Origin: Bolinopsis microptera
Taxonomy: Eukaryota; Ctenophora; Tentaculata; Lobata; Bolinopsidae
NCBI RefSeq assembly: GCF_026151205.1
Contig: NC_087074.1
Span: 10,201,226-10,265,225 of the forward strand
Reading direction: 5' to 3'
Length of the DNA: 64,000 nt
This document shows positions 1 through 64,000 of the stretch, in pieces (within the stretch, counting starts at the first letter, position 1; each line of letters starts with the position of its first letter). The notes below the pieces were generated by a model. It did no database searches. It was not told the origin of the DNA and was given only the letters and a program-made list of their open reading frames with translations. A program made the position numbers and the translations under genes.

Positions 1-864
1 GATAGCTTGACAGTTATAGCGAATAAAGCAACAGTTATAACTCCCAATCAAAGGTCGAAAATACCGAGTGCAAAATAAAAATAGCACTACCCTGCTTTGC
101 TGCCACATTGCTGCCACAGTTTATAAATTTATAATTGTGTCCTAATATATGAAAGAAAATAGCTTGTAGACGTTACAATAACTGCGTTACTTTTCAGAGT
201 TCACGTGGCGTGTTGCATGGATAATGTAAATATTTATTCAGTCCATGTAAAATGGATACAACCAGGATGATGAACATCCCTGAGCTGAATAAATACTATC
301 ATGTCTCTACTCTCTAGCTCAGAGTTGGACAAAATCAAATACCATCGTGTAGTACTATGTAGTATGTAAAGATCAGTGTGTTTACTTAGCAAGGCAACGA
401 TAACTTTCGTCTAATATTAATAAATCTAATATGCAATGATACTCTTAGTTCTCAGTTCTGAGCATTTACAGGGTGATAAATTTTGAACGATTTTATTTAC
501 CAGGCTGAAGTTAAACCGGATACTTTCCTGATTTCGTAAAAGTAAAAACCTTCGTAAACATACATGTTTTATCGAGACCTCCTGACGCCTCTCCCTTAGA
601 CCAAGAGTCAAAATGTTACAGCTATTCAGCACAGTGCGCACGAATCAATTATCCATTTATTTATTTTGGACAACTTTAAAACATAATTTTGATTTCAATT
701 AAACAAAATTATAAATAATTGAATAAATATGAAAAATATTTACTAACCTTTAAGAATAATGTGGGTCCCTCAGCTTAGAAACAGGGCATGTAGATGCTAG
801 ATACAGGGAATACAACTAAAATAGAAGAGTGACAGAGTTCTACAGCTCGTTAGCAGACTCTATC
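1..864. other. 5' flank of the Kelch-like gene, no gene seen
   Basis: AT-rich sequence without a recognisable coding segment on either strand. It should contain the promoter and 5' UTR of the Kelch-like gene that starts at 865, but no core promoter element stands out. Short open frames here have no family resemblance. Confidence 0.5.
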
Positions 865-3800
865 ATGGAGCTTGTCAATTCTACTGTTGTAATGTACTCG
901 GAGGAACATGGCACCAAGGTTTGTAGTTCAAATAACATCAGGTATTTTGCGCTCCTACTAAAACGCTCACCCAAATTTTAAGAAAATTCTTGTGAAAAGG
1001 CCCTTTGGGTATGAAATTGATCTACATTTTTGGACGCTGATTCCGAATCACCCCCCATGACGTAAGGTAAAATGCTTCCCTGGAGAGTTATGGGCAAAAA
1101 ACCGTTTTGGTCACGTGACAGGCTAGTAAAACATGGATTCGATTGTTTAGGGCTCAGGTTAGGGTTAAGGTTGTGATAAGGGTTATGGATAGCTTCGGGC
1201 CGGGTTATAGTTATAGGGTTAGGGTACTACAAATTTGAGGTTTCAAATAATTAACCTCGACTCACGACTGTTAGTTGTTCGAAGACACTCTAAATCTACT
1301 GTTAATTGATATTTAACATTTAATCAATGTACCGTTTTATCAGATGTTGAAGCACCTCCGTCAGCTGTGGGATGACGAGCTGTACTGTGACGTGGTACTG
1401 AAGGTTGGAGACAAACTTATCAAGTCCCACCGGGTGGTGTTGTGTGCTGGCAGCAGGTAACTGTCAATATATTTCAGGGTATATCAGTATATGTGTCTAC
1501 CACTCCACATCAGTCGAGTGAAATGTTGGTCAAAAGTCGCTTGAAAGACTTTTTAACCAACCTTTCGATCAGCCGACACATATACAGCATGCAGGTAATG
1601 AATTGTTGCTTGACTTCACCTTAAAATTACAGTGATATTTGATGATATCTAATTTATCAGGTATAACTTGTCAGGTATTTCTCCACAATGTTGACGTCAG
1701 GATTGCGGGAGAGCAGCCAAGATGACCCGATAGAGATCCAAACTGTTGACCCAAGAGCAGCTGAGCTCCTCATCAAGTACATTTACTGTGGAGAGATCCA
1801 GCTAGATGATCAGGTAGGTTTTTTATTTTCATAAAACACATAAACCTTAAAACTGTTAGCATAAATACTTAATCATTCTATCGATACCTATGTTCTGCTT
1901 ATAATTTAACCGATCGCAGCCACAGTTATGTCCAATTAGAATTTAGATGTTAATTTTGGTAATTGGTGATGCTTGGTTAAACACATATCCATAATCACAA
2001 CGACTTACAGATCAGTAGTAACCATCGTGCGATTCCCAGATTATTTGGTCCTAAGATTTGATAATCCTCAATTTTTAGATTAGGCTAAATGATCTCCAAC
2101 AAGTATTCGACTGATTGCATAGTGAATAGTCCGTAATTTGGCAGCAATCTGCGTGCCAAGCTTTTATTTAATCCTCGTCAAATGAATATACGTCCGAAAT
2201 CTGCCATTCGCCAGTACTAATCTCAAATCTGATCAAATCGTTCACCAGTCGATGAACAGTTGCTTCTTTTCTACAGTCAGTAAGATGATCCTTACATACA
2301 TTCCTGTTTCCACACAGTTTCTCTTTGCAAATTTACACGTGTGGTCAAATATAAGACGCAAATCTCTGAATTATAAGGGAGATTTTCATGTAATAAAATT
2401 TATTACGTGAAAATCTCGCTTATAATTCAAAGATTTGCTGCTTGTTCATCGGATATTCAAATATCCTATGTTCTTTAACTAAGATCCTTTTTAATCTACC
2501 GAGCAATTCTAGTTACATTAAAGCCCCTTAGTCATTACCAATTATTAGTCATGAAACACAGTAACAACATTACATAAAATAACAGTGCAATAACTTCGCA
2601 GTTGGTTGAGCACGTTTTGTACGCGGCTGACTTGTTCGACATTCCCGAAGCAGTGAATCTGTGCTGTAAATTCCTCCTCCGATCCCTGACTCCCTACAAT
2701 TCTCTTTACACGCTCAGACTTGGTGACATGCACAACAACCAGGTAATTGTCAAAATTTTGCTGTTCTTTTCTCTGTTATACAATTGCGTATCCATTATTT
2801 TATAATCAATATTAGCAACACAACATGACATTATATAAAACAATATAATATTATATAACATTCCTTTTTATAGGAACACATCGTAAAATATACGATCGTA
2901 AAATCAGAAAGTCTGCATTTTATTTAAGTAGCAATCAATTCTATACAAAAACCCAAAGATCGTTATTAATATTAGCAGTCCAGTCCCCATTACAATGGTA
3001 AAGGTTTACCAGTTCGCCACCCCAGTGAAACAAAGAAATATCAGTAGTCTATGAGAACATCCTCCCTCAGTAAAAATTCCTGTTAAATCAGAGGGTTGCA
3101 CTGACAAATGTTTGAACTCAAGGCTACATCCACATGGGAGCATTAAAAATAACAGAGAAGTAGCTAAGGAAGTAGTCGAGGCCAAGGTTGGAGGGGATGA
3201 GATCTAGGAGCTCCATGAAAGAAGGGAAAACATCGCCAACATTGACGGCCGTCTTGTGTAGGTTTTCCGTCCTTTCCGTATCGGAATCCTTGCAGAACAA
3301 GGTGAACGCTGCCAGCTGTTCGTCCCCGGATGAATACGGGCTTCTCAGGAGGAGTTGAGGAATGACTGTTACTCTGCATATTGTAGATATTTGTAAAGAA
3401 GAGTAGAAATCGAATGTGATATACTAAAACTAAATTCTCTGTGACATTTATACTGCACTATCGAAATCACTAACAAGAACCGCTATGCGATGGGATCTGA
3501 TCTGGATCATACCCGGTCACCAGACTGAACATGAGATACCCTTAGTAGATGCTAAAGTGTCACGCGATGAGATCCTCATTCCTAAATGATCTGCTTGAGT
3601 GCACGTACTTGGTCGGTATTTCGCTTAGCGAAATCACATCGATACGACCAGTTCATAATTATACCTCTTTATCAAAGAAATTTTTTGCATTTAAGAGTAG
3701 CATGAGGATATTTCAGTCAAATGGAAGAAGTTTATACCAAACAATTGTCTAACGTATCTAAAAATTACAATATGATATGATGTATAATATAAATAAATCG

Positions 3801-6800
3801 ATCTTGGACAATTTTATGCTTCAACAACTCCATGACTTATTCTAATGTCAAGATTGTTATAATCAATCACGAGTTGTATCTAATCTGATTTCAATCTTCC
3901 GACCAAGTCCACTTTGCAGTCCGCTCTCAAATTTCTAACCGCTCTAAAATTTGCATGTGGGTACCGCTCTAGAGTCCTCATAGTATGGGTCCGGTAAAAG
4001 AATTCCGCTCTAGAGTCCTACCCTGGCGATTTGACTCCGCTCTAGGGTCATACTTTCGACCAATTCCGCTCTACAGTCCCCCGCTCTAGAGTCCCCCGCT
4101 CTACAGTCCTACAGCCGGCCACTATTAGTAGGGTCAACCGGAAAAATGTCCTTGTTTCCAATTCACGGTTCGTTCACATAAATAAGTTCCACTACAACAA
4201 TTAGAATAGTTTCCAATAAGTAATCGAGTTGCAGTGCCAGTAGTACTGTAGTAGATCCCAGAAATCCATGAACCCCAAGAACCTCATATCAGAATTTAGT
4301 GTTGATCAATTGTTTAATAAACATAAAATAAACGAACATTCCCTGGACAATAAATAAGCCTACATATAATAAACAGATTATAGATTTACACAGACAAGAG
4401 TTACAAATAGTTTTAATTGTTGAATTGAGCTGTCTTACGACCACTCGTCGAGAAATGGCCTTTTCGCTAATTATCGTAAACTCCCCGTTTTCAACAAACT
4501 TGGCGATTACATTGCATTTATTCTCATCTTTCAAGCAATATTCAACAAAGGGTTTGTTAATTCCCGCCCAAGCACCATGGACATTTTTTGTAATATATGT
4601 CTTCTCATCCCCAAGATTAACCCTACACTCCATAACTGCCCAATTATCCAAATTGCCACCTTGATTTGCCCTATACTTTGCAATGTTTAGAGCATATTCA
4701 TGTGTCTCAGTGAAGTATATTCCCGGACCAAGTGTCCCGTTTGGACTAGATTTAAGTCCCTCCTCTGTGATACCTATTGCTGCATCAGCTGTAGTTCCGT
4801 GATAGAGTCTGCGTGCTTGAGGACATTTTCTCGAGAGATGAGCAGAGTCGTTTTCATCACTGAGTCTACAGAAGTGATTGGAATGGTTTTCTCGGCACCC
4901 ATTTGATTTAACTTTGCATCGAACTATGCTCGTTACTAGTCAATTCTCAGGTTTTAGTTTAATTAATGAAAAATCGATTCATAGTTCATGGCTCACGCCA
5001 AAGTATAATCCACCACAAAGCATCTATTTTACTATATAAAGCGAGACGATATATATATATTTATCCGTGCCATTTTACTGACACCACGGCATCAACTTTA
5101 ACGCGAATTTCTGCAAAAACCGTAAAAGATATACAACTGAAACTTTTTTGACTGGGTCAAATGCTTTAATGGCCTCCTAATCAGCATGAAAAAATAAAAA
5201 ATTGGCCAAGAAATAGGAGTTTTAGAGCCCAAAATTTGGTACCCCAAGTGGTGTCAAAAACGCGAATTAAATAGGTAATAGTTGTTTTTATAGTCTCTTG
5301 AGTCTTGACACCATTTTAGGGTTAGATGGGTTCCTGCTAGTACTAATAAACCCAATAAATGTGTGGGTGTGTGGTTGTGTGTGTGTGTACATGTGTAATT
5401 TCCGAGCGGCTTAATTAAGAAAAAAGTTAGAGTTATGGGACTGGTTTTTTTCGGTATAGTTTCGACAAAACTCTGAAAAAGCCAAAAAGCAAATTTAAAA
5501 AAATCAGCCGGTGGTAAGTGGTTTAATTGATGATTTTGTACCCCAAATGTGGTACTAAATTGTTTCACTTTTTCTCACACTCTCTCTCTGTCACACTATC
5601 TCTCCCCATTTACAGCTCCCCTAATTACAGCTTTGGTATATATTATATAATTAGGTAATTTGGCAGTTATAGAGCCAGGAGCTGCAAGAATGCTTATTAA
5701 GTATTACTAGGTATTGGATACCTGTTGGGCGCTCAGAATTAAATTTTGCACCGTTTATACTTTTACTTAATTCAACCGCGATAGTGAAGTCCCGGTCGTA
5801 GGCACGGGTTACATTAGTAATTATTATAAGACCGTACAATCTTATTAAAAATGGGATATATATTAGATATATACCTGAACATTATGATTAACTGCTAATT
5901 GACACAAATGTCTGCAAACTAATATGTAGATAGTAGGTCAATAAATCACTGTCAACAGTGTTAATTTAAATTGCATGAGAAGTTATGGTATCTACGAAAC
6001 AAAAAGAACAACGAACCAATAGACTAATGCAGTAATAGCTTAATAGCAAACGGGAAGGGACAGCAGTCTCAAGAATGGGACAAATGAAGCTCGGCAGAAG
6101 GAATTGAAGTACAGAGAAAAAAACGGCGGCGTGCAGCACTGAGAGTGAGATCATAACTAGCCGTAATCCTGTCAGCAAAATATAAGTAATTCTCTTAAAT
6201 GTGATGGCAGCCACACGCACTATAAACACGTTGACGTAACAGCTCATCTCATGTACCATGTGTCACGTCTATCTTTTTGTAAGGGTATCAAATATAAATT
6301 TTGCTTAAGTGGCGAAATAAAATGAGGGCACAGTTGAGATCCCGGTAGTATCCAAGAAGGCCGACCCAGTCCGTGGACTATTTAAGACATGATGGTAAGC
6401 AGATCATATTAATGGTATCTTGATTGAAATTATTGGCGACTTGCAATAATAAACATTTGTCATAGGACAGTGACGTGCATCACGTTCAATGATATTTATT
6501 ATTTAGTAACACGCAATCTGACAAGCCTGTTTATGGATGGGTCTAGATTTACGCAATGGTTGATTGACGATGTCAAACCTTCGAGCTCGTTGCTCTGCGA
6601 AGCAGAATAAAGATCTACGAAGGGTTGAATATTCGATGCGAAGCAAGAATGATAGTTTAGGCGGCGCGTCGAAGCGGCGTTAAGTCCTCCAACGTAATGG
6701 TTAGGGCTAGAGTTCGTTGGAAAGAATCAGAGTCACGTGGAATTGTTGGGTGAGCCATAATATCAACACAAATAAACAATCAACAGAGTTATATTACAAC

Positions 6801-9800
6801 TCACATTTATAAAATGTAGTAGTCCTCATCAAATAAAACATGTCTGTGAAGAAAGAACTCGAAACCTTACAGTTTCGTATATTCAATCCTCTCTTTGACT
6901 AATAATTCGATTATTATACTATCAGTATCATTTACAATTACATCATTTATATTTATCATTTTGAAGCATCTGACGAGTAGCCTGCAACACTGTGCTTTGG
7001 TGTGATTTGCTTCGGCACACTGAGTATAATTAATTCTAAAAGTTCATTTCCAGTTTTAATGAATTACCATCCCTCCAGGAGTTATATAACGCAGCTTTGA
7101 CAGTGGTATCCTCCCAATTCACAGAGGTGGTGAAATCAGTTGATTTTATATCAGCTCCTCCCAACCAAGCAATCGATCTGCTTTCTAGTGATGATCTCAA
7201 TGTCAAAACGGAAATTATCGTTCTTCAGGTTCGCTCGAAGTCAAACCTTATTTTCCCATGATTGAAAAATAAAATATCAATGATTACTTAACATTATCTA
7301 ACAGTATTAACATATTATTTTATTACGAACTATCATTTAGAATACCATCCAACAGATTTGCTCTCGAAATAAAATTACAATTTCATTTCACCCCAAAAAG
7401 GGAGCGTTAGCATGGCTGGAACACTGTGACCTGCTAAGAGACTGCAAACCTGTACCATCTGGAGATAGCATGGAGACAAGCACAGACCAGGAAAATGAAA
7501 TTGTTGAGGCTGTAAAGCCGCTGACGGCCGGCGAAGAGGTTACTGCCTTTTCTTCTTTTTAATTTTTAGTACAATGCTATTTATTTTATTACATAACAAT
7601 ATCTGTAACATCGTTACAGTCTACAGACCCTTCAATCAAATAATCATAGTCTAACTCTATCTCTCGCTGGTATAACTATAAAATGTTCTCCATGATGACA
7701 CCCGCAACCAATAGAGGATAAGAAGAGAAATGCTGGCCACAGTCAGATACCCCCTTCTTCCCCGGTCCTATCTAGAGGGACTAGGGGATGACATAGTTAC
7801 CCTTGTGTGTAGAGACCAGTTGAAAGATGCTCTTAGAGAACGGAAATCACTTCCGGAACTAAGGAGGCCGGTAACATTACGAAAGGGCATGCATTATAAC
7901 AAGATTTACATCGCTGGAGGGGCAGGTGCAGATATATTAACTTTCATATTTTTTTGAAAATATAAGTCAGCAACAATTTGTCATTTATTTAGCATTCAAA
8001 ATATTGCAAAAATTCTAAATACCCAAATGTTGGTTAGGATCAAGTCTAGCGGAGCTATCCCACCCGAAACTGAAGATGGAGATGTTTGATCCAGTGCAGG
8101 ATGAGTGGGTTAAACAGCCGGAACCTGACTTCATGTCAACCACCCCTCATGTGGGCAGTTTAGCTTGTATGGAGGACTACCTTTATGTGATCGGAGGTTC
8201 TGATAACTCAGGTACTGTCAAACTATTCGTCACTATCAATTTTTAGCTTCATCCTCTTATCTATTAATTAGATTTGTTACTGTTGATATATATATATATA
8301 TATATTTCTTCATCGCCACGTATTTTTCGCAACAGGAAAGCCGAAGAAGTTGGTACACAGACTGAACATAGTGACTGGGGTCTGGGAAGCGGTTAGTCCT
8401 CTAATCACCAGTACCACTAAACCGGGGGTTTGTGTCACGTACCGTGGGATCTACGTTGGGGGCGGGTGGGACGGTACCAGTACTCAGTCTACATTTGAGA
8501 GGTACGTGGTATTGGGGGTTTGGTGTGTGCTAGCTGGAATAAACACGTTTTATTTTTATTGGTTAATCTTCATCAACAATTCATGATGATTGCATTTATA
8601 TCAGCTTGTGGTAGAGCCTATTCATTACACAAGCAGTGAGTAGAACCCTCAATAAATTTATAAGAAGACGTTAAACATACCTTATCGGACCTTATCTGGA
8701 CGGACATTACATGAACGGACATAATTGTGAACGGACATTAATATGAACGCTCGAAGGCATTCAAAACCATCAAAAATCCGAATTTTTTTCAATTTTTGGC
8801 CTTTTTTTAATTTCAGCAAATGATTTTTTAATCCATTTTTTATACAGTAAGTAAGAATAGCAGTCATTAAGCAGTAAAAATGTTAAAATATGTGTACATG
8901 ATCAGTGTCTAATATCACATATCATCTTCATTAAATGGGTTTTCGTGCATGAAATAGTCCATGCTTAAACAAGCATCAGTGATTTCTAGCTTTGTGGAAA
9001 CCTTTTTTTATCAAACTACCCCGGTCCTGCATTTCAGTGTTAACTTTTACAAGCCATTCGGCGTGAAGTGGTTTTTATCTTAGACAACTTTAGGTTAACC
9101 TTAACATCACGTGGAGCTTTCCTAGCACTGTTTCATAACCTCCCCTCAGTAATATGAACTATAAAAACGTCGGACAATGTCCTTGGCAACACGATTTACC
9201 GTAATATCTAGAGGCTGGAACAAGTTTGTCATGTTGGCGGGGACTGGCTCATGAACTATGTTGTTGAGTGCCATGATTTTGTTGACTTTTTCCGCCAAGT
9301 GACCCTTGAAAACATCATATACTAGTAAAGTTTTCTGTGCCTCCGGCAGACCAAGGAGAACCTTTCCGTCGTTAACTTACGGCACAATAAAGTTCTCATA
9401 GTTGTCATATTCTGGGTAAAAAGTTTGAAATGGAAAAATTTTTGAAAAAATTTCAACGGACTTTAACTTGGACGGACATTAATTGAACGGACTTTATTTG
9501 AACGGACATTAAGATGAACGCTAGGGCCTCCAGCGTTCAAGTAATGTCCGTCCAAATAAGGTCCGATAAGGTAGATAAATAAGAACTCATACACCTTCAA
9601 AATACATTCTCCAGATACGAAGCATCAACTGGCATGTGGAAAAAGCTGAGATCAATGAACCGATCTAGGATGGAGTTCCCCATGATCAGCTGTGCAGGAA
9701 AGATTTACAGTATCTGCGGGAATACGAGCGACTACTCTAATGTCGCGCAGGTATTGGAAACTTTATTACGTTCTAGTCATGCTCAGCCTCATGAAAGATT

Positions 9801-10892
9801 TATTCTCTTGCTAATACAATATTGTTGATTTTCTAGGAAAAGCGAATAATTTTCGTAACCATAATTAATAATTGCTGACCTTACAGTCGCTAGAAGTGTA
9901 TGATCCTGTAGATAACGGCTGGGTTGAGCTACAACCCACCATCCGACCCCGGTGGTGTCCCGGAGCTGCTGCCATCAAGGACTTCATCTTCATCTGCGGT
10001 CTTCCCGGAAAAGACAGGGCCGGTCTCAGACAGGCTGATAAAATGTACACTGTCGAGAGGTAGATCAAATGACATTCTGATCTTTTTAATAAATTCTGAA
10101 CGTTCCTAAATTTCCAACATTTTCTTTCCAATAATTCCGTTCCAATACTTTCAAACTGCTCTAATATTTCTGAACCTCTCTAATACTTCCAGCTGTTGTG
10201 CTTACCTCGCAGCTAACGTACCTAACATAAACATGTTTCAAATACCTCACCACCTCCCCCCATGTAGGTTCAGTCCAGCTACAGGACAATGGAACATAAT
10301 GCCAGCTCTCAGTAATCCGGTAGGAGGGGCCTGTCTGGTTAATGTTCAGGATATTCTTTATGTGCTGGGTGGAAGTGATGGTACTGCCCCTCTTGCTTCC
10401 TGCTCTACTGCTCAACGGTAATTAATTACTCAATTAATTCCTTGATTACTGTGAGAACTGAGAATTACACTGTTATAATTCTTGATGAAATTACTGTTAT
10501 TTAAAATGAAAATAAATTATCTGTTGTCTGATCGTTAAATGAAGTATTGCAATATAATCAGTATAGACTATAGTATGACGTATTTGATCTTATAAAAAGG
10601 CCTAGGTAGTTCTCATCTTGGCTTCGATTTATAATACCAACGCCCATGTTTTCCAGTTTGACTTTGTGGCTGTGCTTGGTTGAGGGTTGGGAGAGTTTTC
10701 ATCGTCAAATTATTTCTTTAATCTATTAAAATTAAATTTAGCTTTACCAAAGCTATCGATCTAACTGCCTGATGGACTTTTATTTTTAGGTACGATGCTG
10801 ACGCACAAGCATGGAAAAGTATACCTCCAATGTACCTGGCTCGGGTTGGGGCTTCAGTAGCAGTCACTGGAGTTAAACTTGAACGTTCATAA
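865..10892 (+). CDS. Kelch-like BTB-BACK-Kelch protein (13 exons)
   Basis: Predicted 615-residue CUL3 ubiquitin-ligase substrate adaptor. Exons: 865-918, 1344-1456, 1675-1813, 2602-2742, 7079-7228, 7401-7538, 7715-7925, 8038-8211, 8336-8501, 9615-9750, 9887-10059, 10268-10417, 10790-10892; all junctions are GT-AG and phases agree through to TAA. The first ATG precedes the MYSEEHG segment typical of the N-terminus of this family. BTB covers about residues 18-130 (LYCDVVLKVGD, SHRVVLCAGSRYF), BACK about 135-250 (ALAWLEHC), then six Kelch blades from about 300 (paired Gly such as YVIGGSD and YVLGGSD; one Trp per blade); the last short exon closes the propeller. Length matches the KLHL family (about 570-640). 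Intron 4 (4.3 kb) and intron 9 are enlarged by other elements. The exact KLHL orthologue cannot be named by eye. Exon model inferred; family assignment very secure. Confidence 0.93.
1146..1228 (+). repeat. degenerate TTAGGG-like interstitial repeat
   Basis: About 80 bases in intron 1 of the Kelch-like gene with irregular GGGTTA/TTAGGG words separated by substitutions. It resembles decayed interstitial telomeric sequence; TTAGGG is the usual animal telomere repeat, including cnidarians. Confidence 0.45.
2359..2437. repeat. 79-bp near-perfect hairpin in intron 3
   Basis: Two arms of about 39 bases (starting CAAATCTCTGAATTATAA and ending TTATAATTCAAAGATTTG) are inverted complements with about four mismatches and almost no loop. 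Could be a tiny MITE or a small-RNA precursor; no target duplication is evident. Confidence 0.6.
2985..4298 (-). pseudogene. decayed copy (D) of the membrane-protein gene seen in units A and B
   Basis: Two blocks inside Kelch intron 4, about 2985-3390 and 4205-4298, align on the minus strand with the broken membrane-protein copies at 12.7-13.2 kb and 16.8-17.4 kb. Shared words include FTGVAN, QPSDLT, APMWM/ASMWM and (M)xFLGxMDxxxxWDLL. The first block also reads open through an upstream stretch with FPSFMELLDLIPSNLGLDYF, absent from A and B, so D may keep ancestral sequence they lost. Stops and frame breaks (stop after MWM, about 14 extra bases in the second block) argue against function. The family is unrecognised. 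Confidence 0.6.
3918..4112. repeat. cluster of CCGCTCTAGAGTCC-like motifs
   Basis: Eight irregularly spaced copies of a roughly 14-base word, CCGCTCTAGAGTCC and one- to three-base variants (CTACAGTCC, CTAGGGTC, CTAAAATTT), all in the same orientation. The last three copies are directly adjacent, about 15 bases apart. Short decayed minisatellite. Confidence 0.7.
4289..4939 (-). CDS. PARP-like (Gig2-type) ADP-ribosyltransferase domain segment, antisense in Kelch intron
   Basis: A single minus-strand frame is open from 4939 to the TGA at 4289. It carries the PARP-fold landmarks YHGTT (nicotinamide-binding His strand), then about 20 residues later LGPGIYFTET, and downstream WAGINKPFVEYC before CNVIAKF. 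This order fits the Gig2-like branch of PARP-type proteins, which are linked to antiviral or stress responses in fish. Upstream of YHGTT, GCxxNHSNHFC followed by a CRLSDENDSAHLSRKC segment looks like one or two small Cys/His zinc-binding motifs often found beside such domains. The fold may end at a possible splice donor (GTAAGA) at 4438; the hydrophobic tail after it could be intron read-through. No start codon or 5' exon is defined, so this is either one exon of a nested gene or a fragment. Confidence 0.6.
   Translation of the reverse strand, partial: LVTSIVRCKVKSNGCRENHSNHFCRLSDENDSAHLSRKCPQARRLYHGTTADAAIGITEEGLKSSPNGTLGPGIYFTETHEYALNIAKYRANQGGNLDNWAVMECRVNLGDEKTYITKNVHGAWAGINKPFVEYCLKDENKCNVIAKFVENGEFTIISEKAISRRVVVRQLNSTIKTICNSCLCKSIICLLYVGLFIVQGMFVYFMFIKQLINTKF
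5227..5340. repeat. dispersed 115-bp repeat, copy 1
   Basis: Matches 62520-62635 in the same orientation (shared CCAAGTGGTGTCAAAA and GGGTTCCT). It directly abuts the Helitron-like copy starting at 5341, so the two may travel together or one may have inserted next to the other. Confidence 0.6.
5341..5817 (+). mobile_element. Helitron-like non-autonomous element, copy 1
   Basis: One of three copies in the window (others 49437-50000, 60082-60524), same orientation. Common order: CTAATAA start, a GT-rich microsatellite, AATTTCCGA, GGGACTGGTTTTTT, GGTAAGTGGTTTAATTGATG, then a GC-rich 3' end with a short CCCG...CGGG hairpin followed by TTAG. This copy lacks the 5' TC seen in the others, so its start is truncated or diverged. 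Confidence 0.65.
8680..9571 (-). mobile_element. pogo/Tc1-like DNA transposon, degenerate, 892 bp
   Basis: Terminal inverted repeats of 38 bases (CCTTATCGGACCTTAT outermost, 36 of 38 matching) flanked by a TA dinucleotide on each side, as expected for IS630-Tc1-mariner-type insertion. The sub-terminal parts repeat the GAACGGACATT word. On the minus strand the interior (about 9410-9150) reads as a DDE-type transposase piece with LLVYDVFKG and NMTNLFQPLDITVN, interrupted by a stop. Sits in intron 9 of the Kelch-like gene. Internally deleted relative to an autonomous element. Confidence 0.8.
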
Positions 10893-11727
10893 CTTCAGTT
10901 TTAAAGTGTCCAGTCACGAACTGTGGAGTGCGGATAAACTTCACGAACGCAGAATTTCGAAAAATCGGCTGCAATTGTACAATGAACAATGAACATACTG
11001 ATACTGAAATTTGTCACACTTTGAGCATCCTCTTTATCGGACGCTTTATGTGGCAATTCTGACAGTAGTGGGACTTAAAAGCATCGTGATTGTTGGACTA
11101 CTAGTAACATAAAATTAAACACTTTTGAACTGACCATTATCTGTAAATAATATTTGTTTTGATTAAATTAAATTTGCCGGACAATTCTTTTATTATTTTC
11201 TGCATTACTCATGTATTTTTACATTATAGCTATGATTGATCATAATTTGCATCGGTCTTTATATGTTTCATTCTCATACCATCTAAAATTATATAAATTT
11301 GTTTCGTTTTAAATCATAAATGTAATGAATTCGTAGCATTAATCAATAATTTAATATATATAATTTAATATATATAGTCAGTTATATAATCAATTACAAT
11401 GAGTTAAGTGGTTTAATGTAATTTGCTTCTCTCTTTAGCCCTGAGGCTCTCAGTAAAATTAACCACTCTGAGACCTGAGTCTCCTCCGTACAAAACTTAC
11501 TATAACAATCAATCTAAAATAATGAATAAGGACAGATGAAGAATTTATTTATCAATTTATTTATCAATTTATGTATTTGTGTTGGACGTTGGTTTAACAT
11601 CGCATACGCATTGTTCACTATATTCTTTACTGAATATGTATTATGCATGTTTGTATTCAATACTTACTAGTCATAGTGCCCGACTGATTTGTTAATTGAT
11701 ACAATTACAATTTACATTTTGTGAAGA
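10893..11727. other. 3' flank of Kelch-like gene, no gene seen
   Basis: AT-rich sequence; presumably the 3' UTR and intergenic spacer. ATTAAA occurs at about 11165 and could serve as a weak polyadenylation signal. Nothing else supported. Confidence 0.5.
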
Positions 11728-12711
11728 TGAAGCCTTTTCTTTCTCAAATCTTTACTTTTATAGAACAAAATAAAACGTGAAATGTTCACGTCTAGTGAGT
11801 TTTCAAATTATCCATTCACTATTAGTATTACAAAGTCTCTATTGTAAAAAAGATACAATTAAATTTCAACTCCGCTGTAGACGTTTGACTTTGAGTGTTA
11901 ACTGTTAAGTCAAAACTAAAACAAGTAAAAAATCACAAATTAAATAATTACGAAAGCTTTTTTAAAACAAAAAATAACAAGAGATTAGCAGTTAAAAGTT
12001 AAACGTAAATATACATTATACAGTCACAAAATATTAAACTCACAACTAAGCCTTAACAAGAATTGCGCCCGTTGTTTCGTTTTGGCGGACGCTAGATTTC
12101 CATTTCACATTTACTATAAATTTAAGTATAAGCTCCAATCAGCTCACTTCAATCTTCATGATAATAATATTGATAAATTATGCATCAAATACGGGAAACA
12201 CTTGAAATTCAGTTCAATTGCCGTAGAACTTAACTTGTATCTGTAATTCAAGAAATTATCAGCTAAGGTAAACTATACTCGTGTACACATCAATACACTA
12301 CGCGTGCCACGTACAAATTGGGCGTATTACCTAATAGTAATATTATACATTACATGCATCATATACATTAAAACACAGTCGCGCCGCGCATTCTTAGATC
12401 ACAGGCTATCTATACATCACATCTCCGCAAGCAATCCTCGCGCGCGCGCAACTTTTTCGTCGCATGGTAACTAACGAAATAAAAGGACTGACGACATATT
12501 TAAACCCACCTATCTCGTTCTCCAAAATCCACGTTTTTCTGCAAAAACCTCCATTCGTAACCTTTCACTATTGCCTTTTTTCAAAAGGGTGAAAAGGAAA
12601 AAATTGCGATTGTGACCGATCGCCAAAGCTAAATTTACTAATACTATTAGGCGTATGGCAGGTTCTTATAAACATGTTTAGCATCTAGAATCTCAATCTC
12701 GCAACTGGATC

Positions 12712-13170
12712 TTAATAATCTGGGGCTATGTCATGAGAGTGATACTGATAGCATGTCATCAATGCTATCCCTACAATTATCACCAGAACAACCCCTAAAA
12801 TCTCTAAAATAAAACACAAATTCGCCACCCCAGTAAAATAAATAAATTTTAGCAGTTTATGAGAACGTCCTCCCTTGCTGAAAGTTCTTGTTAAATCAGA
12901 CGGTTGCATCGAAAAAGGATTTGGGCTCAAGGCCATCCACATGGAAGCATAAAATGTCAAAGAGAATAGTGAATACCATAATTGGTAGAATCACCCGGAG
13001 AAATGTAGTTGCTTCAAGTTTGTTTTTGCAAACGAGTGCTAATGCCAAAAGAACGATTAGATATGTTTCTATTATAAAATCGAGTTGCAGTAACAGATCC
13101 CAGAAATAAAAATCCAAATCCATGACCCCCAGGAACTTCATCTCAGATCGTATCAAACACATATGAGACA
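12712..13170 (-). pseudogene. membrane-protein gene, copy A, frameshifted
   Basis: Two overlapping minus-strand frames together encode a hydrophobic protein with about three membrane segments (around FIIETYLIVLLALALV, LRVILPITVF... and FILEILGVVLVIIVGIAL), ending HSHDIAPDY then stop. Against copy B, this copy has seven extra bases near 12965-12972 (the TATTCACTA region) that shift the frame just before ASMWMALSPNP. No intact frame spans it. The family is unrecognised; it lies about 1.1 kb downstream of the receptor on the same strand, and could be a separate small gene or an abandoned exon. Confidence 0.6.
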
Positions 13171-14240
13171 AGAACATTTGGCGCGCGTCCTGGTAGGTTA
13201 TAAACCTACAAGGTATACATGAACGTGTAGTATAAGTAAAGGCAAAGCTAAATGCGTGACGTGATAATCTTTAACATTATATCTGATATCGAACTTGTTC
13301 AAATATGTTGAGTTGTGTCCAACTCGGCACAAGTTGGTTTATAAAGAAGCACTTGACTTACCTATGTGACCTATGAGTATGAGTATATTGAGTTTCGTCA
13401 AGACTTGACGGGGCCATCACATTTTCTGACCACCACTTATCTATTTTTGAATATTTACAATTTATTTATCATCATGCGTTCAATTTGAATTGAATGGACG
13501 GTTGTTAATTTTGTAGTCGAAGAAAACACTCTGAATAAGTTTCAATATATATAATTGTTGTCTCCGATCAAACTCGGGAGAATTTCAAAAACTTATCGTC
13601 CGGCATCTGTTGACAGTCTTCCGCCCAGAAGGTTGAACCATGAGCACTCCAGCGAAGGCTTGATATGAGGAGGTTTCAAATGCCGAAGGTCGAATCGTTG
13701 GATTTGAGAGCGACCTGTGCTCGAAACCAGCTCAGCCATCAACTACGTCAATATGCAAATATATAGCACAGCGTATTAGTTAACGGGTGATACTCGTAAA
13801 ATATTTGTTCCATATATATCGACGAGTCCAACTCGGTGCTCGTCCTGGTAGGTTATAAACCTACAACGTATTAGTAGTATTACAAAAATACTTGTCTCAA
13901 ACACCAATTAACAACTTTCAAACTCAGGGACTGTTAAATATGCTAAATAATACGTTAATAACACAATAAAAACACAGCACACTAGCTGCAGTGCCGGAAG
14001 CTGAAATACACATAAACACAAAATGCATACAGCTGGCTTTACAAAGTAAAGAATCAATATCATCGGACTACGCACTGTTATAAACTATGTTATTTAATTA
14101 TGTTCACAAAACATGCTACTATTCATGGCGGATGCCTGCAACAAATTCGATTCAGTTCAAGTTTTTCAAAAGTTACCAGTTCGGCCGTTTCCTTAGTTCA
14201 TTTTATCCAGTTTAGGTTGTCATTACTAATATCTTTACTG

Positions 14241-15242
14241 TTACAGTTCGGTCTCAGTTTCATTGCTCGTATTCGCTATCACCATAGAAGCACTGGTTGC
14301 TCTATTTCGGAGGATTCCAACAATCCACAACCTCATTTCCCTCATCCTCCAAACATAGACCAGTGGGTTTAGAGAAGCGTTTAGGACTGTACATAAGACG
14401 TCACTTAGTAGCCAGCCGTATAAAGACATAAAATCGTTATCACATATTGGACCCGGGTATGTTTTCGACACCGTGGTGTAAGTGAAGAGAGAGCAGTAGA
14501 TGAAAGGAAAGCAATTGCAGCAGAGGAAGAGGGCTGTAAAGTAAGTAATGGTGATTGAAGCATGTTGATTTCTCCTTTGGGATACATTGTTTGCGACAGG
14601 ATCTTTCCGGAGCATAGCAATGGAGACAAGAAACGTCAGAAACACGATGATTGGAGGAATTCCCACACTAGCGGTGTAGTTGAACATAAAGAATATTAAC
14701 AGCGGTGAAGATTCTGGGGGTATTTCCGTTGGAGATACGTCACTAGGTGACGTAGCGTATAAGTTGTGATCCATGGCCATTTTGGGATAGACAAAAAGTA
14801 GAGAGTTGCAAATGCAATGGTAAAGGAGGTAAACAGCGATGGACACAAGAACTGCTCTTTTGTTGATTTTGTAGAAAGGGTATTTTATGGCGATCGCTCG
14901 TGATAACGACAGTGTCATAACCACGAATATGGACATTAGTTGAGGCAGCAGGAGGACGAAAGTCCAAATGGAGTTGACAACTGAGTTGCTGAGTAACCCA
15001 GCAGTTCGGTTGTTCAGCAGATTAAAAGCAACTGGAAGGTGAATGACGGAGGAACCTATATCGATAGAACATGCCACTATGTAAAGAAGAGCTGACAGAT
15101 TTCGTTTCTTTGTGCTGAGGAAATATTTCAAAGCTAGACAGTTTCCCGGCAGTCCGATCACAAAGCAGACAAAGAGCCCGCACACTATCAAGCCATCATA
15201 AATTCTGTTATGAGTTTCCAAGGTCAAAGTGTCATTTATCAT
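14241..15242 (-). CDS. class A (rhodopsin-like) orphan GPCR, copy A
   Basis: Intronless 333-residue seven-transmembrane receptor. The start is the ATG giving MINDTLTL; the frame extends upstream but without an earlier ATG, and copy B loses that extension. N-D-T near the N-terminus is a glycosylation sequon. TM1 holds LPGNCLAL (Asn 1.50), TM2 IVACSIDIGSS, TM3 ends LSLSRAIAIKYP, where the DRY motif is SRA, and TM7 has LNPLVY (NPxxY). The position of the usual TM3 Cys, 25 residues before the SRA Arg, is Asn and the second extracellular loop lacks Cys, so the canonical disulfide is absent. The C-terminus is short and Ser/Thr-rich. Ligand unknown; SRA-type receptors of this kind are common among expanded cnidarian receptors. 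Neighbour copy B is almost identical. Confidence 0.92.
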   Translation of the reverse strand: MINDTLTLETHNRIYDGLIVCGLFVCFVIGLPGNCLALKYFLSTKKRNLSALLYIVACSIDIGSSVIHLPVAFNLLNNRTAGLLSNSVVNSIWTFVLLLPQLMSIFVVMTLSLSRAIAIKYPFYKINKRAVLVSIAVYLLYHCICNSLLFVYPKMAMDHNLYATSPSDVSPTEIPPESSPLLIFFMFNYTASVGIPPIIVFLTFLVSIAMLRKDPVANNVSQRRNQHASITITYFTALFLCCNCFPFIYCSLFTYTTVSKTYPGPICDNDFMSLYGWLLSDVLCTVLNASLNPLVYVWRMREMRLWIVGILRNRATSASMVIANTSNETETEL

Positions 15243-15420
15243 CCTCAAACTTATAATCAACGTAGCTTGAATCAATAGAAGGGCAGTTTCTCGGACTAGG
15301 TACTTTATCACAAAACGTATGTTAAGACCTCTAAGTACTGAGTAATTAACCAATAAGTGTATGAAACTGTGGCTCACTGGCCCACGTTTACGTTTATTTA
15401 TTTATAATCTAAGACACCGG

Positions 15421-15482
15421 TTACCTGAGGACCCCAGGCTTTAGAGATTAGGCGGAATGACAGGCTGAGCGCGGCCCAGTAA
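15421..15482. mobile_element. short hAT-like MITE, copy in unit A
   Basis: A 62-bp insertion, TTACCTGAGG...CCCAGTAA, flanked by the direct repeat AGACACCGG. The corresponding site in unit B (about 20000) is empty and carries one AGACACCGG. Related copies: 17397-17471, 60728-60823 and a fragment at 46916. Confidence 0.85.
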
Positions 15483-15579
15483 AGACACCGGTAGTAAAAT
15501 AATTAAAAAGGAAACAATTCATAGTCATAAGCCGAGGCACGGGTGCGCTAATAGATCGCGTGGTTAAGATCTGTAGACG

Positions 15580-16387
15580 TAGTAGTAAGTAGTAGTAGTA
15601 GTAGTAAACCCGCGATGGGGTGGCATGTGCCTCAATAAAAATATTACAATCATTTATTATTATATCAATTTATCATTAAATATTTCAACAATATCAATAA
15701 CGTATGGTTGATCCTTCATACTTAGTAAAATATATAAAAATAAAGTTAATCTACACTAAAGAATAAATAATCTATATTATATAAATCAACAATATTAACT
15801 CCCCATCTTCTTGTAGTCATTTTATCAAAGCGGTAGAAATCAAAGTAATTTTAGTACGCGGTGCGCAAGGAATTTCGTTAAAAAAATGTGTAGGCAAGAT
15901 AAGCCTAAGTGTGGCAGTGAAAGTTGAAAAATAAGTTGCAGAATAAATTGCAGTGACTGACTGTCAAATGCATTATCGCAGTTCATTTATTTGACTGCAC
16001 TAACGCGTTTAGGATTCTTACAGCTGTTATATTTTGCTAATATTTTGTTTAAAAGTTGTAAAGGAAAAAGTTTTTGTCCGTCCACGAAAGGTTTTTTAGG
16101 TCAAGTTTTTGTTTGTCCAGTAAGTAACGTACAATGTTGTCCTTGTATGAATTAATAAACTTATCTTGTAACTTAGGTACGTTGAAGGGAAGGATTTTAT
16201 TTATTTCGTTTATCGTGTTGTTATATAATTGTGGTCCTACGTTAGAGATGCTATAATCGGTGATGCGTAATCTGTTGAACTTAATTTCAAAATACTTTGG
16301 ATTTCTCCTTTCCGTTTGTGATTGTCTAAGCGGTGATTTTTCAAATATACTACAGATACTCGATGGTGCTACTCCCTGTACTGCCAC
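15580..16387 (-). mobile_element. 5'-truncated LINE (3' end of reverse-transcriptase ORF)
   Basis: Minus-strand frame 16387-16049 encodes the C-terminal tail of a non-LTR reverse transcriptase protein: ITDYSISNVGPQLYNN followed by FINSYKDNIVRYLL, the usual Y-x-GP-x-LWN-like ending. It is followed by a 3' UTR and an ACT-repeat tail at 15579-15606. It lies exactly between duplication units A and B. Confidence 0.75.
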
Positions 16388-16821
16388 TGAAGCCTTTTCT
16401 TTCTCAAATCTTTACTTTAGAACAAAATAAAACGTGAAATGTTCACGTCTAGTGAGTTTTCAAATTATCCATTCACTATTAGTATTACAGAGTCTCTATT
16501 GTAAAAAAGATAAAATTAAATTTCAACTCCGCTGTAGACGTTTGACTTTGAGTGTTAACTGTTAAGTCAAAACTAAAACAAGTAAAAAATCACAAATTGA
16601 ATAATTACGAAAGCTAGTTTGAAAAACAAAAAATAACAAGAGATTAGCAGCTAAAAGTTAAACGTAAATATACAGTCACCAAAATCTTAAACTCATAACT
16701 AAGCCTTAAAAATTGCGATTGTGACCGATCGCCAAAGCTAAATTTACTAATACTATTAGGCGTATGGCAGGTCCTTATAAAACATGTTTAGCATCTAGAA
16801 TCTCAATCTCGTAACTGGATC

Positions 16822-17400
16822 TTAATAATCCGGGGCTATATCATGAGAGTGATACTGATAGCATGTCATCAATGCTATCCCTACAATTATCACCAGACCA
16901 ACCCCTAAAATCTCTAAAATGAAACACAAATTCGCCACCCCAGTAAAATAAATAAATTTTAGCAGTTTATGAGAACGTCCTCCCTTGCTGAAAGTTCCTG
17001 TTAAATCAGACGGTTGCATCAAAAAAGGATTTGGGCTCAAGGCCGGGCCATCCACATGGAAGCATAAAATGTCAAAGAGAATACCGTAATTGGTAGAATC
17101 ACCCGGAGAAATGTAGTTGCTTCAAGTTTGTTTTTGCAAACGAGTGCTATAATGCCAAAAGAACGATTACCTTACCTTACTCGGGAATATTATGACTGGG
17201 ATAAAGTGGTGGGTTTTGGAAAATTCCGCCATATTTTTCCCGGTCATTAATTTTCCCAGTCATAAATTAACCCGCTATAATATTCCCGAGTAAGTTAGAT
17301 ATGTTTCTATTATAAAATCGAGTTGCAGTAACAGATCCCAGAAATAAAAATCCAAATCCATGACCCCCAGCCAGGAACTTCATCTCAGATCGTATCTTAC
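16822..17400 (-). pseudogene. membrane-protein gene, copy B, frameshifted and interrupted
   Basis: Same gene as 12712-13170. Here the frame is intact across VILPITVFSLTFYASMWMA, where copy A is broken, but five extra bases (CGGCC, near 17041-17045) break it immediately afterwards, and a 125-bp MITE has inserted upstream at 17170. The two copies therefore carry independent inactivating lesions. Confidence 0.6.
17170..17294. mobile_element. 125-bp MITE with TTA target duplication
   Basis: Present in unit B and absent at the same site in unit A (GATTAGATATG). Ends are inverted repeats, CTTACTCGGGAATATTAT at 17176 and its complement at the right end; TTA lies on both sides. A 3-bp TTA duplication suggests PIF/Harbinger-type mobilisation. 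Confidence 0.8.
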
Positions 17401-17471
17401 CTTGGGACCTCAGGCTATTATGCTCATAAATAGAGATTCGGCGGAATGACAGGCTGAGCGCGGCCCAGTAA
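17397..17471. mobile_element. short hAT-like MITE, copy in unit B
   Basis: 75 bp, TTACCTTGGG...CCCAGTAA, flanked by an exact 8-bp duplication ATCGTATC (17389-17396 and 17472-17479). Unit A has the empty site at about 13147. The internal GGCGGAATGACAGGCTGAGC is shared with the 15421 copy. Confidence 0.88.
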
Positions 17472-17953
17472 ATCGTATCAAACACATATGAGACAAGAAC
17501 ATTTAATTTGGCGCGCGTCCTGGTAGGTTATAAACCTACAAGGTATACATGATACATGAACGTGTAGTATAAGTAAAGGCAAAGCTAAATGCGTGACGTG
17601 ATACTGATAATCTTTAACATTATATCGAACTTGTTCAAATATGTTGAGTTGTGTCCAACTCGGCACAAGTTGGTTTATAAAGAAGCACTTGACTTACCTA
17701 TGTGACCTATGAATATGTTGAGTTTCGTCAAGACTTGACGGGGCCATCACATTTTCTGACCACCACTTATCTATTTTTGAATATTTACAATTTATTTATC
17801 ATCATGCGTTCAATTTGAATTGAATGGACGGTTGTTAATTTTGTAGTCGAAGAAAACACTCTGAATAAGTTTCAATATATATAATTGTTGTCTCCGATCA
17901 AACTCGGGAGAATTTCAAAAACTTATCGTTCGGCATCTGTTGACAGTCTTCCG

Positions 17954-18475
17954 CCCAGAAGGTTGAGCCATGAGCACTCCAGCGAAGGATTGAGGAGGTT
18001 TCAAATGCCGAAGGTCGAATCGTTAGATTTAAGAGCGACCTGTGCTCGAAACCAGCTCAACCATCAACTACGTCAATATGCAAATATATAGCACAGCGTA
18101 TTAGTTAACAGGTGATACTCGTAAAATATTTGTTCCATACATATCGACGAGTCCAACTCGGTGCTCGTCCTGGCAGGTTAGTGGTTACTAGGTTATAAAC
18201 CTACAACGTATTAGTAGTCCAATAAGTCCAGAAGGTTGAGCACTCCAGCGAAGGCTTGAGGAGGTTTCAAATGCCGAAGGTCGAATCGTTGGCGTTGCTC
18301 ATCGTTGGATTTGAGAGCGACCTGTGCTCGAAACCAGCTCAACCATCAACTACGTCAATATGCAAATATATAGCACAGCGTATTAGTTAACGGGTGATGC
18401 TCGTAAAATATTTGTTCCATACATATCGACGAGTCCAACTCGGTGCTCGTCCTGGTAGGTTATAAACCTACAACG
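17954..18475. repeat. 270-bp tandem duplication inside unit B
   Basis: The block from GAAGGTTGAG to CCTACAACGTATTAGTAG occurs twice in unit B and once in unit A (13630-13870). A short plus-strand frame crosses it, but the frame is broken in A and it is not called as a gene. Confidence 0.8.
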
Positions 18476-18842
18476 TATTAGTAGTATTACAAAAATACTT
18501 GTCTCAAACACCAATTAACAACTTTCAAACTCAGGGACTGTTAAATATGCTAAATAATACGTTAATAACACAATAAAAACACAGCACACTAGCTGCAGTG
18601 CCGGAAGCTGAAATACACATAAACACAAAATGCATACAGCTGGCTTTACAAAGTAAAGGATCATCGGAATACACACTGTTATAAACTATGTTATTTAATT
18701 ATGTTCACAAAACATGCTACTTCATGGTGGATGCCTGCAACAAATTCGATTCAGTTCAAGTTTTTCAAAAGTTACCAGTTCGGCCGTTTCCTAATTAGTT
18801 CATTTTATCCAGTTTAGGTTGTCATTACTAATATCTTTACTG

Positions 18843-19832
18843 TTACAGTTCGGTCTCAGTTTCATTGCTTGTATTCGCTATCACCATAGAAGCACTGGTT
18901 GCTCTATTTCGGAGGATTCCAACAATCCACAACCTCATTTCCGTCATCCTCCAAACATAGAGCAGCGGGTTTAGAGAAGCGTTTAGGACTGTACATAAGA
19001 CGTCACTTAGAAGCCAGCTGTAGAAGTACATAAAATGGTTATCGTATATTGGACCCGGGTATGTCTTGGACGTCACCATGGTGTAAGTGAAGAGACAGCA
19101 GTTGATGAAAGGAAAGCAATTGCAACAGAGGAAGAGGGCTGTAAAGTAAGTAATGGTGATTGAAGCATGTTGATTTCTCCTTTGGGATACATTGTTTGCG
19201 ACAGGATCTCTCCGGAGCATAAGAATCGAGAGAAGAAACGTCAGAAACACGATGATTGTAGGTATTCCCAAACAAGCGCTGTAGTTAAACATGTAGCAGG
19301 TTAACAGTGGTAAAAATTCTGGGGGTATTGGCGATGCGTCACTACTAGCGTAGCTGTTACTGTTAGCCATTTTGGGATAGACAAAAAGTAGAGAGTTGCA
19401 AATGCAATGGTAAAGGAGGTAAACAGCGATGGACACAAGAACTGCTCTTTTGTTGATTTTGTAGAAAGGGTACTTTATGGCAATCGCTCGTGATAACGAC
19501 AGTGTCATAACCACGAATATGGACATTAGTTGAAGCAGCAGGAGGACGGAATTCCAAATGGAGTTAACTACAGAGTTGCTGAGTAACCCAGCAGTTCGGT
19601 TGTTCAGCAGACTAAAAGCAACTGGAAGGTGAATGACGGAGGAACCTATATCGATAGAACATGCCACTATGTAAAGAAGAGCTGACAGATTTCGTTTCTT
19701 TGTGCTGAGGAAATATTTCAAAGCTAGACAGTTTCCCGGCAGTCCGATCACAAAGCAGACAAAGAGCCCGCACGCAATCAAGCCATCATAAATTCTGTTA
19801 TGAGTTTCCAAGGTCAAAGTGTCATTAATCAT
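18843..19832 (-). CDS. class A (rhodopsin-like) orphan GPCR, copy B
   Basis: Intronless 329-residue paralogue of the receptor at 14241-15242, start at the equivalent ATG (MINDTLTL). Same signatures: LPGNCLAL in TM1, SRA in place of DRY, LNPLLY in TM7, no TM3 Cys. TM1-TM3, TM6 and the C-tail are nearly unchanged, while the second extracellular loop and TM5 differ strongly (MANSNSYASSDASPIPPEF here) and are four residues shorter overall. Upstream, a small deletion removes the in-frame extension present in copy A, which supports the chosen start. Intact, presumably functional; ligand unknown. Confidence 0.92.
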   Translation of the reverse strand: MINDTLTLETHNRIYDGLIACGLFVCFVIGLPGNCLALKYFLSTKKRNLSALLYIVACSIDIGSSVIHLPVAFSLLNNRTAGLLSNSVVNSIWNSVLLLLQLMSIFVVMTLSLSRAIAIKYPFYKINKRAVLVSIAVYLLYHCICNSLLFVYPKMANSNSYASSDASPIPPEFLPLLTCYMFNYSACLGIPTIIVFLTFLLSILMLRRDPVANNVSQRRNQHASITITYFTALFLCCNCFPFINCCLFTYTMVTSKTYPGPIYDNHFMYFYSWLLSDVLCTVLNASLNPLLYVWRMTEMRLWIVGILRNRATSASMVIANTSNETETEL

Positions 19833-20274
19833 CCTCAAACTTATAATCAGCGTAGCTTGAATCAACAGAAGGCCAGTTTCTCGGACTACTTTATCTCAAA
19901 CGTATGTTAAGACCTCTAAGTACTGAGTAATTAACCAATAAGTGTATGAAACTGTGGCTCACTGGCCCACGTTTACGTTTATTTATTTATAACCTAAGAC
20001 ACCGGTAGTAAAATAATTAAAAAGGAAACAACTCATAGTCATAAGCCGAGGCACGGGTGCGCTAATAGATCGCGTGGTTGAGATCTGTACTGGTATAGTG
20101 TATACTGTATACCAGTATAGTGGTACATGTTGGGCACAGAAAAAGTGTGCAGGTGATCTGACATGAAATGAAACGTTGTAGGTCGTTAATAATACGTGGA
20201 CCATTTCTTAGATTACACAGAAAAGTGGCGGGATTAGATACTGTTATTTGATAGTCAAATTAAATTTACATTTT

Positions 20275-20880
20275 TTAAAAAGATGATGCCTTTTTGTACT
20301 TTAGAACGAAGTAAAACTCGAAATCTTCACCTCTAGCGAATTTTCAAATCATTCACGATTACTCATTATTACAGAGCCCCGATTAAAATAAATAAAATTA
20401 AACTTCAAATCCGTTGCAGAAGTCTTGATAAAATTCAGTGTTTAGTCAAAATTAAAAGCAAGTAAAATAATTAAAAATTAAACACCACGAAAGAGCTTTT
20501 TTAAAACAAAACAATAAGAAACGATTAGTAGTTGAAATAAGCGTCAGACTATACTTAAACCAGACTTACAACAACAGTTAACGTAAAGATACATGCATCA
20601 AAATCTAAAACTCAAAACTAAGCACACAAAAGCAAACTGTAAATATTTTGTTTCTCAGGAAGTTTAAACCGATATTGTGACCAATCATTAAGTGATAGTG
20701 GTATGATAACACTTGTTCTTACACTCATCAACGTGCTACTATCACAGAGTATCAACATTCGATACACCAATAATCGAGTAGGTAGAAATGATAATTCAAA
20801 TGTACGCCTGGTAAACGTATCCAAGATCTGGGAAAATCTCAACGAAAGCAATCGATTCAAAATTAATGTGGAAATAATTT
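20275..20880 (-). repeat. truncated third duplication unit C
   Basis: Diverged match to the first 0.4-0.9 kb of units A and B (GATGATGCCTTTTTGTACTT, AATTTTCAAAT, TTAAACGT-like words). It keeps only the flank downstream of the membrane-protein gene; the receptor is absent. An older copy than A or B. Confidence 0.6.
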
Positions 20881-21030
20881 AACCAGGTTCAAAGTTAATA
20901 ATAAAAAACATGCAGCCCCAAATCACGACTTTATGTCAACGATAAATCAGTGATGTTCAGTGTTCACGGTTCAAAAATCAGTTATTGTTTGGAGCGTTGT
21001 TTGTTTTCCACCACTCGAGCAATAATTCTC

Positions 21031-21455
21031 TGTAGGATGCACAGTGTGCACGATGAACAGTGTGCACGATGAACAGTGTGCACGATGAACAGTGTGCACG
21101 ATGAAAAGTGTGCACGATGAACAGTGTGCACGATGAACAGTGTGCACGATGAACAGTGTGCACGATGAACAGTGTGCACGATGAACAGTGTGCACGATGA
21201 ACAGTGTGCACGATGAACAGTGTGCACGATGAACAGTGTGCACGATGAACAGTGTGCACGCTGCACAGTGTGCACGATGAACAGTGTGCACGATGAACAG
21301 TGTGCACGCTGCACAGTGTGCACGATGAACAGTGTGCACGATGAACAGTGTGCACGATGAACAGTGTGCACGATGAACAGTGTGCACGATGAACATTGTG
21401 CACGATGAACAGTGTGCACGATGAACAGTGATCACGATGAACAGTGTGCATGATG
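21031..21455. repeat. 16-bp minisatellite in the 3' UTR of the Tudor-PHD-MYND gene
   Basis: About 26 nearly perfect copies of ACAGTGTGCACGATGA; a few units carry a GCTGCACA variant. Because 16 is not a multiple of three, long open frames appear in three frames on the minus strand; these are repeat artefacts. The array starts about 10 bases after the stop codon of the gene at 21465. Confidence 0.9.
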
Positions 21456-21464
21456 CACTCAGTG

Positions 21465-21864
21465 TTATGATTGTCTCTTACAGCACTCGCGTCGGTGTAT
21501 CGCCAAGTGCTCCAACTGAAATTTGAGTGATGTTAGTAAAATACACGTTAAAATTGAGCATTATGGTCAGCTATACAGAAAACGACGTGAGTTCTTATCA
21601 GAACCATTCACAGAGTGAATTGTGCATTCTGACGTGACTGTAAATATGGATAGAAAAAATACAGCATTTCAACAGACTGTTATTAATAAAAGAAGACTAT
21701 ATTATTACTAAAAAATACATCATTAGTTTATCGTTTCTAAACTTCAGACTGTAAGAGTGTATAATCAGTACCTCGCATCTGAGGGAGCAGTAGAGAGCAG
21801 TTGCACACCGTCTACAGGTGATCTGGGCTGTGGAGTAACAGTTGTAGCACTGTCCTGTTATCTT
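21465..21864 (-). CDS. MYND finger exons of the Tudor-PHD-MYND gene
   Basis: Exons 21864-21772 and 21515-21465 jointly encode the finger: C-x2-C-x7-C-x2-C-x5-C-x3-C in the first exon (CYNCYSTAQITCRRCATALY then CSLRC) and H-x3-C in the second (AIHRREC), with eight ligands at predicted residues 1530-1566. The protein ends five residues later (CKRQS, TAA at 21467-21465). The first exon is preceded by a good acceptor (TTCATTTCAG). Confidence 0.88.
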
Positions 21865-24800
21865 CTGAAATGAAGGGAGTTTAGTAATTGGATGGAGAAA
21901 TTGTTCATTTTGGGCAATGATACTTAATATGAATTATGCTTGGAATAGACAAATTATCAAGATAATAGGCAGATGGTAAGTCTGAATATGGAATATGAAT
22001 CATGCTTCAAAAGATAATTTAAAAAAGTTACGTACATTTTTGTTGGGCTCTCTGTTTTCATCCCAAATGTTCGTTGTTGTAAGTTTTTCAGACTCGGTTG
22101 AATTGTTATTGCCAGGAGTAGAACACAGATTTTGTCTATTTGCGATAGGATTAGGGGATATATTCTGCGAGCAATCGATGGGGACAGAGGTTGAATTCTG
22201 CGAACAGGCAACAGGAGCAGGAGAAACGTTCTGCGAACAGGCGACAGGAGCAGGAGAAAAGTTCTGCGAACAGGCGACAGGAGCAGGAGAAACATTCTGC
22301 GAGCAGGTGACAGGAGCAGGAGAAACGTTCTGCGAACAGGCGACAGGAGCAGGAGAAACGTTCTGCGAACAGGCGACAGGAGCAGGAGAAACATTCTGCG
22401 AGCAGGCGACAGGAGTAGGAGAAACATTTTGCGAACAGGCAACAGGTTTGGAGAAAAGATTCTGGGAACAGACAACAGGAGCAGGGGTTACATTCTGTGA
22501 GAATGCAGCAGAAGTAAGGGTCGAATTTTGTGAGAAGGCGTCTGAACCCAGGGATGGATTTTGAGAATTCGTGACAGGCGCAGTGTCCCTAATCTGATGA
22601 AAGATAAAATTAGTATTTTAACTATAAAGTGCCCAAGTTTAATCGTATTTGAAATGTTGTCGCTTAAATAGATCTAAAAAATGTGAGAGAAAGGAATTGA
22701 AATCATAAATAGAATTTGTCGGTGTAACCACTGACCTTTTTTAAACTGCTGACAGCAACAGTAATCAACTCGTGAAGTAAGGTGGCAGTCAGAAAGTTGA
22801 CGGACGTAGCTCTCTCCTCTAGTCTTATCACAGCTGCCCTAATAGCTAGTTCTGAGGTTGTTTTGACAGAGGCAACCATCAACATCTGATGCAAAACTTG
22901 TGAAATGCCTCGAGCCATCAGAATAACAGATTTGTTGGGATACACGGTAGTATGTTTCTGGTCAGATGGGGATGATGCAGGAGGAGGAGAGGTCTTGCAA
23001 TGAAAGGTAGCAGGATGTTGACGGGTGGTCAATGTGGACGATGTTGAAGCCAACTCCTCGGGGGACGCTTTTCTGCTGGAAACATATGGCACTACTGAAA
23101 CATGGTCCATTCTTGTGTTGGAAATAGATGGCACTACAGAAACAGGATCCATTCTTGTGCTGGATACAGATGGCAATACTGAAATATGGTCCATTCTTGT
23201 ATTGGATACAGATGGCACAACTGAAACACGGTCCATTCTTGTGCTGGAAACAGATGACACTACTGAAACATGGTCCATTCTTGTGCTGGAAACAGATTGC
23301 ACTACTGAAACAGGGTCCATTCTTGTGCTGGAAAAAGATGGCACTACTGAAACATGGTCCATTCTTGTGTTAGATACATAAGCATGGTTTGGTCCTGTGC
23401 TGGACCCAGATGCTGTATCAAACAGCTCATCAAGGAAGAGAGTGGCAGAAAAAGGAGTTGTTTGTGAAATTTCCTGCGAAACAGCATTTGTAGTGGAAGT
23501 CATGCTTTTTCCCTCTGAAGATGTTTGGCTCGAAATAAGTTTATCGAGAATTTGAGTGTTGTTGCTGTCAGGGCCAAAGTTTTCACTTCCCTGAGATACA
23601 GGTAATGCCATACGATTGTAGTTCCCTACGTCCCTGAGTTCAGACGATGTCTGAGACGCAGGTTTCTGAGTAACAAACACGTCATCTTCATCACCATCCG
23701 AGTCAAACAGCGAAGAATAACTATCAAAGATGGTGAAACTTTTGATGTTATGATTCGCTTGGTTCTTACTTTTTCGAGGTAAGCCGGATCTGCCCGAAGC
23801 GGACGTTTGTTTAGCATCTGATGTTGAAATATCATCATTCTTTAGTTGAGGTTTTAAAGATGTTTCCTCATTCTTTATAACATTACCAAGCGATGGAATT
23901 GATACCGTGCTAGCCGGTGAGGCCACCTTTTCGAACGGATGCTGAGTTGGAGTCATTGTTAACTGGAAAGGGATTGTTGGAATAGTCTTGACAATGTCGT
24001 TTGATTTTGGGGCCATACTACTCGTTTCCACTGAGTGGAATTTCCTGATGATGGAGTCATTCTTCTGGGAAACAGTTTCAGTGGGACAGGATATACTTTG
24101 CTCAAAAGGTGGCACCACAGACGTTTTGGGAAGAGTCAAATGATTGGATGGTGCTATACCGTCTCCAGTAAGACTAAAAGAAACATGATTTGTGCAAGCT
24201 GATATGGATGTCAAGGGCCCATTAAGGGTGGATGGGCCAATGGGTTTATTGCTACCAAAAACAGGGATAGAAGTTGATGACATTTGAACGGGAAGAAGCG
24301 GCGTAGTAGGTAGACTGCACTGAGCAGGACTGGGTAGATCAGAAACTTTCTGGTTTGTAGCACTGTACGGATACTCTGCAAATGTCTTGGAAAAATCCGC
24401 TGACGAATCCGTATTTGAGGGAACATCTACTTCCGTAATGAATTGAACCGGAACAGAGTTCTTAGTGGACGGATTACATGCAGAGTTAGGCGTTATTATG
24501 ACTGAATTCCCTGCTTGGACCGCGGTGTATATCGATGACATCGGAGGATCTGGTTTTGGTCTTTTTCTTGACGGCACAGACTTGGTTGGTCTCTTCAATT
24601 GCTTCTTCTTCTTCTCCTGATTTTTTACGATGACTGCTTTGGCCATTTTACGGTTCACTGGAATCTTTTTTATCTTCTTCTTTTTTATGTCTTGAATAAA
24701 AGGACCCATCATAGCAAGATTAAAAGGTTCCAGCGGTTGGGAAATTATCTTTTTCGTGGGTTTTAATTCAGCGTCAAACTTCGGCTGGGCACTTGACGTG

Positions 24801-27800
24801 GCCTTAATCAACACAGTTTTTGAGGAAATTGGTACTTCAATTAAATTCGATACAGGCTCCTTATTTTTTGTTAGTGTTGAGGATTCTTGCGGAGAAGCAA
24901 AAACTTCAAAAGGAGAAGACAAAGAGTTTAAAATAGGCGGTATAACTGTTTCCTTCCCAGAGGAGGAGATATTCCTCTCTTCTTGGTCTATCAGCAAACT
25001 GAGGGATTCAAATTCCTTATTGGTAACCAAGGATTTCCCAGAGTTTGAACGCAGAGGAGGTTGTTCTTTTTCTTTCAGGACAGCGGGACTCGCTGCAATG
25101 TGGGCTGAAATGCCCCTCCCGTCTTGGTTCATTAAACTTCGGAGTGATTCCAATTCTTGATCAGTAACAGAAGTTTGTCGAGAGTTTGAACGCGGAGGAA
25201 GCTGCTCTGTTATCTTGCCTCCAGCAGGACTTGCTGCCACGTGTGCAGTTATCCGCTCTATATTCGAGTCAGGTTTTTGGGACTCAGTCGAGTCTTGCTC
25301 TAGAACTTTTTTCAGATTATTTTTAGCACTTGTTTCGACTGAATTCTCCGAGCTAGACGAAGTGCCACGTGAACTTAGGTCCGTCGTATTCCCGGCACTG
25401 TTCAGGCTGGTTACTTGACTTGAACTAGATCCATCCAACTGTTCGGAATTTGAAATGGAGCCAGCTGATGACAATCTTTGAATTTGTTCATTACCATAAG
25501 ATATGAGGTGCTGTACCACTTCACGGTCTATTACAGGATTCCCCTGGGCCCGTGTCTGTTGCAAGAAGTCGTACAGTCGCATGTACAGGCCTCGTATCTG
25601 ATCTGAACTGATGTTGCTGACCAAATCTCCAGATGGTAGTTGCGGAGGATGTTCAAGAAAGGGGTTTGGAGGGATAATAGTGGTGTTTTCTACTATTTCA
25701 GAACGTTCCTGTGGACTAGCTTCAGACTTAACAGGGCGTGTCGAGCACACAGGAGACTTTTTAAGCTTGGAAGATGGCTTGCTAGTGTTGTGTGTCCAAC
25801 TTGAAGAGGGACAGTCAGGGATACTCCGCAAAGGATCAGAGTCCATATCTCTAGCTTTCTGAAGAGGTGGCAGTGACGTCATCAAGGCACTGTGATTGAC
25901 AGTGACGTCACGAGGGGTCATGAGGGGAGGTGGAGAGTAGGATTGTAGACGAGGAGTTTTCTTGACGAGAGGCGACATTTGCAAGGGGGGCGGGCTACAC
26001 ACTGGGTACGCCATGTTGTGATTCAAGGGCTGAACGGTGTTGACTGGTCTGATGGGAAGTGTAGGAGGTGGTACTGGAGGTGGTGATGGTGTGTGAACTG
26101 ATCTAGTCTCTTCTGGTATCAAAGCCTGGTCAGAGGAACAGTTACTTGCGTCTGAAAACTCTTTAGGCACTATTGGGATTGGCTTTTTTATAATTGAAAC
26201 CGTACACTTCTTAGCCACAAATGATTTAGAGGTTTTTGGAGGTTTCGGTGGCGATCGGTGGAGCTTTCTACGTTTCTTTGGAATCTTTTTCTGAAATGAA
26301 AAACGAAAATTAAACTTCCGGTAAATCTTATCGAAGGCAGAAGACGTTTCCCTGAATTTTGTAGGGGATTTTGTAGGGGATTTTGCGCGTCGCACGTACG
26401 TTACAATATTTATAATTGTAGAATTTACAAGGATAAGATTTTAGAGGTCTCACTAAACTGCTCGTATTTAGACACAATAAGATATAAATATAACCGATAA
26501 CTAAATAACACGTAACCCCACTCAGGCCGCCCATCCCAAAATAGCTGAAGTCCCCTAAAATACAGACTGAGAATCTTTACCCCTGTAGGGGATTTCAGTT
26601 CCGTGGTATTTGGAACATGATTTGGTGAGTAGATATGAAGAACCTGACCCAAACAATCAGAAAAACCAAGTTTCGACCTCTTGACCCACTCAGGCCAGTC
26701 ACAGGAACAATGCACAACTATTTGTAGGGGATTTGAAAACCGTGTCAAATCCCCTACAAATCCAGACTGAGAATCTTTACCCCTGTAGGGGATTTCAGTT
26801 CCGTGGTATTTGGAACATGATTTGGTGAGTAGATATGAAGAACCTGACCCAAACAATCAGAAAAATCAAGTTTCGACCTCCCAACCCACTCAGGCCACTC
26901 CCAGGGGCCACGCCCATCCCAAAATAGCTGAAATCTAGGTAAAATAAAGATCGAAAATCTTTACCCCTGTAGGGGATTTATGTTCCGGGGTATTTGGAAC
27001 ATGTTTAGGGTTTTAAATAGTTAGTACCTGTCCCAAACCATCAGAAAAATCAAGTTTCGACCTCCCAACCTACTCAGGCCGCTCCCAGGGGCCACGCCCA
27101 TCCCAAAACAACTTAAATCCAGGACAAATCAAGATTGAAAATCTTTACCCCTGTAGGGGATTTATGTTCCGGGGTATTTAGAACATGTTTTTGTGTAAAA
27201 ATGGGTAGTACCTGTCCCAAACCATCAGAAAAATCAAGTTTCGACCTCCCAACCCACTAAGGCCACTCCCAGGGGCCACGCCCATCCCAAAATAGCTGAA
27301 ATCCAGGTAAAATAAAGATCGAAACTCTTTACCCCTGTAGGGGATTTATGTTCCGGGGTATTTGGAACAAGTTTAGGTGGTTAAATAGTTATTACCTGTA
27401 CCAAACCATCAGAAAAATCAAGTTTCGAACTCCCAACCCACTCAGGCCACTCCTAGGAACAATGCACAACTATTTGTAGGGGCTTTGAAAACCGTGTCAA
27501 ATCCCCTACAAATCCAGACTGAAAATCTTTACCCCTGTAGGGGATTTATGTTCCGGGGTATTTGGAACATGTTTAGGTGGTTAAATAGTTAGTACCTGTA
27601 CCAAACCATCAGAAAAATCAAGTTTCGACCTCCCAACCCACTCAGGCCACTCCCAGGGGCCACGCCCATCCCAAAATAGCTGAAATTCAGGTAAAATCAA
27701 GATCGAAAATCTTTACCCCTGTAGGGGATTTATGTTCCGGGGTATTTGGAACATGTTTAGGGTTTTAAATAGTTAGTACCTGTCCCAAACCATCAGAAAA

Positions 27801-30800
27801 ATCAAGTTTCGACCTCCCAACCTACTCAGGCCACTCCCAGGGGCCACGCCCATCCCAAAATACCTGAAATCCAGGTAAAATCAAGATTGAAAATCTTTAC
27901 CCCTGTAGGGGATTTATGTTCCGGGGTATTTGGAACAGGTTTAGGGGTTTAAATAGTTAGTACCTGTCCCAAACCATCAGAAAAATCAAGTTTCGACCTC
28001 CCAACCTACTCAGGCCGCTCCCAGGGGCCACGCCCATCCCAAAACAACTTAAATCCAGGACAAATCAAGATTGAAAATCTTTACCCCTGTAGGGGATTTA
28101 TGTTCCGGGGTATTTGGAACATGTTTTTGTGTAAAAATGGGTAGTACCTGTCCCAAACCATCAGAAAAATCAAGTTTCGACTTCCCAACCCACTCAAACC
28201 ACTCCCAGGGGCCACGCCCATCCCAAAATAGCTGAAATCCAGGTAAAATCAAGATTGAAAATCTTTACCCCTGTAGGGGATTTATGTTCCGGGGTATTTG
28301 GAACATGTTTTTGTGTAAAAATAGTTATTACCTGTACCAAACCATCAGAAAAATCAAGTTTCGACCTCCCAACCCACTCAGGCCACTCCTAGGAACAATG
28401 TGCAACTATTTGTAGGGGATTTGAAAACCGTGTCAAATCCCCTACAAATCCAGACTGAGAATCTTCACCCCTGTAGGGGATTATGTTCCGGGGTATTTGG
28501 AACATGTTTAGGGTTTTAAATAGTTAGTACCTGTCCCAAACCATCAGAAAAATCAAGTTTCGACCTCCCAACCTACTCAGGCCACTCCCAGGGGCCACGC
28601 CCATCCCAAAATAGCTGAAATCCAGGTAAAATCAAGATTGAAAATCTTTACCCCTGTAGGGGATTTATGTTCCGGGGTATTTGGAACATGTTTTTGTGTA
28701 AAAATGGGTAGTACCTGTCCCAAACCATCAGAAAAATCAAGTTTCGACTTCTCAACCCACTCAAACCACTCCCAGGGGCCACGCCCATCCCAAAATAGCT
28801 GAAATCCAGGTAAAATCAAGATTGAAAATCTTTACCCCTGTAGGGGATTTATATTCCGGGGTATTTGGAACAAGTTTAGGTGGTTAAATAGTTATTACCT
28901 GTACCAAACCATCAGAAAAATCAAGTTTCGACCTCCCAACCCACTCAGGCCACTCCTAGGAACAATGCGCAACTATTTGTAGGGGATTTGGAAACCGTGT
29001 CAAATCCCCTACAAATCCAGACTGAGAATCTTTACCCCTGTAGGGGATTTATGTTCCGGGGTATTTGGAACAGGTTTAGGGGTTTAAATAGTTAGTACCT
29101 GTACCAAACCATCAGCAAAATCAAGTTTCGACCTCCCAACCCACTCAGGCCACTCCCAGGGGCCACGCCCATCCCAAAATAGCTGAAATCCAGGTAAAAT
29201 AAAGATCGAAAATCTTTACCCCTGTAGGGGATTTATGTTCCGGGGTATTTGGAACATGTTTAGGGTTTTAAATAGTTAGTACCTGTCCCAAACCATCAGA
29301 AAAATCAAGTTTCGACCTCCCAACCTACTCAGGCCACTCCCAGGGGCCACGCCCATCCCAAAATAGCTGAAATCCAGGTAAAATCAAGATTGAAAATCTT
29401 TACCTCTGTAGGAGATTTATGTTCCAGGGTATTTGGAACATGTTTTTATGTAAAAATGGATAGTACCTGACCCAAACCATCAGAAAAACCGAGTTTCAAC
29501 ATCTTGACCCACTCAGGCCGCTCCCAGGGGCCACGCCTAACCCAGAAAAGTTACAGGGGGTGGGGCAAAAGTAACGTTACATACGTTGTGTCTTATAGTT
29601 TATACCACCACCGTGTTTCATATTATGGACCTGTAAATTTGCAGATGGCATGCTGTAACTATTACGTCCATATGCATATAATATTAAATCACCTATATTG
29701 TTCTTTCCGGACATGCTAGACGCCCATTTATTTCAGATTACTGTAGATAGTTAATTGGTGCATCTGATCTGAAAAATTGAGGCCAAACGGATTTGAAATG
29801 ACGAAGTTATCAAGCATTTTATGTATCTCGTTAACAAAATTGATTGGGTGATTATGTGATAGGACACCTTAATTGGGTTCCCTTGCTATTTAACGGGGTC
29901 GCCTAATCACCTGAACAGGTAATCCAATCACCTGATCACACGTAATTAATAAACTCGTTATGCCTCGTATCCCGGTCAAATGAGAAGCTACAACTCTCAT
30001 TTTTTCAGATCAAACGTAATTTGAATGGCCAAATACAATTCCATAAAGTTTGGCTTGATCTGATAATCAAAACTATCAAATAAATGCGATAATGAACCTT
30101 CATTCGAAAAAAATTAGCATGAGTATTATTTGATTTAACATATTCCTTGAATGAGTGGTAATAGTAAGTCATACCAAAAAGAATACCCCGGAACACAAAT
30201 CGAATACGGTGGTAAAGATTCTCAGTCTGGGTTTTAAGGGATTTTCAGATATTTTTGGATGGGCGTGGCCCCAGGGAGTTGCCTGATTGGGCTGAGAGGT
30301 CGAAAATTGATTTTTTTTAATGGTTTGGGGCAAATACCAACAATTAAACCATCTTAACAAATTCCAAATACCCCGGAACATAAATCCCCTAAAGGGGTAA
30401 AGATTCTCAGTCTGGATTTCTAGGGGATTTGACACGGCTTCCAAATCCCCTACAAATAGTTGCGCATTGTTCCTGGGAGTGGCCTGAGTGGGTCAAGAGG
30501 TCGAAACTTGGTTTTTATGACTGTTTGAGCCAGGTACTACCTATTAAACCACCTAAACATGTTCCAAATACCCCGGAACATAAATCCCCTACAGGGGTAA
30601 AGATTTTCGATCTTGATTTTGCCTGGATTTCAGCTATCTTGGGATGGGCGTAGCCCCTGGGAGTGGACTGAGTGGGTTGGGAGGTCAAAACTTGATTTTT
30701 CTGATGGTTTGGGACAGATACTAACTATTTAAACCCCTAAACCTGTTCCAAATACCCCGGAACATAAATCCCCTACAGGGGTAAAGATTTTCGATCTTGA

Positions 30801-33800
30801 TTTTACCTGGATTTCAGCTATTTTGGGATGGGCGTGGCCCCTGGGAGTGGCCTGAGTGGGTTGGGAGGTCAAAACTTGATTTTTCTGATGGTTTGGTACA
30901 GGTACTAACTATTTAACAACCTAAACATGTTCCAAATACCCCGGAACATAAATCCCCTACAGGGGTAAAGATTCTCAGTCTGGATTTGTAGGGGATTTGA
31001 CACGGTTTTCAAATCCCCTACAAATAGTTGCGCATTGTTCCTGGGAGTGGCCTGAGTGGGTCAAGAGGTCGAAACTTGGTTTTTATGATTGTTTGAGTCA
31101 GGTACTACCTATTAAACCACCTAAACATATTCCAAATACCCCGGAACATAAATCCCCTACAGGGGTAAAGATTTTTGATCTTGATTTTACCTGGATTTCA
31201 GCTATTTTGGGATGGGCGTGGCCCCTGGGAGTGGCCTGAGTGGGTTGGGAGGTCGAAACTTGATTTTTCTGATGGTTTGGGACAGGTACTAACTATTTAA
31301 ACCCCTAAACCTGTTCCAAATACCCCGGAACATAGATCCCCTACAGGGGTAAAGATTTTCGATCTTGATTTTACCTGGATTTCAGCTATTTTGGGATGGG
31401 CGTGGCCCCTGGGAGTGGCCTGAGTGGGTTGGGAGGTCAAAACTTGATTTTTCTGATGGTTTGGGACAGGTACTAACTATTTAAACCCCTAAACCTGTTC
31501 CAAATACCCCGGAACATAAATCCCCTACAGGGGTAAAGATTTTCGATCTTGATTTTACCTGGATTTCAGCTATTTTGGGATGGGCGTGGCCCCGGGGAGT
31601 GGCCTGAGTGGGTTGGGAGGTCTAAACTTGATTTTTCTGATGGTTTGGGACAGGTACTAACTATTTAAACCCCTAAACCTGTTCCAAATACCCCGGAACA
31701 TAAATCCCCTACAGGGGTAAAGATTTTCGATCTTGATTTTACCTGGATTTCAGCTATTTTGGGATGGGCGTGGCCCCTGGGCGTGGCCTGAGTGGCTTGG
31801 GAGGTCGAAACTTGATTTTTATGATGGTTTGGGACAGGTACTAACTATTTAAACCCCTAAACCTGTTCCAAATACCCCGGAACATAAATCCCCTACAGGG
31901 GTAAAGATTTTCGATCTTGATTTTACCTGGATTTTAGCTATTTTGGGATGGGCGTGGCCCCGGGGCGTGGCCTGAGTGGGTTGGGAGGTCTAAACTTGAT
32001 TTTTCTGATGGTTTGGGACAGGTACTAACTAATTAAACCCCTAAACCTGTTCCAAATACCCCGGAACATAAATCCCCTACAGGGGTAAAGATTTTCGATC
32101 TTGATTTTACCTGGATTTCAGCTACTTTGGGATGGGCGTGGCCTGAGTGGCTTGGGAGGTCGAACCTTGATTTTTATGATGGTTTGGGACAGGTACTAAC
32201 TATTTAAACCCCTAAACCTGTTCCAAATCCCTCCAAATACCCCGGAACATAAATCCCCTACAGGGGTAAAGATTTTCGATCTTGATTTTACCTGGATTTC
32301 AGCTATTTTGGGATGGGCGTGGCCCCTGGGCGTGGCCTGAGTGGGTTGGGAGGTTGAAACTTGATTTTTCTGATGGTTTGGGACAGGTACTAACTTTTTA
32401 AACCCCTAAACCTGTTCCAAATACCCCGGAACATAAATCCCCTACAGGGGTAAAGATTTTCGATCTTGATTTTACCTGGATTTCAGCTATTTTGGGATGG
32501 GCGTGGCCCCGGGGCGTGGCCTGAGTGGGTTGGGAGGTCTAAACTTGATTTTTCTGATGGTTTGGGACAGGTACTAACTATTTAAACCCCTAAACCTGTT
32601 CCAAATACCCCGGAACATAAATCCCCTACAGGGGTAAAGATTTTCGATCTTGATTTTACCTGGATTTCAGCTATTTTGGGATGGGCGTGGCCCCTGGGAG
32701 TGGCCTGAGTGGGTTGGGAGGTCGAAACTTGATTTTTCTGATGGTTTGGGACAGGTACTAACTATTTAAACCCCTAAACCTGTTCCAAATACCCCGGAAC
32801 ATAAATCCCCTACAGGGGTAAAGATTTTCGATCTTGATTTTACCTGGATTTCAGCTATTTTGGGATGGGCGTGGCCCCTGGGAGTGGCCTGAGTGGGTTG
32901 GGAGGTCAAAACTTGATTTTTCTGATGGTTTGGGACAGGTACTAACTATTTAAACCCCTAGACCTGTTCCAAATACCCCGGAACATAAATCCCCTACAGG
33001 GGTAAAGATTTTCGATCTTGATTTTACCTGGATTTCAGCTATTTTGAGATGGGCGTGGCCCCTGGGAGTGGCCTGAGTGGGTTGGGAGGTCAAAACTTGA
33101 TTTTTCCGATGGTTTGGGACAGGTACTAACTATTTAAACCCTAAACCTGTTCCAAATACCCCGGAACATAAATCCCCTACAGGGGTAAATCGATCTTGAT
33201 TTTACCTGGATTTCAGCTATTTTGGGATGGGCGTGGCCCCTGGGAGTGGCCTGAGTGGGTTGGGAGGTCGAAACTTGATTTTTCTGATGGTTTGGGACAG
33301 GTACTAACTATTTAAACCCCTAGACCTGTTCCAAATACCCCGTAACATAAATCCCCTACAGGGGTAAAGATTTTTGATCTTGATTTTACCTGGATTTCAG
33401 CTATTTTGGGATGGGCGTGGCCCCTGGGAGTGGCCTGAGTGGGTTGGGAGGTCGAAACTTGATTCTTCTGATAGTTTGGGACAGGTACTAACTATTTAAA
33501 CCCCTAGACCTGTTCCAAATACCCCGGAACATAAATCCCCTACAGGGGTAAAGATTTTCGATCTTGATTTTACCTGGATTTCAGCTATTTTGGGATGGGC
33601 GTGGCCCCTGGGAGTGGCCTGAGTGGGTTGGGAGGTCAAAACTTGATTTTTCTGATGGTTTGGGACAGGTACTAACTATTTAAACCCCTAAACCTGTTCC
33701 AAATACCCCGGAACATAAATCCCCTACAGGGGTAAAGATTTTCGATCTTGATTTTACCTGGATTTCAGCTATTTTGGGATGGGCGTGGCCCCTGGGAGTG

Positions 33801-36800
33801 GCCTGAGTGGGTTGGGAGGTCAAAACTTGATTTTTCTGATGGTTTGGGACAGGTACTAACTATTTAAACCCCTAAACCTGTTCCAAATACCCCGGAACAT
33901 AAATCCCCTACATGGGTCAAATCCCCTACAAATCCCCTACAAAAATCAAGGAAACGTGCTCTCATCGAAGGTGGCATCTCTAATACTTAAGATAAGGCAT
34001 ACCGGTTATTAATCAGCGTAGTATAATTTGACACGGGAAATTACAAGCAACCATCGGCAGTCCTTTATTCTACACCAAATTACCCTATGCTGCGCTTTCA
34101 TGCGTGTGATAAATACGAATGACCACTGCTATTCAAATATAGCATACTATGACTCTAAACATGTTGCTAAAGCAACCAACAAGCCGACAGATCGATCTTT
34201 ATTTCTTGACCGAATAAATACTTCATTTAATTACGTAACGAGCTGCATGATCGATCGATCGCGATCTGAGCTAAAATTAAATAAAACAGTACACGCGCGC
34301 AAGAATTGATCCCGATACCAATAGTTGTTACATAGCGCGTTACAAAACCGTAAAGTATTGCGTCAAGTTGCGTCGCAGGATCTACTTATAATACCACGTT
34401 GTCAGGGATAAATTGGTCGCTTTACTGGAATTGGGACCCATCGGAATTTAATGTTTAATAAAGATCTTTCGACAGGAAATGGTACTTAACACCTTAACCA
34501 ATTTGTAATCGCGCTGCATCAAGCATTTTTTTTAACACGTCCATTTCTAAGGTTTCGCGATAGAAAAATCTTCAATATTTCGCTCCCAAAAACGTCAACA
34601 AAAATCTTCATTTAAATGACAAGATATCCATTATGGGAACGTGATGGGGGTACAAGAAGGGCACAGTGAGCACATTTGAAGCATCAACTTTTCTTAAACT
34701 GGACTAACCTGCTGAGGCGCCTCTTTAACTAACTTTCGCTTTCGTTTTATCGGTGATCTAGGTGATGTTGACCTGAAGAAAAAAAAAAACATAATTAACA
34801 TAACAAGTCATGAGATAACAATTCCTGAATCAGTGAAAACATTCAAAAACGTGAAGTATGCAACAGGTCGATCTCTCAACTATCCATATTGCCCATACCT
34901 GGAATTCTCGAATGGATTCTTTATGTACGGATTCTTTTCCTTGCTGACGCAGTAAAAACAGTGCCACTTTTCCTGGGCGATATGCTGGGACGTTATTATG
35001 GTGGGGTGGCACAGCTGGTGATATCCTGGAGGAAATAGTTTGTCATTATCAGTATCTCATACTGTTGAAATATATTAGACCAGGTGTGATGTTATAGTAA
35101 TCTCATCATCACCTGGTGGTGAGAAGGGTGTGTCGGTGAAATAGTACGAAACTATTTATTAGGATTCCCTAAATTTAATATATTGAGATATTCTATATCT
35201 CGTTATAAATATTATATCTGGGAGAGGCCATCTATTCGCACATTTTATACGCTCAAATGCGTTTTCTTTGAACTTTGAAGAATGTAAGAAAATATTAGGT
35301 CACCAGTGCGTTAAAAAGCCTCGTGATATTCATACCTACATTCTGTACGTTCCATCTGTCAAACAGACTAAAGCAGACTAAAGGCGTGTTCTTGAGCTCT
35401 GCTACACGTCAATTAAATGCATATACGAACACCGAACAGTACATATAATATGATATAATGTAATATATAAGAAGACAGATTATATACAATATATTTATAT
35501 ATGACGTGAATAGAGACAAATAGCTCAGTACAGTGTACAGGTTCAATGAGATACGAAGGCCAATTAGTGGTATGTAAGGTATGTAGTACAAGCTAACAGG
35601 TATATTATAATGATGATGCTACATTTCCATTTTCCAGTACATTCCTTTAAATATTGGCAGGACGTAAAGTATTTCCTGTTACATATATTGTTTGGAATGT
35701 CGTACAAACGTTCACAGAGAGTCGTGTGATCTGGTAACTTGTTAGGATTAGGATTCTACATCTTCAAAACACATACCAGAGCATACCAGTCCAGTGTTAG
35801 ATAAACATGTTGTAGGTGTGATACTATGCCAAACATTTCAAAAAATCGTCGCGTGAAATCACTGTGATTGTACATCATGTCATTGTTCTACAGCAATTTT
35901 AGCTCTTCATAAAATAGACCACACGTAATAGCAAGATTGTTTATGTAAACAATTCAAAAGAATGTGCTACATAATTGCCTGTGTTGCAAGGTGTATTTTA
36001 CATTATCAGCTGTAAACACACGGCACAACCTTTATCACACACATAGAGAGTGCAGCTATGTGGTCAGTAGTGTGTGTAACACAAAGAGTGCAGTGTGTGA
36101 AATAATACGAATAGAATGTAAGCCAGATACCTCATTCTTATATAAAAGTCAAGGTTACCAAGGCAACAATGTTATTATAGCATTATTTATTATTGCATCC
36201 CACATAAAATGTAGCAATATTTCAAGTGGGATTTGAACAAATACACTCATACAGTATTTATTAATATTCATGATTATAGAGAGTCCTTTACCTGTATTTC
36301 AGACGGTGATAATGAATATTGGACTACAATTAATTTCCTTCTCGGCTGGAACGCGGGCGTAAGCGGCCGCTGCATCCATACTTTTAGCCGGTTATATTTT
36401 TACCGATAAAAATTTCACCGCCTTAGGTTTAGCCGGTCCTGATCTTCAACGACAAAATACTTATCGGTATCCAATTTTTAATACGATTATTCTTCGCTTA
36501 ATACGATAATAGGATTTCACGTACAAACATTGAAATTCTACGAGAATTTTAATAGGTTTACTTAGATTGAGCAATGAGATACAGCACACTCACACCCCTT
36601 TCAGCACTCACACCCCTTTCAGCACTCACACCTCTTTCAGCACTCACAATTCACATCTCTTTCAGCACACACACGCACCTCTTTCAGCACTTACACCCCT
36701 TTCAGCACTCACATCTCTTTAAGCACACACACGCACCTCTTTCAGCACTTACACCCCTTTCAGCACTCACATCTCTTTCAGCACACACACGCACCTCTTT

Positions 36801-39800
36801 CAGCACTTACACCTCTTTCAGCACTCACATCTCTTTCAACACTCACACCCCTTTCAGCACTCACACCTCTTTCAGCACTCACATCTCTTTCAGCACACAC
36901 ACGCACCTCTTTCAGCACTTACACCCCTTTCAGCACTCACATCTCTTTAAGCACACACACGCACCTCTTTCAGCACTTACACCCCTTTCAGCACTCACAT
37001 CTCTTTCAGCACACACACGCACCTCTTTCAGCACTCACATCTCTTTCAACACTCACACCCCTTTCAGCACTTACACCCCTTTCAGCACTCACATCTCTTT
37101 CAGCACACACACGCACCTCTTTCAGCACTTACACCCCTTTCAGCACTCACATCTCTTTAAGCACACACACGCACCTCTTTCAGCACTTACACCCCTTTCA
37201 GCACTCACATCTCTTTCAGCACACACACGCACCTCTTTCAGCACTCACACCTCTTTCAGCACTCACATCTCTTTCAGCACACACACCTCTTTCAGCACTC
37301 ACACCCCTTTCAGCACTCACATCTCTTTCAACACTCACACCTCTTTCAGCACTCACACCTCTTTCAGCACTCACACCTTTTTCAGCACTCACACCTTTTT
37401 CAGCACTCACACCTCTTTCAGCACTCACACCCCTTTCAGCACTTACACCCCTTTCAGCACTCACATCTCTTTCAGCACACACACGCACCTCTTTCAGCAC
37501 TTACACCCCTTTCAGCACTCACATCTCTTTAAGCACACACACGCACCTCTTTCAGCACTTACACCCCTTTCAGCACTCACATCTCTTTCAGCACACACAC
37601 GCACCTCTTTCAGCACTCACACCTCTTTCAGCACTCACATCTCTTTCAGCACACACGCACCTCTTTAAGCACACACACGCACCTCTTTCAGCACTCACAC
37701 CCCTTTCAGCACTCACATCTCTTTCAACACTCACACCCCTTTCAGCACTCACACCTCTTTCAGCACTCACATCTCTTTCAGCACTCACATCTCTTTCAGC
37801 ACTCACACCCCTTTCAGCACTCACACCTCTTTCAGCACTCACATCTCTTTCAGCACACACGCACCTCTTTAAGCACACACACGCACCTCTTTCAGCACTC
37901 ACACCCCTTTCAGCACTCACATCTCTTTCAACACTCACACCCCTTTCAGCACTCACACCTCTTTCAGCACTCACACCTCTTTCAGCACTCACACCTTTTT
38001 CAGCACTCACACCTCTTTCAGCACTCACACCCCTTTCAGCACTTACACCCCTTTCAGCACTCACATCTCTTTCAGCACACACACGCACCTCTTTCAGCAC
38101 TTACACCCCTTTCAGCACTCACATCTCTTTCAGCACACACGCACCTCTTTAAGCACACACACGCACCTCTTTCAGCACTCACACCCCTTTCAGCACTCAC
38201 ATCTCTTTCAACACTCACACCCCTTTCAGCACTCACACCTCTTTCAGCACTCACACCTCTTTCAGCACTCACACCTTTTTCAGCACTCACACCTCTTTCA
38301 GCACTCACATCTCTTTCAGCACTTACACCCCTTTCAGCACTCACATCTCTTTAAGCACACACACGCACCTCTTTCAGCACTTACACCCCTTTCAGCACTC
38401 ACATCTCTTTCAGCACACACACGCACCTCTTTCAGCACTTACACCCCTTTCAGCACTCACATCTCTTTAAGCACTCACACCCCTTTCAGAACTCACACCC
38501 CTTTCAGCACTTACACCCCTTTCAGCACTCACATCTCTTTCAGCACACACACGCACCTCTTTCAGCACTTACACCCCTTTCAGCACTCACATCTCTTTAA
38601 GCACACACACGCACCTCTTTCAGCACTTACACCCCTTTCAGCACTCACATCTCTTTCAGCACACACACGCACCTCTTTCAGCACTTACACCCCTTTCAGC
38701 ACTCACATCTCTTTCAGCACACACGCACCTCTTTAAGCACACACACGCACCTCTTTCAGCACTTACACCCCTTTCAGATCGTAACCATAAAATCGAAACT
38801 TTGATACAAATGTGATCCAACCATTATTCCAGCCAAATAAATAATAACCGACAACATACTCAAAGCACGCCATATCCAATTTCAACTCTCACTCCTCACG
38901 GAGCCAAAAGAACCACATACTGCTAATATAAACAGACAATTGCCCACAAATTTCGGACGATCACTTGACTTTTTAATGACCACTTCACAACTTCACACCA
39001 TCCGGGTCTAGCCACCCAACTGATGAAATGGTAATAAAATGAAACACCCGTGCTTAATTATACTATTAAATGTAAGCAGGATCTCAGAACTACTAAACGG
39101 AACTCACTTATGTTCCGGGCTGGGTATTTTAATTTCCGGCCGTCTGAGGTTAATTTACTGTTTTTTAATTAACAAGCGTATCTTCGGTGGACATTTTACT
39201 TGTAGGATTGTGTGCTAGGTTCAGTTGTTTTGATCGAGCTGTGAACCTTTTCTAAACAGCAAGCATCGACTTATGTTATGCATGGCACGTGTGCACTGTG
39301 CAGCTATGTAGACTACACCATGTTAAAAGTTAACAGTGGTCATAGAACTTTAAAAGTTGCCTATTTTTCAACATTTCAATCAAGTTGTAATCCTGTAATG
39401 TACACACCAGTAACAGTACTACATACTGCTTACATCTCAGTAAATGTGAGCTGAAATAAAGTAGCGGGTGATACTAACATCATCTTTAAGTGTCTAGATG
39501 TAGGAGGTCCACAAACCCAAGATAATTTGGGAATAAATTATTTATTTGAAAGGCTCCGTATTCGTAACGACTAAAAAGTAGAGCACTTTAACGTTGCTAG
39601 TTTATTTTTTACTAATTTTGTTAATTAGCATAGTTGAAATGCTACACTTACTAAACCATTTACCACAAATCTAAAAAGGTGGTGATGTAACGTTTCGTTT
39701 CCCAGCAGTTGATGTTAAAAGATGAAACTGCGACTGTTGAAGACTAAGAGAATGATCTGCGTGGTGACGGTAATGTTGCTACTGCTAGTGTTTATAGTTG

Positions 39801-42800
39801 AAATGTTCTCCTACTACTCAGCCTCAGTACCACAAAAACTGCAAAATCTTCAGACCAACCACCCTAATGACAGTGTAAACCTTAAAGAAATTGGGAAGAC
39901 AAATGGAGGACCCCTCCAGATTGACAAGAAGAAGCATAATATTCAGATTGCAACAGAGAACATCACTGTGCCCCCAACTACCACTCCGCGACTCATGAGA
40001 ACAGAAGATAAAGATAGAGATAACAAGTGGGAGCCAGGAAGAAAGGAAAATGAGTCAGGAGGAAAGGTAAAGGATTCAGGAGGAAAGGTAAAGGATTCAG
40101 GAGGAAGAAGGATAAAGAAGTCAGGAGGAAGGGTGACTGAAAGGTTTCAGAACAGCCGAATACAACTCTGGGTAAGTGGCCGATGTGCAGCACCAGATAA
40201 GAACAATATTCTGGTTCTTTCCCACTGTGACCCTTCAGTCGACCAACAGTTCACTTTAACGGATAGCGGGATGTTACAGTACGATAATACCACCAAGTGT
40301 GTTGTTGTGGGGGAAGGTTATTCCAACATTCTGAAACTAGGAGATTGTTCAGATGGAGTGGAGTTTGAAGTTATGAAGGGTGTTTATTTAAGAGCAAAAC
40401 ATGAACAAAACAAACAGCTCTGCATGTCCCCAACAGTTGAGAATGCAGGGAGACTTGAAGCAAGTATTAATAGCTGCTTGGGGAATGTTATATCTCTGAC
40501 ACCTTGCTCAGTGAAAGCCTCTAGGATCAAAATTGAAACCGAAAATGTTTTCAAGGAGAAAATGAAACCACTGATAAACGGCAGAGGTGGGCTTACGGAG
40601 GATTGTGATTTTCCCGCTTGCCGACTCAACAAACCTGCAGACCCTATAATCATGACAAATTCTTCAAATACCAAGTGTAGGGACGTGTTTACTTGCGTGA
40701 CAGTCATCACTAAAACTGCACGAAGGCCACAGTTAGTAACCCGACTTGCTCAGTCCATCCGGGACGTCAGGGGAAGTGATCTGAGGATCATAGCTTATGA
40801 TGATGGACCACCACCGGGGGACTATTCTGAAGAGGTGTGGGCAGATATTGCCACATTTCCACTTCTACGATATATCATAGGTTCGGATAGGGATCTTGGG
40901 ATATCTTTAGGGAGAAACTTGGCGTTGAAGCAAGTAAACACTCCGTATTTTCTGTTGCTAGATGACGATCACATCATATCTGGCAATACAAGTATTGAGA
41001 AGATGCTTGGTATACTAGAGAGAACAGATGCCACATTAGTGGGAGGTAAGTGTGCTGGTAAGGACCCGTTCGCTGGGAACCTTCAGTTTCTTTACAGACA
41101 GAACTATAAAATGTTGCGAGTTATTAGTGGGAAATGTGACAGGGAAATTCCACAATTCCCAGGTTGCTCTCAGTGCGATATTGTAAGCAACATATTCCTT
41201 GCAAAAACAAACGACATTATAAAAATGGGCGGTTGGTCGGACGAGCTGAAGATTCTGGAACACACAGACTTCTTTGTGATACTCAGGGCAGCAGGAATGA
41301 AAGCAATGCACTGCCACGATTTCGAGGTTATAAACCAACAAGAAGTAACTCTTAACTCAGAGTATTATAAATTACGATACGGTGTTTTACGTCGGGGCCA
41401 CATGATGAGTTTGGTGATGAGTAAGTACAATATTGATGGGTTAGACCAATGTGGTGGGTGGGTGGTGGGTGGGGACGGGAGGATACTGTGTTTACAGTGC
41501 AGATTTAGGCAGTTCAATTGTTGAATTGTTGATGTGTTAAATAATTAATGATACATAAGTCGTAAGGTTAAAGAGCCAAATTGTAAATAACATTAATTTA
41601 GCCTCAGTGCTGGGCTTTATTACACAAGGGACAAATAAAAATGTTTATTCAAGCTAAGACAAAAAGTCAGAGAAAGAGTTTTCATTATCCGGAAATTGAA
41701 ATAATCTGCTTCTATAAATATTTCCTCTAAGCTGTTTCTAGGCTTGTGTATCAGGGCCAGGGGTTTGGGTTTTATAAATTTGGGCTTACCCTGGTGACAT
41801 ATATATATATATATATATAATAAATAGTTGTTGTTTGGTTTCCCAAAGAGAGTGCTCGACTGCAGTTAAGCAGGAGCATTATTTTATAAAGGAGCAACAT
41901 GTCATAGCGCTACAATTCATTATTCTATTTGGCACTGATGATTGGTATTGTTTTTATACATATCATGAAACGGATCGTTTGCCCGCCAATTTGATTTGTT
42001 TCAATTGTTCGAATTATATATATATTATAACAGTTATTTTAATAAACTTGCTTTCAGAATGAGACATGTAAAGATTACACAATCGATAGCTTAATGTGAA
42101 TTTCGTGTTTTACTGTTTCACTGAATGTCTCAAATATATATATATATATTTATATCAGCAGATTTATAAATCTGCTGTTCATTTGTAGCTATTACCTTGC
42201 TAGTTATGAGTAAATTTTTGCCTTCCATCAATTGAGTGCAGCTTTCAGTTTCAAAATTTTCAGTTTATTCAGATTTTTCGTTTTCGATATTGCAAATTTT
42301 TAATAAATCATGTTCAGATTATGGTGATAATGGATGTAAAGGTACTTCAACCGAATTAACAATCCAACCGTGTGTATGACGTGTCCCAGTAGCCAATCAT
42401 AGTATATATATATATATATCTGATGACTACTTCAGTAAGGAGTAAGTAAAATGATTTAGTTAAATACTTTAAATATCATTATTCTTCAAGATAACCTGAT
42501 TTATAATAACTGATCAAAGATCATTCGTCCTTCTTTTCTTACGAATATTAATAAAAACTGTAATTAATCATTAGCTACAGAGGTGGAAACACAATTGTCG
42601 AATTAGTTCATTACAGGATCAAAGGCATCATTTTTATTGACGAGGAAAATGAACGCCAGTGTGTAGTCATGATGAACCAAAAATATCTTCCAACAAAACG
42701 AATATTGTAATATTATATTGGGTGACTGGATACGGTTTGTTCATGGTACGTTCTAGGTCGGGCAGATTATGCAGAAATGGAAAATGGTAATCATATTAGG

Positions 42801-45567
42801 ATATACGGAAGCAGAAAGGACCCAGAGGATATCATTTTTAATGATGGTAGAGGAGAGACATTTCCATCGCCACTTACATGTACACGTTAACACGTACACG
42901 ATACACGTACACGTACGTCCATGTGATAGAGTTTTGGAGCCCATTTCAAGCCTGCTTAATCCTGAGCTGCTATTATTATTTATATTATTGTGAGAGAGGT
43001 GGAAGAGTGTAGTTTGTAGTACTTATATAATGATATACAATAGTAATATATACGTGAGAACTGAGAAGTGCGTGAGTATTGCGTGAGAAGTGCGTGAGTA
43101 TTGCCGATTGCGCGACATGATCATTAATTGAGTCATCACACTGCACTATATAAACCTTTCCGACTGTTCACATTGTTACAAGACGTAATCTAAAAATGTT
43201 CTGTATATGTAGACATTAGAAGAGATTCGTAGCAATTGTCTGCAACGTAAACTGAGTATTATAAAATTTACAGTCTGTAAGAGTAAAATACATGAAGTTT
43301 AAATCTTAACGCTCTTGATTAGTATACGTGATTTATATTAGGACTACGGCTGCTAACTTATTTTGCAGTTACATTCTGCTGAACTTAGAAACATAGTTTT
43401 ACAAGATTACAGATCAAGTGTAATAACTTCTTATTTATAAAGAGATCAGATAAACAATCGTTTACACATGTTCTTCTTAAAGCATAAACTTAATTCAACT
43501 ATTTAAGTTCGCAATGTGTTGACCGATCTGTGCGGAAATTTATGGATTGACAGAGTTGCTGCGCCATAATACCCTGTAACCACGATATCCCCATAAACTA
43601 ATTTATCCTGATTGGAATGAGAGGATTCTGGAACATACAATACTTATACAATACTACACAATGTACACTACCATATACATACTTACAATACTTGTACAAC
43701 ACAATGTACATAACGATCTAGCGAGGACTTCATCTCGGGCTGTTTGATATCCCCGAGTGTGTCCACAACTGTTGATATCACTAAAACAATAGCCTCATGA
43801 AAAACAGTGAGGAGATGGTGCACTAGAAACCAAGTACACAGATTAACACACAGTGGTACACAGCAGGCAAGGTTAGATAGTAGGCAAGGTTATACCTTGA
43901 CCTCATAAGAAGATATAACACTCGATACTAGGTGTGTGTTTTCAGTGTTTCTAGGCCGTTTAATATGGAAAATGCAAGGGTGAAGCCAGCGGATAGATTT
44001 AAATTCATCATGAAGAAATCACATTTTGCCTACTTGGGCATGAGTAACCTTATTAACTAGTCGTCTGTCGAAGATTGGTTAACATTAAGACATTAGAATA
44101 ACGTTGCATAACGGGAAATTTAGTCCACATATTTCACAACGTCTGCTAGATGGAGAGTTATAAATACTGAAAACGAAGCACCATCTGCATCATCAATGTT
44201 CATCGTGCGACTATAATAATATCTGCACTATGATATATTCTGCAATATTTAATGTATTGTGTAATGTATATTTAATGTACATATTGTACTAAAATAGTAG
44301 CACCAAAGAGTAGCCACTCATAACCTAAAATTTAAGACCTTTTAGGTTATGACACTGTTAATGTGCAGCCGTCTTTTGCAATAGTTGGCCTTGAAACTTT
44401 AAAATGGAGTCCAGAGGATTTATAAAATCACAGTTTGAGCGCCAGTTGTTAATATTGGTGCATTTTACCCAAATCTACCGATTGAATAAATGTATTATAT
44501 AGTTTATACTTTATATTATATTTCCGAAAGTGTTTATTTCATAACTGAGGTCTCAAGACATGCTTCCTGGTTAGAAACGTTCTAGAATCTTCTGGAATAT
44601 TCCTATCTGGACTCTTTCAAATGCGAAATTTTCCATAATCACTTGATTTATTGGGGTATATCATATTATGATATGACGTCACTAACCATGGAATACATTA
44701 ACAATTCAACATTTTTCAGCCGGAAAACGATATAATGGAATTTCCGGTTCAAGGCTATCACAATAAGATAACAAATAATGTGGAATTCTTTAAAAGCAAG
44801 TTAGTTGCTAAGAACGTGTAACGTAGATCTAATTACACTTAATGTAACGAGGCAGAGTTTTCAAATACGGCTTTATCTACCAAATAATCTGGCTAACAAT
44901 CAAATAATATTATTATATTATAATGTCCTGTCAATCCTCCGCAATCAATCCTTGGTAAATTAAAGCGCGAACCATCAATATCAAAACCGGGACACCGATA
45001 AAATGTTCATCAGTGTCTCAGTTTCTAGTCTCAGTTTTCATTGAAAACTGAAATGATCAATGTATTATCTGATCAGTTTGATCTAATTAACTAATAATTT
45101 AATTAACTAATTAGGTGAACTTACCAACATTGCAAGTGTCACACAGTATTATCTCATTAGGAGGTTCTGACTCTCCGAGTTTACAAACCACACACACAAT
45201 CACGTCCGTCTCCGCGGCAACTGAGGGAGCTACGTCAGAAGGTAATAGGTCTAAATATGTATAGTGAGAACGTTCTCATTATACACTACATGTACACTAC
45301 TAATACTATTTGTTGACTTGTCTGTAGTGTAATAATTGCTTAAAATTCCATAAATTTAACATATTTAAACTAGGGATGTGTCCAGGTATGTAACTAAAAC
45401 CTACCATCAAATATGTTGATCCAGTCAACAGCAGCCACACTTCCATCATCAAACTCTGCTACACACTCCTTCCTCGCCAGAGATATGGATCTGATCTTGG
45501 TGTAGTATATCTTGCCATTGGGGACCCGCGCTAGTACCACGTCATTTATATGATAGGGAAAACTCAT
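21465..45567 (-). CDS. Tudor-PHD-MYND chromatin protein (8 coding exons, whole gene)
   Basis: Predicted 1571-residue nuclear protein. Exons in transcript order: 45567-45405, 45229-45125, 35025-34899, 34772-34709, 26290-22736, 22593-22036, 21864-21772, 21515-21465; every junction is GT-AG and phases agree. The N-terminal Tudor next to a PHD finger recalls Polycomb-like (PHF1/MTF2/PHF19) proteins, which read H3K36 methylation, but the second PHD and winged helix of that family are not seen. Instead a long basic, Ser/Pro-rich disordered region with several nuclear-localisation-like clusters leads to a C-terminal MYND zinc finger, a domain that usually binds proline-rich co-repressor peptides. 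An in-frame TAG just upstream supports the start at 45567; the exon appears to begin near 45602 after an acceptor, implying a non-coding first exon further upstream. Introns host a foldback-like element, a satellite array and a nested glycosyltransferase gene. The exon linkage is inferred. Confidence 0.8.
22036..22593 (-). CDS. exon of 11-residue coding repeats (Tudor-PHD-MYND gene)
   Basis: 186 codons, phase 0 at both ends. The core is about eight tandem copies of NVSPAPVACSQ (33 bp each), flanked by diverged versions such as NSTLTSAAFSQ. The opposite strand and other frames also stay open, which produces misleading ORFs there. Low-complexity linker just before the MYND finger. Confidence 0.78.
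22736..26290 (-). CDS. large disordered-region exon (Tudor-PHD-MYND gene)
   Basis: 1185 codons without a stop. Begins after the acceptor TTCATTTCAG with KKIPKKRRKLHRSPPKPPK (basic) and ends at donor AAG|GTCAGT. Mostly Ser/Pro/Thr-rich and predicted disordered, with basic clusters (KKKKIKKIPVNRK, KKKKQLKRPTK) and two helical-looking segments (around DQIRGLYMRLYDFLQQT, and SELAIRAAVIRLEERATSV near the exon end). The frame stays open upstream to 26395, but that part overlaps the end of the intronic foldback element and is taken as intron read-through. Confidence 0.85.
23075..23385 (-). repeat. coding tandem repeat, 14 residues x 7
   Basis: Seven 42-bp units encoding variants of SSTRMDHVSVVPSV within the large exon. 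The unit length is a multiple of three, so the frame is kept. Units differ at fixed positions (DHV/DPV/DRV; VPS/VQS/VSS/LPS). Confidence 0.85.
26520..29560 (+). repeat. left arm: about 16 tandem units of about 184 bp
   Basis: Units contain TTTACCCCTGTAGGGGATTT, TTCCGGGGTATTTGGAACA and CCCAGGGGCCACGCCCATCC. Four units carry a longer variant with an extra stem-loop in which ATTTGTAGGGGATTTGA and its complement are separated by about 8 bases (near 26721, 27473, 28410, 28977). Confidence 0.92.
29561..30189. other. unique centre of the foldback-like element
   Basis: About 630 bases without the 184-bp unit, AT-rich, no convincing coding frame. Confidence 0.6.
30190..33940 (-). repeat. right arm: about 20 tandem units of about 184 bp, inverted
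   Basis: Reverse complement of the left-arm unit (AAATCCCCTACAGGGGTAAA, TGTTCCAAATACCCCGGAAC). Two stem-loop-bearing variant units lie near 30415 and 30985, next to the centre. Units from about 31300 on are much more uniform than those of the left arm. Confidence 0.92.
33972..34708. other. intron sequence, no gene seen
   Basis: Remainder of the intron between the foldback-like element and the linker exon. A 93-codon plus-strand frame at 34028-34309 has no family resemblance and is not called. Confidence 0.4.
34709..34772 (-). CDS. short basic linker exon (Tudor-PHD-MYND gene)
   Basis: 64 bases, encoding STSPRSPIKRKRKLVKEAPQ plus Q. Acceptor TTCTTCAG after a long T-run, donor CAG|GTTAGT; phases match the PHD exon before and the large exon after. 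KRKRK looks like a nuclear localisation signal. Confidence 0.75.
34899..35025 (-). CDS. PHD finger exon, C-terminal half (Tudor-PHD-MYND gene)
   Basis: Encodes YHQLCHP...EKWHCFYC, giving the His and last three Cys ligands of the PHD finger. Acceptor CTCCAG, donor CCAG|GTATGG. It begins with two bases that complete the Gly codon of the exon at 45125-45229. One other frame is also open and contains YRPGKVAL, superficially like histone H3, but is phase-incompatible with the neighbouring exons. Confidence 0.85.
35026..36573. other. intron sequence, no gene seen
   Basis: AT-rich intron of the Tudor-PHD-MYND gene, start of the 10.1-kb intron that holds the 18-bp array and the nested glycosyltransferase gene. 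No supported feature. Confidence 0.4.
36574..38790. repeat. 2.2-kb array of an 18-bp unit with higher-order structure
   Basis: More than 110 copies of CTCTTTCAGCACTCACAC and variants (CCCTTTCAG, ATCTCTTTAAG, CACACACGCAC). Variants recur in the same order, forming multi-unit higher-order repeats. The unit is a multiple of three, so long frames on both strands (for example 364 codons on the plus strand) are artefacts. Confidence 0.93.
38791..39721. other. spacer upstream of the nested glycosyltransferase gene
   Basis: AT-rich; should contain the promoter of the gene at 39722. An acceptor-like TTTCGTTTCCCAGCAG ends about 15 bases before the ATG, so a 5' UTR intron is possible. Confidence 0.45.
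39722..41524 (+). CDS. ricin-type lectin + GT12-like glycosyltransferase, type II membrane protein
   Basis: Single-exon gene, 600 residues, probably a Golgi GalNAc-transferase-like enzyme. A short basic cytoplasmic tail (KLRLLKTKR) precedes a membrane anchor at about residues 11-29, then a low-complexity Gly/Lys stem with GGKVKDS repeats (about 105-140). Residues about 145-265 look like a ricin-B beta-trefoil (QLWVSGRCAAP, DQQFTL as QxF/W, LRAKHEQNKQLCM). The catalytic domain (about 325-590) resembles the B4GALNT1/2 family GT12: CVTVITKTARRPQLVTRL, IAYDDGPPP, GRNLALKQV, FLLLDDDHI with the metal-binding acidic cluster at 414-416, and FLAKTNDIIKMGGW. It lies inside a 10-kb intron of the Tudor-PHD-MYND gene on the opposite strand. 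Acceptor and donor sugar cannot be told. Confidence 0.85.
   Translation: MKLRLLKTKRMICVVTVMLLLLVFIVEMFSYYSASVPQKLQNLQTNHPNDSVNLKEIGKTNGGPLQIDKKKHNIQIATENITVPPTTTPRLMRTEDKDRDNKWEPGRKENESGGKVKDSGGKVKDSGGRRIKKSGGRVTERFQNSRIQLWVSGRCAAPDKNNILVLSHCDPSVDQQFTLTDSGMLQYDNTTKCVVVGEGYSNILKLGDCSDGVEFEVMKGVYLRAKHEQNKQLCMSPTVENAGRLEASINSCLGNVISLTPCSVKASRIKIETENVFKEKMKPLINGRGGLTEDCDFPACRLNKPADPIIMTNSSNTKCRDVFTCVTVITKTARRPQLVTRLAQSIRDVRGSDLRIIAYDDGPPPGDYSEEVWADIATFPLLRYIIGSDRDLGISLGRNLALKQVNTPYFLLLDDDHIISGNTSIEKMLGILERTDATLVGGKCAGKDPFAGNLQFLYRQNYKMLRVISGKCDREIPQFPGCSQCDIVSNIFLAKTNDIIKMGGWSDELKILEHTDFFVILRAAGMKAMHCHDFEVINQQEVTLNSEYYKLRYGVLRRGHMMSLVMSKYNIDGLDQCGGWVVGGDGRILCLQCRFRQFNC
41634..41639 (+). promoter_or_regulatory. 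polyadenylation signal AATAAA
   Basis: Canonical hexamer 110 bases after the stop of the glycosyltransferase gene. Confidence 0.6.
41640..45124. other. intron sequence with TA microsatellites, no gene seen
   Basis: AT-rich rest of the 10-kb intron. Short TA runs at about 41800-41820, 42137-42150 and 42404-42419, and a small GCGTGAGTATT/GAGAAGTGCGTGAG tandem near 43050-43110. No coding segment recognised. Confidence 0.5.
45125..45229 (-). CDS. PHD finger exon, N-terminal half (Tudor-PHD-MYND gene)
   Basis: 105 bases encoding CVVCKLGESEPPNEIILC and DTCNVG: C-x2-C-x13-C-x2-C at predicted residues 67-87. Donor AATGTTG|GTAAGT, acceptor GACGTAG. With the exon at 34899-35025 the full pattern is C4-H-C3. 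Confidence 0.88.
45405..45567 (-). CDS. Tudor domain exon and start codon (Tudor-PHD-MYND gene)
   Basis: Starts MSFPYHINDVVLARV; the Tudor barrel follows (GKIYYTKIRSISLARKECVA, then FDDGSVAAVDW). The spacing to the PHD finger (about 12 residues) is as in Polycomb-like proteins. Donor GATG|GTAGGT. The frame stays open a little upstream of the ATG with GTG codons, then meets TAG near 45599. Confidence 0.82.
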
Positions 45568-46915
45568 GACTACCACCGAACATAATGTGGGCTACCTGTT
45601 AGAAAACAGTTAGAGGAATTTGAGGTTTTGTAAGAGTTTTGTGGAATTAAGTAAAGTTTGGTTGATCTCTGATAATACTATAATGTAGTTACGACCCCCC
45701 CTGCCCCCCCCCCCACAGTCGATTATAAACCAGATTATAAACCCAGATTGTAGCCAGTGGGTTTGGTGATCAGATCTCAAAAAACAAATACAGAACAAAA
45801 CAAGTTACAAGACATGCGGCAAAGGGTTTAAGTAAACCATGATACTATCGCGTGTAAGATCACATCCTGATTCAGCACATTTCATCTCAATACAAGACCA
45901 TGGAGACTCTTGGCCAGTGTCAATTTATGAAAGTCGCACATGATTCATTTAAAACGGGTTTACAAATTACACAAGACTAAAACAGATTCCCGGTCAAACC
46001 AAGACGTCATATCATAGCTTATAATTTAGTTAACGAAAATACAACATAGCGATTAGCGAGTGAGGTCTCACCCTGATTCTACATAATTCATCCATACACC
46101 AACTGAAAAAGACAAGAAACACATACTTGAACACCCAGTGTAACCCTGCACACAGAAGGTGTTACCCGGGAAACAGAAGGTGTAACCAAGGAAACAAAAC
46201 GCCGTCTCCAAGCAACATGGAAACAGTCTCTCGGCAACACATGGTCAACAACAAAAGAACAGCGTTCAACAACTAAACTGTAACATAGCTCAATGTTGCC
46301 GGCTACATAAAACATTGTAACAACGTAATCAATGTAACTAATGAAGGAGACTTTAAGCTACCGCAACTGTCTTGGTTCGGACTTTGTGAAGTTGTGAGGT
46401 GGGAATGTTGCGGGGAATGCCTATGAGCTACACGTGGTGGTTTGAAAAAGAGTTTTAACAGTTGCAGCAAACAGGCCAATTAATTGCAGCTAATTGCATA
46501 GTTAATGTAAAAGTTTCATTGGACAATGGACGACTCATCTCTGGGAACGAACAATCGTTAATAATTGTACATGGATCATTTGTTAGGACAAGCAGCTTTA
46601 TTTAGTGATCCTTTCTGTGAGGAACCTTCAAGGTTTACAGTTCAAACACTCACAAACCTAAAAGCTCCAATACCAAAACTGAGCTGACAGCACACTTTCG
46701 AGCCACATTTGGCAGGAAAGCAGAATTGATATCACATGCCCTGATGGGGAGCACTGTTAGCAGTAGCTCTCACAGAGGGTATGGATGTCAATCAGTTGTT
46801 CAGAAAGAGCCACATGGAAACTTTAGATTATGATACATAACGATATTTTGGTGTATAGGGTGGGGTCAATGGGTCATTTGCATATTAATTTAGCCAGATT
46901 TCAGTCATTTCAGAC

Positions 46916-46972
46916 CTTACTGGGCGGCGCTCAGCCCGTCATTCCACCGAATCTCTATTCTTAATTCTATAC
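46916..46972. mobile_element. fragment of the hAT-like MITE, inverted
   Basis: Begins TTACTGGGCGGCGCTCAGCC, the complement of the MITE right end at 15482 and 17471, and continues through CATTCCACCGAATCTCTATT. The other terminus is missing. Confidence 0.75.
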
Positions 46973-47894
46973 AATAAAGAGCGAAAACTTTTTAAAATTG
47001 CACACTGAAGTTTAGTTAGTGCAATAAAAACATTCCATAAAATATATTATGTATATAAAGAAATGGAGGGACGAATGACTTAATCACTTGATAATTTCTA
47101 GCGAAGCAAATTATGGCAAGATGAATGTAAACAGGTTACTCAACAAAATTCTAAGTCAATGATTACAAGTTACATCCATAAATCATTCTGAAATAACAGA
47201 CAAGCAAGACGGACGATAACATTGTTGATGTGAATTATGGTGTAGTATTTAAAGTAAAACAGTTGATAAGATGGACTGATAAATAGACACTTATGTCGCT
47301 ACTGCTCTATTCAAATACAAGAACCAGGAAATTCTTTTACCTTATCGCAGATACTGATTATATATGATTATAAGGCCAAGGACTATGATGTGTAATCGAC
47401 ACTAAAACATATATTCTATACATTATACATCTTCAGTTTTAATGACTCAAAATACATCTAAAGTAGAATCACCTCATATCGTCTATCGATTAATATGAAG
47501 GATGTAATTGATTGGAAGCTGGTGACGCAGTATCCTATACCGCTGATAAGTAGAAAACTCATGGACCATTGAAATTCGCTCTAATAATTTGTAATATCAC
47601 ATAGGCCAGGTAGTAATAAAAAGCAAATTGGGTGCGGCAGTCAGCATTTACTACGGCAGAATGTATGAGCACGCAAAAACCTAATTTAACATGTTCCAGT
47701 TCGTCGTAATTATTCATGTTGATGTACTGATGAAACCATAAACATCAAATACTCTACAAAATTGAATAAACTTGATTAAGTTTAATTGTGATATGTCTAG
47801 TTAGCTCCAATACTCTGGTAGAATCCATACGTATGATCAAATTCTGCTTTCCGGGACAAATCTGGCTCCAAAGAAAGTGTGACGAAACATTAAC

Positions 47895-47966
47895 CACATG
47901 TCTTCTCATGCGATAACAACATTTTCAAAACTCGGCAAGTTTTGATATCGCATGAGAAGGCATGTG
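47895..47966. repeat. bulged hairpin, 72 bp
   Basis: CACATGTCTTCTCATGCGAT pairs with its near-complement at the right end (one mismatch), continuing after a 10-base bulge with CAAAACT/AGTTTTG around a five-base loop. Shape is like a small-RNA precursor or a micro-MITE. Confidence 0.6.
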
Positions 47967-49436
47967 ATAAATGATTGAGATAAGATTTAAGGCACCTGTT
48001 ATAATGCTAGATGTCTAGAATTACAATATGTCATGTTGGTCCAACCAATAACCTAACTAAGAAGTCAGACTGGCAGGATCAACTGGCAACTGTCCCTATA
48101 ACCATTGCTAATAATAAACATTCCAAAAATGATGGGTTAGATAGTAACTGGGTACAAGAACGTTCATCAATTAAAATAATTAATCCTTGCAGCATCAATC
48201 ATATTAATCCTTAAGTATCGCAATTTAACAATGTAAGCATCTTCATGCAGCATTTATAGCTTTGTTTATCGCGTTCTTTATCTTTGGAATTGAAAATGAA
48301 AACGCATTAGGTGTCCCAATGAAAGTATCTTATCTTATAATATAATGTCTTGATAAGGTATTGGGTGTTGAGAGATAAGGGCTAAATCATACGAGCAATT
48401 GACGTTAGAGAAGTGGGCAAGTCGGAAAAATCTTCTAGACAATATTTACGATTTCCATGAAATCTCAGAAATATTGATTAAACAAACAAACAAACGATCA
48501 ATAATTACATTAAAATAGTAGAGGCCAAAACGTGACTGAATTAACTGACGCTACTTAAATATAAACATTGGTCACGATTCTTCGCATATACATATACTCA
48601 AAGTCGTGAATCTTGTTGATACGAAATATTAATTGAATTCGTAGCGAATATTTGTCGCTTTGCCCTTATCAGAGGGTCTATCATTTTGAATTACAAATAC
48701 AAAAAGATCTGAAATATTATCAGTTAAATCAAATTGAAGGCCCTTAAAACGAATCAGGAATGAGGGAAAGTGTCGAATGGGTCAGACAGTGACTCATAAT
48801 AATCAATAAATATACAAACGTGGTCGTGGTGCAAGCAAGACCAGCACAGATATAAGAGCAAACACTCACGAAATGTAAGGATCAAATTAGTTCTATACTT
48901 TAACTTACAGCACGGCTCCGGTGTGTCTTCTCCATGCAACACGGAAGTAAGACTATCAGCTGAAGGATGTAATTCAATCCTATTGTTCACGTCCAGGATT
49001 GACTAATTAATTATGCATAAAATTAAAAGATAATAAGTATCAGAGTCATTGTTATTTCTGGTAGTTAATTTTCAGTAGAATTACACTAATTGAGAGCAGA
49101 TCTAAGCTTCTAAGGAGAAACTTGAGACAATATATTATATCCTTATTACATTCTTTCTGAGATGTTAATATCTCAATAGTGGGCAGTGGCACACATTCCT
49201 ATGCTATAGTCCGATTTCAATAAATATTAACCTGTATCCTTTTTCTGAATTGTTTTGGATTTAACAATATTAGGATAACCACTTATAAAGATCATCTCTT
49301 TTATTTAGTTGTAACTAATAAATATATTATCTAGATTCAAGATAAAATTAGGTTAGCGAAAACTTTTCTAACGTGCATCCAACCACGGGCAGATCAATTT
49401 CTTACTTAATCTATTAATCTATACTATTTATTAGTA

Positions 49437-49820
49437 TCTATACTAATAATCCCAATAAATCTGTGTGTATGTGTGTATGTGTGTATGTGTGTATGCGGGA
49501 AATTTCCGAGCTGCGAGCGGCTTAATCAAGAAAACGGTAAGAGTTATGGGACTGGTTTTTTCGGTACAGTTTCGAAAAAAGTATGACGAAGGCAATAAGC
49601 AAATTTAAAAAATCGGCCGGAGGTAAGTGGTTTAATTGATGGTTTTGTATCACAAATATGACATAAAATGGCTCACTTTTTCTCCCTCCTCGCTCTCTCC
49701 GATTACAGCATATGCAGAGTCGAGTTGGTATATATATGTTCATCATAATTTATAATTAGGGTATAATTTGGCAGTGTACCAGCCGCAAGGTTCACTGTAA
49801 TGTAATACTATAAGCTTAAT

Positions 49821-49854
<34 letters not shown>

Positions 49855-50000
49855 TCATTGCGGTCTGTTTGGATTATAGAGAGATTTCATACTTCCATAC
49901 GACAATATAATGCGTGTTTTCGCCTATATTATAGGCGGTTTATACTTTTGCATTTCAACTGCGATAGTGAAGTCCCGGCCGTAGGCACGGGTTACACTAG
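49437..50000 (+). mobile_element. Helitron-like non-autonomous element, copy 2
   Basis: Best-preserved copy: starts TCTATACTAATAAT after an A, ends with the CCCGGCC...GGCACGGG hairpin, TTACA and CTAG, followed by T. TC at the 5' end, CTRR at the 3' end after a hairpin, and A/T flanks are the Helitron signature. Contains a 29-base G run (49822-49850). Confidence 0.78.
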
Positions 50001-51356
50001 TATTAACATAATATCAAATCATGCTCCCGGATTTCACGATACCACGAAGCCCAAGTCACAGTGTACTGTGTAGGAGTGCTAATACAAACTACATGAAGAT
50101 GCCACCCAAAATATACAAGCTTCGAAGATCCAGAGAGCAACTATCAAATAAACCCACTGATGAATAATTGACCTGGTGACGTTGCCAACTATGACCGGCT
50201 ACATTTACAAAACCACACAGCTTAAACGAACCATAGAACCAGTCGTTTAACAGAAAGTAGCTAGATTACAAACAGATTTCAGAGAACTGCCTTTCAGAGA
50301 AATGCCTCTTAAAGTTCTGTCAGCTACTTCCAGTATTATATATGAGAATTACATCACCCTTGAACGCTAAGTGAGGTGGGAGCTGAACTTGGTTATAACT
50401 GCACTTGACAGGCTTAGCTGGGCCCACGCCCCACTGTCATTCATCGTACGTTATTAAACATACACAATATCGATTCTACAATTTGTGACGTACTTCGGTA
50501 TGCTGTTAGTACTGGACGCGGGTCATATTTTCTTCCAAAACACAGTTAGTACTTTTGTACTCAGTGGTGGGTCTGCTTTTTTGGGTTTTTTGAATTGTTT
50601 TGTAACTTTTTATCTAATTCGACTACATTGCAAACAAAACCCCTACTAAATAGTGGATATTATTTGCCCATTTCCCAATGTTTAATGAGCTGTTTAAAGG
50701 AATTCATAGGTGGGTATCTAATTTTATATACCAAGACACAGTTAGTACCGTGATTTCTCAACAGTTAATACTGCAAAAGCGGGCAAAAGGGGGTGAGTGT
50801 CTTTATTATTATCCGAAAAAACAGTTAGTACAGCGAAGGGGGTGGGCGGGTCTTTTGAAAAATTCCAAAACTACACTTAGTCGACGTCACGTCCAAAACT
50901 TAGTACCTGATCCCCCCGACCCTGATCATGATGAGCCGAAATCGTTGTTATGATATCCGGCCAAGCACCTTCTAAACTACTTACTATTATATCCGGATAT
51001 TCGATCAATTTTATCACTATCAGAGTAAAATTGAGTGGAATTTGAATTAAAATATTGTCAAATTGTTATTATTCTAGAGGGTAAAAAAGAAAATGTTTAT
51101 TACGTAATCGACGACCAAACCCCCCCCCCCCCCCCCCCGTAATCAACTGTAAGCATTTAGAAACCCACTCCCCCCTCGGCTGATTACGTAGTATGTGAAC
51201 GACCCCATATTATGATTTAATTCTTCTCATCCCACTCGCAACGATTAGACACAAGCATTTTTGCATTATTTAAAAATGTTATCTATATTATATATATTAT
51301 ATACATTATACAATCTACATTCTTAACTAATCGCTACTAAGAGCTCATTAGAAAAA
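50001..51356. other. intergenic repeats, no gene seen
   Basis: Contains several CAGTTAGTAC words (50540-50910) in a GGGTTTTTT- and GGGGGTG-rich context, and ATTACGTA words flanking a 19-base C run (51100-51195), possibly a small inverted-repeat element. No coding sequence recognised. Confidence 0.4.
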
Positions 51357-51757
51357 TTTGCAGTTACAGTATGGTAATATAATAAATAAATTTGCAGTTA
51401 CAGTATGGTAATACATATAATAAATAAATTTGCAGTTACAGTATGGTAATATAATAAATAAATTTGCAGTTACAGTATGGTAATATAATAAATCAATTTG
51501 CAGTTACAGTATGGTAATATAATAAATAAATTTGCAGTTACAGTATGGTAATATAATAAATAAATTTGCAGTTACAGTATGGTAATATAACAAATAAATT
51601 TGCAGTTACAGTATGGTAATATAATAAATAAATTTGCAGTTACAGTATGGTAATATAATAAATAAATTTGCAGTTACAGTATGGTAATATTTAAATTAAT
51701 TAATTTGCAGTTACAGTATGGTAATATAATAAATAAATTTGCAGTTACAGTATGGGG
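51357..51757. repeat. 34-bp minisatellite
   Basis: About 12 copies of a 34-base unit containing AAATTTGCAGTTACAGTATG and GTAATATAATAAAT. A detached unit lies at 55913-55950 and a partial one at about 56537-56570, showing that later insertions split the array. Confidence 0.9.
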
Positions 51758-52160
51758 GGGGGGGGGCGACGCCCCAAAAGGCCCCGATTTCTAGGGCCCT
51801 TTTTGGATTTTCGATGCGTCTGGGGCCTTTTGTTTGATATATGCTAAGTGCTTTAATGATATCATCTGACTACTTGCACAGTACTTTTATGTTTATTTGA
51901 GTGTATTTACATGGAGATTATGGTCCATAAACACTATCAAATAGTGGTCAGGGTCAAAAGGCCCCAAAAGGCTCCAAAAAGCCCCGATTTCTAAGGCCAT
52001 TTTTGGATTTTCCACATGTGTAGGGCCTTTTGGGGCCCTAGAATTAACTTGGGAGGGGGGGGGGGGGGGGGGGGGGTGTAACCAAAAAAAAACCCAAAAA
52101 AACCCAATCCCAGTATTACCTTTTTCAGGGTAGGAGTTCGGTTTTTTTGGGTTTTTTACA
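51757..52160 (+). repeat. left composite repeat (blocks X then Y)
   Basis: Block X (GATATATGCTAAGTGCTTTA ... AGTGGTCAGGGTC, bordered by GGCCCCAAAAGGCCCC-type words) followed by block Y (AACCCAATCCCAGTATTACC). Both recur in the same orientation at 55585-55912 but in the order Y then X. Interrupted by long G runs. Confidence 0.75.
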
Positions 52161-52479
52161 AATTTTTCATTTGAAGGAAATAAAATCAGGCACCTAGCAA
52201 AACAATTATCAGTACAATATCACTGTTGTGGTTCATCACTACAACATCACAATAGATATAATCGCTTAAATATCACCCAAAAGCAGTATTTTATTCACTG
52301 ATGTGCTCAGAAGAAGTTGGCCATCCAGATATGATATCAGCCATATGTAATGCTCACTTCGATGGCCATGGCAAATTGAGTTAGTAGGGACGCAACTCAC
52401 TGATGACCCCAACCCTGACCGCAACCGGTACAAGAGGAATAAAGCCTTTCTTCTCACCTTCACGATCTCTGTTTCCGTT

Positions 52480-53400
52480 TTCCTGATCATCCGCTTAACG
52501 AGAAACCATGCTTTATCTCCAACTGAAAGAATCTTGCAGTTACCATCAGCTGCATGATCACATGTGATATTAAGTGATATCTTCGCTTGTTTATGGCCCT
52601 GGAGTCGCTAAAATCTTGACTGGGATGGCATTCGATCTCGCCCTCCATTGAGGCAAACCTCAACAGCCGTATCATGATGCAGAGCATCACAATACACAGT
52701 TACTATTTTCGCCCATTCCTCTGATGAGTCAATATCCTCCACTTCCTCTTCTTCATCATCTGTTTCCGCTTCGTCACTCTCTGCTCCGTCAGAAGATGGT
52801 TGGAAAACCTCTCCTTCAAAGCTATAGTGTTCTTTAAGGAGTTCTCTACCCTTGAGACTCTCATCTTCATAGCTTGTAACAATCTTGGGATTGAAGTATC
52901 TTTACCTCTAAATGGTTTCTGCTTTCGGATGCGGTATAACAAGCTTGTTGCGAGGGTGGGCAACTGTTACAGGGATCAAACTTTTGCCGAGTGCATCAAG
53001 CTCGAGGGAACGCGAACGGTTTGATTTGCCCATGCCAACCAACATATCCTTAGAACACAGATTAGTTCTAATGCCTGCATGGAGGCCTATGCGCAGGAAA
53101 GCATAAAGTTTGCTCGCAGGCATCGGATGTAAACAGCCAGGGCATAAAGTGTTGATAACTGTTGTCAGCTGTTACACTGAGAATGTACAGCATCAGACCC
53201 TCTACTGTAATAATCGCATCGTCAAAATTTTTACAAGTAGGCAGGTGGTCTTTCAATGGTTGTGTGAAGCTTAGGTGGCCCAAGGCGTCACCGTTGGATA
53301 GAAGCTGGGTGGAAGCCCTGGTCTGATGTGAGGCTCCCAGAACTTTGAAAACGGGTATCCTGCTGGTGCCCTCTTCCAGACACTCATCGGACAGCATGAT
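52480..53400 (-). pseudogene. decayed coding sequence of unknown family, probably transposon-derived
   Basis: Three overlapping minus-strand frames join end to end with frameshifts: 53397-53068 (LFTSDACEQT near its end), 53123-52908 (TNLCSKDMLVGMGKSNRSRS) and 52963-52703 (basic, KRKQMMKKRKW). The continuity suggests one former protein of several hundred residues. The family is not recognised; its place within a transposon nest suggests a mobile-element origin. Confidence 0.45.
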
Positions 53401-53439
53401 GAAAGCTACTACCTCCGCGGACCGCGTGCTGAAGACTGG

Positions 53440-55300
53440 ATACTGGACAGGGGGTCCAGGCTAAAGGCAGGACGATCGACGGGAGACATTGAGCCCCAGA
53501 AGTTCAATAATTTGATCTATTGACTCCTTAACTCTTGGTCTACAAGAGGCTTTGAGACTCGTAAATCTTTACTGTGGATTGCACAGTTGCTAAAGAGGTG
53601 TTGGCTGTTTATCTGTTCAACCTAGTCTACTATGACCCAGCTAGACTGGACCACACTCTGGTAGTCAGGATACGGCTCCCTATGCCCGGGGTACCGGGTA
53701 ACGAGGTAGTCAGGGGAAGGGTTAGTCCCCGCTAAAGTGTAGCTCTGTTCTCACTCTAACCTCCTTATGCTTTGGGATAAAATCGGAAAGTCCCACACTG
53801 GAGCAGGTGGCGATTGGGTAAGGATTACAACTGATGCTGTTGGGTAGAAAAAGGAAGTGTCACATTTGTCTTGTATAGCATATGTTCGTGCAATTACATG
53901 CTCAAGATACCCAAGATATTAATATGGTGAGAGTTAAAGATGGCTATTGTTCAAGCGGATGCCCTTAACCTTTTAGTGGCGCAAGAGTTAAGAACACAAT
54001 CCACTGCCAATGTGCAGGGGACTGCACAGGATTGTGAGCCAACTGAAAAGTCAAGATGAAGTTTATCAACAGCTTAAGGGTTAAAGCCCCTTATTTTTCT
54101 AGTGGAAGTGGTTGCCGGGGTAATTACGCTGCTATTACAGAAGCTGATGACTCGGTCTCCACATCACGACAACCTATTTCTACAGAAAGTCAAACAAGAA
54201 AACATCAAAAAAATATGAACATCAATTGTATTGTATCATGTAAAAGGACTGCTAAGGTTAGCACATTTAACATAAGAACAGCCAGAGAACAGCACAAACG
54301 CATCGAACTTTGAGAACTATTTTCTCGAAGCAAGCTGCACATCCTTGGCCTGCAAGAATCGAACATCGGGTAGTGCATGCTGATTGCTGAGAATACCAGA
54401 ATAGAAAAGATGAACAAAGGGATTCATCCAGTGATATCATCTGCGTGGAGAAACGCAGCTGGCGCTTCTAATGGGAGAGTAGGAATCATCTTGACGAGGA
54501 CAGCAGCGCATATGAGGCTATAAGTCTTATAAAGTTATAAAATCTTACAGCGCAAGGATCCTCACCATGTCTCTTAATGGGAAGCCCAGGCTCACTGTCA
54601 TCACATGCTACAGTCCTACAGAAGCATCATCTGATGAGGAGGCATAAAATCTTTTTTGTCTAAAACCAAGCATCTTACAGTTAATTTAGTAGGAGAGGAG
54701 CCACACACAATAATTTCTAAGGACGGACATGCCTTAGAAGAAGTTGAGGATTTTAGTACAACGGAGCACGACTTTAGGTTACGCAAGGCCAAGGCATGGG
54801 CTGCCTACCACAAAATGTAGGCTATATGGAGGTCCAATTTGCGCCGAGATTTAAAGATCCGTCTGTTCAAGCTATGGTTGAATCAATCTTCCTGTATGGA
54901 ACAAAAACGTGGACAATAACAGAATCTTTGAAGAAAAGAATAGACGGATGTTACAGTAGAATGCTTCGGATGGCCCTAAACGTGGACTGGAGAGGACATC
55001 GCACCAACAAGGAGGTCTTTGGATCACTCCCAAGAGTTATTTCGAAGATACAGGCCAGAAGAATGAGGTTGGCTGGGCACATCCAGCGACATGATGACCT
55101 GGCAGCACACCAACTTCTCCTTTGGGAACCTAGGGAGGGGTAAACCACCGCTCACCTTCGTCGATAACCTAATAAGTGACACTGGACTCAAGAACACTGG
55201 TGACTGGGGAGATTAAGGAGCTTATGGCGGACAGAAAGCTTTGGAGACACATCATCGAGACTCGGACTCTGAAGCCGTCAAGTAATTTAAGTCATGTGCT
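53440..55300 (+). mobile_element. non-LTR retrotransposon, internally deleted
   Basis: 5' UTR-like sequence to about 54050, then the start of an endonuclease domain (VSTFNIRTAREQ, LHILGLQES) near 54250-54360, a deletion of most of the reverse transcriptase, then the C-terminal part at 54768-55140 (FLYGTKTWTITESLKKR, GCYSRMLRMALN, RRMRLAGHIQRH). Multiple stops. Resembles endonuclease-reverse transcriptase LINEs common in invertebrates. Confidence 0.78.
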
Positions 55301-55584
55301 TTGACTTGCCCTTGACCTTCGTCATAGCCTCCTTTCATGACAGGAGAACACATTTGCCACGTTTGGCACATTTCCAATTTGTGCATTCATATGGATTATA
55401 TCTCGATGAACGAGACATCCTGTTTGCTATCGTGATAACATACTAGCAATATAAACACACTTATATACTATGTAAACTATCTATTAAGTTAAGACATGAG
55501 AACAACACGTAGGTAAGACTCAGTGGGAAATAATTCACATTCAATACAATTAATGAAATGGCTAGAATTTTGTTTAAATTTTGT

Positions 55585-55950
55585 TTAAAAAACCCAAAAA
55601 AACCCAAAAAAACCCAATCCCAGTATTACCTTTTCTTGGGTAGGAGTTGGGTTTTTTTGGGTTACACCCCCCCTAACTTAAATTTCATCAAGTTTGATAT
55701 ATGCTAAGTGCTTTAATGATATTATCTGACTACTTGCACAGTACTTTTATGTTTATTTGAGTGTATTTACATGGAGATTATGGTCCATAAACACTATCAA
55801 TTAGTGGTCAGGGTCAAAAAAGCCCCAAAAGGCCCCAAAAAGCCCCGATTTCTAGGGCCCTTTTCGGATTTTCGATGCGTCTAGGGCCTTTTAGGGCGTT
55901 GGCCCCCCCCCCAGTATGGTAATATAATAAATAAATTTGCAGTTACAGTA
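55585..55950 (+). repeat. right composite repeat (Y then X) and one 34-bp unit
   Basis: Second copy of blocks Y and X, ending at a C run (55903-55912) immediately followed by one unit of the 34-bp minisatellite, which marks the right border of the inserted mass 51757-55912. Confidence 0.72.
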
Positions 55951-56540
55951 TGACTTACTGACTGACTTAAGTCGGCTTCTTGGTCCGAGCAGCTACAATT
56001 CCTCGCCACACGTCGCGGTCAAGCATAACAGATCTTATCTCTTCAACACAGGAAAGGCTGGTGTCCTTCTTTAGCATGTCCAGAAACGTAAGGTGGGGCC
56101 TCCCCGGTCTCCTGTATCCATGCTGAGGGTCCCAGAACAGAAGTTGGTTTGCCAGAAGGTCGTCATGCCTGGCTACATGTCCAGACAGTCTCATTCTTCT
56201 GGAGGCTATCATCGCTGATGGCTTGGGGATGTTGCCGTATAAATCACTGTCCTGTTGATGATTTGTGGCCAACGTATGTTCAAGGCCATCCGGAGCATTC
56301 TAGTGTAGCATCCATTGATCCGCTTAGTCATGGACTGGCTTATCGTCCAAGCTTCAGAGCCGTACAAGAGTACGGACTCAACCGTTGCTCTAAAGACACG
56401 GATCTTTAAGTCCCTGCGCATTCCAGACTTCCAGGTTGTCTTTAACTGATGACAGGCCCCCCATGCCTTTGCTTTCCTAACATCAAAGTCCTTCTCCGCA
56501 CTCATTATTCTGCTTCCAAGGTAGACAAAGTCATCAACTT
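55951..56540 (-). mobile_element. 5'-truncated LINE 3' end, minus strand
   Basis: Two frames (56505-56209 and 56272-55967) give the C-terminus of a reverse-transcriptase protein: LLYGSEAWTISQSMTKR, GCYTRMLRMALN, then after a frameshift RRMRLSGHVARHDD. Followed by a short AGTCAGTCAGTAAGTCA-type tail. ACAGTATG lies at both borders and may be the target duplication or simply minisatellite sequence. Confidence 0.78.
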
Positions 56541-56570
56541 GTACAGTATGGTACAGTATGGTAATATAAT

Positions 56571-57011
56571 TATTATAATTATAATTATAAAACTACAAAT
56601 CTCATAACACTATGATAATACATAACATTCACAAAAGAATAGTTACAAAGAGCTTACAAACATTAACATAAACATTAAACGTAAAAAATATCCAAAATGA
56701 GGAATGTCTAAAAAACTTTTAAACATCGATACAAGAGACTTCAACCATGAATCACGTTGGCACTTCTCATTTTAGGTATCATCATACAAATTATATGATT
56801 ATTATATGATTATATATTCAATAAATATTATATTAAAAATCTGTACCTCAGAGTTAAAAATAAACTCACAATCCATGAAAAAATACTGACAGTTGACCTA
56901 ATTATCTGAAAAAGTATCAGATACCTCGAACGAAATGATATAAAAAACAATAGATTGTTTCAATAAATCCACACCATAACAATTGCAGCATATCATCACG
57001 TGGTGCCACCA
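56571..57011. other. AT-rich spacer
   Basis: Nothing beyond simple AT-rich sequence; 3' flank of the Cys-rich gene 1. Confidence 0.5.
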
Positions 57012-58036
57012 TTATAGATTCCTGCCAATACCAGAAGTGCACCCATCTGCAACACCATTATCCCAGCTTTCTTCCATAAGCTTCTGACTCTCTGCTGCTG
57101 TAAGGGCAATCTCCCACATACTCATCTCGTAGTTGTGGTCTTTACCTGATATCCTCCCACTGTATCCAATAGATATGGGAGCCCTGGAATAGTGATAATG
57201 TCTTGTTAACAACATGTAATGGATTGTTTCCAGCATGGATTTACGATTAAGAGTGTTTACTTTTTAAATAAGTTACAATGTTCAGAATTAGACCATCTTG
57301 ACTTGTAAAACGTGCAGTAAAGCGTATCACCTACTGTATAAAACATGATACTATGCTGCTAAATAGAAAATAGAGACAGCAATGTGGATGATAGATAAGT
57401 ACAATGAACATTTAATGACATTAGAAAAACTTACTTTTGAAAAGGCTTGTAAGTCTTAAGCTTGGCGTGCATATCTAACGGGTTGAGGACTTCATTAACG
57501 TTTCGTTGCCACTTCACAAGGGCAACATACCAGTCACCATAGAAACACGGAAGGCATTTCAGACAGTGGTCTCCAGAAATAGGACATAATATTACACACA
57601 GCATAGCTTGAGGAAAAAGACCAGGAAAACAGAACGTACACAAGCACCCTCCAGTTGATGGGGATTTCTTTTGAATCTTCGTCAGATCCTCGCACCATTG
57701 GGACCACTTATTTTGGGTTATTCCTCTAGCTCTCAATTCATCTGGTATGTAATTCTTACAATCGGGGTCAAGTCCAGTGGTTTCCCAAGGACAGCAAGAA
57801 ATCTTTTCAAAGTCTATGACAAGCCTGTTCCCAATCTTCTTAGCTTTGTCTAGCCTGAGCCCTCCAGACGTAACACTCGATACTACAGCGCTACTCTCAT
57901 CCTGCCACGCATAGCTGAGTGGCTGTTTGATTGTCACTTCAGGATTGTAATATTGGATATTAGGATCAGGATTGAAATATTGGGTATTAGATACAACCTC
58001 ATAGGGTGGTGGTGCTGGTAGTTCAGATTCATCCAT
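57012..58036 (-). CDS. Cys-rich PPxY protein 1 (two exons)
   Basis: Predicted 257 residues. Exon 1 58036-57435, exon 2 57183-57012, intron 251 bases with donor AA|GTAAGT and acceptor CCAG. The N-terminus has PAPPPYEV, a PPxY motif for WW-domain partners such as Nedd4-type ligases, and repeated QYFNP/QYYNP. The core has SCCPWETTGLDPDCKNY, PDELRARGIT, then closely spaced Cys (GCLCTFCFPG, CVILCP, HCLKCLPCFYGDW). Exon 2 ends with MWEIALTAAESQKL and SWDNGVADGCTSG. The cysteines and adjoining hydrophobic residues suggest palmitoylated membrane association, and a distant relation to the Golgin A7/ERF4 domain is possible but not secure. Tandem paralogue at 59884-62290. Confidence 0.85.
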
Positions 58037-58458
58037 TTGGGGAACCTACAAAGGAATTACGAACATGATATAAACGTAATCTTGCTGACATGTATTGTGA
58101 ATAAGAGATAGGCTTTGCAATATGACATTGTTTCATTGTTTATTATCGATTTTACAGTTTGGTTGCCACACCCTCTTCCCTTCTAATTCCCATTCATTTC
58201 AGTGAAACATCTTTATTTAAAATAATAAACTAGTCTAAAAACTATAAAATGAAAGTTGTATCTAAATGAAATTGTTACTAATTGGTATCAAATATCATGT
58301 ACATGATATATTATATAATAAACATTGTACTGGAAGCACTCATAAAAAGTCAACATATGAGTCACAAAACCGCTGGTCACCAGGGGTTGAAGAACAGTGA
58401 TACATTCCGAGAGTTTCAGAAAAGCTCCTTTCAAACTAAATCTCTAAATTCACAATTG

Positions 58459-58500
58459 CAATGATATCATTGAAATCTTACTATTTCAATGATATCATTG
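58459..58500. repeat. hairpin built from two CAATGATATCATTG palindromes
   Basis: CAATGATATCATTGAAA, eight bases, then the exact complement. Each arm contains the self-complementary 14-mer. About 420 bases upstream of gene 1. Confidence 0.7.
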
Positions 58501-59394
58501 TGACATTATCATTATGTGTATTATCTATTTGTTTAAATTGTCTGACTCCCCACATCCAGAAAATTTTATATTTACTCCCAGATGCGTTTTTTTCTAAATT
58601 CTGTGGCCTGCTTGCTTCGCTCGCAAATTTTGAATTTTGTAAAGGCATAAAAGCCATGCCATGGAAGCAATTTGGTTATAGAGGTCTATTTGAAACGCTA
58701 TTTCCAATGATTTTGATTTTGAACGAACAATTTTGGAATTATTAATTTACATGGCATTGTACGTGCATAGTAACACGTGTTAATTTTATACTGGTTGATC
58801 CAGGATGTTAAATCTGCTTTAGTTTTACAGCTTCTCGTGAGGCTCACTTGTGATCGTGCATTATTGGTCTTACGTGATAGGTCATTATCAGAACGGCATG
58901 CCTTCTGACTCACCATCTAACGCCACCTCAGCTGAAGGACTGGCCCTCAAGTCGGGGAAGGCCAGCTCCAATGTTGATATTGAGCACAAATCAGAAACCA
59001 AGTCTTGTAAATAGATAAATTTCAGAATATTTCACTGTGTTCCAAAACTGACAGGATGTTCCTCTTTGATTTTTATACAATCGAAACATTTTCTTCAAAA
59101 ATTTCCTCAATTAATTTGTCTTTATTCCAAAAAATATTTCGAAATTTAGGAGTAACTTCTCAAAAATTTCCTCTTTTTCCTCCCGTTTTTGAATGTCTGG
59201 CAAGATGGCGTGTTTCTGGATGTGGGTCTGACTCTGTCTAAATTATTCTTTTCGGGGGATTTTATTGTGTTGATTATCATAGCAACTTAGCAAGCTGTAG
59301 TAGTCTGAACTCTTGTCAACATGGTACCCTGGGCAAATCCTATACATTTTATATCTGTATAGAAAGTGAAACTTATTATAGTTGGTAAATAACA

Positions 59395-59441
59395 CATAAT
59401 TTACTTCGATAATCTCAGTGACATTATCAAAGTAAATTATG
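59395..59441. repeat. hairpin, 19-bp arms
   Basis: CATAATTTACTTCGATAAT and its complement (18 of 19) separated by nine bases, just downstream of gene 2. Confidence 0.65.
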
Positions 59442-59883
59442 AAGGTCATCAGAGCAAGACCATGCTAATTATCTATCATAACCTACTGAATAAACTTTAC
59501 AACTGTGGTATAAAAATGCTATTTTATCTCGAATAACATAATTTACATACTATATATAATAATATACATACTGCATAATAAAAATTGAATTTTTACAACT
59601 ATTTTACAATTACATCAAAAATCTGCATCTAAAAGTTAAAAGATAATAAAATCTTTTCTGCCTGTATACATTATATAATTACAACCTCACAATAACATCA
59701 AAAATTCGTGTCTAAACTAAATTATATACATTAAATTATCGAAATCTTATTTTTCAAATATTTTAATCATGATTTAAAGGCAAACAGGGACGACTATTTT
59801 TTCCCTATGCTGGATATTCATTCATTTTAAGACTACTGAATTAATTTCAACTTCTAATTTTGTTTCACTCGATATTATCATGA

Positions 59884-62290
59884 TTACAATAATCTTCCTC
59901 TTCCAGATGTACACCCGTCATTAACCCCATTGTCCCAGCTTTCACTAATAAGTTTCTGACTTTCAGCGGCAGTTAGAGCTATCTCCAGCATACTCATTTC
60001 ATAGTTTTCATCTTTTCCAGCAATCCTGTCTTTGTATGCTATCGACTTAGGAGCCCTGGAGGAAAATTTATATCTTTATTATCAACTTAATAACACCAGA
60101 ATGTGTGTGTGTCTGTGTGTCTGTGTGTCTGTGTGTAATTTCCGAACAGTTATACAAAAAAAACGGTAATAGTTACGGGACTGGTTTTTTCGGTATAGTG
60201 CTGACAAAACTCTGACGAAGCCCATAAGCAAATTTTATAAAAATCGGCCGGTGGTAAGTGGTTTAATTGATGATTTTGTTCCAGAAATGTGACATAAATG
60301 GATGGGAGAGAGAACGAGGAGGATAACATGTACCGTAATTAGTTTAGCCCCACGCGACGTAATACTATAAGCTTAGAGCTCACTCTTGCGGCCGCTTTGT
60401 TTCAACTGTAGGGAGATTTCATACTTTCAGCGTTATGCGTGATATCAAATATATAATGCGGTTGTATACTTTTACATTGCAACTGTGACAGTAAAGTCCC
60501 GGCCGAAGGCACGGGTTACACTAGTATATAATAAAGATATAATATATCTTGCATATAATATGCAATTTTTACCAATTTTGAAATTTACTTAATTTCTGAG
60601 GATACACTTTGATAGTACGGATATCAAAATTTTAGAATAATTATTAAACAAGAAATGCGGCCGCTTTTCTTTTGTGGATGGCCGCTCAATTTCCTGATCC
60701 GTGATGTCGTATTTTATCATATTCCATACAACCTGGGGACCCCATGCTTTACTGTTTATACTTTGTAAGCATGCAGATATGGCGGAGTGATAGGCTGAGT
60801 GATAGGCCGAGTGCCCCCAGTTAATTCCATTTTTTTTATTATTTGAAAATTCAATTATTTATTATATATATAAATCAAGCGTTACATTTGAGCCATGCAA
60901 AATTACAATGACATATTTTGATATACTAATTGATAAATGGAACTGCAATATAAGTTGCTTAATGTTTGGCCGGATGACAACTAACTAAAAGAGAAAAATA
61001 AACTTGATTACATAATAATTAATTCGGCTGAACCAACACATAGCAAGAGCCACATTAACGTTGGGGCCGTTATATACATTTATATGTAACACTAACTATA
61101 TGTTTATTATTTAAGCAACCTAATATGACACGGATCTGTGCAAAATGGTAATACTATAATACTTACTCGAAATAATATGCTATCAATTAGTGCCTAGCTA
61201 GTTGGATACGTACATGGTGAAATTAACGATTAACTTATCAGTTCAGCGTTGCGCGCCAATACCAATTTAATTCAGATTTCAGAATATTGTGCAAAATAAC
61301 TTTGCAGAGTGACAAACTCCGCAAAGTTATAACTAATAGGGCACGTACGCTCGCAGGCACGCACGCTTGCACGGTCACAAAGCTACCATATACAAAAAAA
61401 CCTCGTTCGCTAAACCTTGTCCTTGACTGTTTTGTGCCTTCGGCACTTTGAGTCAGGGATCGGGAAAAATCCTCTATTTGGAATTTCTGGTATAAATGGT
61501 GAAAATCATCAGTCCCCCAGAATTAAATTTTTGCCATTATTTGCCAATTATGCAATAGTGAATATTATGAAAAAACGACAAACAATTTACAACTGCTTTT
61601 AAGGATGATTAAGCCACAAAAATTGTGTAGTGTCTTATTGTGACCGATCTTTTCCAAGTATTATATACTTATTTAAAGTATTTAAACGAAATTATTGCAG
61701 GATAATATTACTCACTTGTTGTGAGGCTTATATGTTTTGAGTTTAGCATGCATATCTTTCTTGTTGAGAACTTCATTGACTGTGCGTTGCCATTTGCCTA
61801 TCCCAGCATGCCAGTCACCATAGAAGCAAGGAAGACATTTTAGACAATGATCACCGGACGTGGGACAAAAGACTGCACACAGAATGCTTTGAACCATAAG
61901 TCCAGGAAAGCAGAACAAACACAAGCAGCCGCTAATCGATGGGGATTTTTTCTGGACTTTCATCAATTCTTCACACCATTCAACCCATATACCTTGTGTT
62001 ATTCCTTTAATCCTCAATTCATCTGGAACATAGTTTTTACAATCAGGATCAAGACCTGTGGTCTCCCAAGGACAGCAAGCATGTTTTTCAAAGTCTATGA
62101 CAAGCCTGTCCCCAATTTTCTTAGCTTTGTCTAATCTTAATCCACCCGGTGTGATACTGGACACTACAACGCTACTTTCACCTTGCTCCGCATAGCCAAG
62201 TGGCTGTTTGATCGTCACCTCAGGATTGAAATATTGGGTATTTTCGTTATGTGTTGCATCATTGTAAGATGGCGGAGCAGATGGATCCAT
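59884..62290 (-). CDS. Cys-rich PPxY protein 2 (two exons)
   Basis: Predicted 248 residues; exon 1 62290-61716, exon 2 60055-59884 (172 bases, same length and phase as in gene 1). Donor AA|GTGAGT, acceptor CCAG. The N-terminus MDPSAPPSYND overlaps a PSAP motif (TSG101-type) with PPSY (WW-type), as in several endosomal adaptor proteins. The Cys pattern is that of gene 1 (ACCPWETTGLDPDCKNY, GCLCLFCFPG, HCLKCLPCFYGDW), and the C-terminus is MLEIALTAAESQKL, SWDNGVNDGCTSG. The 1660-base intron holds a Helitron-like copy, a MITE and one half of an inverted repeat. Likely recent tandem duplicate; function unknown. Confidence 0.85.
60082..60524 (+). mobile_element. Helitron-like non-autonomous element, copy 3
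   Basis: Starts TCAACTTAATAACACC after an A, followed by a TGTGTGTC microsatellite, AATTTCCGAA and GGGACTGGTTTTTTCGG, and ends with the GGCACGGG hairpin, TTACA and CTAG before T. Shorter than copy 2. Inserted in the intron of the Cys-rich gene 2. Confidence 0.75.
60728..60823. mobile_element. hAT-like MITE, longer relative
   Basis: 96 bp, AACCTGGGGACCCCATGC near the left end and GTGCCCCCAGTTA at the right, with GGCGGAGTGATAGGCTGAG inside. Flanked by ATTCCAT (60721-60727 and 60824-60830). Third filled site of the family in this window. Confidence 0.78.
60831..61075. repeat. left copy of an inverted repeat flanking exon 1 of Cys-rich gene 2
   Basis: Matches the reverse complement of 62693-62897 over about 200 bases (AAATCAAGCGTTACATTT, GCAAAATTACAATGACATAT, CAACACATAGCAAGAGCCAC), with a 50-base extra piece in the middle of this copy. 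Confidence 0.85.
61076..61715. other. intron of Cys-rich gene 2
   Basis: AT-rich, no feature beyond a GCACGTACGCTCGCAGGCAC stretch near 61340. Confidence 0.4.
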
Positions 62291-62519
62291 CCTGATAGAA
62301 ATGTAGTGATCAAGAAAACAATATCTTCAATCTTACTTATCTATCCTCAATTTCATATGTAAAAAGTAATAATTAGTTGTTGATTTAGCATTTTTATCAA
62401 ATTTAGCATAACTTTTCGTGAAAACCATGAGAGATACGCACCATTGGAATGTTTTTGATGCGATGGATTGAATGATTTTTTAAAAGCCTTTTGAACAGTA
62501 TGAAGAAATAATAAGAACT

Positions 62520-62635
62520 TAAGGTCCCAAAATTTGATCCCCCAAGTGGTGTCAAAATCAAAAAAGAATAAATATTGTTTTCTCTTGACAGTACTACCAA
62601 TTTTTGGTAAGACGGGTTCCTAGCTGCTTGTACCT
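62520..62635. repeat. dispersed 115-bp repeat, copy 2
   Basis: Second copy of the repeat at 5227-5340, same orientation, about 75% similar by eye; here no Helitron-like element follows. Confidence 0.55.
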
Positions 62636-62692
62636 GTAATTGGAGCATCGGTATTTGTTTATATTTGACCATTCCACGAAATGATTATTATA

Positions 62693-62897
62693 GACGGCCC
62701 CAACGTTAATGTGGCCCCCACGTTAATGTGGCTCTTGCTATGTGTTGGTTCAGCCGAATTAATTATTATGTAATCAAGTTTATTTTTCGTTTTAAGTTAG
62801 TATATCAAAATAATATGTCATTGTAATTTTGCATGGCTGAAATGTAACGCTTGATTTATATATATCATAATTAATTGAATTTTCAAATAAAAATAAA
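62693..62897. repeat. right copy of the inverted repeat
   Basis: Complement of 60831-61075. Its outer part duplicates a CACGTTAATGTGG word (two adjacent copies) that is single in the left copy. Confidence 0.85.
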
Positions 62898-62902
62898 TAA
62901 AT

Positions 62903-62930
62903 ACAGGGTGGGCCAAAAGTCAGTACCCAT
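62903..62930 (+). mobile_element. possible mariner/Tc1-type terminal repeat
   Basis: TACAGGGTGGGCCAAAAGTC has the typical look of a mariner-family terminal inverted repeat. No second end or transposase was found; fragment at best. Confidence 0.35.
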
Positions 62931-63048
62931 ACGTTGGCCTTTATAGCTCAGTCACATAGAATTAAGATTCTAACATGTTCAACATATATTAATCAGTGAG
63001 GAAGGTCTGAAGCATCACCAAAACAAAGTGAGTAAGATAGAGGAACAT

Positions 63049-64000
63049 ATGAGTGAAATTGCTAAGCAAAAAGCATCAGAGGATGGTTCAATCACTGACA
63101 TGGTAAAACAGACACATCAGTTGGTTGAACAACTCCAGAAGATCAGTGATAAGCCGGAGGTAACATCTCACAAGAACGAGGAGCTAATGAAAAGGATCGA
63201 AGACAAGCTCCAGGCACTAACCGAAAGTGAGACAACTTTCCAGACCCAACTTAACAGTTTAGGTAGTCAAATACAGGATCTTAAAGCATCTCCTCAATCC
63301 AGAGCACCACCTGTGGCTGAGAAACACTCTCCTCCACCACATACTCTCTTACAACCTGACCAGCCTACCCCTCATATAGCACATGACCAGGTGCCTGTAA
63401 CGGAAATCAAGCCAGATTTCATTCTGACAACTGAATCTGATAAAATTACTGCCTTTCTTCAGTCATGTTCCTTCGAATCAGAGAACGGTCACTCTGTCAT
63501 TTCATTTGGCAATCCCTACCACTACACTGGTTCTAAATCTTCAAAAAATGTTCCACCGATTCCTGAGGAACTTAAACCATTATTTGATGAAATGAACAAA
63601 GTACAAACTGAGCTGTACAATAAGTGCTACCCGGAGCAGCCCCACCTGACGGCCCCAGTTATTAACTCATGTCTCATCAACAGATATGATGGCCCTGATA
63701 GTCACCTACCTAATCATTCAGACCGTGAAGTGACCATCCATCCGGAATCCTCAATTTTTACTTTGTCTCTCGGCCAGAGTTGTAACATCAAGTTCACTGA
63801 ATGTGACTCTGGAACTGAATCTTCTTATGAATGTTTAGACCGCTCCTTGTACATAATGAGCCGTAGATCACAAGAAGTTTACAGCCATATGATTGAGCGT
63901 GGCTCAATATCAGATGGCATTAGATACTCGCTGACCTTTCGTGCTGTTAGCTGGACTAATAAAAATTGCACAAGTTTACATGGTGATTCAAACACAGGCC
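63049..64000 (+). CDS. LINE-type protein: coiled coil + AlkB-like dioxygenase + start of SGNH domain (partial)
   Basis: Open from the first ATG at 63049 to the window end (317 codons, no stop). Residues about 1-85 form a Gln/Glu/Lys-rich coiled coil, followed by a Pro-rich linker. About 125-305 is AlkB-like: FNSCLIN-type strand as INSCLINRYDGPDS, H-x-D as NHSDRE, FTLSLGQSCNIKF, a later His near SHMIERGS, and the Arg strand as RYSLTFRAVSW. The frame ends with LHGDSNTG, which looks like block I (GDS) of an SGNH hydrolase. This AlkB plus esterase layout is known from ORF proteins of some invertebrate non-LTR retrotransposons. An in-frame TAA lies at about 62973. Could also be a domesticated copy; the window stops before any reverse transcriptase. 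Confidence 0.75.
   Translation, partial: MSEIAKQKASEDGSITDMVKQTHQLVEQLQKISDKPEVTSHKNEELMKRIEDKLQALTESETTFQTQLNSLGSQIQDLKASPQSRAPPVAEKHSPPPHTLLQPDQPTPHIAHDQVPVTEIKPDFILTTESDKITAFLQSCSFESENGHSVISFGNPYHYTGSKSSKNVPPIPEELKPLFDEMNKVQTELYNKCYPEQPHLTAPVINSCLINRYDGPDSHLPNHSDREVTIHPESSIFTLSLGQSCNIKFTECDSGTESSYECLDRSLYIMSRRSQEVYSHMIERGSISDGIRYSLTFRAVSWTNKNCTSLHGDSNTG

Follow-up and report, generated by a model that had tools for sequence, protein, structure and literature searches.

A candidate ctenophore gene that links a Polycomb-like Tudor-PHD head to a C-terminal MYND finger

Introduction

Where PRC2 acts is determined in part by Polycomb-like (PCL) proteins (PMC10137883). In PHF1, MTF2, PHF19 and Drosophila Pcl, a Tudor domain is closely followed by a first PHD finger, PHD1. 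The methyl-lysine cage of the PHF1 Tudor domain consists of W41, Y47, F65 and F71, and H3tK27me3 and H3K36me3 occupy this same cage (PMC7492083). When measured on H3tK27me3, no binding was detectable for W41A, Y47A and F65A, while F71A bound approximately threefold more weakly; the MTF2 Tudor domain, which has a Ser at the F71 position, is described as a weak binder (PMC7492083). A short isoform of human PHF19, hPCL3S, contains the Tudor domain and PHD1 without PHD2 and the C-terminal parts. This isoform of 207 aa is generated by read-through and intronic polyadenylation (PMC7105160), and the passages that cover it report no interaction with PRC2 (PMC10137883). The effects of hPCL3S on growth and migration survive the loss of the Tudor cage Trp, its proliferative effects need PHD1, and the authors favour effects that are mainly chromatin-independent (PMC7105160).

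Among proteins with a MYND finger, ZMYND8 and ZMYND11 (BS69) carry it at the C-terminus and have a PHD finger elsewhere in the chain, an architecture covered in part by PMC6172302. Gln529 and Trp533 of DEAF-1 contact SMRT/NCoR peptides, as do a Gln and a Trp of ETO; the affinity of DEAF-1 for these peptides is only millimolar, and the BS69 MYND finger seems to use another ligand mode (PMC3555993). Tudor and MYND domains are combined in TDRD1, a piRNA pathway protein with multiple Tudor domains of the T3 type, for which no PHD finger is listed in the excerpted text of a Holozoa-wide survey of Tudor genes (PMC12147562). In the same excerpts, PHD is the partner domain of PHF1/19/MTF2, and MYND is named once, for TDRD1.

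Here, we have analyzed a stretch of 64,000 nucleotides from the ctenophore Bolinopsis microptera (NC_087074.1, positions 10,201,226 to 10,265,225), hereafter called the window. An initial annotation of the window had proposed a gene with Tudor, PHD and MYND domains. The genome in which homologs were searched comprises 264.65 Mb in 232 contigs, with the window located on contig C3. Positions without a contig or locus name are those of the window.

Results

A predicted Tudor-PHD-MYND product from eight exons

Eight exons on the minus strand, at positions 45567..21465, give a predicted product of 1578 residues, slightly longer than the 1571 residues initially annotated, in which a Tudor domain and a PHD finger are followed by a long low-complexity region and a MYND finger. 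All seven introns have GT...AG ends and the entry phases are 1,1,2,0,0,0,0, so that the proposed set of same-strand exons with agreeing phases was recovered. Exon 1 (45405..45567) contains the ATG and the Tudor domain (aa 1-54), with best matches to the Tudor structures of PHF1/PHF19/MTF2. The first half of the PHD finger, with Cys ligands 1-4, is encoded by exon 2 (45125..45250), and the second half, with H..C and WHCFYC and a best match to PHD1 of MTF2, by exon 3 (34899..35025). The C4HC3 ligand set is full only once exons 2 and 3 are joined across an intron of 10,099 bp, which confirms the claim of a finger split over two exons 10 kb apart. Exon 3 was also the only H..C...C..C candidate recognised in a motif scan of the minus strand between 21.5 and 45 kb, in which three simple patterns were applied to stop-to-stop frames. 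A basic linker, STSPRSPIKRKRKLVKEAPQQ, is encoded by exon 4 (34709..34772). Exon 5 (22736..26290) covers 3555 nt or 1185 codons, with a basic start and a mostly Ser/Thr/Pro-rich remainder, and exon 6 (22036..22593) consists of a 33-bp repeat that encodes the 11 aa CSQNVSPAPVA. The first six Cys ligands of the MYND finger are located in exon 7 (21772..21864), and its His/Cys ligands, followed by the TAA stop, in exon 8 (21465..21515).

The join between exons 4 and 5 spans the 8,418 bp of intron 4 (26291..34708), of which about 6.2 kb of 8.4 kb are taken up by two satellite arrays (26758-29544 and 30472-33917) with 14.9 and 18.7 copies of a 184-bp unit. The arrays are in opposite orientation, their consensus units reading as reverse complements, and the satellite-filled intron could be a place where two loci have been brought together. 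Read on without splicing, exon 4 encodes VSPV and then a TAA stop; in this case, a short Tudor-PHD1 protein that closely resembles hPCL3S would result, and the MYND finger would belong to a gene of its own. Under this alternative, a small Tudor-PHD1 gene (exons 1-4, with read-through into intron 4 and the VSPV end) would neighbour a low-complexity/MYND gene (exons 5-8) that starts in exon 5 or in an unseen upstream exon. The stop and the satellite content of intron 4 are consistent with such an arrangement, as is the abundance of MYND fingers in the genome (45 matches at E <= 0.01 in a profile search), which makes a MYND finger without Tudor-PHD an ordinary find. Against it stand a GT donor at exon 4 and a pyrimidine-rich AG acceptor at exon 5, both of consensus type and with phase 0 on both sides, although an agreement in phase has a probability of about 1 in 3 by luck. 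Moreover, an ATG is missing from the open frame of exon 5 both before the acceptor and over the first 90 codons or so past it, and the basic run carries on over the join (KRKRKLVKEAPQQ before it and KKIPKKRRKLH after it). We consider two neighbouring genes to be rather unlikely.

It is less probable still that a single gene yields two products, with the short Tudor-PHD1 protein as the main product via intronic polyadenylation, as in human PHF19, and the long MYND form beside it. The manner in which hPCL3S is made provides a precedent (PMC7105160), and exons 5, 6 and 7 are each of phase 0-0, so that skipping them keeps the frame and phase tells little about which of these exons are used. On the other hand, one would hardly expect a 1185-codon open frame to have been maintained if the long form served no purpose. 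That exons 1-8 form one gene, judged jointly with the whole reading of its product as a PRC2-independent adaptor, is in our estimate moderately probable.

Several other features were observed in and around the gene. Intron 2 harbours, on the plus strand and thus opposite to the gene, an intronless open frame of 601 aa (39719..41524) that is not part of the Tudor-PHD-MYND gene; its GT2 glycosyltransferase domain scores over the cut-off, and a match to a ricin-type lectin stays below its own. A tandem array of the CACTCACACCCCTTTCAG type (36587-38777) extends over about 2.2 kb, has a strong C skew and is open in several frames. A second array, with 26 copies of a 16-bp unit (21036-21455), starts about 10 bases past the stop of the MYND exon and is open in all three minus-strand frames. 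Elsewhere on the minus strand of the window, a tandem pair of very similar receptor-like ORFs (14241-15401 and 18843-19895) appears by eye to have seven helices, with no Pfam match over the cut-off for 18843-19895, and two related Cys-rich ORFs of 204 aa (57431-58045 and 61712-62326) are likewise arranged in tandem.

A Polycomb-like Tudor-PHD1 unit with an altered cage

In a comparison with solved structures, the joined Tudor-PHD segment matched MTF2 (5xfr) with an E-value of 4e-15 over residues 10-123, that is, across both exon joins, and PHF1 with an E-value of 1.5e-9. Two of the head exons were also searched singly. Exon 1 alone had its best match to PHF1 Tudor structures (E 0.0016) and exon 3 alone to PHD1 of MTF2 (E 6.8e-4), and since both rank PCL proteins first, these parts point independently to one family. 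By sequence similarity, the segment is thus a Tudor-PHD1 unit of the PCL type, in agreement with the initial annotation. The predicted protein contains a single Pfam PHD match (35.9 bits, cut-off 24), whereas its match to Tudor_2 (21.4 bits) is below the cut-off of 31.4, and the window Tudor domain was missed in a genome-wide search with the Tudor_2 profile.

In an ungapped alignment, the PHF1 cage residues W41, Y47, F65 and F71 correspond to V, Y, F and A in the window Tudor domain. The initial annotation had assumed that the protein reads methylated H3K36, which is unlikely with W41 and F71 replaced by V and A, given the undetectable binding of PHF1 W41A to H3tK27me3 (PMC7492083). In MTF2, itself a weak binder, the F71 position is occupied by Ser, so that a change of F71 alone would mean little, and the loss of the Trp is the telling one. 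As the case of MTF2 shows, an incomplete cage does not preclude weak binding by a Tudor domain. The zinc ligands of the PHD finger are complete, and residues 101-200, the basic stretch after PHD1, include 27 Lys/Arg. We infer from these features that the Tudor domain may serve a structural role and not that of a reader, and that binding would fall to PHD1 together with the basic stretch.

Canonical Polycomb-like exons on another contig

A second PHD exon of the PCL type was identified on contig C5 with the window Tudor-PHD as query (68% identical over 31 residues). It is adjoined by a Tudor exon at C5:19631826 and by the second half of PHD1 at C5:19632440, and the joined C5 Tudor and PHD1 matched MTF2 5xfr with an E-value of 4.1e-14. 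The C5 Tudor domain keeps a Trp and a Tyr that align with those of MTF2, the cage Trp included. Downstream of these, PHD2 is encoded by an exon at C5:19685317 (E 1.5e-8) and another at 19695871 (E 0.007; Pfam PHD 1.2e-5). The Mtf2_C profile matched the genome twice, each time on C5, and the match at C5:19737013 (E 2.5e-6; 7.6e-9 as protein), likewise downstream, was the sole one over the cut-off. The Tudor, PHD1, PHD2 and Mtf2_C exons are located on one strand and span about 105 kb, and from their order and strand we take them to represent one canonical Polycomb-like gene. Its PHD1 intron, the position of which was derived by homology, starts with a GC donor, is of phase 0 and is shifted downstream by three codons relative to the PHD1 intron of the window gene. 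The PHD2 exons occur twice, at C5:19575916/19586740 and 19685317/19695871, about 109 kb apart and flanking the Tudor-PHD1 exons, which points either to duplication in the recent past or to an error in the assembly. A retroelement-like ORF was observed beside one of the PHD2 copies (L012).

Two pieces of a VEFS-box, both over the cut-off, were recovered from C8, which suggests that SUZ12 and so PRC2 are encoded in this genome. As judged from these homologs, a canonical Polycomb-like gene would have been kept in the genome, probably along with PRC2. The window gene as the only Polycomb-like gene of the genome was accordingly rejected, and the C5 exons likewise contradict the idea that it has replaced the Polycomb-like protein of this species.

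A query with PHD2 and the winged helix gave seven matches in the genome, on C5 (four), C2, C14 and C11, with none at the window or elsewhere on C3, and the Mtf2_C profile had no match on C3 either. We therefore rejected the possibility that PHD2 or Mtf2_C are hidden in the introns of the window gene. The winged-helix part of the query, an approximate human sequence, matched neither the window nor the canonical C5 region. The proposal that the second PHD finger and the winged helix have been replaced in the window gene is thereby supported as regards PHD2, of which no match was found at the locus. Taken together, the window gene looks like an extra, diverged copy of the Polycomb-like head, a putative paralog of PCL origin that ends in a MYND finger and in which neither PHD2 nor Mtf2_C was detected.

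The window Tudor-PHD query (part 86-136) also had weak matches (E 0.05-0.28 each) to a multi-copy ORF. This ORF, found at 1420-3144 of L008 and at 31 other places, encodes a PHD-like finger and then an endonuclease-like stretch, and we presume that it is probably a LINE-type retroelement.

A long low-complexity tail

Nothing in exon 5 came near any Pfam cut-off, and a known domain in its 1185 codons was rejected. Composition suggests that the encoded segment is disordered. Two exon 5 segments, modelled from single sequences, gave three helices (mean pLDDT 61.9) and a hairpin (60.8), both of low confidence. The exon contains seven tandem copies of a 42-bp unit, corresponding to 14 aa each. Minority letters in these repeats showed no excess by codon position (5, 8 and 6 at the three positions, 7/7 units), and in the repeats of exon 6 there was an excess at the third position (10, 5 and 18, counted in 9 of the 10 CSQN-anchored units with the last one left out). 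Taken over both exons, the repeats thus speak only mildly in favour of coding constraint.

The predicted protein contains two PPPL motifs, which start at residues 260 and 280 and resemble the ligands of co-repressor MYND fingers, and it has no PXLXP motif. It may be speculated that the tail with its PPPL motifs is bound by the MYND finger of another protein. A genome search with the initial 285 residues encoded by exon 5 yielded a single further match, a short one on C13 (1510-1578 of L027; C13:7926795) with 88% identity over 69 bp.

A MYND finger with an unusual ligand groove

All eight zinc ligands (C4-C2HC) of the MYND finger are present, and with 23.7 bits the finger scores narrowly over the Pfam cut-off of 22.7, which substantiates the annotated MYND domain at the C-terminus. 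Its best matches among solved structures are CBFA2T1/ETO (E 0.0026) and ZMYND11, with E-values between 0.0026 and 0.02. The split finger of the window is absent among the 45 genomic matches mentioned above. The best-scoring other MYND finger of the genome is 36% identical to it (E 0.0023) and the start of exon 5 has only the short match on C13; an origin of the MYND finger or of exon 5 from a recognisable paralog in this genome was thus rejected.

At the places of DEAF-1 Gln529 and Trp533, the window MYND finger has E and L. In comparison, Q and W were found in 16/16 other MYND fingers read in the same genome (14 by script and two by eye). These 16 have the highest scores among 28 matches at E <= 1e-7, a selection that favours typical fingers, and two pairs of matches may each come from a single gene. 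Q and W were kept even in a finger with His as its sixth ligand (L047) and in one without the last Cys (L043). The binding of co-repressors that the initial annotation had assigned to this domain is unlikely in view of this difference, but the millimolar affinity of DEAF-1 and the other ligand mode of BS69 speak against a strong conclusion from the change to E and L. The model in which an H3K36me3 reader brings in SMRT/NCoR-type co-repressors via MYND has the domain families right and may appeal to the CBFA2T1/ETO and ZMYND11 matches and to the protein's own PPPL motifs, yet with W41V and F71A in the cage, E/L in place of the Q/W of all 16 controls and no PXLXP in the protein, it is very improbable and the weakest of the alternatives.

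Discussion

The head of the window protein resembles PHF1 and MTF2 through both Tudor and PHD1. The predicted protein differs from PHF1, MTF2, PHF19 and Pcl in that it has no match to PHD2 or Mtf2_C, a broken cage, and an added tail of about 1,400 residues with a MYND finger. An incomplete cage is shared with MTF2, a true member of the PCL family (PMC7492083). The C5 exons have Tudor and PHD1 in common with the window gene, and in addition PHD2, Mtf2_C and the cage Trp. Unlike the window protein, hPCL3S has no MYND finger and is an isoform made by intronic polyadenylation.

In ZMYND8 and ZMYND11, a bromodomain and a PWWP domain are placed between PHD and MYND, whereas neither domain was matched when the whole window protein was searched against Pfam in three overlapping pieces. 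The MYND finger has its best solved match in ETO/MTG (CBFA2T1), but it differs from those of ETO/MTG and DEAF-1 in that the Gln and Trp of the peptide groove are missing. None of the other Pfam domains of ETO/MTG and DEAF-1 was matched in the window protein. It also differs from TDRD1, with its multiple T3-type Tudors, role in the piRNA pathway and domain list without PHD (PMC12147562). In the literature searched, at the level of titles and abstract starts, no Tudor-PHD-MYND protein is named, and the excerpts of PMC12221973 and PMC11160669 contain nothing of this type, consistent with the initial annotation, in which no described family with this domain order was known. Titles and abstract starts also offer little on ctenophore Polycomb-like proteins. 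No relatives of the window protein were found in the viral_contigs and genome_contigs collections, both of which are poor places for animal genes.

Our preferred reading, to which we lean with some reserve, is that the gene encodes a 1578-residue PRC2-independent adaptor derived from a duplicated Polycomb-like gene. The comparison with hPCL3S, which has the same head and in which the same PHD2 and C-terminal parts are missing, suggests this reading by analogy. Without PHD2 and the chromo-like C-terminus, the window protein would stay outside PRC2, and its broken Tudor cage would not read methyl-lysine. PHD1 and the strongly basic stretch could hold the protein at chromatin or at partner proteins, while the long low-complexity tail would present the MYND finger to a partner that is not recognised via the usual Gln/Trp proline-peptide groove. 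In short, the protein may work like hPCL3S with a MYND tail added. The chromatin-independent effects favoured for hPCL3S speak against holding at chromatin, and by analogy the window protein may likewise exert its effects away from chromatin.

More tentatively, and with somewhat more doubt than conviction, we suggest that the gene encodes a chromatin regulator of the ctenophore lineage in which a duplicated Polycomb-like head was freed from PRC2 and joined to a MYND finger with an unusual ligand groove. Chromatin or partners bound by PHD1 would thereby be connected to the MYND ligand in a pathway that is new and independent of PRC2. The presence in one genome of canonical Polycomb-like exons and of a derivative without the PRC2-docking parts is a natural test of the Tudor-PHD1 head by itself, and what this head does alone is a question also raised by human hPCL3S. 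If the reading is true, the cage for reading has been lost from a chromatin-reader head while a different effector domain was acquired, and a new PRC2-independent pathway would exist in a lineage that branches off at the base of the animal tree.
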